Both the position numbers and the translations under genes were made by a program. A DNA stretch of 50,808 bases from Gammaproteobacteria bacterium (GTDB lineage: Bacteria; Pseudomonadota; Gammaproteobacteria; UWMA-0217): contig JALSHZ010000110.1 in assembly GCA_026981985.1 (NCBI GenBank), positions 1 through 50,808 on the forward strand, read 5' to 3'. Below are positions 1 to 50,808 of this stretch, in pieces (within the stretch, counting starts at the first letter, position 1; each line of letters begins with the position of its first letter). The notes beneath the pieces were generated by a model. It saw only the letters and a list, made by a program, of their open reading frames with translations. It did not search any database and had not been told where the DNA came from.

Positions 1-258
1 GTTCTCCCGCCTGAAAATGGCGGGAGCGGATTGCACTGCGTAGGGCCGGGTCTTGTAATGGCGTGTCGATGTGGTCGTGTTGCTGCGTGGGATTCGAATA
101 TTGGGAAATGGAGCAGGGTTGGGTGGGTGGCCGGCAAGATGCCGGCGGTCCCAGGGGGGGCGTTGTAGTGGGTGGATGTTTGGAGCACCTGCCGTCACAT
201 TTGGGCTGATATGATGGTTAAGGGGTATCAATGAATCGGAATGGTGGTGGGTGAGCCG
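1..258. other. Non-coding left edge with stem-loops
   Basis: No convincing gene is visible in this stretch. It contains a perfect 8-bp stem (CTCCCGCC at 4-11 with GGCGGGAG at 19-26) and a REP-like palindrome GCCGGCAAGATGCCGGC at 130-146. Neither stem is followed by a T-run on either strand, so neither looks like a simple intrinsic terminator. They could be the end of a REP cluster lying mostly to the left of the window. Confidence 0.5.
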
Positions 259-465
259 ATGAGCATCAAGATTACAGTCGACGATCATGAGGTGAAGAAT
301 CCTGTTGCCAAGGTTGTGATTGGCTTGGTTGCGGTGGCGGTATTGCTGGTTGTGCTGGCGCTGGTGGTGTTGTTGTTTTTGCCGTTGATCTGGTTTGCCA
401 GTTTTATGCTGGTGGCATTGGTGATGGGGGTGTTGGCGGCGGGTTTGCGTCGTTTTGGTGGGTGA
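259..465 (+). CDS. Small hydrophobic membrane protein
   Basis: This encodes a protein of about 68 residues with a short charged N-terminus (MSIKITVDDHEVKNP) followed by two nearly continuous hydrophobic stretches, roughly residues 18-40 and 42-60, and a short basic end. The picture is a small integral inner-membrane protein with two helices and a tight turn. An in-frame ATG lies 18 bases upstream at 241, but the start at 259 is preferred because a GGTGGGTGAG stretch sits just before it. I do not recognise the family. The gene stands alone, convergent with the minus-strand operon to its right, and nothing in the context gives a role. A real gene is likely because of its clean hydrophobic pattern, but its function is unknown. 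Confidence 0.55.
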   Translation: MSIKITVDDHEVKNPVAKVVIGLVAVAVLLVVLALVVLLFLPLIWFASFMLVALVMGVLAAGLRRFGG

Positions 466-550
466 GGCGTTCGTTTCGTTTGGGATTTTTGGTTTAGGTA
501 TTCAAGTCAGACAAGGCGTGAATGGCCGAGTTTGCAGCAAGCCCCCGGAA

Positions 551-580
551 ATCCCCCTAAATCCCCTTTGGGAAAGGGGG
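551..580. repeat. C-rich/G-rich palindromic repeat, copy 1
   Basis: A short palindrome (CCCCTTT at 563-569, AAAGGGG at 573-579) is preceded by ATCCCCCTAAATCCCC. A very similar unit lies near 2987-3020. The two copies bracket the TauE-basic protein-BNR gene trio. On the minus strand this copy lies about 100 bases past the stop codon at 679. It could act as an mRNA end stabiliser, but it has no U-tract. REP-like units of this kind are widespread in proteobacterial intergenic regions. Confidence 0.55.
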
Positions 581-678
581 AGGTTGTTCCGATGTATTAC
601 GGTTAGCGCCAGCTTCAGGCGTGATGAATACTGATGCTTGAGCTTGGCCGGATCGCCGGACAGACAAGGGTGATGGTG

Positions 679-1896
679 TCAGGGTTTGAAGACGACGACG
701 CTGGGGACGACGTTGCTGCGGTTGTTGCCGCCTTGCAATGTGTATCCGCTAGCTACCCAGTAGGTTTTGCGCGACGGATCGGGTTGGATATCGAGGTAGT
801 CACCCCATACGCCGCGCCGCGGGGGGTGTGTCGAGCGGGTAGCGGTGACCATTTGCCAGGTTTTTTTGCGTGGGTCGAGCCAGCCGACAGCATGTGTTGG
901 GTGCTGATCGCCGCCGCCGCAGAATGCGGTGATGCCGATATCGCCGCGGCGGTTTGGCATGGTGGCGGGGTAGGCCCAGGCGCAGGTTTTGTTCCACAGG
1001 TCGGGTTCATCGATCAGTTTGCGTGTTGTTTCATCGATACGCACGACGCGGATAAACGGCTGTGGGTGGGCGGCGTCGGCGGCGGCGCTCCAGGCGAAGC
1101 CCAGCACTCCTTTTGCACGCCAGCCGCCGGTGATGCGGTCGTCGAGACGATCCAGCCACGGGGTATCGCCCGGGCCGTTCGAGCGGTAGGGGCCGTCGCT
1201 CCAATCGGTGACGGCCACCGTGTTTTCGGTCACGGCGGCGGATGCATCAGGCCATTCGTAAATAATCAGCGCGGGTGCAATATTGCTTTGGCTGGCAAAG
1301 AAGGCGGTATCACCCGGGCCGCGCGCAAAGCGTAACGATCCCGCCTCGTCGGTCGACCAGGCCTCGCGGGCCAGTGCGCCCCTGGCTTTGAGTTCACGCA
1401 TCGAAAACCGCAGCACGACGGCGCGTTGCCAGCGGTCGTTGGTGACGCCGTAGAGGTTGAAGGACAGTAGCAGCTTGCCGTCCGTTTCCATTAAATCGGG
1501 ATAATCGAACCAGGTGTTGCGCCAGTCGCTTTCGACGTCGGTGGGCGCGGTGTCCCACCAGGTCCAGGAGCCGGGTGCGCCGGTGCTGCTGACGGCGACG
1601 CGAACAATGTTGCCGCTACTGGATTTGCGAAATTGCAGCAACCAGATCCACAGTCGCCATGCCTTGGAATAGTGAACGATCTGATCGCAGCACACCCCGG
1701 CACCCGTGGCAGGTAGCTCGCTGTAGGGGTCGATGAACGACCAGTTCGCTCCACCATCGGTTGACCGCGAAGAAAACCAGTTGCCGGCCATCAGGATTCG
1801 CTTGCCGGAGGTGGCGACGCTGGGTTCGCAGATCGTTCCTGTCTGCGCGCCCGTCGCGGATTGGTCGAGTGGGATGTTCTTCAGAATCCGCGTCAT
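679..1896 (-). CDS. BNR/sialidase-like beta-propeller protein
   Basis: The product is a 405-residue protein of the sialidase/BNR-repeat type. An Asp-box-like motif (SSRSTDGGANWSF) sits at about residues 42-54, and further aromatic repeat units (for example WSDGPYRSNGPGDTPW) recur along the length, as expected for a propeller. No signal peptide or membrane segment is visible, so it is predicted to be cytosolic or exported by an unusual route. The catalytic Arg triad of true sialidases cannot be assigned by eye, so enzyme activity should not be assumed. The start at 1896 has AGAGGG three bases upstream and overlaps the previous stop by ATGA, showing translational coupling. A larger BNR protein ends the operon immediately upstream (3059-6796), which suggests a shared theme. 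The fold call is fairly firm. The role is unknown. Confidence 0.7.
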   Translation of the reverse strand: MTRILKNIPLDQSATGAQTGTICEPSVATSGKRILMAGNWFSSRSTDGGANWSFIDPYSELPATGAGVCCDQIVHYSKAWRLWIWLLQFRKSSSGNIVRVAVSSTGAPGSWTWWDTAPTDVESDWRNTWFDYPDLMETDGKLLLSFNLYGVTNDRWQRAVVLRFSMRELKARGALAREAWSTDEAGSLRFARGPGDTAFFASQSNIAPALIIYEWPDASAAVTENTVAVTDWSDGPYRSNGPGDTPWLDRLDDRITGGWRAKGVLGFAWSAAADAAHPQPFIRVVRIDETTRKLIDEPDLWNKTCAWAYPATMPNRRGDIGITAFCGGGDQHPTHAVGWLDPRKKTWQMVTATRSTHPPRRGVWGDYLDIQPDPSRKTYWVASGYTLQGGNNRSNVVPSVVVFKP

Positions 1897-2156
1897 GAAC
1901 CCTCTTTCCCGGATTCGTCGCGCACACTGGCCTCTGGCGCCGTGGGTGCTGGCGGGGCTGTGCCACGGCGACGCTTTTTCGCTGGTCCGGCCGCCTTGCG
2001 TTTCGGGCTAGATGCTTCCTCGCGGGCATCGAAATCGGGCCTGCTGGCCGACCGCGTGGATGGGCCGGACCGGCTGCGATGCGCGCTGCCGGGCGTGACT
2101 TCCTTGCACTCGTGGATTTTTCCGGCTTTCTTGCCGGGTTTGTCTTCTGCGCTCAT
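1893..2156 (-). CDS. Small basic low-complexity protein
   Basis: This 87-residue protein is rich in Lys, Arg, Ala, Pro and Ser, with a basic cluster (SPKRKAAGPAKKRRRG) at about residues 49-64. It has no hydrophobic segment and looks intrinsically disordered. It is accepted as real because both ends form ATGA overlaps: its start overlaps the stop of the TauE gene and its stop overlaps the start of the propeller gene. That arrangement is hard to explain unless this frame is translated. The basic tract could bind nucleic acid or an acidic partner. Similar basic tracts occur at the C-terminus of the 3331-residue protein and the N-terminus of the 1245-residue protein nearby. No family is recognised. 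Confidence 0.55.
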   Translation of the reverse strand: MSAEDKPGKKAGKIHECKEVTPGSAHRSRSGPSTRSASRPDFDAREEASSPKRKAAGPAKKRRRGTAPPAPTAPEASVRDESGKEGS

Positions 2157-2875
2157 GTTGCCACCAGCAGCCGACCGCTGTACCCGGCCATGGCTGTCCA
2201 GAACAGCACCGCGTAGCCCCGTTCGCCCACACGCTGGTTGATGCTGCGACCCAGTAGCGTCGCCCCGATCATCACCGGAACCAGCAGCGCCGCAAGCATG
2301 AGTTCAGACCTGCCGAGCAGGCCGGCATGCGCGAATACGGATGCCTTCGTGACATCACCCAGCAACGACACGATGGCGGCCGCGCCAATGAAATACTGGC
2401 GTTGCAAATCAAGGCTGCGAATCGCGATGCCCTTGAGTGGCCCCGAGGTTCCCGAGAAGCCGGATGTCGTGCCGGAAGAGAAGGCCAGAATGCCAGCCCA
2501 GCGCTTTTTCGCCGTGCTTGCCGGCAGAAAATCGGTTGCGAAGGTGGCAAGGATCATCACCAGCACCATGCCGGTGACCCAGTTGGTCGGCGCGGTCACC
2601 ATCAGGCCGGCGCCGACGGCTGCCCCCAACATCACTGCCAGGGCGATCATGGCAGCCGCTCGCAGTGGCAGCGTCTTGCGGTAGGCACCAAGCTTGGCCA
2701 GATTGTTGGCTGCCAGCAGCAGTGCCGCCAGTGCGACGCCTTCCTTGGTGCCCAGCACCGCCGCCAGCGCAGGCACCAGGATCAGTGAGCCGCCCAACCC
2801 GGCAGCGGAAGAAAACATGAAGGCCGCGGGTACCGCGACCAGCAGTAGCAGCATTGTCGGCATGTCGAAAACCAT
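2153..2875 (-). CDS. TauE/SafE family membrane permease
   Basis: The product is a 240-residue polytopic inner-membrane protein. It has the paired glycine-rich hydrophobic segments typical of TauE/SafE (DUF81) transporters: SSAAGLGGSLILVPAL near residue 22 and SGTTSGFSGTSGPLKG near residue 133, the two half-repeats of the family. Seven or eight membrane helices are expected, and the length is close to the family norm. Family members move sulfite, sulfoacetate or other organic anions, but the substrate cannot be read from sequence. The start at 2875 follows a strong AGGAGG. Its stop overlaps the next gene by ATGA, so it opens a three-gene coupled unit with the basic protein and the BNR propeller. 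No sulfonate-degradation genes are nearby, so a sulfur role is not supported by context. Confidence 0.85.
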   Translation of the reverse strand: MVFDMPTMLLLLVAVPAAFMFSSAAGLGGSLILVPALAAVLGTKEGVALAALLLAANNLAKLGAYRKTLPLRAAAMIALAVMLGAAVGAGLMVTAPTNWVTGMVLVMILATFATDFLPASTAKKRWAGILAFSSGTTSGFSGTSGPLKGIAIRSLDLQRQYFIGAAAIVSLLGDVTKASVFAHAGLLGRSELMLAALLVPVMIGATLLGRSINQRVGERGYAVLFWTAMAGYSGRLLVAT

Positions 2876-2986
2876 CTCTACCTCCTGAATTTCAATGTCA
2901 AATCTCGGAGTTCATGCAGCGCATAAACCCGTCATTGCGGACTGAGAGGGATTCTCAGGCGCTTGGCGTGAACGCACGGCCGTTCA

Positions 2987-3020
2987 AATCCCCCCTAACC
3001 CCCCTCTGCGAAAGGGGGGA
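2987..3020. repeat. C-rich/G-rich palindromic repeat, copy 2
   Basis: AAATCCCCCCTAACC is followed by a stem (CCCCCCT at 2999-3005 with AGGGGGG at 3013-3019). It closely resembles the unit at 551-580. It lies about 40 bases past the stop of the large operon on the minus strand, so it may mark the 3' end of that transcript. No U-tract follows. A second small hairpin (CTGAGA at 2942-2947, TCTCAG at 2953-2958) lies between it and the TauE start. Confidence 0.55.
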
Positions 3021-3058
3021 ATTGCCTGGCTTATACATCTGAACCCCAAAACTTGAGT

Positions 3059-6000
3059 TCAGTGGATTTGCGTGCCGGGTCGTCTCCAGCAGCTGATCAG
3101 GCGCGCTGCCGCATGCGGCCAGTTGCGAACTAAGCGGTCGACACGGTCGATGGCGCCGCTGGGCGTGGCGGAGAACGGGTCGGCGGTCGAGCCCGCCAGC
3201 GCCAGCAGCATCACCCGGTTGCCGCTGGGGATCGATGTCAGGTCGATGTCGATCGCCACGGCACGCGGCATCCGCGCGCTCAGTGGTACGGCGAGCCGAT
3301 GCAGCGGCGTCCCATCGGCGGCCAGCTGGACATTCCAGCCGGCAGGCACCGGTGCGGCAGTGCCGCTGACGAGGCTGCGGGCATAGTCGGGGATGGTGCT
3401 GCAATCGCTGGCGGTGAGTTGGCTGCCACTCCTGTCCGTGCGCCATAACAGCACGGCAAAGGCCTCGTTGGCGGGCACCGGGCGGGTATCACGATGATGC
3501 AGCAGCACGTCGACGGTGCTGGGTTCATGGTAGACCTGCCAGACATTGTTGCGCTCGCGGCGGGGAATCACCGTTTCCAGCAGGTCGATTTCGGACGCTG
3601 GCAAATCCGGCACGAGTGCATTTTGCCAGGCTGCCCGGTAGACGGCCGGATGGCCAGCCTCGTCTGTGGCCGCTGTCATCACGGCATTCCACAAGTCGGC
3701 ATCGATGCGACGATATCCTGGCAGTCCCAGCGAGCGGCGATGGCGTTCGACCAGATCACCAAACTGGTCGGTCCAGCGACCGTCCGCAATCACGCTGGGG
3801 TAGAGCCAGCGAAAGGCGGTCTGAAAGGTCCACAACTGATAGCTGAAGCGGCTGTTGTAGAGGTTGGTACCACGAAATGACGGTGTATTCGCCACCGGCG
3901 CCCGTGGCCTGATCGTGATATCGGGGCTGCAACTGGGGGAAACGTCGGGCGCGCTTGGACTACGGCGCGGGTTTTTCATCGGTGTTGGCAGTATCCGGCG
4001 ATCATCGCGCGCATGAACACGTAAATAGGTCCGTGTCACTTCCTGCCGCGCCAGATCGACCTCCCAGACGCCGCGCGACTGTAGTGCCGCGCGCAACAAC
4101 CGTGGCGCATCGGCACCGCCCGCCGGATCGGTCCAGATGGTGAGATCCTGCACCGCATTTTCCGGCAGGCCGTTGACGACCGGTGTCCAACTGCCATGCG
4201 TATTGGTGGCCGGGTTTCTGGTCGCCTGCCACACGCCGGTGACGGTGCCGACATAGACGGTATTGCTGTTGGCCGGATCGACCACCACCGCATAGGCCGG
4301 GTCAATCGGACTGTTGGCGCCGCTGCTGGGTGGGGGCAATACCTGCCCCAGACCAGTGGTGCGAAAACCGCCGGCGCTGTCATCGTAGTAGAAGCAGCTG
4401 TCAGCGCCGGGGGTGGGTGGTGTACCTGGCTGCCACTCGCTGGTCTGGCCGGTACAGCTGAGGTAGAAGTCGTTGCTGCCGGGTACTGGGGCGATATCGG
4501 TGAAAAAGGTGGCTTCAGGGATTACCAGAGGCGAGGTCGCCGTCATTCCCGGGGCCAGCAGCGTAGTTGAAGTCCAGTTGCCGGGATTGGATGGGTCTTC
4601 GTTGTAGCGCAGCACACCGTGTCGGTAGAGTGCCAGCAATGTCGTCGGGTTCACCCATTTGACGGTGACCACGTAGTCCAATGCTGGTGATGCTGGCACA
4701 CCGAAACGCATGTTGGCTGGGCTGCTCGGCGTCCGGTTGCCAGGCCTTGGATCGCGTGCCGGTGCAAAGGCCCCCGGCGCCGTGATCGGCAGAACTCGCC
4801 AGCTATTCGGGTTAGCCGTGCCCAGATCGTCGGTTACCCAGACCCGGTTGGTGCCAAGCGCGATGCGAGCGTGGCTGCCATCGGCCTTGGCGATGGTGTC
4901 GATATCCGAGTAAAAAGTTGACGCGGCATTCTCAGGATCTGTTGCGGGCGAAGGCGGGGCGGTAATGGGCGGCACATAACGCGCGGAGGGGTCGCAGGCC
5001 CAGCTGCCCCGGATGAACTGTCCCATCACATAGTGCGACTGTATCGGGTGGAAGATGACGCCGCCGCCATCGCCCTGCATGCTGGTTTTGAGTTCCCAGA
5101 CGGTATCACCCACGCGTACCTGGCAGCCATTGTCCTGGCAGCCGAGCATGGCGAAGTGGCTCGATGTCGGGTGCGAAGCGACAAAACCTGCCTCGATCGA
5201 CGCCAGCCCCACATTGCGTGAGGCAAAGGTGTTGGTCTGACCCTCGCGCAGCGACACGAACACCCCGCCGTCGCAGGCCACCCATACCTGCCGCGTACTG
5301 CCATCGGCGTTGGTCGCCTTGCGCAGCGCATGCACATCGGGATGCATGCCATTACCGATCAGCCCGGGTACGTCCGCGCCGTGGTGGGTGCCTGCCGGCT
5401 GATCGGAGATGCCTTCAGCGGGCAGCAGTGCCGTGCCGTTCACATCGAAGGCCCAGATCGAGGCATTCCAGTTGCGCAGCCAGATCAGCGAGCCGCCAAT
5501 ATACACCCGATCGAGCCTGGCTCCGCCGCTACCGTCGTGGGTGGTTACCATGATGGCCTGGTCGTAATCGCGCTGTCCGGGCCATAGCTGGCTGCTGGTC
5601 GGCATGCCCGATAGTGGCGCGGCTGTGGGCGTGGTTGCGGTGGGGTTGGTGATCCGCCACAGATGTGCCACCAAGCCGCCGTCGCTGCCGGGTGTTATGT
5701 CCACTTCGCCCAAAACATATACGGTGTTGTTGTCGTCGTTGACGGCCAGGCTCATGCGACCAACCAACACGCTGGTGGCCGGCAGCCCCGTGTTGAGCGT
5801 CATGGTGATCCAGCGGAAGCTTGCGCCATTGTCGTCAGAGATGGAGACACCCGAACCGCGGAAACAGACGAACAGTCGCGAGCCGATGTAGAGCAGGTCG
5901 GTGGGATCGCCCGGGCTGCTGACGCCGCTTGGTGCCGGCGGGGCACCAGGGAATGACAACGGCACCCAGTCGAAGCTGCCGACCCCGGCGTTGATGCTCC

Positions 6001-6796
6001 GGGTGCCGATGAACAGACCCGCCGACGTGGCTGCAATCACACGGTCGCCGTTCTGTCCCGCCGTCGTGCCGGGGACGCGTGCCATGCGGGCGATCGATAC
6101 GCCTTCGAACACATCGATCCCGGTTGCGCTCTCCCAGGGGTCGGCTTGCGCTGCCTGCGTACCCGGCGCCGCGGCGACCAGCACGCCCATGCCCCGCATC
6201 GGTGCTTCATTGGCCGGTGCCTGAAATGCGCCGATTTCACCGGTGCCAACCATGACGAAATCGCTGGCGGCATCGCTGCCGAAATCAACCAGCAGACAGC
6301 CGCAGGCAAAGACACTGGTATGACCGCCAGCGCGGCGCGGTTCGCTGGCCCAGCCGCCCAGTGGCTCCCAGGTGGCGCCGCCATCGCCGCTGTACCAGAC
6401 ACCGCCTTTCGCGGTCGCGGCATAGGCGCGTTGGCCATCCGGGCTCACGGCAAGGTCCCGCACCCGTCCCGAGACCCGGGGGCGTCCGTCGGCCTGGCCA
6501 CGGCGTACCGCCGAAGGGCCGATCGGTACCCAGCGATTGAGGTTGCTCGACGGAAAAGCGAGTGGTGCGGGTGCTGCGCGTGTCGCTGGCCCGGTTGTCG
6601 TCTCTGCTGTCCACAGGCCTTGCTGTTCCATCAGTAGTGCCATGGAGCGCCGCAGCGCATCGCTGTCGACATAGCCGCTGGCAGCGGCAACGAATGCCTC
6701 ACGCGCGTCGGCATGCTTCTTCTTCGCCGCCTTGCGGGCGAGCCGACGCTGGCGTGCTTGCTGCTCTTCCGCGCTGGGACGATCGATATCAGCCAT
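3059..6796 (-). CDS. Large BNR beta-propeller protein, last gene of giant operon
   Basis: This is a 1245-residue protein. A basic N-terminal helix (QRRLARKAAKKKHADARE, about residues 16-33) is followed by about 900 residues of BNR/Asp-box repeats: YSGDGGATWEPL near 135, SISDDNGASFRW near 335 and WVTDDLGTANPNSW near 650. The propeller resembles VPS10/sortilin-like or photosystem-assembly-type BNR proteins rather than catalytic sialidases. The C-terminal 350 residues differ. A stretch near 980-1040 (FQTAFRWLYP through RIDADLWNAV) recalls a peptidoglycan-binding-type fold, but this is tentative. There is no signal peptide or membrane helix. The start at 6796 has GAGGAA upstream and overlaps the stop of the previous gene by 8 bases, so it is coupled to it. 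A scaffold, adhesin or substrate-binding role is possible but unproven. Confidence 0.75.
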   Translation of the reverse strand: MADIDRPSAEEQQARQRRLARKAAKKKHADAREAFVAAASGYVDSDALRRSMALLMEQQGLWTAETTTGPATRAAPAPLAFPSSNLNRWVPIGPSAVRRGQADGRPRVSGRVRDLAVSPDGQRAYAATAKGGVWYSGDGGATWEPLGGWASEPRRAGGHTSVFACGCLLVDFGSDAASDFVMVGTGEIGAFQAPANEAPMRGMGVLVAAAPGTQAAQADPWESATGIDVFEGVSIARMARVPGTTAGQNGDRVIAATSAGLFIGTRSINAGVGSFDWVPLSFPGAPPAPSGVSSPGDPTDLLYIGSRLFVCFRGSGVSISDDNGASFRWITMTLNTGLPATSVLVGRMSLAVNDDNNTVYVLGEVDITPGSDGGLVAHLWRITNPTATTPTAAPLSGMPTSSQLWPGQRDYDQAIMVTTHDGSGGARLDRVYIGGSLIWLRNWNASIWAFDVNGTALLPAEGISDQPAGTHHGADVPGLIGNGMHPDVHALRKATNADGSTRQVWVACDGGVFVSLREGQTNTFASRNVGLASIEAGFVASHPTSSHFAMLGCQDNGCQVRVGDTVWELKTSMQGDGGGVIFHPIQSHYVMGQFIRGSWACDPSARYVPPITAPPSPATDPENAASTFYSDIDTIAKADGSHARIALGTNRVWVTDDLGTANPNSWRVLPITAPGAFAPARDPRPGNRTPSSPANMRFGVPASPALDYVVTVKWVNPTTLLALYRHGVLRYNEDPSNPGNWTSTTLLAPGMTATSPLVIPEATFFTDIAPVPGSNDFYLSCTGQTSEWQPGTPPTPGADSCFYYDDSAGGFRTTGLGQVLPPPSSGANSPIDPAYAVVVDPANSNTVYVGTVTGVWQATRNPATNTHGSWTPVVNGLPENAVQDLTIWTDPAGGADAPRLLRAALQSRGVWEVDLARQEVTRTYLRVHARDDRRILPTPMKNPRRSPSAPDVSPSCSPDITIRPRAPVANTPSFRGTNLYNSRFSYQLWTFQTAFRWLYPSVIADGRWTDQFGDLVERHRRSLGLPGYRRIDADLWNAVMTAATDEAGHPAVYRAAWQNALVPDLPASEIDLLETVIPRRERNNVWQVYHEPSTVDVLLHHRDTRPVPANEAFAVLLWRTDRSGSQLTASDCSTIPDYARSLVSGTAAPVPAGWNVQLAADGTPLHRLAVPLSARMPRAVAIDIDLTSIPSGNRVMLLALAGSTADPFSATPSGAIDRVDRLVRNWPHAAARLISCWRRPGTQIH

Positions 6797-9700
6797 TGTC
6801 TTCCTCGTTCATGATCCGAATCCAGCCTTCCTGAATTTCATGCGGCATGCGCGGCAGCAATGCCGACTGGGTTGCCGAGACGATGGGATCATCGCGCCAG
6901 GTCAATGGTCCGGTGCGGCGCGTGAATTGCTGTTTCTCGCCGAGCAGACTCACTTTCGGCAGACGGATTTCCTCAGGATCGACCAGCACCGGCCCGACCC
7001 GTACCGAGGGGATGACCCGTTGCAGCCCCTTGCTCACCCAGCTGTCGCTCAGGGCCAGGGCCTTGCGCGGCAGAATGCCGGAGGTCAGATGCACGCGTCC
7101 GGCTGGCAGCATCAGCAGGGTCAGCCGGATCACCTGTCCGGGACGGATGTAGAAAGTATCGTCCGGCGCCAGCATGGGGTGCGACAACGGCACGATACCG
7201 GGCAGCGTCACCTTGCCCAGCAGACCCAGCTGGCCCCGATGGATGCCGACATCGCGGGCCGTCGCAGCCACCGCCTTGTCGATCAGATGGAACTGTTCAT
7301 AGTCGTCATCGAGATAGAAGCCGAGCAGGGCATCATCGCTGCGTTGCAGGTCGCCGAGACGCACCGGAAAACGCTGTTCCTTGAGTGCTTCGAAAGCTGC
7401 GCGCCGTTCTTCCACCCCGCCAGGGGCGGTGACGATCACTTCATTGAGATCATCGGGCACATCGAGCCGCAGCGTCGCCTTGACCACGGCGATTGGACGT
7501 CCGACCAGCCCGGCCACGGTCGCGGAACCGGTCGTGCCGTAGGTATCGACCGTCCACAGCGTCGTGTCGATGGCGCGCAGCAGCGTGGTCAGTGTGCTTT
7601 CGGCGGGCGTCGTGCCGCTGGCGCGGTCGCGGATGTCCTCGCGCACGATGGCGGCGGCCATCTGTCCCAGTGGCAGCGCATCCGGTCGTAGCTCAGCGAG
7701 CGGCCCGGCACCGGGCGGTACGGGGCGTCCAGGCGCAGGCTCCCATCGGACTGCGCCGGTGATCTCGTGATGGCTCAGTTGGCCGAGTGCATTGCCATCG
7801 ACATCGAACATCTCCAGCGCCTCGTCGATGTGATCCGGCAGCAGAAATCCGGCCACCGGATTGACCGCCAGCGTCGGCTCCAGCTGATTGACGAAGGCTT
7901 CCGGCGCATTGGCCGGATCGCCGCTGTAGGCCGGGTCGACAAAGCGCAGCAACCAGCGTGCGCCATGCTGTATCCGGGGCGGAATCCTGATGCTGGCGGG
8001 CGCACCGTCGACTTCGAGGGTCGTGGTGGTCAGCGCCTTGCTGACGGGGACGTCGAGGGTGCGACCAAAGGCATCCACCAGCCGCAACGCGGCGATTCTG
8101 ATGGTGCCGCCGAACAAGGGCGTGGGCGCAGCCGTGGCGACGGGGGTATCGTCCTCATCGACGCCGGTGCTGAGGTTGCCGACGTAGTCGATGCCGAGTA
8201 GTTGTTCGCGGATGCCATCGAGTGACGCCGACGCCAGATCCAGCGGTTCGAGAAAATCGGCGAGTGCTTCGAGTGCCGACTGCTGTGCCGCGTCGAGCGC
8301 CGCGTTGGTGGCGTCGCGCGCCTGTTCGGCTTCGATCCAGCGTTCGATGCCCGCATGCAGGGCGGTGGCCAGGCCACGCCCGATGGGGCTGCGGCCGACG
8401 AACTCGAAGGCCTTCGGCTGGCTTGCAGCGCCCGGTTTTCGTGCCAGGTCGAGGTCGTCCAGCTGCCAATCGTCGAGTGTGTCCGAGCCGACCAGTTCCA
8501 CCCGCCACTCCAGCCACAGCGGTATCCACGGTTGGCGCCAGGCGGTGACGCCGAGCGGGCTGGGAGGGGTGCCTTGCAGATAAGAGGCGCGTGCAAGCTC
8601 TGCCGCAAGCTGACGTGACACGATGCGGTCATAGCCGGATACGCTCTTCCAGTGATCGCCTGCCACGGCCCGCGGGCGGGTTGAACGTGATGATGTCGGT
8701 GCCGTCGACAGGGTGTATTCACCACTGCCGTCGTAACGGCCATCCGGTGAAAACAGGCGCAGCATCTCGGCCTCGATGCGCATCTGATATTGCGGTTGTG
8801 CGGCTGTATCGTCTTCTGCGGCGGCAGCGGCCAGCCACGCGCTGCAATAGGGGTTGAGCGTCACCGCTTCGCGTACCACCGTCAGCACTTCGCGTGGCAG
8901 CGCGCCGGAGCCCAGTGTCGGCACCAGGCTGGCAGCGTCGATGGTGCCCTTGATCGACGTGATGGCCTCGCTCGGATAGCGGCAGCGCAGCCGACCGGCA
9001 TCGTCATAGAGACCGTCCTGATGATGTCGCAGTGATGGCTTGGCGCCACGTACCGCGACAATCGGTGCCTGTGGCCGGAACAGCCGTGGTGCCGGGCGGG
9101 TGACGGTACGACGTTCGGCTGTCTTGCCGTCGGCAGCGGCGAGGCTGATGTTCGGCGCGGCGGCTTTCGGAGCGGCACCGACCGGCGCGAAGCGCACCTT
9201 GTCGCGCCATACGGGGATCGGGTTCAAGTCGAGCTTCAGTTCGGTCGCTTTGATGGCAGCGCGCCCTTTGCGGCCGACCGAGGTGGCGCTGATGGCGCTG
9301 GAATCTTCCACCCGCAGTTCGTCCGGGCGGGCGGCGGGCAATGGTTTGCCGGGCAGCGACCAGAAGGTATCGGCATGCTCGCGTTCGGCGATGTCGCGCA
9401 TGCCGTCCGGGCTGCCGAGGCGATCCAGCAGATCGCTGGTGAATGCCGCCGCCAGCATTTCCACGGCGCCGCGCTCGCTGTCGCTGGCATCGCTTGCCGC
9501 CGCGCCGAGGGCGGCCACGATGTCGTCGGTATCGTGACCAATGGCGATCGACAGGGCGGCCGGGTCGGGGCGCTCATCGATATTCGCGGGCGCTTCGCCA
9601 ATGGGTACGCCGGTCACCATGCCATGCAGCAGCGACAGGAAGCGTGGTTCACGCTGCGCCAGCACCACGCTGGCGGGGTTGTCGACCGGCAATGCGGGTA

Positions 9701-10613
9701 CGGGGGCGATATCGGCGTAGTTGAAGGTTTCTTCGCGTCCCTTGACGAAGATCCTGGTTGGCGCTGCCTGTTGTGGGCTGTCGAAGCCCGCCATACTGTA
9801 GAGGCGCTTCAGCACGGGCGGATCGGGCTCGGTGGCCGATTCGTCCGCCTCGGGGTCGAGGTACCAGCCCAGATCATAGAGCCGATCGAGCAGCTCGGAT
9901 GCGCCGCTGGTGTTGATTGGATCGGCTGTGGTGTCGCTGTACCAGCCGGCCACCACATAGGTGGCCACATCGCTGGTAAAACCCTCGGTCGCCGTTTCGC
10001 GGAGGCTGTCGAGGTCGTCGAGCGGGTCGTGGAAACCGAAGCGCCCGGCACTGGCGGAATAGGATGCGGTCCACAGCGGTGACCCGCCGACCGTGCCGTC
10101 GAGCCGCTCGAACGCCGGCATCTCTGGGTTGTCCGCGGTATTGCCATCGAAGCCATCGAGTGGCGTGACCGAGCCCTTGCGTGCATCGACCACCCAGCCG
10201 CGCAGCATCGGACGACTGATGCCGACGGGATACAACACCCGCATCACCACCCAGCGGTCGGGCAGCAAGGTCATCTCCAGCTCGTCGCTATCCGCTGACT
10301 CGCTGCCGCGCAGCAGGGCATCGGGCATGGCCCAGTGGAGGTGAATGCCGGCGGCGGGTTTGTCGCCATCGGCGAAGGGCGGGGGATCATCGGGGCCGCC
10401 GCTGACCGGCACCAGCGTCTCGGCCGGATTCTCGCTGGCGACATAGGCTTGCACGTCGATCGGCACCAGCACACGGCGGTTGCGGGGCAGCTTGCGGTCC
10501 CAGGTTACGACCGTTTTGACATCGACATCTGCCCGCACCAGCCATGCCCAGCGTGGGCTGTAGACCGCCTGTTGGAGATTTTCCGGTTGCAGCAGGAAGT
10601 TGAACATTGTCAT
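6789..10613 (-). CDS. Giant-operon protein of unknown function (1274 aa)
   Basis: I do not recognise a named domain in this 1274-residue protein. Visible landmarks are GIHLHWAMPDALL near residue 88, VVAGWYSDTTADP near 218, a region rich in Ala and Glu near 770-800 (EQARDATNAALDAAQQSALE) that could be helical, and a beta-rich C-terminal third. There is no signal peptide, membrane helix or cysteine pattern. The composition is soluble and slightly acidic. The gene begins 4 bases after the previous stop. An ATG at 10607 (MFNFLLQP) has a better-spaced GAGG and may be the true start. It overlaps the following BNR gene by 8 bases. Its size and coupling suggest a structural or assembly component made in step with its neighbours, which is inference only. 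Confidence 0.8.
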   Translation of the reverse strand: MTMFNFLLQPENLQQAVYSPRWAWLVRADVDVKTVVTWDRKLPRNRRVLVPIDVQAYVASENPAETLVPVSGGPDDPPPFADGDKPAAGIHLHWAMPDALLRGSESADSDELEMTLLPDRWVVMRVLYPVGISRPMLRGWVVDARKGSVTPLDGFDGNTADNPEMPAFERLDGTVGGSPLWTASYSASAGRFGFHDPLDDLDSLRETATEGFTSDVATYVVAGWYSDTTADPINTSGASELLDRLYDLGWYLDPEADESATEPDPPVLKRLYSMAGFDSPQQAAPTRIFVKGREETFNYADIAPVPALPVDNPASVVLAQREPRFLSLLHGMVTGVPIGEAPANIDERPDPAALSIAIGHDTDDIVAALGAAASDASDSERGAVEMLAAAFTSDLLDRLGSPDGMRDIAEREHADTFWSLPGKPLPAARPDELRVEDSSAISATSVGRKGRAAIKATELKLDLNPIPVWRDKVRFAPVGAAPKAAAPNISLAAADGKTAERRTVTRPAPRLFRPQAPIVAVRGAKPSLRHHQDGLYDDAGRLRCRYPSEAITSIKGTIDAASLVPTLGSGALPREVLTVVREAVTLNPYCSAWLAAAAAEDDTAAQPQYQMRIEAEMLRLFSPDGRYDGSGEYTLSTAPTSSRSTRPRAVAGDHWKSVSGYDRIVSRQLAAELARASYLQGTPPSPLGVTAWRQPWIPLWLEWRVELVGSDTLDDWQLDDLDLARKPGAASQPKAFEFVGRSPIGRGLATALHAGIERWIEAEQARDATNAALDAAQQSALEALADFLEPLDLASASLDGIREQLLGIDYVGNLSTGVDEDDTPVATAAPTPLFGGTIRIAALRLVDAFGRTLDVPVSKALTTTTLEVDGAPASIRIPPRIQHGARWLLRFVDPAYSGDPANAPEAFVNQLEPTLAVNPVAGFLLPDHIDEALEMFDVDGNALGQLSHHEITGAVRWEPAPGRPVPPGAGPLAELRPDALPLGQMAAAIVREDIRDRASGTTPAESTLTTLLRAIDTTLWTVDTYGTTGSATVAGLVGRPIAVVKATLRLDVPDDLNEVIVTAPGGVEERRAAFEALKEQRFPVRLGDLQRSDDALLGFYLDDDYEQFHLIDKAVAATARDVGIHRGQLGLLGKVTLPGIVPLSHPMLAPDDTFYIRPGQVIRLTLLMLPAGRVHLTSGILPRKALALSDSWVSKGLQRVIPSVRVGPVLVDPEEIRLPKVSLLGEKQQFTRRTGPLTWRDDPIVSATQSALLPRMPHEIQEGWIRIMNEEDNG

Positions 10614-10617
10614 TGCC

Positions 10618-11589
10618 TCATGGCTTGAACACGCCGGTCACCATGTCGATGTACTTGATCGTGGGTCGAAACACCTGGCCGATCTCATCATTGTCGACAT
10701 CGCCAAACACCTGCCGCCAGGGGAAACGCACCAGTTGCAGCGCATACTCGGCGCTGTCGAGGCCGTCAGCCGCGCCGGTGGCTGTTTCCTTCGCCAGCGC
10801 CTCGGAGAGCCGGCGGATATCGACCACCCCCGACGAACCAGCGCGAAAAGGGACATCGATATCCTTCGAGCCATCCTCCGCCAGATAGTCGAATGTGGCC
10901 TTGTCTCTGGGACGCAGCGTTGCCTTGCGCTGATTGCCGTTGTCCTCGTGCATGAAACCAAACTGGATGCCCTGGCGGGGTTCCTCGATATGCACCACCT
11001 TGGGAATGCCGTCGAACAGGCACAGCAGCACTGCCGGAGCCAGACGTTCGAGTCGCAGCAGGCGGATGCGACGCGGATCGTCTTCGTCGTAGCGCGCGCT
11101 GTCGCCTTCTGCGGGATCGACATCGAAGGCGCGGACATGCAGCCCCGGCCAGCCGGAGACCGCGGAGGAGCGCAGCAGGAAACCGCTGATCGGCCCGGCT
11201 TTGCCGCTATGGCGTTGATCGTCGGGATGCTTGCGCAGATTGCGCTCCTCGACGTCGAGTTCGGCGCGGATGGCTTCATACTGGGCGTTGAGCTGGATGC
11301 GATCATCGCTGTTGATGGTGCCGACGCTGAGCGCGCCCTGCACCAGCGCATCGGTCCAGCGCCGATCGAGGTAGAACCAGCGAATCGATTCGGGCGGCAG
11401 CAGTTCGCTGTCGGCCACCAGGTAGGCGAAAGGCACATCATCGAGCAGCCGCAGCCGCACCAGCCAGTTGCGCAGCTCGGCTGGCATGGCGCTGTCGTCA
11501 TCGACGGCGAAGGCAGTCTTCGGCACTGCGCTGGCGTTTTCCAGTTGCAGCCCGAGGTTTTCCAGGATGTCGAGTTTGCTGTTGCTCAT
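10618..11589 (-). CDS. Giant-operon protein of unknown function (323 aa)
   Basis: This 323-residue soluble protein has no recognised domain. Its most distinctive segment is LLPPESIRWFYLDRRWTDAL followed by VQGALSVG, near residues 67-95, then a probable helix (DDRIQLNAQYEAIRAELDVEE). A mixed alpha/beta second half includes SGWPGLHVRAFDVDP and LLCLFDGIPKVVHIEEP. It ends in RPTIKYIDMVTGVFKP. No signal peptide is present. The start overlaps the stop of the 672-residue gene by ATGA, with GAGGAT six bases upstream. It is the smallest of the four central proteins and could be an adaptor between the larger ones. From general memory, the 'WFYLDRxWTDAL...GALSVG' pattern recurs in other bacterial hypothetical proteins, but I cannot verify this here. 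Confidence 0.78.
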   Translation of the reverse strand: MSNSKLDILENLGLQLENASAVPKTAFAVDDDSAMPAELRNWLVRLRLLDDVPFAYLVADSELLPPESIRWFYLDRRWTDALVQGALSVGTINSDDRIQLNAQYEAIRAELDVEERNLRKHPDDQRHSGKAGPISGFLLRSSAVSGWPGLHVRAFDVDPAEGDSARYDEDDPRRIRLLRLERLAPAVLLCLFDGIPKVVHIEEPRQGIQFGFMHEDNGNQRKATLRPRDKATFDYLAEDGSKDIDVPFRAGSSGVVDIRRLSEALAKETATGAADGLDSAEYALQLVRFPWRQVFGDVDNDEIGQVFRPTIKYIDMVTGVFKP

Positions 11590-13604
11590 GGCTGATCCTC
11601 GTCTTCGTTATCGGTTTCTGCGGCGAGTATGGCGTCCAGTGCATCAGGCGCGATCACCGTGGGAGCCAGCTTGATCGGCGGAAACACAGGCCCCGCCACG
11701 GGGTTGAAAACAAAGCGGTTGGCGAGGGCGTTGGAGACCAGATCGACCCGCTCGATGTCGAGTTCCCGGTCGAGGCGCGCGTGGATCTGGCGTGTGCCGA
11801 GCTCTTTCAGCACCAGATCGACCTTGGGCACTTCGGCTTTGCGAACCTTTTCCAGCATGCTGTCGAGATCGCCGCGGAACAGATCGGCACCCAATCCCAG
11901 CCCCTTGCCGAGTACGTCGGTGGCCGAGCCATCGACCGGGATGGGACGCCCCGGGGTGACACGCGGGCGTGGCGCACGGAGAAAAGTCTCCGGTTGCTTG
12001 ACGATGGCATCGACCAGAAAGCGGCCCGCCAGTGGCCCCAGTGCATCGAGGTCTTCCAGCACGAAATCCTTGCCGAGAATGGTTTCCCAGACCTCGCGCT
12101 TGGCCTCGACCAGGGATGACAGTCGTGCTGCCTGATAATGCTGCTGCCGCCAGCGCAGCAGAGCCGCCACCATGGATGGCCGCGACAGCGCCAGCAGCCG
12201 TCCGACCTCGAAGGCCGAGGCCAGCGACAGATCCTCGCGGCCGTCGGGAACGACGATGCGAAGCTGATCGGAACTGTGCGCCAGTGGCAGCCTGTCGGCA
12301 TCGTCCGATGTGGTGGGGTGTGGCAGCAGCGGGCCGCGATACCAGGAGCGGACTTCATCGCCTTCCCGGGTCTTGTGTTCGAGCCCGACATGGCCGGTCT
12401 CGACCACTTCGAGCGGCATGCGGCCGGCTGTCTGTGCTGGCTTTTCTCCCACATCCCCCAGCAGCCCCGAATCGAGGTTTTCCATCAGTGAGCGGAAGGT
12501 GGTGGATTCGGTGGAGGTGAAACGCCAGTGCACCAGTACCGGGAAGCGGTATTCCGGGTCGAGCAGATTGCCAACTGCTGCCTCGGCGATATTGAAATCA
12601 CGCGCCATGTCGAGCTGCAGATCGATCGACGAGCTGGCATCCAGCGATGCGGTCGACCACTGTGACTTGGCGCTCGCGGAGGTGGCTGCCTTGCTGGCGG
12701 CGACTCCACTGGCAACCGAGTAGCTGCTGGAGCCTTTGCTATTGGCTTCAGCCCGGGGTGCCGGGCCACGCGCGATGGCTTCGCCGCGTCTGAAGGCCCC
12801 GGCGGTGCCCATGTTGATATGGTCGTAGTCGGCGGTGGCCTTGACGAAGGTGGTTTTCCTGGTCACGAACTGGGTGAAGAACAGGGGCTCGGGGTCGGGC
12901 GATCGTTCCAGCAGGGCGTCGAACTGATTTTCAAGGTTGATCAGGCAGGCGAGGTACTTGACCGGCACTTCGTTGCCGTCGTCATCCTTGGCTGGCAATG
13001 GCAGCCGGTTGGCGATGACCACGGCGAGAAAGCCGTCGTCGTCACCCATCATCAATTCGGTGTCGCTGATATCGACCTCACGGGCATGCGCCAGCAGCGG
13101 CAGATCGTTCTGGGTTGGAAATACCTTGTCGATGAGTGATTTGCGCACCACCAGGCAATTGCCTTTCTCGACGTCGGCCACGCCTGACAGGGTGACGCCG
13201 GGAGTGACGCAATCCGCGATATCGACACCGGTTTCGAGCCTTGCCTCGCCCTCGGCGATGACCACCAGGGCGAGCCAAGGCGTGCCTTCTGGTGCGCCAT
13301 CCATCGCCCGTTCCCAGGGCAGGGTACGCCGCTTGATCACGGCTTGCGGCAGGCGACTGCCGTAGTTGCCAAAGGAATTCGCCGGCGGGAAGGTGGACAG
13401 CAGTTGATCCGGTGGCAGCTGATAGCGTGGGGATTTGACGCGGAAATGGATTTCCGCTTCGTCGATCTTCAATTGCTCCGCTGTCAGTTCGCCCGTTTGT
13501 GCCTGTGCTTCCAGGTTCTGGCTGGCGCGCAGACGCCACTCACCGGCTGACAATGGTGGGTCTATGCGGGTATAGAGCTGAAATTTCCCTTTACCGACAG
13601 CCAT
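11586..13604 (-). CDS. Giant-operon protein of unknown function (672 aa)
   Basis: This 672-residue soluble protein has no named domain that I recognise. Conspicuous segments are SPRYQLPPDQLLSTFPPANS near residue 55, the basic PQAVIKRRTLPWERAMDG near 85, and TPWLALVVIAEGEARLETG directly after. A Ser/Ala-rich low-complexity stretch (SSYSVASGVAASKAATSASA, about 290-315) looks like a flexible linker between an N-terminal beta domain and a C-terminal domain. No signal peptide is present. The ATG at 13604 lies one base past the stop of the 3331-residue gene, with GGAG upstream, so its translation probably depends on re-initiation. It ends with ATGA overlapping the 323-residue gene. Like its neighbours it may be part of one large assembly. 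Confidence 0.8.
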   Translation of the reverse strand: MAVGKGKFQLYTRIDPPLSAGEWRLRASQNLEAQAQTGELTAEQLKIDEAEIHFRVKSPRYQLPPDQLLSTFPPANSFGNYGSRLPQAVIKRRTLPWERAMDGAPEGTPWLALVVIAEGEARLETGVDIADCVTPGVTLSGVADVEKGNCLVVRKSLIDKVFPTQNDLPLLAHAREVDISDTELMMGDDDGFLAVVIANRLPLPAKDDDGNEVPVKYLACLINLENQFDALLERSPDPEPLFFTQFVTRKTTFVKATADYDHINMGTAGAFRRGEAIARGPAPRAEANSKGSSSYSVASGVAASKAATSASAKSQWSTASLDASSSIDLQLDMARDFNIAEAAVGNLLDPEYRFPVLVHWRFTSTESTTFRSLMENLDSGLLGDVGEKPAQTAGRMPLEVVETGHVGLEHKTREGDEVRSWYRGPLLPHPTTSDDADRLPLAHSSDQLRIVVPDGREDLSLASAFEVGRLLALSRPSMVAALLRWRQQHYQAARLSSLVEAKREVWETILGKDFVLEDLDALGPLAGRFLVDAIVKQPETFLRAPRPRVTPGRPIPVDGSATDVLGKGLGLGADLFRGDLDSMLEKVRKAEVPKVDLVLKELGTRQIHARLDRELDIERVDLVSNALANRFVFNPVAGPVFPPIKLAPTVIAPDALDAILAAETDNEDEDQP

Positions 13605-13605
13605 T

Positions 13606-16600
13606 TCAGGAGTCTCCTCGCGCGGGTTTGTCTTTGTGCCGTTTGACGCGCTTTTTGCGCGTGGATTTTTTGCTGACGCTTTTCTTCGTCGTGGCCTTGG
13701 GTGCCGGTCCTGATGGTGACGAATCTCCGTGGACGGGCGGGGCTGGTTGCTCCCAGCTCAGTGTGCAGCCATCGCCGCTGACGGCGCGCAGCCTTGCAAC
13801 AATAGGCACGAGACCGCGCTCGGCGATCAGATCCGCCAGTTCATCGACGCTGGCCAGCGTGCCGATGACCCCGGCGATCTGCCGCGTGCCACCCGTGGTG
13901 ATGCGCAGCACGAAGTCGCTGCGCTGTGCGTCTGGAACGATCTGGAACAGCAGCATCGAGCGGTTCCCGGCCTGGACGACGACCGGCTCGATGGGCTCGC
14001 CATTGTTGTTGGTGGCCCGGGTTGCGCCGTGCAGTTCGATGCCGAAATCCTCCAGTCGTCGGGCCTCGCTGCCGCGCAGGATGACGCCGACAGTGCGCAC
14101 CTCGGCGAGCGCAAAACGTGTGCTCACAGCCGCTGCGCCGCGTACCACGTCAGCGGCGAAAGCCCAGCCGATGCGGGTTTTGCCGCTCGCGCCTTCGATA
14201 TGCAGCACGCTGCCGGCAGCCAGCGCCGAATGCCCACCCAGCCGTGCGATTCTCGATTCATTGTGCCAGCCGATGACCGGCATGCCGCCGGGGGTGTCGA
14301 CATCACGCCTGCCACCGTTCGCCTGTGCCGCAACAATGGCGGCCCCTGGCGGAATGTCGATGTCTGTGTTGCTCACCAGCTGGTCAGCCAGCACCGCGCC
14401 ATTGCCGCGCAGCAACACCACCCGTGCTTCACCATCGACGCTCAGGCGTGGACGTGCAGCGTCGGTGTCGATGGCGGCGTCGGGCAAGCGCAGCGAGATC
14501 ACGTCCCCGGCGCGCAGACGGCCACCGGGTGCCAGTGCGCGTGGTCGTCTGCCACCTGCCGCAGCGCGAGCTGGCAGGCCCGCCGAGAGTCCAGCGACGA
14601 GAGCGCCACCGACCGACGAGCCGACATGACCACCGCGGTAGGATCGGGCCAGGCCACCGGCATTGGTTTGCGGTACCGAGCCGCGCAGGATCACGGTGTT
14701 GTCACTGATCACCGGGGCTGGCGCGGTACTGGTCAGCTTGATCGGCAGGCTGCGACCGAGGCGGCCGCGCACCGAGTCGGTCGATGGCGCTGGCCGACGC
14801 TTGATGCGCTGATTGGCCACCGTGGTGGCGCTCACCCGGCTGCCCACGCCGGCGCCAGCGGTGAGATAGCTGGCGACGAAGGGTGCGCGTGGCGTCTTGC
14901 CGACCACGGTTGGCGGTGCCGGCATGATGGCGACATCGCTGCGTTTGCCATTTCGTGGCGCGATGCCTTCGGCCAGACTGCCAAACAGTGGCGGCGCACT
15001 GCGTGAGCGGGCATAGGAGGCCCTGGCGGTAGCGCTGCGGCGGCGCTGACCTAGCAGACCCGGGACCACCCGTGGTTCGCCGAACAGCTGCTTTTCCGCG
15101 GCGGCGAGCGCGGTGATGCTGTCGTCGGCGAAGGTGGCAATGCCAAGTGTTGCGGCTTCGCCAAGCAGCAGTTGGCGGCTATTGCCGGTGGCGGACAGCG
15201 GCAACGGGCGTCGGCCGCTTTCGACGCGGTAGTAGTCGATCTCGGGCCCGGTGATGCCCTGGATATCGGCGGCGGCGACCATTTTCACGCGGCTGCCGGC
15301 AAAGATGACCTCACCCTGCGGAATCGGGCTGGAGGGCTGGTCACTGTCTTCAGGCTCGCCCCAGACGCCGATGGGGAAGGCATCGAGAGCGAAGCTTGGG
15401 CCGCTGCCGGCGCGCGCTTCTTCTTTCATGTCGCGTACCAGCGGGGCCAGTTCGCCGGTCTGATCGACCCACTTTGATCCATCCCAGTGATCGAGCCGGA
15501 AGGCCAGCGTCGAGGTTAGCTCACTGGCGTTCATCGGGCTGAGGCCAAGCCGGGTGCTGCTGCCGTTCGACAGCATTGGGTTGATCGAGATGCTGTCGAC
15601 GGCGGCACCGAAATTGAATCCGGTGGTCGGTACGGTCGTGACCACGGTGAGTTCGAATTCGGCGAACACTTCGAATGGCCGTTCGGCGCTGCCATCGGAT
15701 GAAGGTGCCGAGGTATCGCCGCCGGTGCTGGCTGGCAGGCTGCCCTGGCCGGTGACGGCAGAGATGACGCTGGCATGACCGGGCGTGGTCTGCTCCAGAT
15801 ACTTGGGCACGAATCCGGCCCAATCGACATAGACGCCGGGTTCCTTGCTACTGCTGCCAAACTTGACGGTGATGTCGCAGGGGCCGATCTCAATGACTGC
15901 CTTGCCGTGGAAGCGCGGGCCTTCGACTTCGATGCGGGCGCCAATCGAGATGCTGAAGCGAATCGTGCCCAGAAAGGTCTTGATCTTCAGGCCGGCCGAG
16001 ATGCGGGCATAGGCATCGGCGATGAAATAGAAGGGATCGAAATAGACGATGGCATTGGCACCGAAGGCAATACGCACCCAGGCATAGCCATAATCCGCGC
16101 TGACTTCGATATCCACGCCCGCCATCAGCGCCTCGGAGGTGAGCGCGAAATAGGAGGCGCCCTTGATGACGATCTCGTCGGTGACGCGCCATTCGAGCCC
16201 GAGCCGCGGCACGATGGGGTAGCCGCTGCGTGAAAAACTGGGGTGATAGCCGCCCAGCGTGAGCACGAACTGACCGGCATTGGGGCCTTTCCACCAGGTG
16301 GCGAAGCCAAACCCGCCGGTGAGCCGAACCTCGGGGTAGAGCAGCCAGGAGTTGTCGGTCAACTGGGCCTGAATCAGAAATTGCCCGTCTTCGGTCGAAA
16401 ACCGCGCCAGCAGACCCAACTCGATCGACACCAGCGCCGCTTCGGGTCGTGGCAGTGCCATTCTGGCCAGGCCAAGCAAATTGACTTCGAGGCCGCTGCC
16501 AAAGGAGACCGATACCACCGCGACGCCATCCACCAGCGCGAAGCTCGAAAAACTGATCCCGGCCGCAAACCACAGGTTGCCGGCTTCGGGCGGGAAGTAG

Positions 16601-19600
16601 TTGCTGAGTTCGCGCAACTCTTGCAGCGGGCTGGTGGAAACCGGCGCTGCCGGGTCGAGTGCCTTGATGAACGGGTACTCATTGAACTTCGCCAGATCGT
16701 CCGGAACACGCAGCCCGCGGTTGATGCCGAGTCCGCCGCCGATACCGGTGACGAAGAACGCCGGTGGGCCGCCGATCGGCCCCAGCACAGCACCGAAGAC
16801 GAAGAATGAAGGCGAACCGTTGTCATCGGTATAGCCGCCGAACAGTGACAGCCCGTAGACCGAGAAGCGCCCCATCAGCATGCCCACATAGCTGATCGTG
16901 CCTTCCAGATCGGTCTTGAGCAGGCCGCCTGAAATGGAGATGCCGCTCATATCGGCCGAGATACCCAGGCCTTGCAAGTCTACCGCCCAGTTGCCGACAT
17001 CGAAGACATCGCCGCCCAGCCAGTGCAGGCCGAGCTGGTCGACCTCGGCGCTGAGGCCAAACAGTGAGACGCGCGCATCGAAGAGCAGGGAAATGCCCGT
17101 GATCGAGCCGTTGACTTCGGTGGTATCGAAACCAAACTGCTCCAGATAGAGTGGCCCCAGTTGACGTTGCACGGCGACCCACCAGGGGCCGGGCGGATCG
17201 CCTGCCCGCAGCGAAATACCAAGGTCGCCGCCGGGTGGTTTCTGCACCGCAAAGGATGGGCTGAATGCCGGCCGCGCCGCCGGTGATGCCGAGTCGGCGG
17301 CATCGCTCATCAGCGTGTTGGCGACCGTGTTGTTGCCACTGCCCGCTGCGGGGCTGAAGGCAAGGCCATCGAGTTGCACCTGTATGCCGCCGCCGAGCTG
17401 GTTGCCTGCAATGCTGCCGTAAGTGTGTACCGCAATGGCGTCGATGGCCATGGTGCCAAGATTGAGCAGTGGCCCGGATGTTTTGCCGACGCGAATGCCC
17501 AATCCGGCGAGATCGACCGACGCGTCCAGCGTGAAAACGTCACCGACCTGTTTGAGCAGGTAGACGCTGAGCCCCGGTTCGATGCCGGGGGCAGTAATCC
17601 AGTCGGCGACAATCTCAAGCTCAATGGTGGGATCAGCGCTGCTGAGCGGGATGCGTTTGCCGGCATCCAGCGAGACGACAATCCCGGCGACATTGCCTTT
17701 CTTGTTGAAACCGATATGCAGCGTGTCGTCGATCGTGATGCCGATGCCGGCACCGGCCAGGTTGAAGGCCAGCTGATAGAGCCGCTTCAGCAATGCATCG
17801 GGGTCGGCAAAGTCCGCGAACAGCTGGGTGTCGAGCGTGGTGCCGCCACTGAAGACAACACCTTGCAGCACGTCGACCACCTGGTTGCCCAGCGGGTCAA
17901 GTGCATCGAGGGCGATATTGCTTGCCATCGACACCGCCTGGGACAGCAGCGCGAGCGCCACGCTGTCGAGGTCGCTGTTTTCGCTTTCGCTGCCTGCGGA
18001 ACGCTCGACGGTGACCAGACGGGGTGGCATGGCATCGAGTCCCCAGCGGGCTTCGACACTCTGCTCGCCGCTGGCGTCGGTGATCAGGCCGACGCCGAGC
18101 AGGCGATCGAAGCCGCTGCCGGTCACGCCCGCGCGGATGGTGATGACTGGGCGCAGTTCGAGACCGTTGCCGACATCGAAGCCGCTGGCGCTGAAACGGC
18201 CAGCAACGCGCACACCGTCCAGGCCAAGCCGCACGGCGTCGACGCTGAGGGTGCCGACATCGCCAATATCGATCGCGCCGCCGAGTTCGATCGCCGGGCC
18301 CGAGCTGCTGCCATCGAAGGTGAGCGAAAACGCTGCACTGGCGCCAAACGTCAGCCGCTTTTTGCCGCTGCCGGCAGCGACGACCTGGATGAGATTACTA
18401 TCCGGGTCGAGTGCGCTGGCGAGATTGTCGATGGCGCTGACCACCAGGTCGCCCAAATGCGCCATCAATATGGCGGCAGGATCGGCGGCAAAAGCGGTGA
18501 TTCGGGCTTCGCTGAACTCACCGGATTCGAGCAGGTCGAGCGCCTCGCCGAGGTCGAACAGCGCCTGGGCAACGTCGCTCATCAAGGTGGCGGGGGTGGT
18601 GCTGCGTTCGGCGATCAGTGCGTTGAGCACGGCTGGAATCGCCATCCCCACGCCAGCCCCCAGCAGAGCGCCAAAGCCGGGACCGCCCGGGAAGATCGGC
18701 AGTGGTGCGGTGGGTGCCGGGCGCAGCATATCGAGACGCAGGCTGGGCGCGATGGCGAGTGCCAAGCCACGCTCGTCGAAAGCCAGCGATGAGGTCAGCA
18801 GCGGCGCCACACTGCCGCTGGTTTCGATCGTCAGCCCGCCGTTGATCCGCAATTGAAGATCGGCGCTGTCGAGGGAATGATTCACGGCGACATCGATGCT
18901 GAGATTCAGGCGTCCGTCTGCCACGCCATAGCGCAGCGTGATGTCGTCGCTCAGTGGCCAGCCGGGTCCGCTGCGGCTTGGTGCGACCAGTGGCACCAGC
19001 GCGTCGAATGTCGCCACGGCCTGTCCGAACGGATCAGCGACCCAGCCCGCCGCTGCGTGCTGTAGCCAGGCGGCAGGATCGAGGAACAGCGCCCAGGGCA
19101 GCCGTATCCGGCCCCGCGCCGTCTCGGATGCTGCGGGTTCGAGCAGGCTCAGGCCATCGAGCATGGTGTCGATGGTGTCCGATGCGGTAGTGGCTGCACG
19201 GTCGCGCATATTGTCGACGAAGCCAGCGATCAGCGTTGCCGGGAGCAGTGACGCGGCCAGCTTGATCAGCTCATCCAGCTTGTCGCCGGGGGCGAGCAGA
19301 TCGATGCTGGATGGCGCCGCTGCGCCGGGCAGTTGCCAGGCGATATTGAGCGCGCCCGAGGTGGTCGGGCTGGTGGTGAATGCTGTCTGTAGCGCAATGC
19401 CGCCGGTGGGCGGGTCGATCGTCCCCAGCGCCGCATCGATGCTCAATTCGCCGGCAGCGGCGAGCGACAGGGAGAGCTGCATCGGCGGCAGGTCGGGTGG
19501 GGAATGTGACACCACCACGCCAACGTTGCGTGTTTGCAGGTCGATGGTCACGGTGGCCAGCTCACTGCCCCAGTGGAGCGTGCTGTCGTCGCCGTCGAAA

Positions 19601-22600
19601 CCGCCAATGCGCCGCAGTACCGCTGCAAACGCGGCGGCATTGTCGTTCAGCATCGCGTCGATCGTCGGCATTGGGTCGAACAGCAGGCGTTCGCAGCCCA
19701 ATGGGTCGTAGCCGCCATCGCGTATCAGGCCCAGCAGGGTGAACAGTTCGACAAGCTCAGTCGATGCTGCCGTCAGCCGGGCAATCACGGCATCGAGGAG
19801 AATATGCGCTTCAGGTGTGGGCAGTGTGGCACCGGCTGCTGCGCTGGCATCGATCACCCAGCGGGGCCGCCGTACACCAAAGCAGTTGGCTTCGTGGAGG
19901 GTCAGCTCGACGCTGGCTTGTTCTGCCGTAGCGCCGAGTGGCAGGCGGATCGATGCTGATGCCCAGCGTACTTCGACTTCCTGCTGCAATGCGCCGGGGC
20001 CGCCGGCCAGCCAGCCGTCGGTCACGCCGAAGTGCAGCTCGATTCGCAGCTGCGGTTCATTGTGTGCCGCGAAGCCTGTGCCGCTGCTGCCGCGATCGAA
20101 GGAGACCAGTTCGAGCGTGGCGCCGGCACCGATCAGTATGCCACTAAGATCCAGGTCGAAAACCGGTACATCGACACCGAGATGCAGCGAGTCAGGCGGC
20201 TGTGGCGGCTCCGTGCGTGCTGCATAGCGGTAGTCGATGGCGTCGGCGATCAGGGCCGCCAGCCCATTGCCGACATCGTCTGCATCGAGCAAGCCGAATA
20301 CGGCGTCGATGGCCAGTCCGGGGCGGCGCGGAATGCTGCTGGCATCGGGCATCTCGCCCAGTGTTGTACCGGCAAAACCGGCGGCAGCGATGGCCTGATC
20401 GAGAATCGTCTGCATCTGTAGCAGCGGATCGGCTTCCAGCGCGATGAGTTCTTCGCTGGTTGTCTCGTCGCTGCCCGGCCGGCGGATCTGTTCCAGCAGG
20501 CGCAGGGCGTCTGCGCTCAGGCCAGACGTAAAGCCGCTGATACTGAGCTGCGTCCAGGGGCTGCCGACGGTGACGACACGTGTGATATGGCTGTTGCTTC
20601 GGGCTGCTTCGAGCGCGGCTGCGCCAGCGGCACCGTAGGCGATGACGGTAATGTCGGCGCTGCGGTTGGCCAGTGCTGCTTGCAGACGTGCGGCCTGTTC
20701 GCCGACGCCGCCGCGATCCGGGCGCTCGGCCGCCGCGGCAGCTGGCAGCGGCAGTGCCAGCGACCAGTGGCCTGTGGCGCTCGCCGCGATGCTGGCTGGC
20801 GGTGTTTCGCTGCGGGCATCGATGCTGTTGGCGTCGAAGGCGGTTGCCCAAAGATCCTCGCAGCCGACATAGAGGATGCCCTCCGGTTCGGTTTCGGACA
20901 CTTCGATGGCGAACATGTCGATGGCGCCCAGGGCGACGAGTTCCCGGTAGCTGTAGCCGTACAGGTCGATGCCGTTGACATCGTCCGGCAGTACCTGGGG
21001 CCGGCCGAGCAGGCCGTCAGTGCCGATGAAGCGCCCGGCCAGCAGCGCCAGACCTTCGTCGAGCCGGCTGCGTGCCGTCAGCAAGTCGCGCAGATCAGGC
21101 AGCACCCGGGCGGCATCACGCAAGGCTTTGACCAGCGTATCGGCATCGGGCGCCTCATCGCTGTCGAAGTAGCCTGGTGGTGGTTCATAGCGATGCAGGG
21201 GCAGGGGACAACCGGGCTCGAGCCAGGCAGCCAGACCGGGTGCCCGCGGCTCGCCGGAGATGGCGCTGCGGAACGGATCTTGTGCATTGCCGCTGCCCAG
21301 TGGTGTCGAACGCTGAAAACCGCTCAGCAGATAGGACAATGGCCCCAATGCAATGCGGATGTTGTCGCAGTCGAGCACCAGATCGGCCAGCCATGTCCGG
21401 CAGGCGGCTGCGGGATCGCTGATCAACTCGGTAAGACGCAGGCGCGCGCCCTCTCCGGTCCAGCCGATGAGTTCCAGCATCACGTCGATGACGGGTGATC
21501 CAAGGCGGCGAAGCAAGGCGGTGAGCGCGGTTTCGAGCTGCTGCCAGTCGGGTGCGAAGTCGATGCTGCCGTCGCTGTTGAAGCGTGGTAGTGGCAGGTT
21601 GATGGCTGGCAGCTCGAAACCGGAGGCGTCGCTGTCGTCGACTTCCAGCGCCAGACCAGGGGCGTGCACGGCGATGCCGATGCCCGCGCGCGCCGACCAG
21701 GCGACTTCGATACCAAATGCTTCTGCCAGTAGATCGGCGGGGCCAATATCGAAACGGGCAGTGCTGCGATCGCTGCGGCGAACCAGGAGCTGGCCTGCGC
21801 AGCCACTGCAAAAACGCGCTGACGGTTCAGCCACGTCGATGCGCGCCAGGCTGACGCGCGCGGCGACGACGGTTTCGTAATCGTCGAATACGGTTGTCTG
21901 AATGTCGACAACAAGGTCGACGGCGATCTCGTTGTCTTCGGTCCAGATCGCGAGTTCAGCCGGGGCGATTGGCAGGCGCCAGGGATCGTCGCTGCTGCCG
22001 CTGCCCGGGAGTGCGTTGCTGTCACCGGTCAGCAGTTCGCGCGCCGCTTCGAGGACTTCACCAAAGGCCGCGCTGTCAGCCATCAGGCTGGCCCAGTAGC
22101 CGCGCACGGCAGCAAGCGGATCGCTGAGAATGTCGGTCGATGCCAAAGCGTCAATGCTGTCAGGCGGGTTCAGCCCGATCAGTATTGCGGTGAGTTCACC
22201 CGGTCGGCCCAGATCGTTGAGCGCATTCAGCAAGGCGGCATCGACCACCGCACTGGCGGCGTCGAGCGCGGCGTCGGGGCTTGACAGATCGAGCAGTGGA
22301 TGGCTGGCGCCGTTGAGCGTGACGTCGTGGGCGGTGAGCGCAAAGGCTGGACGGCCTTCGCTGAGTACAAAGCCGACGTGCATCGAACCGATTGCCGGGT
22401 CGCCCGATAGGAGTGGTGATGCGCTGCCCGCATCCGCGCCAAAGACGGCGGCGGCGTCCAGCGCCGGAAAGGCGACGACACTGGCGCTGCTGGTATCGGC
22501 TGTGAGGAGGTCGGCTGCCACTTTGACTGCGGCACCGTCGCGCGGTTGCAGCGTGGCTTCGATCCACGGCGTGATTTGAATGCCTCCGCCAGTCGTTGCC

Positions 22601-23601
22601 GCAACCCGCAGGCCCACGGCTGCCTGTACTGACCCCACGGTGAAGGTGATTGCATCGCGTGTGGCGTCGAGGCTGCCGCCAAACAGATTGGCAAATTCAC
22701 CGAGCCAGGCATCACGGGATGCATCGTTGCTGACAATCGTTTCGAGCCAGTTGACGAGGGCGGGAATGCCATCGCTGAGCAGCTCTTCGAGCGGCAACGG
22801 CGGAATATCCGTGACCAATCGCAGCCCGAGCAAGGCTGAAAGGGCGGCAAACGTGCTGGTGTCGCTGTCCCCCGTTTGCAGTGCTTCGGCTTGAGCCTGG
22901 ATCAGGCCGATCAGGAATTCGAGGACTTCCGGGCCGAGTGCGTCGAGCGTATCGATATCGAGCGCAAGATCCCGGGCTGTGCTGGTGCCCGGCAGTTGCA
23001 GGCGACGCAGCCCCAATGCCAGCGAGAACTCGCCCGCAGCCGCCGTGGGGATCGATGCGGCGAGGTAGACACCACCGAGAAACAGTTCTCCCGTTGTGGG
23101 GGCGTCATTCGAGATGGTGAGGTCGAGGCTTAGTTCGATGTCACCACCGGCGCGTCCCAGCAGTAACCAGTCGGGTTGTGAGCCGGAGGTATCGAGGCCA
23201 CTGCCGCCTTCGCGCGGCAGCTGGAAGACGGGGACGTAGGCGCGTACCGATACCGCAGGGGTCGCGTCGCCGCTGGCATATTCCAGGCCGAAGCCGACAT
23301 GCGCCACCCCGCCCAGGGCTTCGATGACGACGAATACGGTGGCACCCGAATCGGCGAACAGCGGCAGCCAGACCGCTTCATCACGCTGACTGCGATCGGG
23401 CGCGCCCAGTACCTCGTCGACGAATGCCAGCAGTGCTTCGCGCTGGTCATCGGCGTAGATGATCGAACGCAAGCCGGGCTTGCTGCCGTCGGCGCTACCG
23501 AGGGGATCTTCGAACCAGTCGCCGTTGAGTTCGCCGTTTTCGGTCAGGCCGATGGCTTCGGCCAGGCTGGCAAAGACATCGAGCTCGGTAGAACCTTCCA
23601 T
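13606..23601 (-). CDS. Giant 3331-residue protein with DUF6603-like region
   Basis: The largest gene in the window encodes about 350 kDa. It lacks a signal peptide and membrane helices. Long stretches alternate short beta-strands with Asp/Gly turns. Residues about 2140-2610 (LEQFGFDTTEVNGSITG through PPAFFVTGIGGGLGINRG) match my recollection of DUF6603, a region found in very large proteins. Residues about 980-1015 recall an alpha/beta-hydrolase nucleophile elbow, but the usual GxSxG reads AYGAAGA. Two related modules lie near 495-554 and 729-797 (GSGSSDDPWR and GSGNAQDPFR). A lone CSGC occurs near 600. The last 30 residues are Lys/Arg-rich. The ATG at 23601 follows GGAGG and lies one base past the previous stop. 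The frame is intact for 10 kb, which argues for selection. Function unknown; a rod-like scaffold or a hydrophobic-ligand conduit are guesses. Confidence 0.85.
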   Translation of the reverse strand: MEGSTELDVFASLAEAIGLTENGELNGDWFEDPLGSADGSKPGLRSIIYADDQREALLAFVDEVLGAPDRSQRDEAVWLPLFADSGATVFVVIEALGGVAHVGFGLEYASGDATPAVSVRAYVPVFQLPREGGSGLDTSGSQPDWLLLGRAGGDIELSLDLTISNDAPTTGELFLGGVYLAASIPTAAAGEFSLALGLRRLQLPGTSTARDLALDIDTLDALGPEVLEFLIGLIQAQAEALQTGDSDTSTFAALSALLGLRLVTDIPPLPLEELLSDGIPALVNWLETIVSNDASRDAWLGEFANLFGGSLDATRDAITFTVGSVQAAVGLRVAATTGGGIQITPWIEATLQPRDGAAVKVAADLLTADTSSASVVAFPALDAAAVFGADAGSASPLLSGDPAIGSMHVGFVLSEGRPAFALTAHDVTLNGASHPLLDLSSPDAALDAASAVVDAALLNALNDLGRPGELTAILIGLNPPDSIDALASTDILSDPLAAVRGYWASLMADSAAFGEVLEAARELLTGDSNALPGSGSSDDPWRLPIAPAELAIWTEDNEIAVDLVVDIQTTVFDDYETVVAARVSLARIDVAEPSARFCSGCAGQLLVRRSDRSTARFDIGPADLLAEAFGIEVAWSARAGIGIAVHAPGLALEVDDSDASGFELPAINLPLPRFNSDGSIDFAPDWQQLETALTALLRRLGSPVIDVMLELIGWTGEGARLRLTELISDPAAACRTWLADLVLDCDNIRIALGPLSYLLSGFQRSTPLGSGNAQDPFRSAISGEPRAPGLAAWLEPGCPLPLHRYEPPPGYFDSDEAPDADTLVKALRDAARVLPDLRDLLTARSRLDEGLALLAGRFIGTDGLLGRPQVLPDDVNGIDLYGYSYRELVALGAIDMFAIEVSETEPEGILYVGCEDLWATAFDANSIDARSETPPASIAASATGHWSLALPLPAAAAAERPDRGGVGEQAARLQAALANRSADITVIAYGAAGAAALEAARSNSHITRVVTVGSPWTQLSISGFTSGLSADALRLLEQIRRPGSDETTSEELIALEADPLLQMQTILDQAIAAAGFAGTTLGEMPDASSIPRRPGLAIDAVFGLLDADDVGNGLAALIADAIDYRYAARTEPPQPPDSLHLGVDVPVFDLDLSGILIGAGATLELVSFDRGSSGTGFAAHNEPQLRIELHFGVTDGWLAGGPGALQQEVEVRWASASIRLPLGATAEQASVELTLHEANCFGVRRPRWVIDASAAAGATLPTPEAHILLDAVIARLTAASTELVELFTLLGLIRDGGYDPLGCERLLFDPMPTIDAMLNDNAAAFAAVLRRIGGFDGDDSTLHWGSELATVTIDLQTRNVGVVVSHSPPDLPPMQLSLSLAAAGELSIDAALGTIDPPTGGIALQTAFTTSPTTSGALNIAWQLPGAAAPSSIDLLAPGDKLDELIKLAASLLPATLIAGFVDNMRDRAATTASDTIDTMLDGLSLLEPAASETARGRIRLPWALFLDPAAWLQHAAAGWVADPFGQAVATFDALVPLVAPSRSGPGWPLSDDITLRYGVADGRLNLSIDVAVNHSLDSADLQLRINGGLTIETSGSVAPLLTSSLAFDERGLALAIAPSLRLDMLRPAPTAPLPIFPGGPGFGALLGAGVGMAIPAVLNALIAERSTTPATLMSDVAQALFDLGEALDLLESGEFSEARITAFAADPAAILMAHLGDLVVSAIDNLASALDPDSNLIQVVAAGSGKKRLTFGASAAFSLTFDGSSSGPAIELGGAIDIGDVGTLSVDAVRLGLDGVRVAGRFSASGFDVGNGLELRPVITIRAGVTGSGFDRLLGVGLITDASGEQSVEARWGLDAMPPRLVTVERSAGSESENSDLDSVALALLSQAVSMASNIALDALDPLGNQVVDVLQGVVFSGGTTLDTQLFADFADPDALLKRLYQLAFNLAGAGIGITIDDTLHIGFNKKGNVAGIVVSLDAGKRIPLSSADPTIELEIVADWITAPGIEPGLSVYLLKQVGDVFTLDASVDLAGLGIRVGKTSGPLLNLGTMAIDAIAVHTYGSIAGNQLGGGIQVQLDGLAFSPAAGSGNNTVANTLMSDAADSASPAARPAFSPSFAVQKPPGGDLGISLRAGDPPGPWWVAVQRQLGPLYLEQFGFDTTEVNGSITGISLLFDARVSLFGLSAEVDQLGLHWLGGDVFDVGNWAVDLQGLGISADMSGISISGGLLKTDLEGTISYVGMLMGRFSVYGLSLFGGYTDDNGSPSFFVFGAVLGPIGGPPAFFVTGIGGGLGINRGLRVPDDLAKFNEYPFIKALDPAAPVSTSPLQELRELSNYFPPEAGNLWFAAGISFSSFALVDGVAVVSVSFGSGLEVNLLGLARMALPRPEAALVSIELGLLARFSTEDGQFLIQAQLTDNSWLLYPEVRLTGGFGFATWWKGPNAGQFVLTLGGYHPSFSRSGYPIVPRLGLEWRVTDEIVIKGASYFALTSEALMAGVDIEVSADYGYAWVRIAFGANAIVYFDPFYFIADAYARISAGLKIKTFLGTIRFSISIGARIEVEGPRFHGKAVIEIGPCDITVKFGSSSKEPGVYVDWAGFVPKYLEQTTPGHASVISAVTGQGSLPASTGGDTSAPSSDGSAERPFEVFAEFELTVVTTVPTTGFNFGAAVDSISINPMLSNGSSTRLGLSPMNASELTSTLAFRLDHWDGSKWVDQTGELAPLVRDMKEEARAGSGPSFALDAFPIGVWGEPEDSDQPSSPIPQGEVIFAGSRVKMVAAADIQGITGPEIDYYRVESGRRPLPLSATGNSRQLLLGEAATLGIATFADDSITALAAAEKQLFGEPRVVPGLLGQRRRSATARASYARSRSAPPLFGSLAEGIAPRNGKRSDVAIMPAPPTVVGKTPRAPFVASYLTAGAGVGSRVSATTVANQRIKRRPAPSTDSVRGRLGRSLPIKLTSTAPAPVISDNTVILRGSVPQTNAGGLARSYRGGHVGSSVGGALVAGLSAGLPARAAAGGRRPRALAPGGRLRAGDVISLRLPDAAIDTDAARPRLSVDGEARVVLLRGNGAVLADQLVSNTDIDIPPGAAIVAAQANGGRRDVDTPGGMPVIGWHNESRIARLGGHSALAAGSVLHIEGASGKTRIGWAFAADVVRGAAAVSTRFALAEVRTVGVILRGSEARRLEDFGIELHGATRATNNNGEPIEPVVVQAGNRSMLLFQIVPDAQRSDFVLRITTGGTRQIAGVIGTLASVDELADLIAERGLVPIVARLRAVSGDGCTLSWEQPAPPVHGDSSPSGPAPKATTKKSVSKKSTRKKRVKRHKDKPARGDS

Positions 23602-23602
23602 C

Positions 23603-24202
23603 TCAGGCCTCCGCGCTCAGCTTGTGACGTGCAATGGGCTGCACCAGCAACTTGCCCGGTGCGGCGGCGATACTGCCGGGCACCAGAGGGCGTCCGCGTT
23701 TGTCGTTGCCAACGGCGCCGGCGATCACGCTTGCCGTTTCGAGCAGGGTTTCCCAGGCGAAAGCAACAATGGCATCGTGCCAGGTATCGACGATTGCCGC
23801 CGGGCCTTCGAGATCGGTGAATGTGGTCATCACCAGGCCGGCGGGCGCTTTTCGCGTGCCGACACCCAGGGGGACTGGAATGCCAACACGCTTGTGTTGA
23901 TCGCATTCGACCGTCGCGGTAATGGTGACGACGCCACTGGAACAGCGAATATTGGTCCTGTCGCTATGGACGAGCAGTTCGTTCCGGCCAAGCGTCCAGA
24001 CTACGGTCGGCGTCGAGCGACGCGGCAGATCCAGCACCCGTCTGACGACGGAATGAACGATTTCCCGGGCGTCGCTGACCGGGACTTCGATGGTCGCTGG
24101 CGCGAGATCGCCAGCGTCGAGTACAACCCCCTTGTCGAGTTGATGAAACCAGTCGAACTGGCCGAGATCGACTCCCACAACCCTCATGGACGCGTTTGCC
24201 AC
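23603..24202 (-). CDS. First gene of giant operon, unknown 199-aa protein
   Basis: This 199-residue protein starts with GTG at 24202, eight bases after a strong AAGGAG. An internal ATG at 24187 (MRVVGVDLG) is an alternative start without as good a ribosome site. No signal peptide or membrane helix is present. Mixed alpha/beta composition is visible: VVGVDLGQFDWFHQLDKG, then STPTVVWTLGRNELLVHSD, then a central beta stretch (SGVVTITATVECDQHKR), and a C-terminal helix around TWHDAIVAFAWETLLETA. No family is recognised. As the leading gene it sits directly behind the putative promoter. Its stop is one base before the start of the 3331-residue gene, so it may be a chaperone, assembly factor or regulator for the giant protein. 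That role is inferred only from position. Confidence 0.72.
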   Translation of the reverse strand: MANASMRVVGVDLGQFDWFHQLDKGVVLDAGDLAPATIEVPVSDAREIVHSVVRRVLDLPRRSTPTVVWTLGRNELLVHSDRTNIRCSSGVVTITATVECDQHKRVGIPVPLGVGTRKAPAGLVMTTFTDLEGPAAIVDTWHDAIVAFAWETLLETASVIAGAVGNDKRGRPLVPGSIAAAPGKLLVQPIARHKLSAEA

Positions 24203-24253
24203 TGAGACCGCTCCTTGCGAATTGCGTATCTTGATGTGAAAAGTTGTGTCCGT

Positions 24254-24287
24254 TTTATAAAGGTAGTCTGTTTTCGACGTTTGTCAA
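24254..24287 (-). promoter_or_regulatory. Candidate promoter of the giant operon
   Basis: Reading the minus strand, a perfect TTGACA (24287-24282) is followed after 16 bases by TACCTT (24265-24260). A better-looking TATAAA (24259-24254) lies at a 22-base spacing, which is too long for a standard promoter. Transcription would start about 50 bases before the GTG at 24202. This is the only good -35 hexamer noticed before the operon, so expression of all six genes may depend on it. Confidence 0.4.
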
Positions 24288-24399
24288 AGTCTGAATTGGA
24301 AGGTGCCGCTCGTCGAAGGCGGTTTTGCCGGTCGGTATTTCTTAGTGAATGGTGAGAGCGCAGACAGGAGTCGAGAGCTGCCATCTCGCTCCCGGTAAG

Positions 24400-24517
24400 A
24401 GAGGGTGTCGTAAAACGACAGCCACGCGCGGCACAGGGAGGTGGCGCCAGATTCAACAACGACTAAGTTGTTGAATCTGTGAGGAAAGGAAAATCGCACT
24501 TTTTTGCGACAGCCTCT
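24400..24517. mobile_element. MITE-like 118-bp palindromic insertion
   Basis: Outer inverted ends read AGAGGGTGTCGTAAAA at the left and, as reverse complement, AGAGGCTGTCGCAAAA at the right, with two mismatches in 16. They are flanked by a possible short target duplication AAG (24397-24399 and 24518-24520), or TAAG if the terminal T is counted as target. Inside is a perfect 13-bp stem (24448-24460 with 24467-24479, loop GACTAA). No transposase is encoded. The ends resemble those of some IS elements that begin GAGGSTGTCG. It lies between the giant operon promoter and the transport operon. Confidence 0.55.
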
Positions 24518-24555
24518 AAGAAATCCTGGCTGGACTGAACGAGAATCCCTGCCCG

Positions 24556-24580
24556 TCAAAAGACCAGCTGAGGGCTGGTC
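24556..24580 (-). terminator. Intrinsic terminator after the cytochrome c'-like gene
   Basis: On the minus strand GACCAGC (24580-24574) pairs with GCTGGTC (24568-24562) across a 5-base loop, and the stem is followed by TTTT (24561-24558). It lies about 20 bases past the stop codon at 24601. It is therefore a reasonable end point for the transport operon transcript before the giant operon begins. Confidence 0.6.
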
Positions 24581-24600
24581 AGTCTGCGGGGGAAGTTTGT

Positions 24601-25071
24601 TTATTGAGAGGCGGTTTTGATCTGGTAAGTTGCATGGCAGCCCACACAGTTGCTCATCAGTGTACCGAGCGCTTCCAGCGTCTGTGTTGTGTCGCCGAAA
24701 GATTCTGCGTCGAGCGCCAATTGGTCGAAGGCTTGATGGGTGCCAAAGCCGAGTTTCTTGAAGGCGATAGGCAGCTTTTTGACCAGGCTGGCTGGGACTT
24801 CGCCCTGGGCAGCAGAACCCACTTTGCGGGCGGCAGTGGCGACGGCTTGCATGTCGTTTCTGTTGGCCGCGAGAGTGATTGTCTGTACTGCTGCGAGGAA
24901 GGCTCGCATCTCTTCGAGCACCAGTGCTCGCTCACTTTCGCTCAGCACCAGCGCGGTGCGCGGGTCATTTTTGTTTCCCGCTTCGGTTTCACCCTTGATA
25001 ACGAAAACATAGAGTAGCCCGGCGATGGCAATGGCGAGTATCAGCAGCAGAGGGCAGCAGAGTTTTTTCAC
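24601..25071 (-). CDS. Cytochrome c'-like haem protein
   Basis: The start is a GTG at 25071, two bases after the stress-protein stop and six bases after AGGA. This gives 156 residues. An N-terminal hydrophobic segment (LLLILAIAIAGLLYVFV) acts as a signal peptide or membrane anchor. One haem-binding CVGCH lies at residues 142-146, close to the C-terminus, as in the four-helix cytochrome c'/c556 family. The body is predicted helical. Members bind haem in the periplasm and are linked to nitric oxide binding or electron transfer. The close coupling to a stress protein and a TRAP permease is unusual. A longer upstream reading frame exists but overlaps the stress-protein gene and would lose the signal position. 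The exact role here is not known. Confidence 0.8.
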   Translation of the reverse strand: MKKLCCPLLLILAIAIAGLLYVFVIKGETEAGNKNDPRTALVLSESERALVLEEMRAFLAAVQTITLAANRNDMQAVATAARKVGSAAQGEVPASLVKKLPIAFKKLGFGTHQAFDQLALDAESFGDTTQTLEALGTLMSNCVGCHATYQIKTASQ

Positions 25072-25073
25072 TG

Positions 25074-25523
25074 TTAATCCTGTTCCTGTTGTCGTGGTGG
25101 CCGCACCAGCAGTACGGAGCATTTCGCATGGCGGATGACGTGCGCCGAGGTAGCGCCGAGTTCTGCCATCGGGCTGCGGCGGATTTTCGGTGGCAGCACG
25201 ATTAGGTCGGCCTGGATTTTTTCCGAGATCTTCAGAATCGACTCTCTGACGCTGCCTTCAGCGACGATGGGGCGGATGGGGATGTCGGTGGGTAGCTGCT
25301 CCTTGATGAACTTTTTCAAGCCTTTCATGACGGCCTGATTAAGTTTGTCATCGGCGTCTTCGGGGAAGAACTGTTCGACCACCGCCATGCCAAAATCCGG
25401 CACGACGGACATGACGTTCAAGTTCGCCTTGTGTTGCCGGGCGATTGCCACCGCTTCGGGGAGGACGTGTTTCCAGGAGCGCGGGCGGTCCTGGTCGATG
25501 TAAATCAGAATGTTCTTGTACAT
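25074..25523 (-). CDS. Universal stress protein (UspA family)
   Basis: This is a 149-residue single-domain Usp protein. It begins MYKNILIYIDQD, the usual first strand and Asp, and ends with HVIRHAKCSVLLVR, the usual last helix and strand. The nucleotide-binding loop normally reads G-2x-G-9x-G(S/T). Here it is PPKIRRSPMAELGATS near residues 110-125, lacking the first two glycines, so tight ATP binding is doubtful. The start at 25523 follows GAGGG. It lies 16 bases after the TRAP permease gene. A Usp protein regulates a TRAP transporter in Halomonas (TeaD with TeaABC), so a similar regulatory role for the neighbouring permease is a reasonable inference. Confidence 0.85.
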   Translation of the reverse strand: MYKNILIYIDQDRPRSWKHVLPEAVAIARQHKANLNVMSVVPDFGMAVVEQFFPEDADDKLNQAVMKGLKKFIKEQLPTDIPIRPIVAEGSVRESILKISEKIQADLIVLPPKIRRSPMAELGATSAHVIRHAKCSVLLVRPPRQQEQD

Positions 25524-25538
25524 GGTGTTGCCCTCGAA

Positions 25539-28166
25539 TCAGGTGGTGGCGGTTGCGATTGCGTTGGATTTTTCACGTCTGCGGCGTTGCATCATGATGA
25601 TGAGCCCTACTAGCAGCATGGCTGGCAGGTAGATCCAGTGTTTCGCAGGAGCGTTGGTTGGGCGGTAGACTTCGAGTATCTCCCAACCCAGATCGACCTT
25701 GGTGCCGAGTGATTTGTCCTTGCCGCCAAGTCCAAGTTTTTCGGCGGGTGTGCCGAACATCAGATCATCGACCAGTATTTTTCCATTCTCTTCGATCAGC
25801 ACCAACCCGGCATCAGCGAGACGCTGTTCGCCATCGGCTTTTGGCCCCAGCGGCAGGACAACGGTTTGGGTTACGATCTTGCCGTCAACGAGGTTTTCGC
25901 CGCGTGTGACCATGCGCAGTTCCTCGCCTTCTGGAATCGTTTCTGCGACCGAGAAAACCTGTGTTGCAGGGACGATTTCGAAACTGGGCGCGATCTTTTC
26001 CATGAAATAATTGGGTTGCATGAAAACAAAGGCAGCAAATACCAGCAGGACGGTTTCCCAGATTCGATTCTTGACCAGCATGAAGCCTTGTGTTGCTGCT
26101 GAAAACGCGAGCATGCCGGCGATGGTTGCAAACCACACCAGCGCCATATGCCACCAGGTCTCGACGCCGAACATCAGTAACTCGGTATTGAAGATGAACA
26201 TGAACGGCAGGATTGCGGTACGAATATCGTAGACAAAGCCTTGCATGCCGGTCTTGACCGGGTCGGATTTGGCGATGGCGGCACCGGCGTAGGCGGCAAG
26301 CCCCACCGGTGGCGTGTCATCAGCAAGAATGCCGAAGTAGAACACGAACATGTGCACTGCGAGCAGAGGCACGATCAGTCCGCTTTGTGCGCCCAGGGTG
26401 ACGATGACAGGCGCCATCAGTGTCGATACCACGATGTAGTTGGCGGTGGTCGGCAGGCCAAGCCCCAGCAGCAGGCTGATGATGGCGGTGAAAAGTAGCA
26501 TGATCAGCAGGTTGCCACCGGAGACGAACTCGACGAATTCGGTCATGACCTGACCGATCCCGGTTAGTGTGACGCCGCCAACCACGATACCGGCGGCAGC
26601 AGTGGCGACCCCGATGGTGATCATATTGCGTGCGCCTGCCACCAAGCCGTCACTCAGGTCACCGAAGCCTTGGGTAGCGGCGGCAGAGGTATCGCCATGA
26701 CGGCGGAACATTGCCAGCAGCGGGCGGTGTGTAATGATGATCGCCATCATCGCAATGGTTGCCCAGAATGCAGCAACACCGGCGGAAAGTTTTTCCACCA
26801 TGCAGCCAATCAGCACGAGAATCGGCAGCAGAAAATAGAGCCCTGATTTCGCGGTTGGCCCGGGCAGGGGTAGCTCCGTCATTTCTTTATCAGGGTGGTC
26901 GAGTGGTGGGACGCCGGCTGCGACGTATAGCAAATAGAAGTAGGCGACGAGCATCAGTACGCCAGCACCCAGAAGCCAGTTATCACCGAGCATGGCTTTG
27001 AGAAAATTCAGGCCATAACTCATGATGAAGGCGATGACGATGACGCCGAGAATGATCGTCACCAGCGACAATAAAAGCTGCGCTGACGTGATTCGTCTAG
27101 GCAGTCCTTTCAGATCGGCCTTCATGGCCTCGAGATGGACGATATAGACCAGTGCAATGTAGGAAACAAAGGCTGGCAGAAACGCCGCCTTGACGACTTC
27201 GGCGAAGGACACGCCCACGTATTCCACCATCAGAAAGGCGGCTGCTCCCATGATGGGTGGCATCAGCTGGCCATTGGTGGAGGAGGCAACCTCTACGGCT
27301 GCGGCCTTGGTCGGCTTGAAACCAACCCGCTTCATCAACGGAATGGTAAAGGTGCCGGTGGTGACGACGTTGGCAATCGAGCTGCCGGAAATCAGTCCGG
27401 TCATCGCCGATGAGACAACAGCAGCTTTTGCCGGTCCGCCTTTCATATGGCCGAGCAGCGAAAAGGCTACCTTGATGAAGTAGTTGCCGGCGCCGGCGCG
27501 TTCCAGCAGGGCGCCGAATAGCACGAACAGAAAAACAGTATCGGTCGAGACTGACAGCGCAACGCCGAACACCCCTTCCGAGCCCAGCCAGAAATGCGAC
27601 ATCGCCTTGGACAGCGAAGCACCCTTGTGGGCGATGACATCGGGCATGTAGGGGCCGCCGAAGGTGTAGACCAGAATAATGCCGGCGACGATCATCAGTG
27701 CGGGGCCGAGTACGCGCCGCGTTGCTTCAAGCAGCAGTACCATGCCTGCAATTGCGACGACCATATCGGTTCTTGTCGGAGAGCCTGGTCGATCCGCCAG
27801 TTCAGCAGCAAAGAGATAGATATAGGCGGCGCAAAAAGCAGCGACCAGTGCGGCGATCCAGTCCTGAATCGGAATATAGTCTCTTGGTGATGAGCGAAAG
27901 GTAGGAAAAGCGGTGTAGGCGAGAAAAATGGCAAAAGCGAGGTGGATTGAACGTGTTTCGTTGCCGTTGAACAGGCCAAAATTGAGAATATAGGGGAGGG
28001 GAGAGGCAATCCAGAGCTGGAACAGTGTCCATATCAGCGGCACGAGAAACAAAATTTTGATCGATATCGGATTGGTTGGGTGTCGACCCCCCGTGTCCGA
28101 TTCGGCGATCATCTCCTCCAGCTGATTTTCCAGCTGGTCGTCGGGCATTTTTGTACTGTCAGTCAT
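25539..28166 (-). CDS. TRAP transporter fused 4TM/12TM permease
   Basis: The product is 875 residues from the ATG at 28166, which follows AGGGGA; a TTG 15 bases upstream would place this ribosome site inside the coding sequence and is rejected. The protein has a short acidic N-terminus, then many hydrophobic helices corresponding to the small and large TRAP subunits fused, with the large-subunit signature region GSSIANVVTTGTFTIPLMKR and GLGLPTTANYIVVSTLMAP. A soluble stretch near residues 735-840 before a last helix fits DUF3394, common in this fused family. The complex uses ion gradients to import a solute delivered by the binding protein. It pairs with the TAXI gene just upstream. Substrate is unknown. 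Confidence 0.93.
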   Translation of the reverse strand: MTDSTKMPDDQLENQLEEMIAESDTGGRHPTNPISIKILFLVPLIWTLFQLWIASPLPYILNFGLFNGNETRSIHLAFAIFLAYTAFPTFRSSPRDYIPIQDWIAALVAAFCAAYIYLFAAELADRPGSPTRTDMVVAIAGMVLLLEATRRVLGPALMIVAGIILVYTFGGPYMPDVIAHKGASLSKAMSHFWLGSEGVFGVALSVSTDTVFLFVLFGALLERAGAGNYFIKVAFSLLGHMKGGPAKAAVVSSAMTGLISGSSIANVVTTGTFTIPLMKRVGFKPTKAAAVEVASSTNGQLMPPIMGAAAFLMVEYVGVSFAEVVKAAFLPAFVSYIALVYIVHLEAMKADLKGLPRRITSAQLLLSLVTIILGVIVIAFIMSYGLNFLKAMLGDNWLLGAGVLMLVAYFYLLYVAAGVPPLDHPDKEMTELPLPGPTAKSGLYFLLPILVLIGCMVEKLSAGVAAFWATIAMMAIIITHRPLLAMFRRHGDTSAAATQGFGDLSDGLVAGARNMITIGVATAAAGIVVGGVTLTGIGQVMTEFVEFVSGGNLLIMLLFTAIISLLLGLGLPTTANYIVVSTLMAPVIVTLGAQSGLIVPLLAVHMFVFYFGILADDTPPVGLAAYAGAAIAKSDPVKTGMQGFVYDIRTAILPFMFIFNTELLMFGVETWWHMALVWFATIAGMLAFSAATQGFMLVKNRIWETVLLVFAAFVFMQPNYFMEKIAPSFEIVPATQVFSVAETIPEGEELRMVTRGENLVDGKIVTQTVVLPLGPKADGEQRLADAGLVLIEENGKILVDDLMFGTPAEKLGLGGKDKSLGTKVDLGWEILEVYRPTNAPAKHWIYLPAMLLVGLIIMMQRRRREKSNAIATATT

Positions 28167-28257
28167 GGTCTTTCCCCTCAAGTTAGACGGTTCAGTGATT
28201 TGTGTGAACCCTGGCCATCTTGCGGTGGCAGATCGGCCATTATTATTCGTTGTTGAG

Positions 28258-28284
28258 CCGGGCGGAGAGGAGATCTCCGCCCGG
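28258..28284 (-). promoter_or_regulatory. Stem-loop between binding-protein and permease genes
   Basis: A perfect 11-bp stem (CCGGGCGGAGA at 28258-28268, TCTCCGCCCGG at 28274-28284) lies between the TAXI gene and the permease gene. No U-tract follows it in the direction of transcription. Such intercistronic hairpins commonly protect the upstream message, giving more binding protein than permease. That role is inferred. Confidence 0.55.
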
Positions 28285-28299
28285 TGTTTTGCCGTGGCC

Positions 28300-29280
28300 T
28301 TATTTCAGCAGACCAGCTTCTTTGTAGTACTTTTCAGCACCGGGGTGCAGTGGCGCGGAAAGCCCGTCCTTGACCATCTCTTCCTTTTTCAGGATGGCGA
28401 AAGCCGGGTGTAGCTTCTTGAAGCTGTCGAAGTTTTCGAATACTGCCTTGACGACATGGTAGACAACATCGTCGGGTACCTTGGTCGAGCTGACGATGGT
28501 CGCGCCCACACCGAAGGTGGGTGTGTCGCTGTCGGTACCGCGATACATGCCGGCTGGGATGACTGCTTTGCGGTAGTAGTCATGCTCTTCGACCAGCTTG
28601 TCGATTTCCGGGCCGGTGACTGGCACCAGTACGGTGTCGCAAGAGGTGCTGGCTTCCTTGATCGAACCACTGGGGTGGCCAACAGTAAAGACGATAGCGT
28701 CGATCTTGTTGTCACACAGCGCCTTCGATTGCTCGGATGATTTCAGCTCGGAGGCCAGTTTGAAGTCCGATTTTTTCCAGCCCAGTGCATCCATGACCAC
28801 TTCCATGGTGCCGCGCTGACCAGAACCGGGGTTGCCGATATTGACCCGCTTGCCCTTGAGATCCTTGAAGTTCTTGATGCCGGCATCTTTTCTTGCGACC
28901 ACAGTGAATGGCTCGGGATGCATCGAAAATACCGCACGCAGCTCCTTGAACGGGCCGGCTTTTTCGAATTTGCTGGTGCCATTGTAGGCGTGATATTGCC
29001 AATCAGACTGGGCGACGCCGAAATCCAGCTCTCCAGCGCGGATGGTGTTCAGGTTGTAAACCGAGCCACCGGTGGATTCGACCGAGCAGCGAATGCCATG
29101 CTCTTTGCGGCCTTTGTTCACCAGGCGGCAGATCGCACCACCGGTAGGATAGTAAACGCCCGTGACACCGCCGGTGCCAATGGTGATGAATTTTTGCTCG
29201 GCGGCGATGGCGCTGCCGGCAAACAGCGTGCCGGTGATGGCGGCTGCTGTAATGAGTTTGTTGCGAAAAGTACCTTTCAT
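28300..29280 (-). CDS. TAXI-family TRAP solute-binding protein
   Basis: The product is 326 residues from the ATG at 29280, which follows AGAGGA; an earlier in-frame start at 29340 is rejected because it would precede the signal peptide by 20 residues. The signal peptide ([20 protein letters not shown]) probably ends at SAIA. The mature protein begins with [20 protein letters not shown], the hallmark of TAXI proteins, and later has [20 protein letters not shown]. It acts in the periplasm, binding a small solute and delivering it to the fused permease. TAXI proteins often bind glutamate or other carboxylates, but the ligand cannot be read here. An inverted repeat (CCAATC at 29337-29342, GATTGG at 29350-29355) upstream could be an operator. 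Confidence 0.93.
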
Positions 29281-29400
29281 CTTGGTTCCTCTTGAAATTG
29301 AATTGCCAGTCTTGCGTTTGACATTGGTAGTATCACCCAATCTGCTCAGGATTGGATCGTGTTGTAGAAGCAGTTATGCAATCCTTTACATCGCTTCGCC

Positions 29401-29742
29401 CTATCTGGATTTCTGCTTATTGAACTCTAGCCATTCTCTGAATTCCAGATATTCGTCGGTATGACTCGTCTTTGCCTTTTTCCAGGCCTGCCATTCCTTG
29501 AATTCCTGAAAATTCTCCGCGGATTTTGTCTCTCCGTTGTTCGGGCTGCTTTCGGGTAATGGCGTTGAATTGTCCGTTGCCTGTCCAACTTTGAAGGACA
29601 GCTCCCCTTTGTTCCCGGAAAATACGCCAGGCCCTTTGTTTTCCGTTCTGTCCCAGCCATCCTCGGCAGGTTCAATATTGAGTGATGCGCAGCCTGTCGC
29701 CAGGAGTATCGGCAGAAAAAGGAATACCGGGTGTTTTTTCAT
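29401..29742 (-). CDS. Small outer-membrane-type lipoprotein
   Basis: The product is 113 residues from the ATG at 29742 (MKKHPVFLFLPILL), with a lipobox LLATGC whose Cys would be lipid-modified. A longer frame starts at 29766 but adds residues before the basic signal start. The residue after Cys is Ala, not Asp, so sorting to the outer membrane is expected. The mature part has a polar, probably disordered middle and two related motifs near the C-terminus: EFKEWQAWKKAK and EFREWLEFNKQK. These may be tandem amphipathic helices. It lies between porin and TAXI genes in the same direction and may organise the transport route across the envelope. No named family is recognised. Confidence 0.75.
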   Translation of the reverse strand: MKKHPVFLFLPILLATGCASLNIEPAEDGWDRTENKGPGVFSGNKGELSFKVGQATDNSTPLPESSPNNGETKSAENFQEFKEWQAWKKAKTSHTDEYLEFREWLEFNKQKSR

Positions 29743-29769
29743 GGAAATGCTGTTGGTTGGATGCAAATA

Positions 29770-29803
29770 CCAGTCATCTGCCGCGTTGCCGGCAGATGAC
29801 TGG
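29770..29803 (-). terminator. Strong stem-loop after the porin gene
   Basis: A perfect 14-bp stem (29770-29783 with 29790-29803, 6-base loop) begins about a dozen bases past the porin stop on the minus strand. It is followed by TATTTG, a weak U-rich tail. It may be a partial terminator or an mRNA stabiliser that allows high porin output with lower read-through into the lipoprotein gene. Confidence 0.5.
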
Positions 29804-29815
29804 ACGTTTCAGCAG

Positions 29816-30832
29816 TTAGAACTTGAAGCGGCTGCCTAGCATGAACAGCGTTGGATCGACGGAGTTTGCCGTATCAACCGTGAACTGGCGATAGGAAGCA
29901 TAGACCTCGATGCCTTTGGCGGGTCGGATGGTATAGGCGACGCCTGCTGTATCTGCATCGCCAGGTCCCCGATCCTTGGTGGTGCCAAAATCAACTGAGA
30001 ATGAATGCTTGCCGGTCCGGTAGCCCAGTTTGGTCCAGACGACACTGGGATCACTGCCGGTGGCAGCATCTTCGGTACTGAATGCGACGGTGGCGTTGAA
30101 ACCCATGCCAAGCAGGACGGAGACGGAGCCACCGCTGGTGTCTTTACGTGAGCTGTCGCCCGCAGCGGCAGTAAACAACGCGGCTTTCACCTTGGTATCA
30201 CCAAACTTCCCGGAATAACGTAACGCGAGTTCGGTGGCGTCACCTTCTGCGCTACTGGCCGCAAGGGAGAAGCCCGAGAATTTCGGTGAGTCGTAGCGCA
30301 GCCGGTTGTTGCGGCTGTAGGCATCGTACATGTTATAGACGCTGTCCATCCGCTTGCCAGGTTCATATTCGATACCGCCGAGCACGTCCATCATATTGGC
30401 GGCCGCTGGCATATATGTGCCGGAAAAATCTTCCTCGGTAGAACCGTTGGCAGCACCGTCGCCTTTACCGATGCTGATCTTGCCGAATCCCCCGCTCAGG
30501 TAGATATCGCTATAGCGAACGTCGAAGGCATTCCCCGTGTTGCTGGTGGTACCGCCATTGACCTTGTTGCCCTTGTTGTTCTGAATCTGCATTTCATAAC
30601 GCATCCCCATCTGCATGTCGCTGCCAATGTCTTGCTTGGCCTTGAAGCGAAAACGGGTGCCGGAGACGTTGTTGTCGACGTGCTGGATGTTCGTGCCAGC
30701 GGCATCGTCGGGAATGATGATGGCGCGGCTGACCTGGCCTGAAATACTGAGTTCAGCTGCCTGAGCCGAAATAGCAGTTGTGCCAAGCGCCAATAGTACG
30801 GCGCTGGTCAGGGCGAGTTTGCTCTGTTGCAT
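29816..30832 (-). CDS. Gram-negative trimeric-type porin
   Basis: The product is 338 residues from the ATG at 30832, which follows AGGAGA; a start at 30868 is rejected because the signal peptide (QQSKLALTSAVLLALGTTAI) would not be N-terminal. Cleavage is likely at SAQA. The mature protein begins with AELSISGQVSRAI and alternates short amphipathic strands with Gly/Asp turns, ending in MLGSRFKF with the terminal Phe used for outer-membrane insertion. This is a general porin with probably 16 strands. It is followed by the lipoprotein and TAXI genes, so it may provide the outer-membrane entry of the same solute. Regulation is suggested by an inverted repeat around its probable -10 element. Confidence 0.9.
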   Translation of the reverse strand: MQQSKLALTSAVLLALGTTAISAQAAELSISGQVSRAIIIPDDAAGTNIQHVDNNVSGTRFRFKAKQDIGSDMQMGMRYEMQIQNNKGNKVNGGTTSNTGNAFDVRYSDIYLSGGFGKISIGKGDGAANGSTEEDFSGTYMPAAANMMDVLGGIEYEPGKRMDSVYNMYDAYSRNNRLRYDSPKFSGFSLAASSAEGDATELALRYSGKFGDTKVKAALFTAAAGDSSRKDTSGGSVSVLLGMGFNATVAFSTEDAATGSDPSVVWTKLGYRTGKHSFSVDFGTTKDRGPGDADTAGVAYTIRPAKGIEVYASYRQFTVDTANSVDPTLFMLGSRFKF

Positions 30833-31026
30833 TGATGTTCTCCTGATAAGAGGATTGATAGTTGCCATGAAAACCGCCAGGAAGAGATGACGGCATTGGA
30901 TAGAGCAAGTGCAACAACAGACACCGGAAACAGGTCAATCCGGAAGGGGGAATATCATTGTCTGTCATTGATACCGGCTCATTATTGTTGATTGATATAA
31001 AGCGTGGTGTTTCAGACAGCGTGAAA

Positions 31027-31058
31027 CAGTTCCGAGTATAGAACAAAAATCGGAACTG
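31027..31058 (-). promoter_or_regulatory. Porin promoter with overlapping inverted repeat
   Basis: CAGTTCCGA (31027-31035) and TCGGAACTG (31050-31058) form a perfect 9-bp inverted repeat with a 14-base gap. On the minus strand a TATACT hexamer (31040-31035) sits at the inner edge of one arm. A weak -35 (TTAACC or TTGTTA) lies about 17-19 bases further upstream. A regulator bound to the repeat would cover the -10 element, which is a repressor-like geometry. Confidence 0.45.
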
Positions 31059-31126
31059 GTTAACAAAAATTAATGTTGGGCGAGTGAATTCTGGCCTGGT
31101 GACAAGGCCATATTGATGCTGCTGGG

Positions 31127-31351
31127 TTAGTCAGATCGCTTGTCAGTGGGGGCTTCGACCAGCATCTTGTGGTTGCGGACATGATCGGATGTCATGAAAT
31201 CCTGCATCGCTGCCACGACCGTTTCAATCAGCTCGGCCTGGTGGGGGTAGGCGGCGATCTGCTCTGCCTTCCAGCTTTCCAGTGCCTGTTGTAGGGTCGA
31301 GTACTGAAAAGCGAAGATCGGGTCCTGGTTCATGCGTGTCGGCTGCTGCAT
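31127..31351 (-). CDS. Small soluble protein of unknown function
   Basis: The preferred reading gives 74 residues starting MQQPTRMNQDPIFAFQYS, mostly helical (TLQQALESWKAEQIAAYPHQ, then AELIETVVAAMQDFM), with no membrane segment. The frame stays open to an ATG at 31429, which would add a hydrophobic N-terminus resembling a signal segment and would share bases with the start of the divergent gene. None of the candidate starts has a good ribosome site, so the N-terminus is uncertain. The protein is not recognised. It precedes the porin gene on the same strand but is separated from it by the putative porin promoter. Confidence 0.5.
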   Translation of the reverse strand: MQQPTRMNQDPIFAFQYSTLQQALESWKAEQIAAYPHQAELIETVVAAMQDFMTSDHVRNHKMLVEAPTDKRSD

Positions 31352-31427
31352 AGTTTCTGCGGGGACGGCAGTATATATCACAGTAACGGGGATAACAGCC
31401 AACGTGATGAGCAGACGAAAATCATCC

Positions 31428-32255
31428 ATGTTTCAGTTGCTGGCGTCACTCTTGCTGGTGGTATTGGCGGCAACCGCGCAGGCCAACGAAGAGGCGCGAG
31501 CGCGGGCGGTGATTGATGCACTGCTCGACTGGAATATCCCGCTGGCGGAGCAACGTTTGTCGGCCTGGGAAGCCAGCGGTGATAGCGAGGCGCATACGCT
31601 GGCGCTCTATCGTGCCGTGATTGTTGTCGCCCATGCCGACTATATGCCCAGCCGTGATGCCGCGAAATATGATCGCCCACTGGCGAAGCTGGCAGCAGCC
31701 ATCGTTCAGAGTGAGCGCTATCTAGTGGATCATCCCGACGATTTTTCGGCGCGCCTTGCCCGAGCCACAGCACAGGCAATCAGTGGACGGCTGCTGATGG
31801 AGCAGGGGCATTGGCTCAAGGCCTGGCAGGCCGGCAAGGCGTCACGAAATGTGATTCGGGCGCTACTGCAAGAACGTCCCGATTTTGCCGATGGTTATCT
31901 GATCATGGGGATGTTCGAATACTTTACGGCAACGGTGCCCGGCGTGCTGCGCTGGCTGGTGGCGTTGATGGATTTTTCTGGTGACCGGGCGCTTGGTATC
32001 GACTATCTGGAGCGTAGCGTGGCGGCAGCCAGGGTGGCCGCGCCACAGGCGGCGGATGCGCTGCTGCTGGAAGTGAAATACGCCGACGCTGAGGCTTGTC
32101 GCTATGTGCCGCTCGGGCGCCTGATGACGAAAACGTATCCGCGTAACCCGCGTTATGTGGGGGCGCTGCGGCGGCTACGGGCGCAGTGTGATCGTGCCGA
32201 TCCTGAGCGCCGGCTCAAGCCTGGTCGTTTTGTTTTGGCAACGCCCGGGCATTGA
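31428..32255 (+). CDS. Periplasmic TPR-like helical protein
   Basis: The product is 275 residues from the ATG at 31428, with a signal peptide (MFQLLASLLLVVLAATAQA). Earlier in-frame starts back to 31332 lack that logic. The mature protein is all-helical with Ala-rich repeats. The central segment DGYLIMGMFEYFTATVPGVL followed by LVALMDFSGDRALGIDYLE resembles TPR proteins of the Iml2/TTC39 type, where a 'G.f.Y....vP....GDr..G...L' pattern occurs. It probably acts as a periplasmic scaffold. Its start shares bases with the largest reading of the divergent small gene. Its last 41 bases overlap the end of the convergent phosphatase gene, so no terminator fits between them. Confidence 0.75.
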   Translation: MFQLLASLLLVVLAATAQANEEARARAVIDALLDWNIPLAEQRLSAWEASGDSEAHTLALYRAVIVVAHADYMPSRDAAKYDRPLAKLAAAIVQSERYLVDHPDDFSARLARATAQAISGRLLMEQGHWLKAWQAGKASRNVIRALLQERPDFADGYLIMGMFEYFTATVPGVLRWLVALMDFSGDRALGIDYLERSVAAARVAAPQAADALLLEVKYADAEACRYVPLGRLMTKTYPRNPRYVGALRRLRAQCDRADPERRLKPGRFVLATPGH

Positions 32256-32967
32256 AGAATGCGGTGGTGTTGACGAGGATCGCGGTGATGTTGTCGGAGC
32301 CACCGCTGTGCAGTGCCAGCTGGACCAGTTGATCGACCTTGGTCTGTTCGTCTCCCGAGCCATTCAGGACTTCCTCGATGATGTCGTCGTCGAGTTCATT
32401 GGTGAGTCCATCGCTGCACAGCAGAAAGATTTCGTTGCCTTGCAGCGCGCCACTGATTCTTTCCACGTTCAGTTGCCGGTCTTGGGTGACACCGAGCGTG
32501 CGGTTGAGGATATTGCCGTAAGGATGGTTCTTCAGGTGCTCGTGAGGGATAAATCCCTGATCGACCAGTTCCTGGACGACGGTATGGTCGCGTGATAACT
32601 GCATCAGCTTGTCGTTGCTCCACAGATAGGCGCGGCTGTCGCCGACCCAGGCGACCTCATAGTCATGATCGTTGATGATCAGGGCGACGGCGGTGGTACC
32701 CATTTCCGGGCGGCCAATACCCTGCTCGACGGCATCCAGAATGGCCTGATGGGCGCAATTCATGGCGGCTTCGAGATCAGCACCCTGGCGTACCGTGTCG
32801 AGAATGCTTTCGACTGCGATCTGGCTGGCGACATCGCCCGCGTCGTGTCCGCCGAGGCCATCGGCCACCAGCCACAGCCGTTTTTGCTCATCCATGCCGT
32901 AGCAGTCTTCGTTACGTTGCCGGACGAGCCCGGTGTGCGTGGCGCAGCCAAAATGCAGTTGTTTCAT
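32215..32967 (-). CDS. PP2C-family Ser/Thr protein phosphatase
   Basis: This 250-residue PPM/PP2C phosphatase contains the full motif set. RQRNED at 16-21 and VADGLGGHDAGD at 34-45 hold metal-binding Asp residues. They are followed by GTTAVALI, VAWVGDSRAYLW, LSRDHTVVQEL, LLCSDGLTNELDDDI and GGSDNITAILV near 217-227. It removes phosphate from Ser/Thr residues using Mn2+ or Mg2+ in the cytosol. No partner kinase or FHA protein is found in the window. Such phosphatases often sit in type VI secretion or Ser/Thr kinase loci, but no such locus is seen here. The ATG at 32967 follows GGCGGA. The gene is convergent with the TPR-like gene and overlaps it by 41 bases. Confidence 0.93.
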   Translation of the reverse strand: MKQLHFGCATHTGLVRQRNEDCYGMDEQKRLWLVADGLGGHDAGDVASQIAVESILDTVRQGADLEAAMNCAHQAILDAVEQGIGRPEMGTTAVALIINDHDYEVAWVGDSRAYLWSNDKLMQLSRDHTVVQELVDQGFIPHEHLKNHPYGNILNRTLGVTQDRQLNVERISGALQGNEIFLLCSDGLTNELDDDIIEEVLNGSGDEQTKVDQLVQLALHSGGSDNITAILVNTTAFFNARALPKQNDQA

Positions 32968-33104
32968 AGAATCCGCCCAATTACGGGATAGTGTTCAATG
33001 GCAATTATAGAACCCTCGGGCGCCAGGTAGTTCAAGCGCGTAAGACCAGCCGGGAAAAAATGTGACGACTTGCACTTTGGTTGTGTTTCCCCGGCACTGG
33101 CATA

Positions 33105-34865
33105 ATGCCGGTCATGCTTTCCCGACGACAGATCCGCCGCTGGTTAGAAGACTGGCATGACCAGTTCGTGACCCACCTATCACGCGCTGATGCGCAGTTG
33201 CAGCCAGCACTGCTGGGCTTGGTGGTGGGGCTGCTCACCGGCCTTGTGATTGTGGCATTTCGCTGGCTGGTCGAGTTGGGCCAGGCTGGGATATTGCCCG
33301 GCCAGGATCCTGAAGGTTTCGAAAACCTGCCGCTGTTGTGGCGTTTTCTGCTACCCGTGTTGTCCGGCCTGTTGATCGGTCTGCTGTTTCATCTCTGGTC
33401 GAAGGGGGATCAGGTAGTTGGCATCATCCACGTAATGGAGCGTCTCGCCTATCACCAGGGTCGACTTCCGTTTCGCAAGTTGTGGCTGCAATTCGTTGGT
33501 GCCGCGCTGGCACTTGTCGGTGGACATTCGATTGGACGCGAAGGGCCGAGCGTACACCTTGGCGCGGCGACTGGGTCACTGCTGGGTCAGTATCTGGCCG
33601 TTCCAAATAACAATGTGCGTATTCTGGTGGCTTGCGGCACAGCTGCAGCGATTGCCGCTTCTTTCAATACACCGCTGGCCGGCGTCGTTTTTGCGATGGA
33701 GGTGGTGATGCTGGAATACACGATCACCAGCTTTATTCCGGTGATTCTGGCGGCTGTCAGCGCCACCGGGGTGACGATTGCGGTATACGGCAATTCGCCG
33801 GTCTTCATCATTCCGGAGCTGAGTTTCAACTCGCTGCGTGAACTGCCGTTTGTGGTGTTGCTCGGCTTGCTGTGTGGTTTGACAGCAACGCTGTTCATCC
33901 GGCTGGTGGCGTGGCTTGCAGCGTATTCCAGGGAGTGGCCTTTCGTGGTCAAGACCACGGCCGCCGGCATTATCGTTGGCGGTATCGGGATTTTCTATCC
34001 GCAGGTGCTCGGCATTGGTTACGACACGGTCGGCGAGGCATTGGCGGGAGAGCTGGGGTTGGTATTGCTGTTGGGGATACTGTTGGCCAAATTTGCCGCC
34101 ACGAGCACCGCCATCGGTTTCGGTGTTCCCGGTGGTGTCGTGGGTCCCAGTCTGTTTCTTGGTGCCATCGTTGGGAGTGCAATGGGCTATGTCGTCATGA
34201 GCACGGCGCCAGCGTATTCCTCCGAGATCGGTTTCTATACATTGCTGGGGATGACCGCAATGATGGGTGCAATGTTCCGGGCGCCGCTGGCGGCATTGCT
34301 GGCGATTCTGGAAATGACTTACAGCCCGACGGTGATCTTTCCCGGTATGCTGGCGATCGTCATTGCCGAGCTGACGCGCAGTGAGGCCTTCCATCAGGTT
34401 TCCTTCTTTCGTGCCTTATTGCAGGCTCGCGGGCTGGATATCAATATGAATCCGATGACCCAGGCGTTACGGCGTATTGGTGTTGCCAGTCAGATGTCGC
34501 TGCGTTTCGTTGTGCTACCCCAAAAACCCACAGCCGAAGATTTGCGCCGGGCTTTAATGGATGGTCCACACTGGATATTGCTGCAATCTGGGGAAGCGCC
34601 AGACACCGTCATGCCGGCAATCGATGTGGTGCGCTATGTCGACGAGTTTCCTGATATCGACCGTGTTGATCTGGTGAATATTCCCGCCAAGCGAAGTGCC
34701 ATTGCGGGCATTCACAAGCGTGCCTCGTTGCTCGAAGCAGAAGAGCTGATGCGCGCGAAGGGCGTTGACAGTCTCTATGTCTATGACATGCCGGCACCTG
34801 CCATGCGCCGGGTGAAAGGCATTATCGAACGCAGCATTATTGAATCGTCATATCGTTTTCAGTAA
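33105..34865 (+). CDS. ClC-family chloride channel/transporter with CBS-like tail
   Basis: The product is about 586 residues; ATGs at 33105 and 33114 are both possible, and neither has a strong ribosome site. The first 420 residues are a ClC membrane domain. GREGPSVHLGA carries the external gating Glu, SFNTPLAGVVFAMEV follows, and GFGVPGGVVGPSLFLGA comes later. The residue matching the internal proton Glu of CLC-ec1 (second Glu of FIIEE) is Val here (FAMEV), as in ClC channels. The usual GSGIP Ser region and the central Tyr position (EMTYSPTVIFP) also differ. The C-terminal 150 residues look like a degenerate CBS pair. It moves chloride or a related anion. Passive channel behaviour is inferred from the substitutions. 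Confidence 0.9.
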   Translation: MPVMLSRRQIRRWLEDWHDQFVTHLSRADAQLQPALLGLVVGLLTGLVIVAFRWLVELGQAGILPGQDPEGFENLPLLWRFLLPVLSGLLIGLLFHLWSKGDQVVGIIHVMERLAYHQGRLPFRKLWLQFVGAALALVGGHSIGREGPSVHLGAATGSLLGQYLAVPNNNVRILVACGTAAAIAASFNTPLAGVVFAMEVVMLEYTITSFIPVILAAVSATGVTIAVYGNSPVFIIPELSFNSLRELPFVVLLGLLCGLTATLFIRLVAWLAAYSREWPFVVKTTAAGIIVGGIGIFYPQVLGIGYDTVGEALAGELGLVLLLGILLAKFAATSTAIGFGVPGGVVGPSLFLGAIVGSAMGYVVMSTAPAYSSEIGFYTLLGMTAMMGAMFRAPLAALLAILEMTYSPTVIFPGMLAIVIAELTRSEAFHQVSFFRALLQARGLDINMNPMTQALRRIGVASQMSLRFVVLPQKPTAEDLRRALMDGPHWILLQSGEAPDTVMPAIDVVRYVDEFPDIDRVDLVNIPAKRSAIAGIHKRASLLEAEELMRAKGVDSLYVYDMPAPAMRRVKGIIERSIIESSYRFQ

Positions 34866-34980
34866 TTCCCTCGGCCCGAGTCTTACAGGCCAATTGCAAG
34901 CAACTGTTAAGAATCTCCCGTAAGCCCATCTGTGGCTGAACCTTCCATGTTCGTCTTGGTCTGAGTTCCGAGAATAAGCA

Positions 34981-34996
34981 AGATCTGGAGAGATCT
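34981..34996 (+). promoter_or_regulatory. Ribosome site held in a hairpin loop
   Basis: AGATCT (34981-34986) and AGATCT (34991-34996) can pair as a 6-bp stem with GGAG as the four-base loop, directly before the ATG at 34998. The GGAG is the Shine-Dalgarno sequence of the downstream small gene. Presentation in a loop, with the stem reaching almost to the start codon, could make initiation sensitive to temperature or to a bound factor. Confidence 0.4.
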
Positions 34997-34997
34997 A

Positions 34998-35384
34998 ATG
35001 GAACATGCAATGTCAGCAGGGCTAGGGGCGATTCGGACAAATAAGAAAGAGAGTCTCTTGGTGCCGGGCGCGCCGCGACCGGTACTCACCGCTGTGATGC
35101 TCTATTGTCACAGCTACCCGTATGCGCAGTGCCAGCTGGAACTCATTGATGCCTCCACATTCAAATTGAATTGTGGGATGCAGGGTATTCCTCGCCATGC
35201 TTATACAGAGATTGCATTGGAACTTCTGCTCAATGGTGAGATCAAACGGTTCAGGCATCCTGTTCATGTACTGGAAAAACAGGATGAATCGGTCATCGTT
35301 GCGCTGTCGTTTGAGGTTGAACCGTCGCTGCAAGAAGCGCTGAATGCGCTGGCCAGTGAACAGCAGGTTTGCTGCCTGGGGTAG
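34998..35384 (+). CDS. Small protein with PilZ-like pattern, function uncertain
   Basis: This 128-residue soluble protein is mostly beta: LTAVMLYCHSYPYAQCQLEL, then DASTFKLNCGMQGIPRHAYT, then IKRFRHPVHVLEKQDESVIV. The order of strands and the D-S segment followed by a basic valine strand recall a PilZ domain. The RxxxR arginines needed for cyclic-di-GMP are absent and D/NxSxxG is not intact, so it would be at most a degenerate PilZ. The start is supported by GGAG with good spacing. It lies 190 bases upstream of the polysaccharide cluster on the same strand, so a regulatory link to exopolysaccharide synthesis is possible. Family assignment is weak. Confidence 0.6.
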   Translation: MEHAMSAGLGAIRTNKKESLLVPGAPRPVLTAVMLYCHSYPYAQCQLELIDASTFKLNCGMQGIPRHAYTEIALELLLNGEIKRFRHPVHVLEKQDESVIVALSFEVEPSLQEALNALASEQQVCCLG

Positions 35385-35574
35385 CGCTGAGAAGCGACTT
35401 TTTGAGCCGGCGTGTGGCCTTGTCGAAACGCGAGGTTGGATATTCTTACACGCCCGCCAAGGGGCTGTGGGGGATGCGGCCTTGCGTTCACAGCAAGCCT
35501 ATGAAAAGCCGTCTCAACCGTGATGCATTCCGACACTTGGCTTCAGTATTCATAAACATGCGTGCAGAACTACC

Positions 35575-37002
35575 TTGAAAACCATCAAGCTCTTCAATCA
35601 GTCGACACCAGTCCCTTTTGTGATTCTTGCCGTGATCGAGTTTCTGTTGCTGGTCGCGGCTGTCTATCTGGCGACGTGGTTGCGATTCAGCCATTTTTTC
35701 TCTGGCGAGGTTTTTTCTGACGCCGTCATACGCGAGATGGTTGGCCCCATCTTGCCGAAAGCGCTGCTATTCGCCAGCGTACTGTTTATCAGCATGATGG
35801 CGATGGGGCTCTATAGTGCACGCACCATGCTCCTGGGGGTAGTGGGTGTTCATCTGCGCCTCATTGTCAGTCATCTGGTTGGCTTTGTTGCTTTCGTCTT
35901 TATTGCCTATTTGCTGCCGACGCTATTTCTTGGGCGCGGTCTGATGATTTCATCAGTGGCGTTGTCACTGCTGTTTATCGTACTCAGCCGTCGTATCTTC
36001 GAATCGTTGAGTAGAACAAACCAGCTCAGGCGCAGAGTTCTAGTCTATGGGGCTGGAGAAAATGCCCTGACGATCGAGCGTGCCGCGCCACAGCTGGAGA
36101 AAATGGGGGTCAGTATCGATGGCTACGTCGCAGTAGATGGCGCATTTCCAAGGACTGGCGGAAAGACCTTGCTCAATCTGCCGAGCCCTTTAAAGGAGTA
36201 TGTGCGCCAACAGCAGATCAGCCAAATCGTTATTGCGCTGGACGACCGTCGCGGTAGTCTGCCAATCGATGAGCTCGTCGAATGCAAGCTGGCGGGTGTC
36301 GAGATCGTCGATCTCCCGAGTTTTTTTGAAGTGACCGCGACTAAAGTACGGTTGGATCTGATACCGCCAAGTTGGTTAATTTTTGCGCCCGGTTTCGAAC
36401 GTGGTGCCGTAACCGATGTGCTCAAGCGGGCAATCGACCTGCTGGCGAGTCTCCTGTTGCTGATGGTCAGTTGGCCATTGATGTTGTTGACCATGATTGC
36501 AATCAAGCTGGAAGACGGCCTGTCGGCGCCGGTTATTTACAAGCAGACGCGTATCGGAAAGGACGGCAGGCCTTTTGATATCTATAAGTTTCGCAGCATG
36601 TCCGTCGATGCGGAAAAAGGCGAGAAACCGCAGTGGGCCAGCACAAACGATCCGCGAATCACCCGTGTTGGCAATATTATTCGCCTGCTGCGGCTGGATG
36701 AGTTGCCGCAGTTGCTGAACGTGCTCAAGGGGGATATGAGCTTTGTTGGCCCACGTCCGGAAAGGCCCGAGTTCGTCGATTCGCTGTCGCAGAAGATTCC
36801 GTACTACAACGAACGGCATCGGGTAAAGCCCGGCGTCACCGGCTGGGCACAACTCAACTATCCGTATGGCGCGTCGGATCGAGACTCGATGGAAAAATTG
36901 CAGTATGACCTCTATTACACGAAGAACCATTCGTTGATGCTTGATCTGATTATCCTGCTGCAAACAGTGGAAATCGTGCTCTTCGGCAAGGGAGCAAGAT
37001 GA
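35575..37002 (+). CDS. epsB: Priming sugar transferase (polyprenyl glycosylphosphotransferase)
   Basis: The product is 475 residues. Four or five N-terminal helices (about 15-140) are followed by a Rossmann-like region (VLVYGAGENALTIERA near 153) and a C-terminal bacterial sugar transferase domain from about 285: YKQTRIGKDGRPFDIYKFRS, then RLDELPQLLNVLKGDMSFVG, then PRPERPEF. It attaches the first sugar phosphate to undecaprenyl phosphate at the inner membrane and starts repeat-unit synthesis. The overall pattern fits the PEP-CTERM/XrtA-associated transferases (EpsB type). The start is TTG (35575) without a strong ribosome site. Its stop overlaps the next glycosyltransferase by ATGA, making the two coupled. 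The symbol follows family usage and is not strain-specific. Confidence 0.92.
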   Translation: MKTIKLFNQSTPVPFVILAVIEFLLLVAAVYLATWLRFSHFFSGEVFSDAVIREMVGPILPKALLFASVLFISMMAMGLYSARTMLLGVVGVHLRLIVSHLVGFVAFVFIAYLLPTLFLGRGLMISSVALSLLFIVLSRRIFESLSRTNQLRRRVLVYGAGENALTIERAAPQLEKMGVSIDGYVAVDGAFPRTGGKTLLNLPSPLKEYVRQQQISQIVIALDDRRGSLPIDELVECKLAGVEIVDLPSFFEVTATKVRLDLIPPSWLIFAPGFERGAVTDVLKRAIDLLASLLLLMVSWPLMLLTMIAIKLEDGLSAPVIYKQTRIGKDGRPFDIYKFRSMSVDAEKGEKPQWASTNDPRITRVGNIIRLLRLDELPQLLNVLKGDMSFVGPRPERPEFVDSLSQKIPYYNERHRVKPGVTGWAQLNYPYGASDRDSMEKLQYDLYYTKNHSLMLDLIILLQTVEIVLFGKGAR

Positions 37003-38198
37003 TGGAGCAGGTTGTCGAAAGCTTGTCGCCGGATGTTCAGTTCGGCAGCAGAAAGCCCCGTGTGCTGGAGGTGTTGTATTCCTATCGCATGGGTGGATCT
37101 GAAATTCTTGCCTCAAGACTGGCTAGAGCGCTTGCCGCCCGGGGTGTCGATGTCAGCACCTGTTCCTTGCATACCGAAAAGGGCGTGATCAGTGATGAAC
37201 TGGAAAATGCCGGGATTGCATGCTTCTCTTTCGATCTCGAACATCGCAGTCGCCTTGGCAAACTGCTGTTCCCGTTACAGCTTTTCTGGTACCTGAAAAA
37301 AAACCGCTTCGATGTGATGCATGTGCATCATGTCTTCGTACTGCGGCATTGTTATCGTGCTGCACGTCTGGCGGGTATTCGTCGTATCGTGGTCACTGAA
37401 CATTCGGATCACGAATTTCGAGGCCATGCGGGCTTGCGTCGCGACGGCAACTATTTTGGCAATCGTGCCGATGCCGTTACCGTGATTCATGATGGCATGC
37501 AGCGCTATTTCGAACACACACTGGGTGTCTCTGGGCAGCGGTTGGCACTGATTCACAACAGCGTCGATACTGCTGTTTTTCACCCGGGCAGCGGTGCTGG
37601 TCTGCGCGAATCATTGAGCCTCGATCCAAACGGCATCATCTGCGGTTGGGTCGGACGTTTTCACGAAGCCAAGGATGTCGGCACGCTGCTTCGGGCTTTT
37701 GCGATTTTATTACAGGCGTCGGAAAAGCCGGTTGCACTGGTCATGGTGGGTGATGGAGAAGATCGTGCCATGGCGGGCAGGCTGGCGGCTGAGCTGGGTA
37801 TTAATGAGCAGGTACATTTTCTCGGCGCAAGACAGGATATTCCCGACATGATGCGCGACTTCGATGTTTATGTCTCTTCGTCACACAAGGAAGGCGTGCC
37901 GCTGGTCATGCTCGAAGCCATGGCTACCGGCTTGCCCTGTGTCGGCACCAACGTGGGTGGAGTGAAGAGTATTCTTTCGCAAGATAGCGGCATCGTTGTT
38001 CCGCCACGAGCGCCGGATTTGCTGGCGCAAGCCCTGCAGCGGGTGACCGAGGATGACCACTTGCGTCAGCAGATGGGCCAGGCCGCGTTGCGTGAAGCAC
38101 GTAAAAAATATCGTTTCGATGGTATGGTGGACCGATTCATGGATGTGCTTGGGTTACGCCGCACGCGGATGGCAGACAATTCACACTCCATTGCCTGA
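36999..38198 (+). CDS. Family 4 glycosyltransferase
   Basis: This is a 399-residue cytosolic GT-B enzyme. The N-terminal half begins VLEVLYSYRMGGSEILASRL, a typical acceptor-site loop. The C-terminal half has the GT4 signature GWVGRFHEAKDVGTLLRAFA, then SSSHKEGVPLVMLEAMATGL near residues 293-312 with the E-x7-E retaining pair. It would transfer a nucleotide-activated sugar to the lipid-linked repeat unit. The exact sugar cannot be read. It is coupled to the priming transferase by ATGA overlap, so it probably adds the second sugar. About 77 bases separate it from the next gene. Confidence 0.92.
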   Translation: MMEQVVESLSPDVQFGSRKPRVLEVLYSYRMGGSEILASRLARALAARGVDVSTCSLHTEKGVISDELENAGIACFSFDLEHRSRLGKLLFPLQLFWYLKKNRFDVMHVHHVFVLRHCYRAARLAGIRRIVVTEHSDHEFRGHAGLRRDGNYFGNRADAVTVIHDGMQRYFEHTLGVSGQRLALIHNSVDTAVFHPGSGAGLRESLSLDPNGIICGWVGRFHEAKDVGTLLRAFAILLQASEKPVALVMVGDGEDRAMAGRLAAELGINEQVHFLGARQDIPDMMRDFDVYVSSSHKEGVPLVMLEAMATGLPCVGTNVGGVKSILSQDSGIVVPPRAPDLLAQALQRVTEDDHLRQQMGQAALREARKKYRFDGMVDRFMDVLGLRRTRMADNSHSIA

Positions 38199-38275
38199 CG
38201 ATAGTCATTCGCCCCACTTGTTTTTTCCGTTGATGACTAACCACCCATGCAGTTGACACAATATAGGCATGATGC

Positions 38276-40393
38276 GTGAGAGCTGTTGCATTGAGATCTC
38301 GTTATATCGTTCTGGCGGTCTCGATATTGGCGGGAGTCGCCCTGCTGTTTATTGCCGGGGTTTTTGCATTTCAGGCCATGTCAATGGCTACCACAACAGA
38401 CGGGCAGATACATGCGCCGATAGCACAACCTCTGCCGAACGATCTGCTACGCCCAGTCGCGCCGAGCAATATCAAAGCGGTGTGGGCCAATGACGGCGGC
38501 GACAAGATATTTCAGGAAGAGACACCATCACTACAGTCTGGTGGGCAGGTAGGCAATGCCGTATGGGATGGGCAGCGTATAAAGCTCTTTGGCGCGCGCA
38601 ATGAAATTCTATCGGTCGCGCTGGTGCTTGAGACTGGCAACAAGCCGGCCAGGAATGTGGAGGTTCAATTCAGCGCCCTGCATGACAAGCTCGGGAACGC
38701 TTTTGGCACTGAGAGGATGGGGAAAAAGGCGGCAGCCGAGATGGCTGATATCGAGTTGTTTCATGTCGGCTACCTGCAACTTCGGGGACTGAGCAAGGGG
38801 CTGCCTTGGGAGACCTATGATGAGCGTCACATCCCTGCCAAGTGCCGGCGCCCCCATGACGCCAATGGCGAAGTACAGGGTGGATGGAAGAACCGGCCTT
38901 GCGCGGATCGTCACGTGCCTGACATCGCCGTTCCCCTGGCATTGAAATCAGCTTTTTCGATAGCACCACATCACAGTCAGATCATCTGGGCCGATATCTA
39001 CATTCCGCCAAACACGCCCGCCGGAATGTTCCGCGGGACGGTTGTTATCCGTGAGGCCGGGAAAGCGGTTTGGGAGATTCCGGTCACATTGCAGGTAAGG
39101 GATTTCTCCCTGCCTGATCTGCCATCGGCACGAACCATGCTGGCGATTACCACGGAGGATATTGCCGAGCGCTATCTCGGCAATGCCTACCCCGACCCGG
39201 GTACGGTGACATATCGGAAACTACAAAAAATCATCGATCGCCACTACCAGCTGGCACATCGCCATCGCATCTCTCTGGTGGAGGGTTATACACCGGTTGC
39301 GCAAATGGACCCTTATCTTCTACCACGGCTGGATGGCAGCCTGTTCACCCCGGCGCGGGGTTACCGCGGCCCCGGAGAAGGTATTGGCAATAGCGTCTAC
39401 GCTATTGGTCTTTATGGTTTCTGGCCGTGGAAGAGCGAGGGCCAGGAGTCGATGTGGGAACATGCCGATCAGTGGGTGGAGTGGTTCCATCGCCGTGGTC
39501 TGGCACAGAATACCGAGTATTTTCTCTATCTAATCGATGAATCCCAGGACTATCCTCAGCTTGAACAGTGGGCGCAATGGTTGGCGGCCAACCCCGGGCC
39601 GGGGAAGGCGCTCAAGTCGATGGCAACGCTCGATCTGGTGCAAGCCGTCGAACGCGTGCCGTCGCTGTCTGTCGTCGCCAGCAGCGCCGATATCGGTTTG
39701 CGCGAAACGCACGAAAAGGCGGCTGGCAAGCTGCTGCGGGATCCATCAAAGCGCCTTTATCTCTACAACGGCAAACGTCCGGCAACCGGCTCATTCGCGT
39801 TGGAAGACGACGGCACGGCATTGCGCCAGGTGGCCTGGGCACAATACAAAAAGCAGGTCGACCGTTGGTTCTACTGGAACGCTACCTACTACAACAACAC
39901 CCAATGCAGCGAGGGCGAGCAGGCCCGGCGCGAAACGAATGTGTTTCAGCAGGCACGTACTTTCGGCTGTTTTTCCGGGCGCGATCCGCAATTGGGCGAG
40001 ACCGGCTTCAACTATTTCAATGGCGATGGCCTGCTGTTCTACCCCGGCACCGATCGGGTGTTTCCCAAATCCAGCCTGGGTATCTCCAGGCCAATCGCTT
40101 CGCTCCGGCTGAAGCATTGGCGCCGAGGTATTCAGGATGTGGACTATCTGCACCTTGCTGCCGCCGTGGCGCCGCGTGAAACCGCCAGGATCGTGGAACA
40201 GATGGTGCCCAAAGTGTTGTGGGAAGTTGGTGTGTCATCAAGGCGTGATCCCACTTGGGTGCGCGCTGATATCAGTTGGCCAACTGCGTCGGATGCCTGG
40301 GAGAAGGCGCGCCTGGCCTTGGCAGACATCATCGAAAGAGGGCAGCAGCGTGGCGACGAGACTTCTGTGAAGCAGAACCCGGTACGGCGGTGA
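38276..40393 (+). CDS. DUF4091-containing glycosidase-like envelope protein
   Basis: The product is 705 residues. It begins with GTG at 38276 and has an N-terminal membrane anchor (YIVLAVSILAGVALLFIAGV), so the rest is probably periplasmic. The middle resembles a beta-sandwich plus a TIM-barrel-like region (TEYFLYLIDESQDYPQLEQW near 418). The end fits DUF4091: FNYFNGDGLLFYPGTDRV near 580, then SLRLKHWRRGIQDVDYLHLA. DUF4091 follows putative glycoside-hydrolase domains. It may trim or edit the polymer or act in its release. A catalytic acid pair is not assigned; the Glu in LIDESQD is a candidate. Position among polysaccharide genes supports a carbohydrate role. Confidence 0.78.
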   Translation: MRAVALRSRYIVLAVSILAGVALLFIAGVFAFQAMSMATTTDGQIHAPIAQPLPNDLLRPVAPSNIKAVWANDGGDKIFQEETPSLQSGGQVGNAVWDGQRIKLFGARNEILSVALVLETGNKPARNVEVQFSALHDKLGNAFGTERMGKKAAAEMADIELFHVGYLQLRGLSKGLPWETYDERHIPAKCRRPHDANGEVQGGWKNRPCADRHVPDIAVPLALKSAFSIAPHHSQIIWADIYIPPNTPAGMFRGTVVIREAGKAVWEIPVTLQVRDFSLPDLPSARTMLAITTEDIAERYLGNAYPDPGTVTYRKLQKIIDRHYQLAHRHRISLVEGYTPVAQMDPYLLPRLDGSLFTPARGYRGPGEGIGNSVYAIGLYGFWPWKSEGQESMWEHADQWVEWFHRRGLAQNTEYFLYLIDESQDYPQLEQWAQWLAANPGPGKALKSMATLDLVQAVERVPSLSVVASSADIGLRETHEKAAGKLLRDPSKRLYLYNGKRPATGSFALEDDGTALRQVAWAQYKKQVDRWFYWNATYYNNTQCSEGEQARRETNVFQQARTFGCFSGRDPQLGETGFNYFNGDGLLFYPGTDRVFPKSSLGISRPIASLRLKHWRRGIQDVDYLHLAAAVAPRETARIVEQMVPKVLWEVGVSSRRDPTWVRADISWPTASDAWEKARLALADIIERGQQRGDETSVKQNPVRR

Positions 40394-40479
40394 TGGCAGC
40401 CCGTAGCACGATTGCGTCAGAACTTCGGGTCGTCGTGCCGGTCGTAGTAATGAATCGTCAATAATCCAGTAACCGCCCC

Positions 40480-41994
40480 ATGAATCAGCATTTTGAGCTT
40501 CTCCTGTATTACCTGAAGTCCGTTAAACGTTACCCGTGGACAACCTTCTACGTCTCCGCGACGGTGATGTTTCTAGGCTGGATAGCCGTGATCACGATGT
40601 CGGACAGCTATCGTGCCCAATCCACGCTGTATGTACCCAGCGAGTCTATTCGAGAGCCTTTGCTCAAGGGGCTGGCCGTTGATGGCCGCAGCGCCAAGGC
40701 CACAGCGGTGGTCATACAGCATACCTTGCTCAATCGGCAGAATCTGTTGTCGATTCTGGAGACCGATGATCTTGGCTTCAACATCAAGAATGAGAAAAGC
40801 CGTGAGGCAATCGCCCAGTATCTCATGAAGGAGGTGTGGGTAGCAGGGGATCCAAAAACGAATATTTACAGCATTACCTATTTTGACGGCAATCCGGAAA
40901 GGGCAAAACGCGTGGTTGCCGCGCTGACTAATCGCTTCGTGGACGCATCGAGTAGTGACTCGCTGAAAGACTCTGTCGCCATGGAGCGTTTTCTGGCGCA
41001 AGAGAAGGAGCGCTATTGGCAACTGCTCTCATCGGAGCGCGAAAATCTGGCTACGTTCCGCAAACGGTATCGTCAGGTACTGCCAGCTGGTGGTGAGAGT
41101 TACTACTCCGAGCTCGCATCGTGGAAAGAGTCACTGATCAAGGCGAGGCTGGAACTCGATGAGTCTACCCGTCGACTCGAAGCGCTGGAAGCCCAGAAGA
41201 AAAAGGGGCGATCTTCTGCCGGGGGCGTCACCATCAACGATGAATTGGAAAGGTTGAAGCGTGAGCTGGCGAGTATCCAGCTGAAATATACCGAGTTCCA
41301 CCCCGATGCGATGGCGCTGGCCGAAGAGATCAACGCATTACGCGCGCGAAAAAAGGAGGTGGGCGGTAACTATATTGTGAAGTCGGCGCAATCGGGCGGC
41401 CGGGTATCCCGAGGCGGCTCGACGCAAAACCTGGCCGTTGCGATCGCCAAGGCCAAAGGTGATGTGGAGGCGCTGCGGGTGCGGGTGGCGTCATACGAGC
41501 GCATGGTACAAGACCTTGAATCCAAGGTGACGATCGTGCCGCGTGTTGAATCGGAGCTTGCCATCATTGAACAGCGGTATGCGGCCTTGCAAAAAACCTA
41601 TGATGACATTGTCAGCCGCTATGAGGCCGCGCTAATGACCAACCAAGTGGATCGGGATGCCAATATTGCCAAGGTTGAAGTGGTCGAGGTGCCCTCAGTG
41701 TCGTCGTTGCCGGTAGGTCCCAAGCGGCTCAAGTTGGTCATGGCGATGACTGTACTTGGCATTGTTGCCGGTATTGCCGTTGCGGCATTTCGCTCTCGTC
41801 AAAAGCATGTGGTCAGTTCGATTCGGGAATTACGCAGGCAGATCGAGCTGCCGGTATTGGGTGCGGTATCGATGTTTGAAACCAGGGAGGTGATTGCCAA
41901 ACACCGCGCAGAAACGCTCAAGCTGGTCATGGCCTGGGCTGTACTTGGCATGGCCGCGCTGTTCCTTGCCGTGTTGTATCGGCACAGCGTCTGA
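40480..41994 (+). CDS. Polysaccharide chain-length determinant (Wzz type)
   Basis: This 504-residue inner-membrane protein belongs to the Wzz/PEP-CTERM chain-length family. An N-terminal helix (about 20-40, TFYVSATVMFLGWIAVITMS) is followed by a Wzz domain with TLLNRQNLLSILETDDLGF. Then comes a long periplasmic coiled coil from about residue 160 to 385, rich in Glu, Arg and Leu. Two more helices close the protein (about 415-435 and 480-500). It lacks the kinase domain, which is encoded by the next gene. It sets polymer length and works with the tyrosine kinase. Its best match is the exosortase-associated subtype (TIGR03007-like), by memory of the pattern. Confidence 0.9.
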   Translation: MNQHFELLLYYLKSVKRYPWTTFYVSATVMFLGWIAVITMSDSYRAQSTLYVPSESIREPLLKGLAVDGRSAKATAVVIQHTLLNRQNLLSILETDDLGFNIKNEKSREAIAQYLMKEVWVAGDPKTNIYSITYFDGNPERAKRVVAALTNRFVDASSSDSLKDSVAMERFLAQEKERYWQLLSSERENLATFRKRYRQVLPAGGESYYSELASWKESLIKARLELDESTRRLEALEAQKKKGRSSAGGVTINDELERLKRELASIQLKYTEFHPDAMALAEEINALRARKKEVGGNYIVKSAQSGGRVSRGGSTQNLAVAIAKAKGDVEALRVRVASYERMVQDLESKVTIVPRVESELAIIEQRYAALQKTYDDIVSRYEAALMTNQVDRDANIAKVEVVEVPSVSSLPVGPKRLKLVMAMTVLGIVAGIAVAAFRSRQKHVVSSIRELRRQIELPVLGAVSMFETREVIAKHRAETLKLVMAWAVLGMAALFLAVLYRHSV

Positions 41995-42038
41995 AGCAGC
42001 CGCCTGAATCCATAGCAATATAACCGAGATATTACATC

Positions 42039-42935
42039 ATGAGTGTCTTTTCAGAACTGATAGCACAACAGCCGGGAGAGCAAGTGCCTGCCGATACCGA
42101 TGATGTCAATGACATCATGGGGGTAACCACTGACCGCAGCCAACGTCGGGCGCAAGCCATGCGAAACCGGGCGGCTATGCCACAGCCTGTTTCAGTGCCG
42201 ACGCTGCGGCTCAATCTTGAGCGCCTGGCGCGTCTGGGCATGGTGACACCGGGGCTGGAAAATGCACGTGTTGTCGAAGAGTATCGCTATATCAAGCGTG
42301 CACTGCTTTCGAGTGTTTTCGATGCTGGGAGTGATGTGGTGCATCCCAATGTCATCGTCGTGACCAGCAGCCTCCCGGGTGAGGGTAAAACCTTCAATGC
42401 GATCAACCTGGCGTTGAGCGTCTCGATGGAACGTGATCATCACGTACTCCTGGTCGATGGTGATATCGAGCGTGCAGGATTGTCGCGAACGCTGGGCGTT
42501 TCGAAACGCGCCGGGCTGTCGAATTATCTGCTCGATGACCGAAACTCGTTGATGGACACCATGTTCAAAGTGGACGGGGTCGATCGCCTGCGGGTGCTGC
42601 CCGCCGGCCCGTTGCGCCACGACGCTTCCGAACTGCTGGCCTGTAGTCGGATGAAGGCGTTTGTCGAAGAAACCGCCAGCCGCTATGCCGACCGTCTTGT
42701 CATTATCGATTCCTCACCGTTGTTGGCGAGTTCGGCGGCGCGGGTATTGGCTGAATTGGCTGGTCAAGTCATCGTGATCGTTGCCGCCGATGAGACATCG
42801 ATGAGCAGTGTCGATGAGTCGTTGAAAAATATCCCTGAAGACAAGCCGGTTCGGCTGATTCTGAACAAGACGAAAAAATCCGATCGTGATAACGAGTATC
42901 GCTACGGTTACTACAAACCGAGTGAAGGAAGCTGA
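42039..42935 (+). CDS. Tyrosine autokinase of polysaccharide synthesis
   Basis: This 298-residue cytosolic BY-kinase has Walker A TSSLPGEGKT near 109-118, Walker A' HVLLVDGDIERAGLSRTLG near 133-151 and Walker B LVIIDSSPLL near 218. The C-terminus carries a tyrosine cluster (EYRYGYYKP), the usual autophosphorylation site. It cycles between phosphorylated and unphosphorylated states to control the chain-length protein encoded just upstream. Wzc proteins of Enterobacteria fuse the two parts; here they are split, as in XrtA/PEP-CTERM-type loci. It lies 12 bases before a glycosyltransferase, so it is probably in the same operon. Confidence 0.92.
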   Translation: MSVFSELIAQQPGEQVPADTDDVNDIMGVTTDRSQRRAQAMRNRAAMPQPVSVPTLRLNLERLARLGMVTPGLENARVVEEYRYIKRALLSSVFDAGSDVVHPNVIVVTSSLPGEGKTFNAINLALSVSMERDHHVLLVDGDIERAGLSRTLGVSKRAGLSNYLLDDRNSLMDTMFKVDGVDRLRVLPAGPLRHDASELLACSRMKAFVEETASRYADRLVIIDSSPLLASSAARVLAELAGQVIVIVAADETSMSSVDESLKNIPEDKPVRLILNKTKKSDRDNEYRYGYYKPSEGS

Positions 42936-42947
42936 GGCAAGGGTATC

Positions 42948-44081
42948 GTGGCATTGCTGTTTTGGATTGCATTGGGGGCCGTTGGCTATACCTATGTGGG
43001 ATATCCGCTTGGGTTGATGCTGCTGGCGAGGCTGAAAGCCAAGGGCACGCAAGTCGCGGCTGCGAATGATGCGCAGCCGCCGGTAACCGTCGTGATCGCC
43101 GCCTGGAACGAAGCAGCAAATCTGCCGCGAAAGATACGGTCAATCAATGCTTCCGACTATTCGGGAGATGTTCACATCATTGTTGCTTCCGATGGTTCGG
43201 ATGATGATACCGAGAAGGTGATCGGCGATTTCCCGAATGTGACACTCATTTCACTGCCAACCCGTCAGGGCAAGCCATCGGCGCTGAATGCTGCAATGGC
43301 CCAGGTGAAGACTGCGCATGTCGTATTTACCGATGCGCGCCAGACGCTAAAGCGCGATGCGATTGCACGCCTCATTCGCAGGTTACAGGATGAGCGTGTG
43401 GGTGCAGTGAGCGGCGAACTGGTGCAGATTGCGGCCGACAGCCAGGAAAGCGTCTCTGTGGGTCTTTACTGGAAATATGAGAAATGGATCAGACAAAATG
43501 AGTCGCTCGTCCATTCGGTACCGGGGGTGAGCGGCGCTTTGTATGCGATTCGTACCGAGGACTTCAGCCCACTACCCAGCGACACGATCCTCGATGATTT
43601 TGAGGTACCAATAGGTATCCTGCGAAAAGGGAAACAGATCAAATTCGAGAGCGGGGCAATCATGTACGATCAGGTGGAAGCTGATTCCGCCGCTGAACAG
43701 CGCCGCAAGATTCGAACTTTGCTCGGGAACTACCAGTCGTTTCGCCGCAACCTGTGGCTTTTCCATCCACGGCAAAACCCGATTTGGCTACAGTTCATGT
43801 CGCACAAAGTTTTGCGTCTGGTGGTGCCGTACTGGATGGTGGCGTTGCTGGTGACACCATTGTTTCTGCAAGGCATCTTCTACCAGCTCTTCCTGCTGAC
43901 CGAAGGCGGGTTCTATCTGGCTGTACTAGTGGCAAAAGTCATCCCGGCAAGCCGTGGAAATCGCTTGATTGGTTTCTGTAATGTGTTCTGGGATATGAAC
44001 CTGTCGGCTGTTATTGCATTGAAACGCTATCTGACCAATGAGATCGATGTCAGATGGCAGAAACGGCCGGTCGGAACATGA
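42948..44081 (+). CDS. Membrane family 2 glycosyltransferase
   Basis: This is a 377-residue enzyme starting with GTG at 42948 after AAGGG. A short N-terminal helix (LLFWIALGAVGYTYVGYPLG) is followed by a GT2 catalytic domain: PPVTVVIAAWNEAANL, VASDGSDDDTEKVI, HVVFTDARQTLKRDAI (the DxD-like metal site reads TDAR), and a later ILDDFEVPIGILRKG acidic motif. Hydrophobic segments near the C-terminus anchor it to the inner membrane. It would add a sugar from a nucleotide donor or extend a polymer processively. The following polymerase frame overlaps its end, so expression may be coupled. Confidence 0.88.
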   Translation: MALLFWIALGAVGYTYVGYPLGLMLLARLKAKGTQVAAANDAQPPVTVVIAAWNEAANLPRKIRSINASDYSGDVHIIVASDGSDDDTEKVIGDFPNVTLISLPTRQGKPSALNAAMAQVKTAHVVFTDARQTLKRDAIARLIRRLQDERVGAVSGELVQIAADSQESVSVGLYWKYEKWIRQNESLVHSVPGVSGALYAIRTEDFSPLPSDTILDDFEVPIGILRKGKQIKFESGAIMYDQVEADSAAEQRRKIRTLLGNYQSFRRNLWLFHPRQNPIWLQFMSHKVLRLVVPYWMVALLVTPLFLQGIFYQLFLLTEGGFYLAVLVAKVIPASRGNRLIGFCNVFWDMNLSAVIALKRYLTNEIDVRWQKRPVGT

Positions 44082-45459
44082 TTGTGTCCACCTTTATTCA
44101 CGTAAAACAACAATAAAAAAAGTCGTGTCATTTATCGTGCTTGGGCTAGCCGCCTTTCTCATTGTTATGTCGCCGCAGATGTTGATCGCGATCAATTTGC
44201 TGCTGGTGGTATTGCGTCCTCAGGAATTTTTGCTGCCTGCTGGCACCGGCGGTATCGTCATGTTGATGTTGAGTGCTGCCGCGGTTGCCTGGATTATCGG
44301 CAAGAAAAAGGATCTCTCGTATCCGCAGCTAACGCTACTGACCGGGTTTTTTCTGGCATTGCCACTCAGTTCGATTTTTAGTGGCAATGGTGGTGAGGCA
44401 TCAACGGCCTTGAGTGAATTCTTTCCTGCCTGGCTGCTGTTTCTGGTGATCAGCAGCTCGATCGAAACCCTGGAGCAGCTGCGCAGGTTCGTTTACCTTC
44501 TTGTGTTTTTGACGTTTTTGATTGCTGTGCACTCAATAGAGCAATACTATTCCGATACGGCCTGGGCAGGCGCCGAGATATTGATAGAAAATGGTGTTCG
44601 CCGGGTGCGCTATCTGGGGATATTTCACGATCCGAACGACTTGGGGATCCTGTTTGTTTGCTCGCTGCCGCTGGCCTACTATGGCGCAAGAGAGTTTCGT
44701 CAATCGGTCGTCAGCTTCCTGTTTCTTGCGGCGGCGCTAGTCATCGTCTATGCACTCTATTTGACAAAATCACGCGGCGGGATGCTTTCTCTTGGGTTCG
44801 TGCTGATGCTGGCACTTTGGCGGCATTTTGATTTCTTGAAGGCAGCGATAGTCACTGGCGTACTTGCCGTGGTCGGCGCGGGTTTGCAGTTGCGCAAGGA
44901 GTCGATCGGTGGGGGCGATCAGTCCTCGCTTGACCGTATCGATGGGTGGGGTCTGGGGATGGAGCTGTTTCAGTCCAACCCGCTGTTTGGTATCGGTTAT
45001 AACCACTATATGGATTATTACTACCTGACGGCACATAACTCCCTGGTGTTGGCCTTGTCAGAAACCGGACTTGTTGGCTACATCTTCTGGGTCTCTTTTT
45101 TTATTGTGCTGATGTCCTTGCTGCTGAAGGTGAGTTTGAAACCTGAAGGTCTGAAACTTAAAGAAAGTGAACCCTGGGACAGCCTCGAACCAGCACAGCA
45201 AATCAACTGGATATTCTTTCTGTCGCTGGCGGGATATCTGTTTGGTTCCTTTTTCCTGAGCCAGACGTATACGATCTTTCTGTTTCTGTTGTCCGCGTTT
45301 GCTACGGCAGCGTGGCTGATTGCCTACCGGCAGTATAACCCCGGTGAAGATGATGCTTCGGCTGCATGGTCGATCGTCCCGATATCCATGGCAGCCGCTG
45401 CCGGGAGCATCGTCGTACTCTGGCTGCTGATTCATATATTGATCAAGATCTCTTATTAG
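44038..45459 (+). CDS. O-antigen ligase/polymerase family protein (Wzy type)
   Basis: The product is about 473 residues from ATG 44038. A later start, such as GTG 44125 (VSFIVLGLAA), would remove a polar leader that overlaps the preceding gene, so the N-terminus is uncertain. The protein has ten or more membrane helices. It carries the Wzy_C signature LYLTKSRGGMLSLGFVLMLA and, in the long periplasmic loop region, GIGYNHYMDYYYLTAHNSLV followed by LALSETGLVGYIFW. It joins repeat units into polymer, or attaches glycan to an acceptor, at the periplasmic face. It is followed directly by a flippase gene, making a Wzx/Wzy pathway the likely route. Confidence 0.85.
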   Translation: MRSMSDGRNGRSEHDCVHLYSRKTTIKKVVSFIVLGLAAFLIVMSPQMLIAINLLLVVLRPQEFLLPAGTGGIVMLMLSAAAVAWIIGKKKDLSYPQLTLLTGFFLALPLSSIFSGNGGEASTALSEFFPAWLLFLVISSSIETLEQLRRFVYLLVFLTFLIAVHSIEQYYSDTAWAGAEILIENGVRRVRYLGIFHDPNDLGILFVCSLPLAYYGAREFRQSVVSFLFLAAALVIVYALYLTKSRGGMLSLGFVLMLALWRHFDFLKAAIVTGVLAVVGAGLQLRKESIGGGDQSSLDRIDGWGLGMELFQSNPLFGIGYNHYMDYYYLTAHNSLVLALSETGLVGYIFWVSFFIVLMSLLLKVSLKPEGLKLKESEPWDSLEPAQQINWIFFLSLAGYLFGSFFLSQTYTIFLFLLSAFATAAWLIAYRQYNPGEDDASAAWSIVPISMAAAAGSIVVLWLLIHILIKISY

Positions 45460-45468
45460 GATTAAAGA

Positions 45469-46977
45469 ATGAGCAACCGCAAAAAACTCATCGACAATAC
45501 CTTTTTCTACGGCTTGTCATCGTATCTGGAGTACTTCCTTGGTCTGGTGATTACCACCATCATCGCGCGCTCTCTTGGCGCCGAGCAGTATGGTGTCTAC
45601 AGCTTTGTCCTGTGGCTTTCGGCATTTGGTGTTGCCTTGCTGTCGGATGGGTTGGGGATCACGGCGATTCGTTTTCTGGCGGAGCAGCGTGGCAGTGGCA
45701 GGGAGGCGGCTGTCAGGCCGCTCGTTCGGCACCTGCTTCGTCTGTTGATACTGGCCACGATACCGGTGATCTTGCTACTGATTGCTGTTTATGCGGTGAC
45801 GGCTGATGAGCAGATGCGGGGTTATTACTGGCTGGGGTTATTTGTTGTTGCGGCCTTTGTGCCCAAGGCGATCAATCTGTTTTATGTCAATGTGGCCAAA
45901 GGCATTGAGGAGTACAGCACGCAGTTCCATATCAACCTGCTGGTCAACCCCTTCAATCTGGTGGCGGTCACGACAGTCGCACTATTGGGTGGTGGTGTGG
46001 TCGAATTCGTGTTTGCGTATCTGTTGGTGTCACTCGTCTATGCAATCGTTTCCTGGAAACTGGTGTCGGCCCGTTTGCGTGATTACCCGGAGGGCGGCGG
46101 GTTTCAGGAACAGGATGAAGCGGCGAAGGTCAGGCGTAGCGTGAAGCTGATGACATTGGCGCTGTTTCTTGGCTTCATCGTCGAAAAGCAGCTTGAGGTC
46201 TTTGTCCTCAATTACTACGGGATGCCGCTCGATGCAGGACTGTACAACGCAGGCTTTATCCTGGGCGTTAGTGCCATGGGGCTCGTGCCGGGGGTGTTGA
46301 GTGGCATTATTCTGCCGGTTATGGCCAGGGCAGGTGCAACCGGAATGGATGCGCAGGCTGAAAAATACCGGGAGTTTTCGCGCTATCTTGTTTTGCTGGC
46401 GGTCCCATTGGTGTGCTATGGGGTCGCTTTGTCTCGTGAAATCATTGAGCTGGTGTTTGGCAGCGAATTCTCCAGGTCGGCGGTTGCGTTTGCCGTCGTG
46501 CTGGTGGCATCGGGTGTGACGGTGGTCGTGTATAGTGCAAACAGCGTACTCATGACACGGGACATGCAGGACAAGGTGCTACGCGGGGTCGCGATTGGCG
46601 CAGTCATCAATATCGTGATCGACTTTATCGCCATTCCACGCTATGGCATGTGGGGTGCGCTGGCCGGCTTCGTCATCACGTTGTTGTTCATTTCCAGTTA
46701 CAACACACGGCTGGCTTCCCGGCGCCTTGATACCAGTCTGGAGTGGCTCTACTACCTCAAGGTTCTGCTTGTTGGTGTGATTGCGGCCGTTCCATTCGTG
46801 CTGGTGAAAACGGCGTTCCCTGCGGTGGTATCCATTTTCGTGGGCGGTAGCATCTACATAGCCCTGTTTCTTGTCGGTCTGTGGCTAAGCGGATTGTTGC
46901 GTGAGCAGGACCGGGCAGTTCTTCATCTACTGTCTAGACGAATTCCCGGCATCAAGCGGGTGGTGATGACATCATGA
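45469..46977 (+). CDS. wzx: Wzx-type polysaccharide flippase
   Basis: The product is a 502-residue membrane protein with about 12-14 helices. It opens with KLIDNTFFYGLSSYLEYFLG and ARSLGAEQYGVYSFVLWLSA, the usual start of PST/MOP-family flippases, and keeps even helix spacing to the end. It turns lipid-linked repeat units across the inner membrane for polymerisation. The start at 45469 has AGGATTAAAGA upstream, and the gene follows the polymerase by 9 bases. Polar segments between helices are short, as is usual. The family is secure; the repeat-unit specificity is not visible. Confidence 0.92.
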   Translation: MSNRKKLIDNTFFYGLSSYLEYFLGLVITTIIARSLGAEQYGVYSFVLWLSAFGVALLSDGLGITAIRFLAEQRGSGREAAVRPLVRHLLRLLILATIPVILLLIAVYAVTADEQMRGYYWLGLFVVAAFVPKAINLFYVNVAKGIEEYSTQFHINLLVNPFNLVAVTTVALLGGGVVEFVFAYLLVSLVYAIVSWKLVSARLRDYPEGGGFQEQDEAAKVRRSVKLMTLALFLGFIVEKQLEVFVLNYYGMPLDAGLYNAGFILGVSAMGLVPGVLSGIILPVMARAGATGMDAQAEKYREFSRYLVLLAVPLVCYGVALSREIIELVFGSEFSRSAVAFAVVLVASGVTVVVYSANSVLMTRDMQDKVLRGVAIGAVINIVIDFIAIPRYGMWGALAGFVITLLFISSYNTRLASRRLDTSLEWLYYLKVLLVGVIAAVPFVLVKTAFPAVVSIFVGGSIYIALFLVGLWLSGLLREQDRAVLHLLSRRIPGIKRVVMTS

Positions 46978-47002
46978 AGAAAATTACATACGGTGGTCTG
47001 GC

Positions 47003-48181
47003 ATGATGGTTTTTGGAGTTGTCATTGGTTTGACGATCAGCGTCGCTCTTTTGCTGATTGAAATTCGGCGGAAGAATATTCACCAATGGTTTATTCCCTG
47101 GCTCAAGCGAAAACGCGTCCGCCCACAGGATGGGAGGACCATCCACGTGATGTTCGCCTTCACCGATCATTTCGAACCACAATGGGCATCGCCAGATCGT
47201 CAAACGGAGGATGCCCGGGTGTCGATATGGGCTGAAAAGTATCCGCCTTTGGCCAGTCGATACAAAGATGCAGATGGCCGTTCTCCGGTTCACAGTTTTT
47301 TCTATCCGGAAGAAGAGTATCGGCCTGAACATCTGGAAAAAATCGAGGGTCTCTGTAACCAGGGTCTCGGAGAAATCGAAATCCATCTGCATCATCATGA
47401 TGACACCGAAGAAAACTTTCGCCATTTGATGTCGGGCTTCATTGAGCGCCTGCATCGCGATCATGGCGCACTCGCGTGCGACCCTGACTCAGGCAAGCCG
47501 GTCTTTTCGTTTATTCATGGTAATTGGGCGCTCGACAATGCGCACCCGGACGGGCATTTCTGCGGAATCAACAATGAAATAACAATCCTGCGCGAGCTTG
47601 GCTGCTACGCGGATATGACGATGCCATGCGCCCCCGACCCCTGTCAGACGACGACGATCAACAGTATCTACTATGCCAAGGATGATCCGCATGGCTGCAA
47701 ATCCCATGACAGTGGCCAGCCGGTCCGTGTGGGTGGCAAGCCCTGGGGCGATCTGATGTGCATCCAGGGGCCGCTGGGCTTCAATATTCGCAATCGCAAG
47801 CTGGGTATTCTGCCGAGAATCGAGAATGCGGATGTCAGTCTGTCGGCAAAACCCACCCCCGACAGGGTGGATCTTTGGGTCGATACCGCCGTGCATGTCG
47901 AGGGCAAGCCGGAGTGGCGGTTCATCAAGGTTCATGGTCACTGTGCTCAGGATCATGATGCGCACTATCTGCTGGAGGAAGGTGGGCTTGAACAGATGTT
48001 CGACTACCTCGACAAGCGCTATAACGACGGCGAAAACTATCAGCTCCATTACGTTTCAGCACGAGAGATGTATAACATCGTCAAGGCGGCGGAAGCGGGT
48101 GAAACGGGCAACCCGGGTGACTATCGTGACTATGTGTTGCCACGGCCGGCCAATCTGTTTCGGCAGACGGTTCGGGCATGA
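47003..48181 (+). CDS. Membrane-anchored polysaccharide deacetylase-like protein
   Basis: This is a 392-residue protein with one N-terminal helix (VFGVVIGLTISVALLLIEI) and the rest soluble. FAFTDHFEPQW near residue 51 takes the place of the T-F-D-D catalytic motif of NodB-type deacetylases. LGEIEIHLHHHDDTEENF near 123 resembles the H-x-x-x-H zinc motif. A later FIHGNWALDNAHPDG and IKVHGHC could be the remaining active-site segments. The metal triad is therefore plausible but rearranged relative to classical members. It may remove acetyl groups from the polymer, or it may be an inactive relative. It overlaps the next gene by ATGA, so the two are co-translated. Confidence 0.72.
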   Translation: MMVFGVVIGLTISVALLLIEIRRKNIHQWFIPWLKRKRVRPQDGRTIHVMFAFTDHFEPQWASPDRQTEDARVSIWAEKYPPLASRYKDADGRSPVHSFFYPEEEYRPEHLEKIEGLCNQGLGEIEIHLHHHDDTEENFRHLMSGFIERLHRDHGALACDPDSGKPVFSFIHGNWALDNAHPDGHFCGINNEITILRELGCYADMTMPCAPDPCQTTTINSIYYAKDDPHGCKSHDSGQPVRVGGKPWGDLMCIQGPLGFNIRNRKLGILPRIENADVSLSAKPTPDRVDLWVDTAVHVEGKPEWRFIKVHGHCAQDHDAHYLLEEGGLEQMFDYLDKRYNDGENYQLHYVSAREMYNIVKAAEAGETGNPGDYRDYVLPRPANLFRQTVRA

Positions 48182-49308
48182 CGGCGCGGGTGAAGCCGAG
48201 GGTGTTGAACCTGATCGACACCTATCATGTCGGTGGTGCAGGGAAGGTGCTATTGCAGTTTTTGGAGCAGTGTGATGATCGTGTTGCATGTACGCTCGGT
48301 AGTTTCCGCTATCGCAACCCGCCGAGTACCGAGTTCATCGATGTTGCGAGGAAAAAAGGCTTTGATCTTGCGTTGTTCGATCAACGTTTCAATTTCGATC
48401 CAGCACCGTTGTGGCAAGTCTACCGGCTGTTCAAAAGCGGCGATTTTAATATCATCGAAACACATGGTTACAAGGGTCACCTGATTGCCTGGATGCTGCG
48501 TAAGCTGTTACCGATCCGCTGGATCGGGATGACGCATGGTTGGACCGATGAAAATGCCAAAATACGTTTTTACAACCGCCTCGAGCGGAGCCTGCTGAAG
48601 TCGGCCGACCATGTCATTACGGTATCGCCTCAGCTCGCGGATACAATGTGCGCGGTACGGGGTGGAGACAATGGGGTTTCACTGGTGTTGAATGCCGTCG
48701 ATCCGGACTCATTGCAGGGACAAGGGCTGGCTGAAGAGATTCGCAAGGGGCAATTCGGTGACATTGCGAACGGCGTGCTGCTTGGGAGTTTTGGGCGACT
48801 CAGCCCGGAAAAAGGGCATCGCTTTCTGCTCGAAGCGCTGGCCAGGATCGATAACTCTGTGCCTGTGTCATTACTTCTCGTTGGTGATGGCCCAGAGAGG
48901 GAGAATCTGCAACAACTCGCTGAGCGCCTGGGTATCGCCGGACGTGTGTCGTTTGTTGGCCAGAAACAGAACATGCGTGACTATTACGACGCCATCGATC
49001 TTTTCGTGCTGCCGTCACTGTCGGAGGGGCTTCCGTTTGTCGTACTGGAAGCGATGCTTTCGGGTAAGCCGGTACTTGCCTCACGCGTTGGTGCGCTTTC
49101 TGAAGTGATCGAGGAGGGCAATAATGGCTGGATGGTGCCGGCTGGCAAGGCAGACCTGCTGGCAGCAGCGCTGGGCTCATTACTGAAGGACCGGCACAGG
49201 CTCGAAAGCGTGGGTAACAAGGCGCGACAAATGCTGTTTCCCAAATTCTCGCCCCGGCGCCAGGCCGACGAAGTGATCAGGATCTATCAGGAGGTGCTCG
49301 GTGTCTGA
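48178..49308 (+). CDS. Family 4 glycosyltransferase
   Basis: The product is a 376-residue GT-B glycosyltransferase. The N-terminus has NLIDTYHVGGAGKVLLQFLE, a typical acceptor loop, and the C-terminal half contains GSFGRLSPEKGHRFLLEALA and LPSLSEGLPFVVLEAMLSGK near residues 278-297 with the E-x7-E pair of retaining GT4 enzymes. It adds one sugar to the repeat unit in the cytosol. ATGA overlap ties it to the deacetylase-like gene, and its own end overlaps the following gene by 8 bases. The order suggests that this trio was kept as a late-acting block. Confidence 0.92.
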   Translation: MTARVKPRVLNLIDTYHVGGAGKVLLQFLEQCDDRVACTLGSFRYRNPPSTEFIDVARKKGFDLALFDQRFNFDPAPLWQVYRLFKSGDFNIIETHGYKGHLIAWMLRKLLPIRWIGMTHGWTDENAKIRFYNRLERSLLKSADHVITVSPQLADTMCAVRGGDNGVSLVLNAVDPDSLQGQGLAEEIRKGQFGDIANGVLLGSFGRLSPEKGHRFLLEALARIDNSVPVSLLLVGDGPERENLQQLAERLGIAGRVSFVGQKQNMRDYYDAIDLFVLPSLSEGLPFVVLEAMLSGKPVLASRVGALSEVIEEGNNGWMVPAGKADLLAAALGSLLKDRHRLESVGNKARQMLFPKFSPRRQADEVIRIYQEVLGV

Positions 49309-50230
49309 GGAGACGCGTCCGGTTGTTTGTATGCTTGCACACAATGAGGAAGCGAATATCGAGAGCACGGTTCGTCGTATCATAGCAGGCAATCGTGACA
49401 AGGCGCCCCGTGTTCGCGTCTATGCCAATGGCTGTACCGACAACACCCACGAGGTGGTCAGGCGATTGGCGCAGCGCTACCCCGAGGTGGCGCTGGTTAG
49501 CCTTGATCGAGCATCGAAACCCAATGCCTGGAACGTCGCGTTTCATGATAATGACGATGAGATTCTGATATTTGCTGATGCCGATGTGAGCCCGGATGAT
49601 GGCGCAGTGGCCTCCATTTACCACGCATTCGATTCTCAGCCACAAGCAGAGATTGTCTGCTGCCAGTCATGGCCGGATTTTCGGAACAGCAACTGGCAAC
49701 AAAAGATGACCGGTTTCATGCAGATTCCGGTAAAACAGGATTTTCTCATTGGCCATTTTTATGCTATTCGGCGTAACGCTTTTCTGCGCTATTTTCAGGC
49801 CGCTGGATTGCGCGGCCTGCCGGATGGGATTGCCGGCGATGACGCGTTTATCGATCAGCTCGTTCCTCGCTCGAGGTTTGTGCTTGCTGATGCCAAGGTG
49901 GGGTATGTACCGCCAGTTTTTACTGACTATTATAAGTATCTGGCACGGATCCGTTGGCAGAACGAACAGATTCGTCAGTTCAATGCGCGCAATGGACAGG
50001 CTGACAGAAGCGCATCGCGCTCGGGGCGTCTGACATCATTGGCAGACAAATTGCAAAATAATGCGGGTGTCGGACGCCTGGCGTTGGGTCTTGTCTCGAC
50101 GCCGCTGCGGTTGGCTTTCAAGACCCTGAATCATGGAAGAATCGAATCAGCCTACCGTCGACTTGGCCCGGTCCAGGCGGATGGTGCCTGGATACTGAGC
50201 AGCGCCACGCGGTCAGAATCGGTGAAGTAA
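49301..50230 (+). CDS. Family 2 glycosyltransferase
   Basis: This is a 309-residue enzyme starting at GTG 49301 inside the end of the previous gene. The catalytic core has RPVVCMLAHNEEANIESTVR, VYANGCTDNTHEVV and LIFADADVSPDDGAVAS near residues 88-103, with the DxD metal site (DAD). A later GIAGDDAFIDQLV supplies the probable base. No membrane helix is seen, so it is soluble or peripheral. It is the last clear gene of the cluster. The downstream 570 bases contain only stem-loop repeats, so the operon probably ends here. Confidence 0.9.
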   Translation: MSEETRPVVCMLAHNEEANIESTVRRIIAGNRDKAPRVRVYANGCTDNTHEVVRRLAQRYPEVALVSLDRASKPNAWNVAFHDNDDEILIFADADVSPDDGAVASIYHAFDSQPQAEIVCCQSWPDFRNSNWQQKMTGFMQIPVKQDFLIGHFYAIRRNAFLRYFQAAGLRGLPDGIAGDDAFIDQLVPRSRFVLADAKVGYVPPVFTDYYKYLARIRWQNEQIRQFNARNGQADRSASRSGRLTSLADKLQNNAGVGRLALGLVSTPLRLAFKTLNHGRIESAYRRLGPVQADGAWILSSATRSESVK

Positions 50231-50370
50231 CTGCTCAGCGCCCCAGCCTGCTGCGCGGGCACACACCGAAAAGTAACGAAATGATACTGCCCCAGCCATT
50301 CAATAGCCACCGGGCCACTTGGTTTGCTTTCCCCTTCACACGCGCCGCTGCCGGGTGCGACTGGAGGGGG

Positions 50371-50424
50371 CAACCGGCCACGGATGGCCGGTTGAAGCTT
50401 GCGCGGCAGGAAGCCGCTCAAGCT
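50371..50424. repeat. Paired stem-loops downstream of the polysaccharide cluster
   Basis: Two adjacent hairpins are visible: CAACCGGCCA with TGGCCGGTTG (50371-50394, perfect 10-bp stem, loop CGGA), then AGCTTG-x-GCGGC with GCCGC-x-CAAGCT (50396-50424, 11 paired bases with one mismatch). No T-run follows either one. They may end the cluster's mRNA or belong to a repeat family that continues to 50808. Confidence 0.55.
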
Positions 50425-50486
50425 GACCCCGGAAGGCGTGCCCGGCAGCGGAATCAAGCGTGTGCTGGGGCGTCCTTGATATACAG

Positions 50487-50660
50487 GGATGTATGAATAC
50501 CGCGATTGCAGGATGCAAGGGAGCGGTGCTTTGGGTTCCGTTTTTTGGACGAGCAAAAAATGGAACTCGCGCTGTGCGAGAATCGGTTGGAAGAATCGTA
50601 GTGTTAAGGTACCAAAGCACTACTCTCTTGCATCCTGCAATCGCAGCATTCTGTACATCC
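50487..50660. repeat. 174-bp palindromic MITE-like element
   Basis: The arms start GGATGTA (50487) and end TACATCC (50660). They contain a perfect 18-bp match (50502-50519 with 50627-50644) and a 9-bp match GTGCTTTGG (50526-50534 with 50612-50620). A nested second hairpin (50535-50547 with 50554-50566, one mismatch) and a third small one (CTCGC/GCGAG, 50566-50580) lie in the centre. No protein is encoded. The structure suggests a MITE or a folded repeat rather than a terminator. Confidence 0.6.
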
Positions 50661-50768
50661 ATTTACATCAATGCCGCCCCAATTCCCCGCTGTCGACTCC
50701 AGGGATGGAGGAGCTAGAGCGACGCAGGATGCCAAAGCCGCTTCCTGCGCTTCTCGGCCCAGCCGGGG

Positions 50769-50800
50769 GTCGGCCGACACGTCCCTTCGTGACGGCCGAC
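50769..50800. repeat. Stem-loop at right edge
   Basis: GTCGGCCGACACG (50769-50781) pairs with CGTGACGGCCGAC (50788-50800) with one mismatch across a 6-base loop. No T-run is visible before the window ends. It continues the run of stem-loops that fills 50371-50808. Confidence 0.5.
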
Positions 50801-50808
50801 GCAGGCCA

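Follow-up and report, generated by a model that had tools for sequence, protein, structure and literature searches.

P2, the largest protein of the operon reported here, is a full-scoring member of DUF6603 (PF20248; 393.7 bits, E 1.5e-117, against a curated cut-off of 27 bits), a family catalogued only as a domain of unknown function and named in no paper found by a literature search whose scope excluded subscription papers and preprints. In predicted build, P2 resembles ApoB-100 and LPD-3, which are likewise giant proteins with a long amphipathic beta-sheet, but it differs from them in overall architecture (TM-score ∼0.1, no sequence match), in being bacterial, and in being encoded in an operon with P3-P5. 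The predicted amphipathic antiparallel meander of P2 also resembles those of LptD and porin-type barrels, from which P2 differs in having no signal peptide and in having homologues in Paenibacillus and Actinomycetota, which are without the proteobacterial outer membrane. There is an analogy to extracellular contractile injection and Tc-type systems, which are likewise large assemblies encoded by several genes without leaders and accompanied by exchangeable accessories; unlike them, P1-P6 gave no PHROGs or Pfam match to sheath, tube or baseplate proteins, and no spike homologue, a further mark of phage tail-derived injection systems, was found among the core genes with these libraries.

Layout and extent of the operon

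The window is the whole 50,808-nucleotide stretch of DNA that was analysed. The first-pass annotation had described six same-strand genes at 3059-24202 encoding 199, 3331, 672, 323, 1274 and 1245 residues, and an ORF check found them exactly so, on the minus strand with P1 first and P6 last (Table 1). The junctions, described as overlaps or gaps of 1-4 bases, are indeed tight (P1/P2 +1, P2/P3 +1, P3/P4 −4, P4/P5 +4 and P5/P6 −8 bases), such that P1-P6 are mostly translationally coupled. All six are leaderless, and the earlier statement that they have neither signal peptide nor membrane helix was borne out by a hydropathy scan, in which no N-terminal hydrophobic leader or convincing membrane helix was seen and the highest 19-residue hydropathy was 1.96, in P2. 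The P2 N-terminus (MEGSTELDVFASLAEAIGL...) likewise lacks a hydrophobic leader, and thus no Sec/BAM-type signal peptide was recognized. A chance ORF pattern is ruled out because the genes are conserved protein by protein across phyla.

The six genes are present but do not delimit the same-strand run, which goes on through a TauE/SafE family permease, an 87-aa ORF and a 405-aa protein. Because this tail also follows P6 in Marinobacter and Ketobacter, where small ORFs occupy the position of the 87-aa ORF, the operon probably extends to all nine genes; homologues of the 405-aa protein also follow P6 in some Intrasporangiaceae. To the right of the operon, positions 24601-30868 encode a TRAP transporter DctM, an NMT1-like solute-binding protein, a cytochrome c'-like protein and a porin, and positions 35575-50230 hold a polysaccharide biosynthesis cluster (WbaP-like sugar transferase, glycosyltransferases, Wzy_C ligase, flippase and chain-length-type ATPase).

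Table 1. Features of the operon and its probable tail, in positions of the window
Feature	Position	Strand	Description
P1	23603..24202	−	199 aa, GTG start, without family match
P2	13606..23601	−	3331 aa, carries DUF6603
Alpha/beta-hydrolase-like region of P2	19972..21174	−	YGAAGA in place of AHSxxG of homologues
DUF6603 domain (PF20248) in P2	15784..17172	−	P2 residues 2144-2606
P3	11586..13604	−	672 aa, undescribed family
P4	10618..11589	−	323 aa, undescribed; the small core protein with the highest conservation
P5	6789..10613	−	1274 aa, undescribed family
P6	3059..6796	−	1245 aa, BNR/Asp-box, sortilin-like propeller; accessory
TauE/SafE family permease	2153..2875	−	240 aa, probable operon tail
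87-aa charged ORF	1893..2156	−	between the TauE and 405-aa genes
405-aa leaderless protein	679..1896	−	propeller-like (judged by eye)

Distribution and history of the P2-P5 core

An alignment of P4 (seven rows) was scanned against 84,980 species genomes, giving 153 candidates from which 80 loci were kept. Conserved order in distant taxa, which the first-pass annotation had named as the result that would support a system, was evident: P2, P3, P4 and P5 occur in the same order and on one strand at 74 of the 80 loci, five others being truncated by contig ends, and at the remaining locus (Moorena) P5 is encoded nearby but on the other strand. According to record titles, the hosts belong to Pseudomonadota, Actinomycetota, Acidobacteriota, Gemmatimonadota, Chloroflexota, Verrucomicrobiota, Bacteroidota, Bacillota, Cyanobacteria, Myxococcota and Planctomycetota, and one copy is in a Euryarchaeota MAG, possibly through misbinning or contamination. 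Some copies reside on large plasmids, in Streptomyces, Embleya and Paenibacillus; the Paenibacillus plasmid record annotates the homologues as DUF6603 and hypothetical proteins.

The distribution of DUF6603 is sporadic (9 of 398 Pseudomonadota genomes), and homologues of P3, P4 and P5 lie beside it in all eight Pseudomonadota genomes other than that of the window, as well as in genome G077. DUF6603 was present in every P4 genome tested (30 of 30), usually as one copy per genome, and occurs once in the window's own genome; three second copies elsewhere also have P3-like neighbours, with weak matches in two. Scattered singletons, the pattern that was to count against a system, were therefore not seen, P3-type neighbours being found at every DUF6603 gene checked. 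P2-P5 are co-inherited in fixed order in ten or more bacterial phyla; the data strongly support the conclusion that they are one functional unit, and it is near certain that this core is one system. The proposal of a fixed set thus holds for P2-P5 but not for the outer members: P1 immediately precedes P2 at most loci with a large P2, and P6 is present at 39 of the 63 loci whose contigs leave space for it. Fusions of P3 to P4 occur at five loci (Paenibacillus, Marinomonas and a Planctomycetota MAG among the fused forms) and in genome G353, which suggests that the two proteins contact each other.

In a tree with approximate branch support, the window P5 and those of Marinobacter and Ketobacter are nested together in a well-supported clade that otherwise consists of Actinomycetota and Gemmatimonadota. 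GC3 is 0.70-0.77 in the operon genes versus 0.60-0.67 in the genes to the right. A congener (G163) is syntenic over 25093-36010 and carries a pyruvate-carboxylase-like gene (judged by eye) at the operon's place; the left boundary of the operon lies near the contig end. From the tree placement, the higher GC3 and the operon-free congener site taken together, we conclude that the operon was probably acquired horizontally.

Protein families and predicted structure

Pfam searches of P1-P6 returned DUF6603 and one sub-threshold BNR repeat and nothing else. P1, searched as a single sequence, had no match in Pfam, NCBIfam, PHROGs or PADLOC, and, one borderline chance match aside, no Pfam family was found in 28 members of P5 or in 56 rows of P3/P4. 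Profile searches of the PDB with the P3, P4 and P5 alignments gave no convincing match (mL55, at E 0.037, was taken as chance), and hhalign found no shared domain among the three. P4 127-141 and P5 913-927 are alike over 15 residues (GFLLRS and GFLLPD), and this stretch is a possible hint of a short motif common to both, its hhalign score being not significant. A model of the Paenibacillus P3-P4 fusion (pLDDT 76.5, pTM 0.56) gave only CopC-like and Ig-like patches in Foldseek and VIA searches, with Z at most 4.8. For P6, the family profile matched 3b7f (E 5.5e-10) and a homologue matched Sortilin-Vps10 (E 1.1e-15), the window P6 alone being below the Pfam cut-off; from these profile matches we identify P6 as a BNR/sortilin-type propeller.

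Secretion, phage-tail and defence identities were dropped, as family, phage and PADLOC searches gave no matches, including none of the operon proteins to PADLOC models of anti-phage defence. The description of all six proteins as unrecognized therefore stands for P1, P3, P4 and P5 and fails for P2 (DUF6603) and P6 (propeller). Membership in one already described system, the other outcome that was to count against the proposal, was not seen in PHROGs, PADLOC or phage records. As far as could be checked, P1, P3, P4, P5 and the operon are undescribed alongside DUF6603. An order kept in ten or more bacterial phyla, and in one archaeal MAG, marks an undescribed gene set, and the earlier interpretation of the locus as an undescribed system is supported.

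P2 has N-terminal repeats of ∼230 residues (hhalign), in a part of the protein for which multi-TULIP repeats were considered as a candidate identity. It is unusually hydrophobic yet has no convincing membrane helix: its mean GRAVY over 76 loci is +0.19, versus −0.27 to −0.40 for P3-P6, and exceeds the 95th percentile (0.16) of non-membrane neighbour genes. An AlphaFold2 model of residues 1470-2640, of modest quality (pLDDT 79.6, pTM 0.46), contains blocks of long strands with helical segments between them; the predicted architecture of P2 is one of long, amphipathic beta-sheets interspersed with such segments. Strand amphipathicity exceeded that of shuffled sequences (z = 7.3, a value to be read knowing that any buried sheet is amphipathic and that the comparison had no beta-sandwich control). 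With this model, Foldseek matched ApoB100 (E 6.9e-7, with TM 0.10 and rmsd 47), LptD (E 6.8e-6) and LPD-3 (E 4.5e-3), as well as S-layer and porin proteins, with TM-scores mostly 0.06-0.15 by query length and large rmsd. VIA-align matched porin-type barrels (Z up to 13.7, rmsd ∼10, ∼270 residues). Such matches indicate local strand-pattern likeness in a predicted structure and are not proof of homology; likeness to ApoB and porins may be a generic outcome for long beta meanders. Profile searches with P2 1-1469 and 1470-2640 returned no solved ApoB or bridge-like lipid-transfer protein among their matches.

The first-pass annotation saw no obvious catalytic motif, which needs amending for P2. 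Residues ∼810-1210 align with homologue domains that carry AHSxxG...VTLGTP and give sub-threshold PGAP1, LCAT and abhydrolase matches (below Pfam cut-offs). The nucleophile-elbow serine is missing in the window, where YGAAGA aligns with AHSxxG of five homologues; the Variovorax dokdonensis homologue is an example with the serine intact. By these alignments, the insert is a putative degenerate alpha/beta-hydrolase-like domain that looks active in relatives.

Candidate functions of the assembly

The genes after P5 or P6 vary by lineage. Leaderless genes for an astacin/matrixin-like protease and for a GH10 protein (Pfam) occur there in some lineages, and the variable genes also include BNR propellers, a 460-aa protein that looks Ig-like and glycine-rich proteins (the last two judged by eye). 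In one clade, a class-3 lipase (Lipase_3, Pfam) and FAAL/ketosynthase-like genes (by eye) adjoin the operon. A crude leader test was positive for 8 of 71 downstream genes versus 65 of 351 genes of the wider context, a modest difference. Several leaderless glycine-rich, collagen-like proteins and a class-3 lipase lie beside the operon in L093 (17445-20798) and L097 (17384-20816). Five loci (L104, L105, L109, L110 and L111) have fatty acyl-AMP ligase/ketosynthase-like genes downstream of P5, to which some add SDR and aspartyl-hydroxylase-like genes (all by eye); the hosts with such neighbours are Bacteroidota, Janthinobacterium and Methylobacterium, and a linked biosynthetic cluster is possible.

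We tentatively propose, at less than even confidence, that the horizontally transferred operon encodes one assembly of several proteins that binds lipid and is fitted with leaderless accessory enzymes that can be exchanged. Lipid handling is the best single reading of the P2-P5 unit because P2 is hydrophobic and sheet-like, with a putative lipase-like fold, and because some lineages have lipases and lipid-synthesis-like genes next to the operon. P2 would bind lipid on its hydrophobic sheet faces, as ApoB-type and bridge-like lipid-transfer proteins do, and P3, P4 and P5 would bind P2 and cap or organize it; the roles of P3 and P4 are guesses, since the two gave no structural match. The hydrolase-like domain, with its serine lost in the window, could act on or sense lipid esters, and the variable leaderless downstream genes (propellers, metalloprotease, GH10, class-3 lipase) could supply cargo or recognition parts. 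Ordered translation would be followed by cytosolic assembly on P2 and lipid loading, and finally by presentation of lipid or cargo to a membrane or its release. In a more specific version, which we consider rather doubtful, bacteria would have their own form of lipoprotein particle or soluble lipid conduit, in which a beta-sheet scaffold of 1000-3300 residues with dedicated partners and an embedded lipase or pseudolipase would form a cross-phylum cassette with lineage-specific accessory enzymes.

The main rival of lipid handling is a released cargo complex, and both can be true. Here a cytosolic P1-P5 scaffold would carry exchangeable leaderless hydrolases or propellers to other cells or polymers, as a delivery particle or exo-enzyme complex released by lysis or another route. 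The varying accessory slot, which encodes usually-secreted types (astacin/matrixin, GH10, class-3 lipase) as well as BNR propellers, and the core proteins without signal peptides are consistent with this idea. However, no gene was recognized as encoding a tail tube, sheath, baseplate or ATPase and PHROGs gave no match, accessory genes are missing from several loci, and the cargo role of the accessory proteins is putative, so that we regard it as rather unlikely.

It is improbable, in our judgement, that P2 is a self-inserting beta-barrel pore for membrane attack, its partners P3-P5 acting in assembly and as immunity proteins or chaperones. The VIA-align match of the DUF6603 region to barrels of 16-18 strands, the amphipathic strands and the hydrophobic composition would fit; yet the rmsd of that match (∼10) is large, no toxin-like neighbours were recognized, and a single-chain barrel of this size without a signal peptide, placed after a part of 2000 residues, would be unusual. 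An outer-membrane barrel as a universal reading was dropped, given the absence of signal peptides and the existence of Gram-positive homologues.

An intracellular structural body, or a storage or lipid-droplet scaffold in which the sheets only pack against one another without export or lipid transfer, would account for the leaderless core, the usual single DUF6603 copy and the lack of recognized secretion genes nearby, but a static body is a poor match for the P6 propellers and for accessory genes of enzyme type, and we judge it distinctly unlikely. That the operon derives from or is related to a phage or tail-like element, as the large co-directional, structural-looking genes and their sporadic distribution might suggest, is highly improbable given no match in 50,697 phage records, PHROGs or IMG/VR (P4 pattern), no match of the P3-P4 model in the viral library BFVD at E≤0.001, and a spread over many phyla and one archaeal MAG.

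The operon is a fixed, mobile set of several families without a described function in ten or more phyla, with one protein of more than 3000 residues. If the lipid-handling reading is true, bacteria would own an ApoB-like scaffold system, and if the delivery reading is true, the operon would represent a new class of cargo-carrying assembly. Because P2-P5 form a clear genetic unit, their function is directly testable under either reading.
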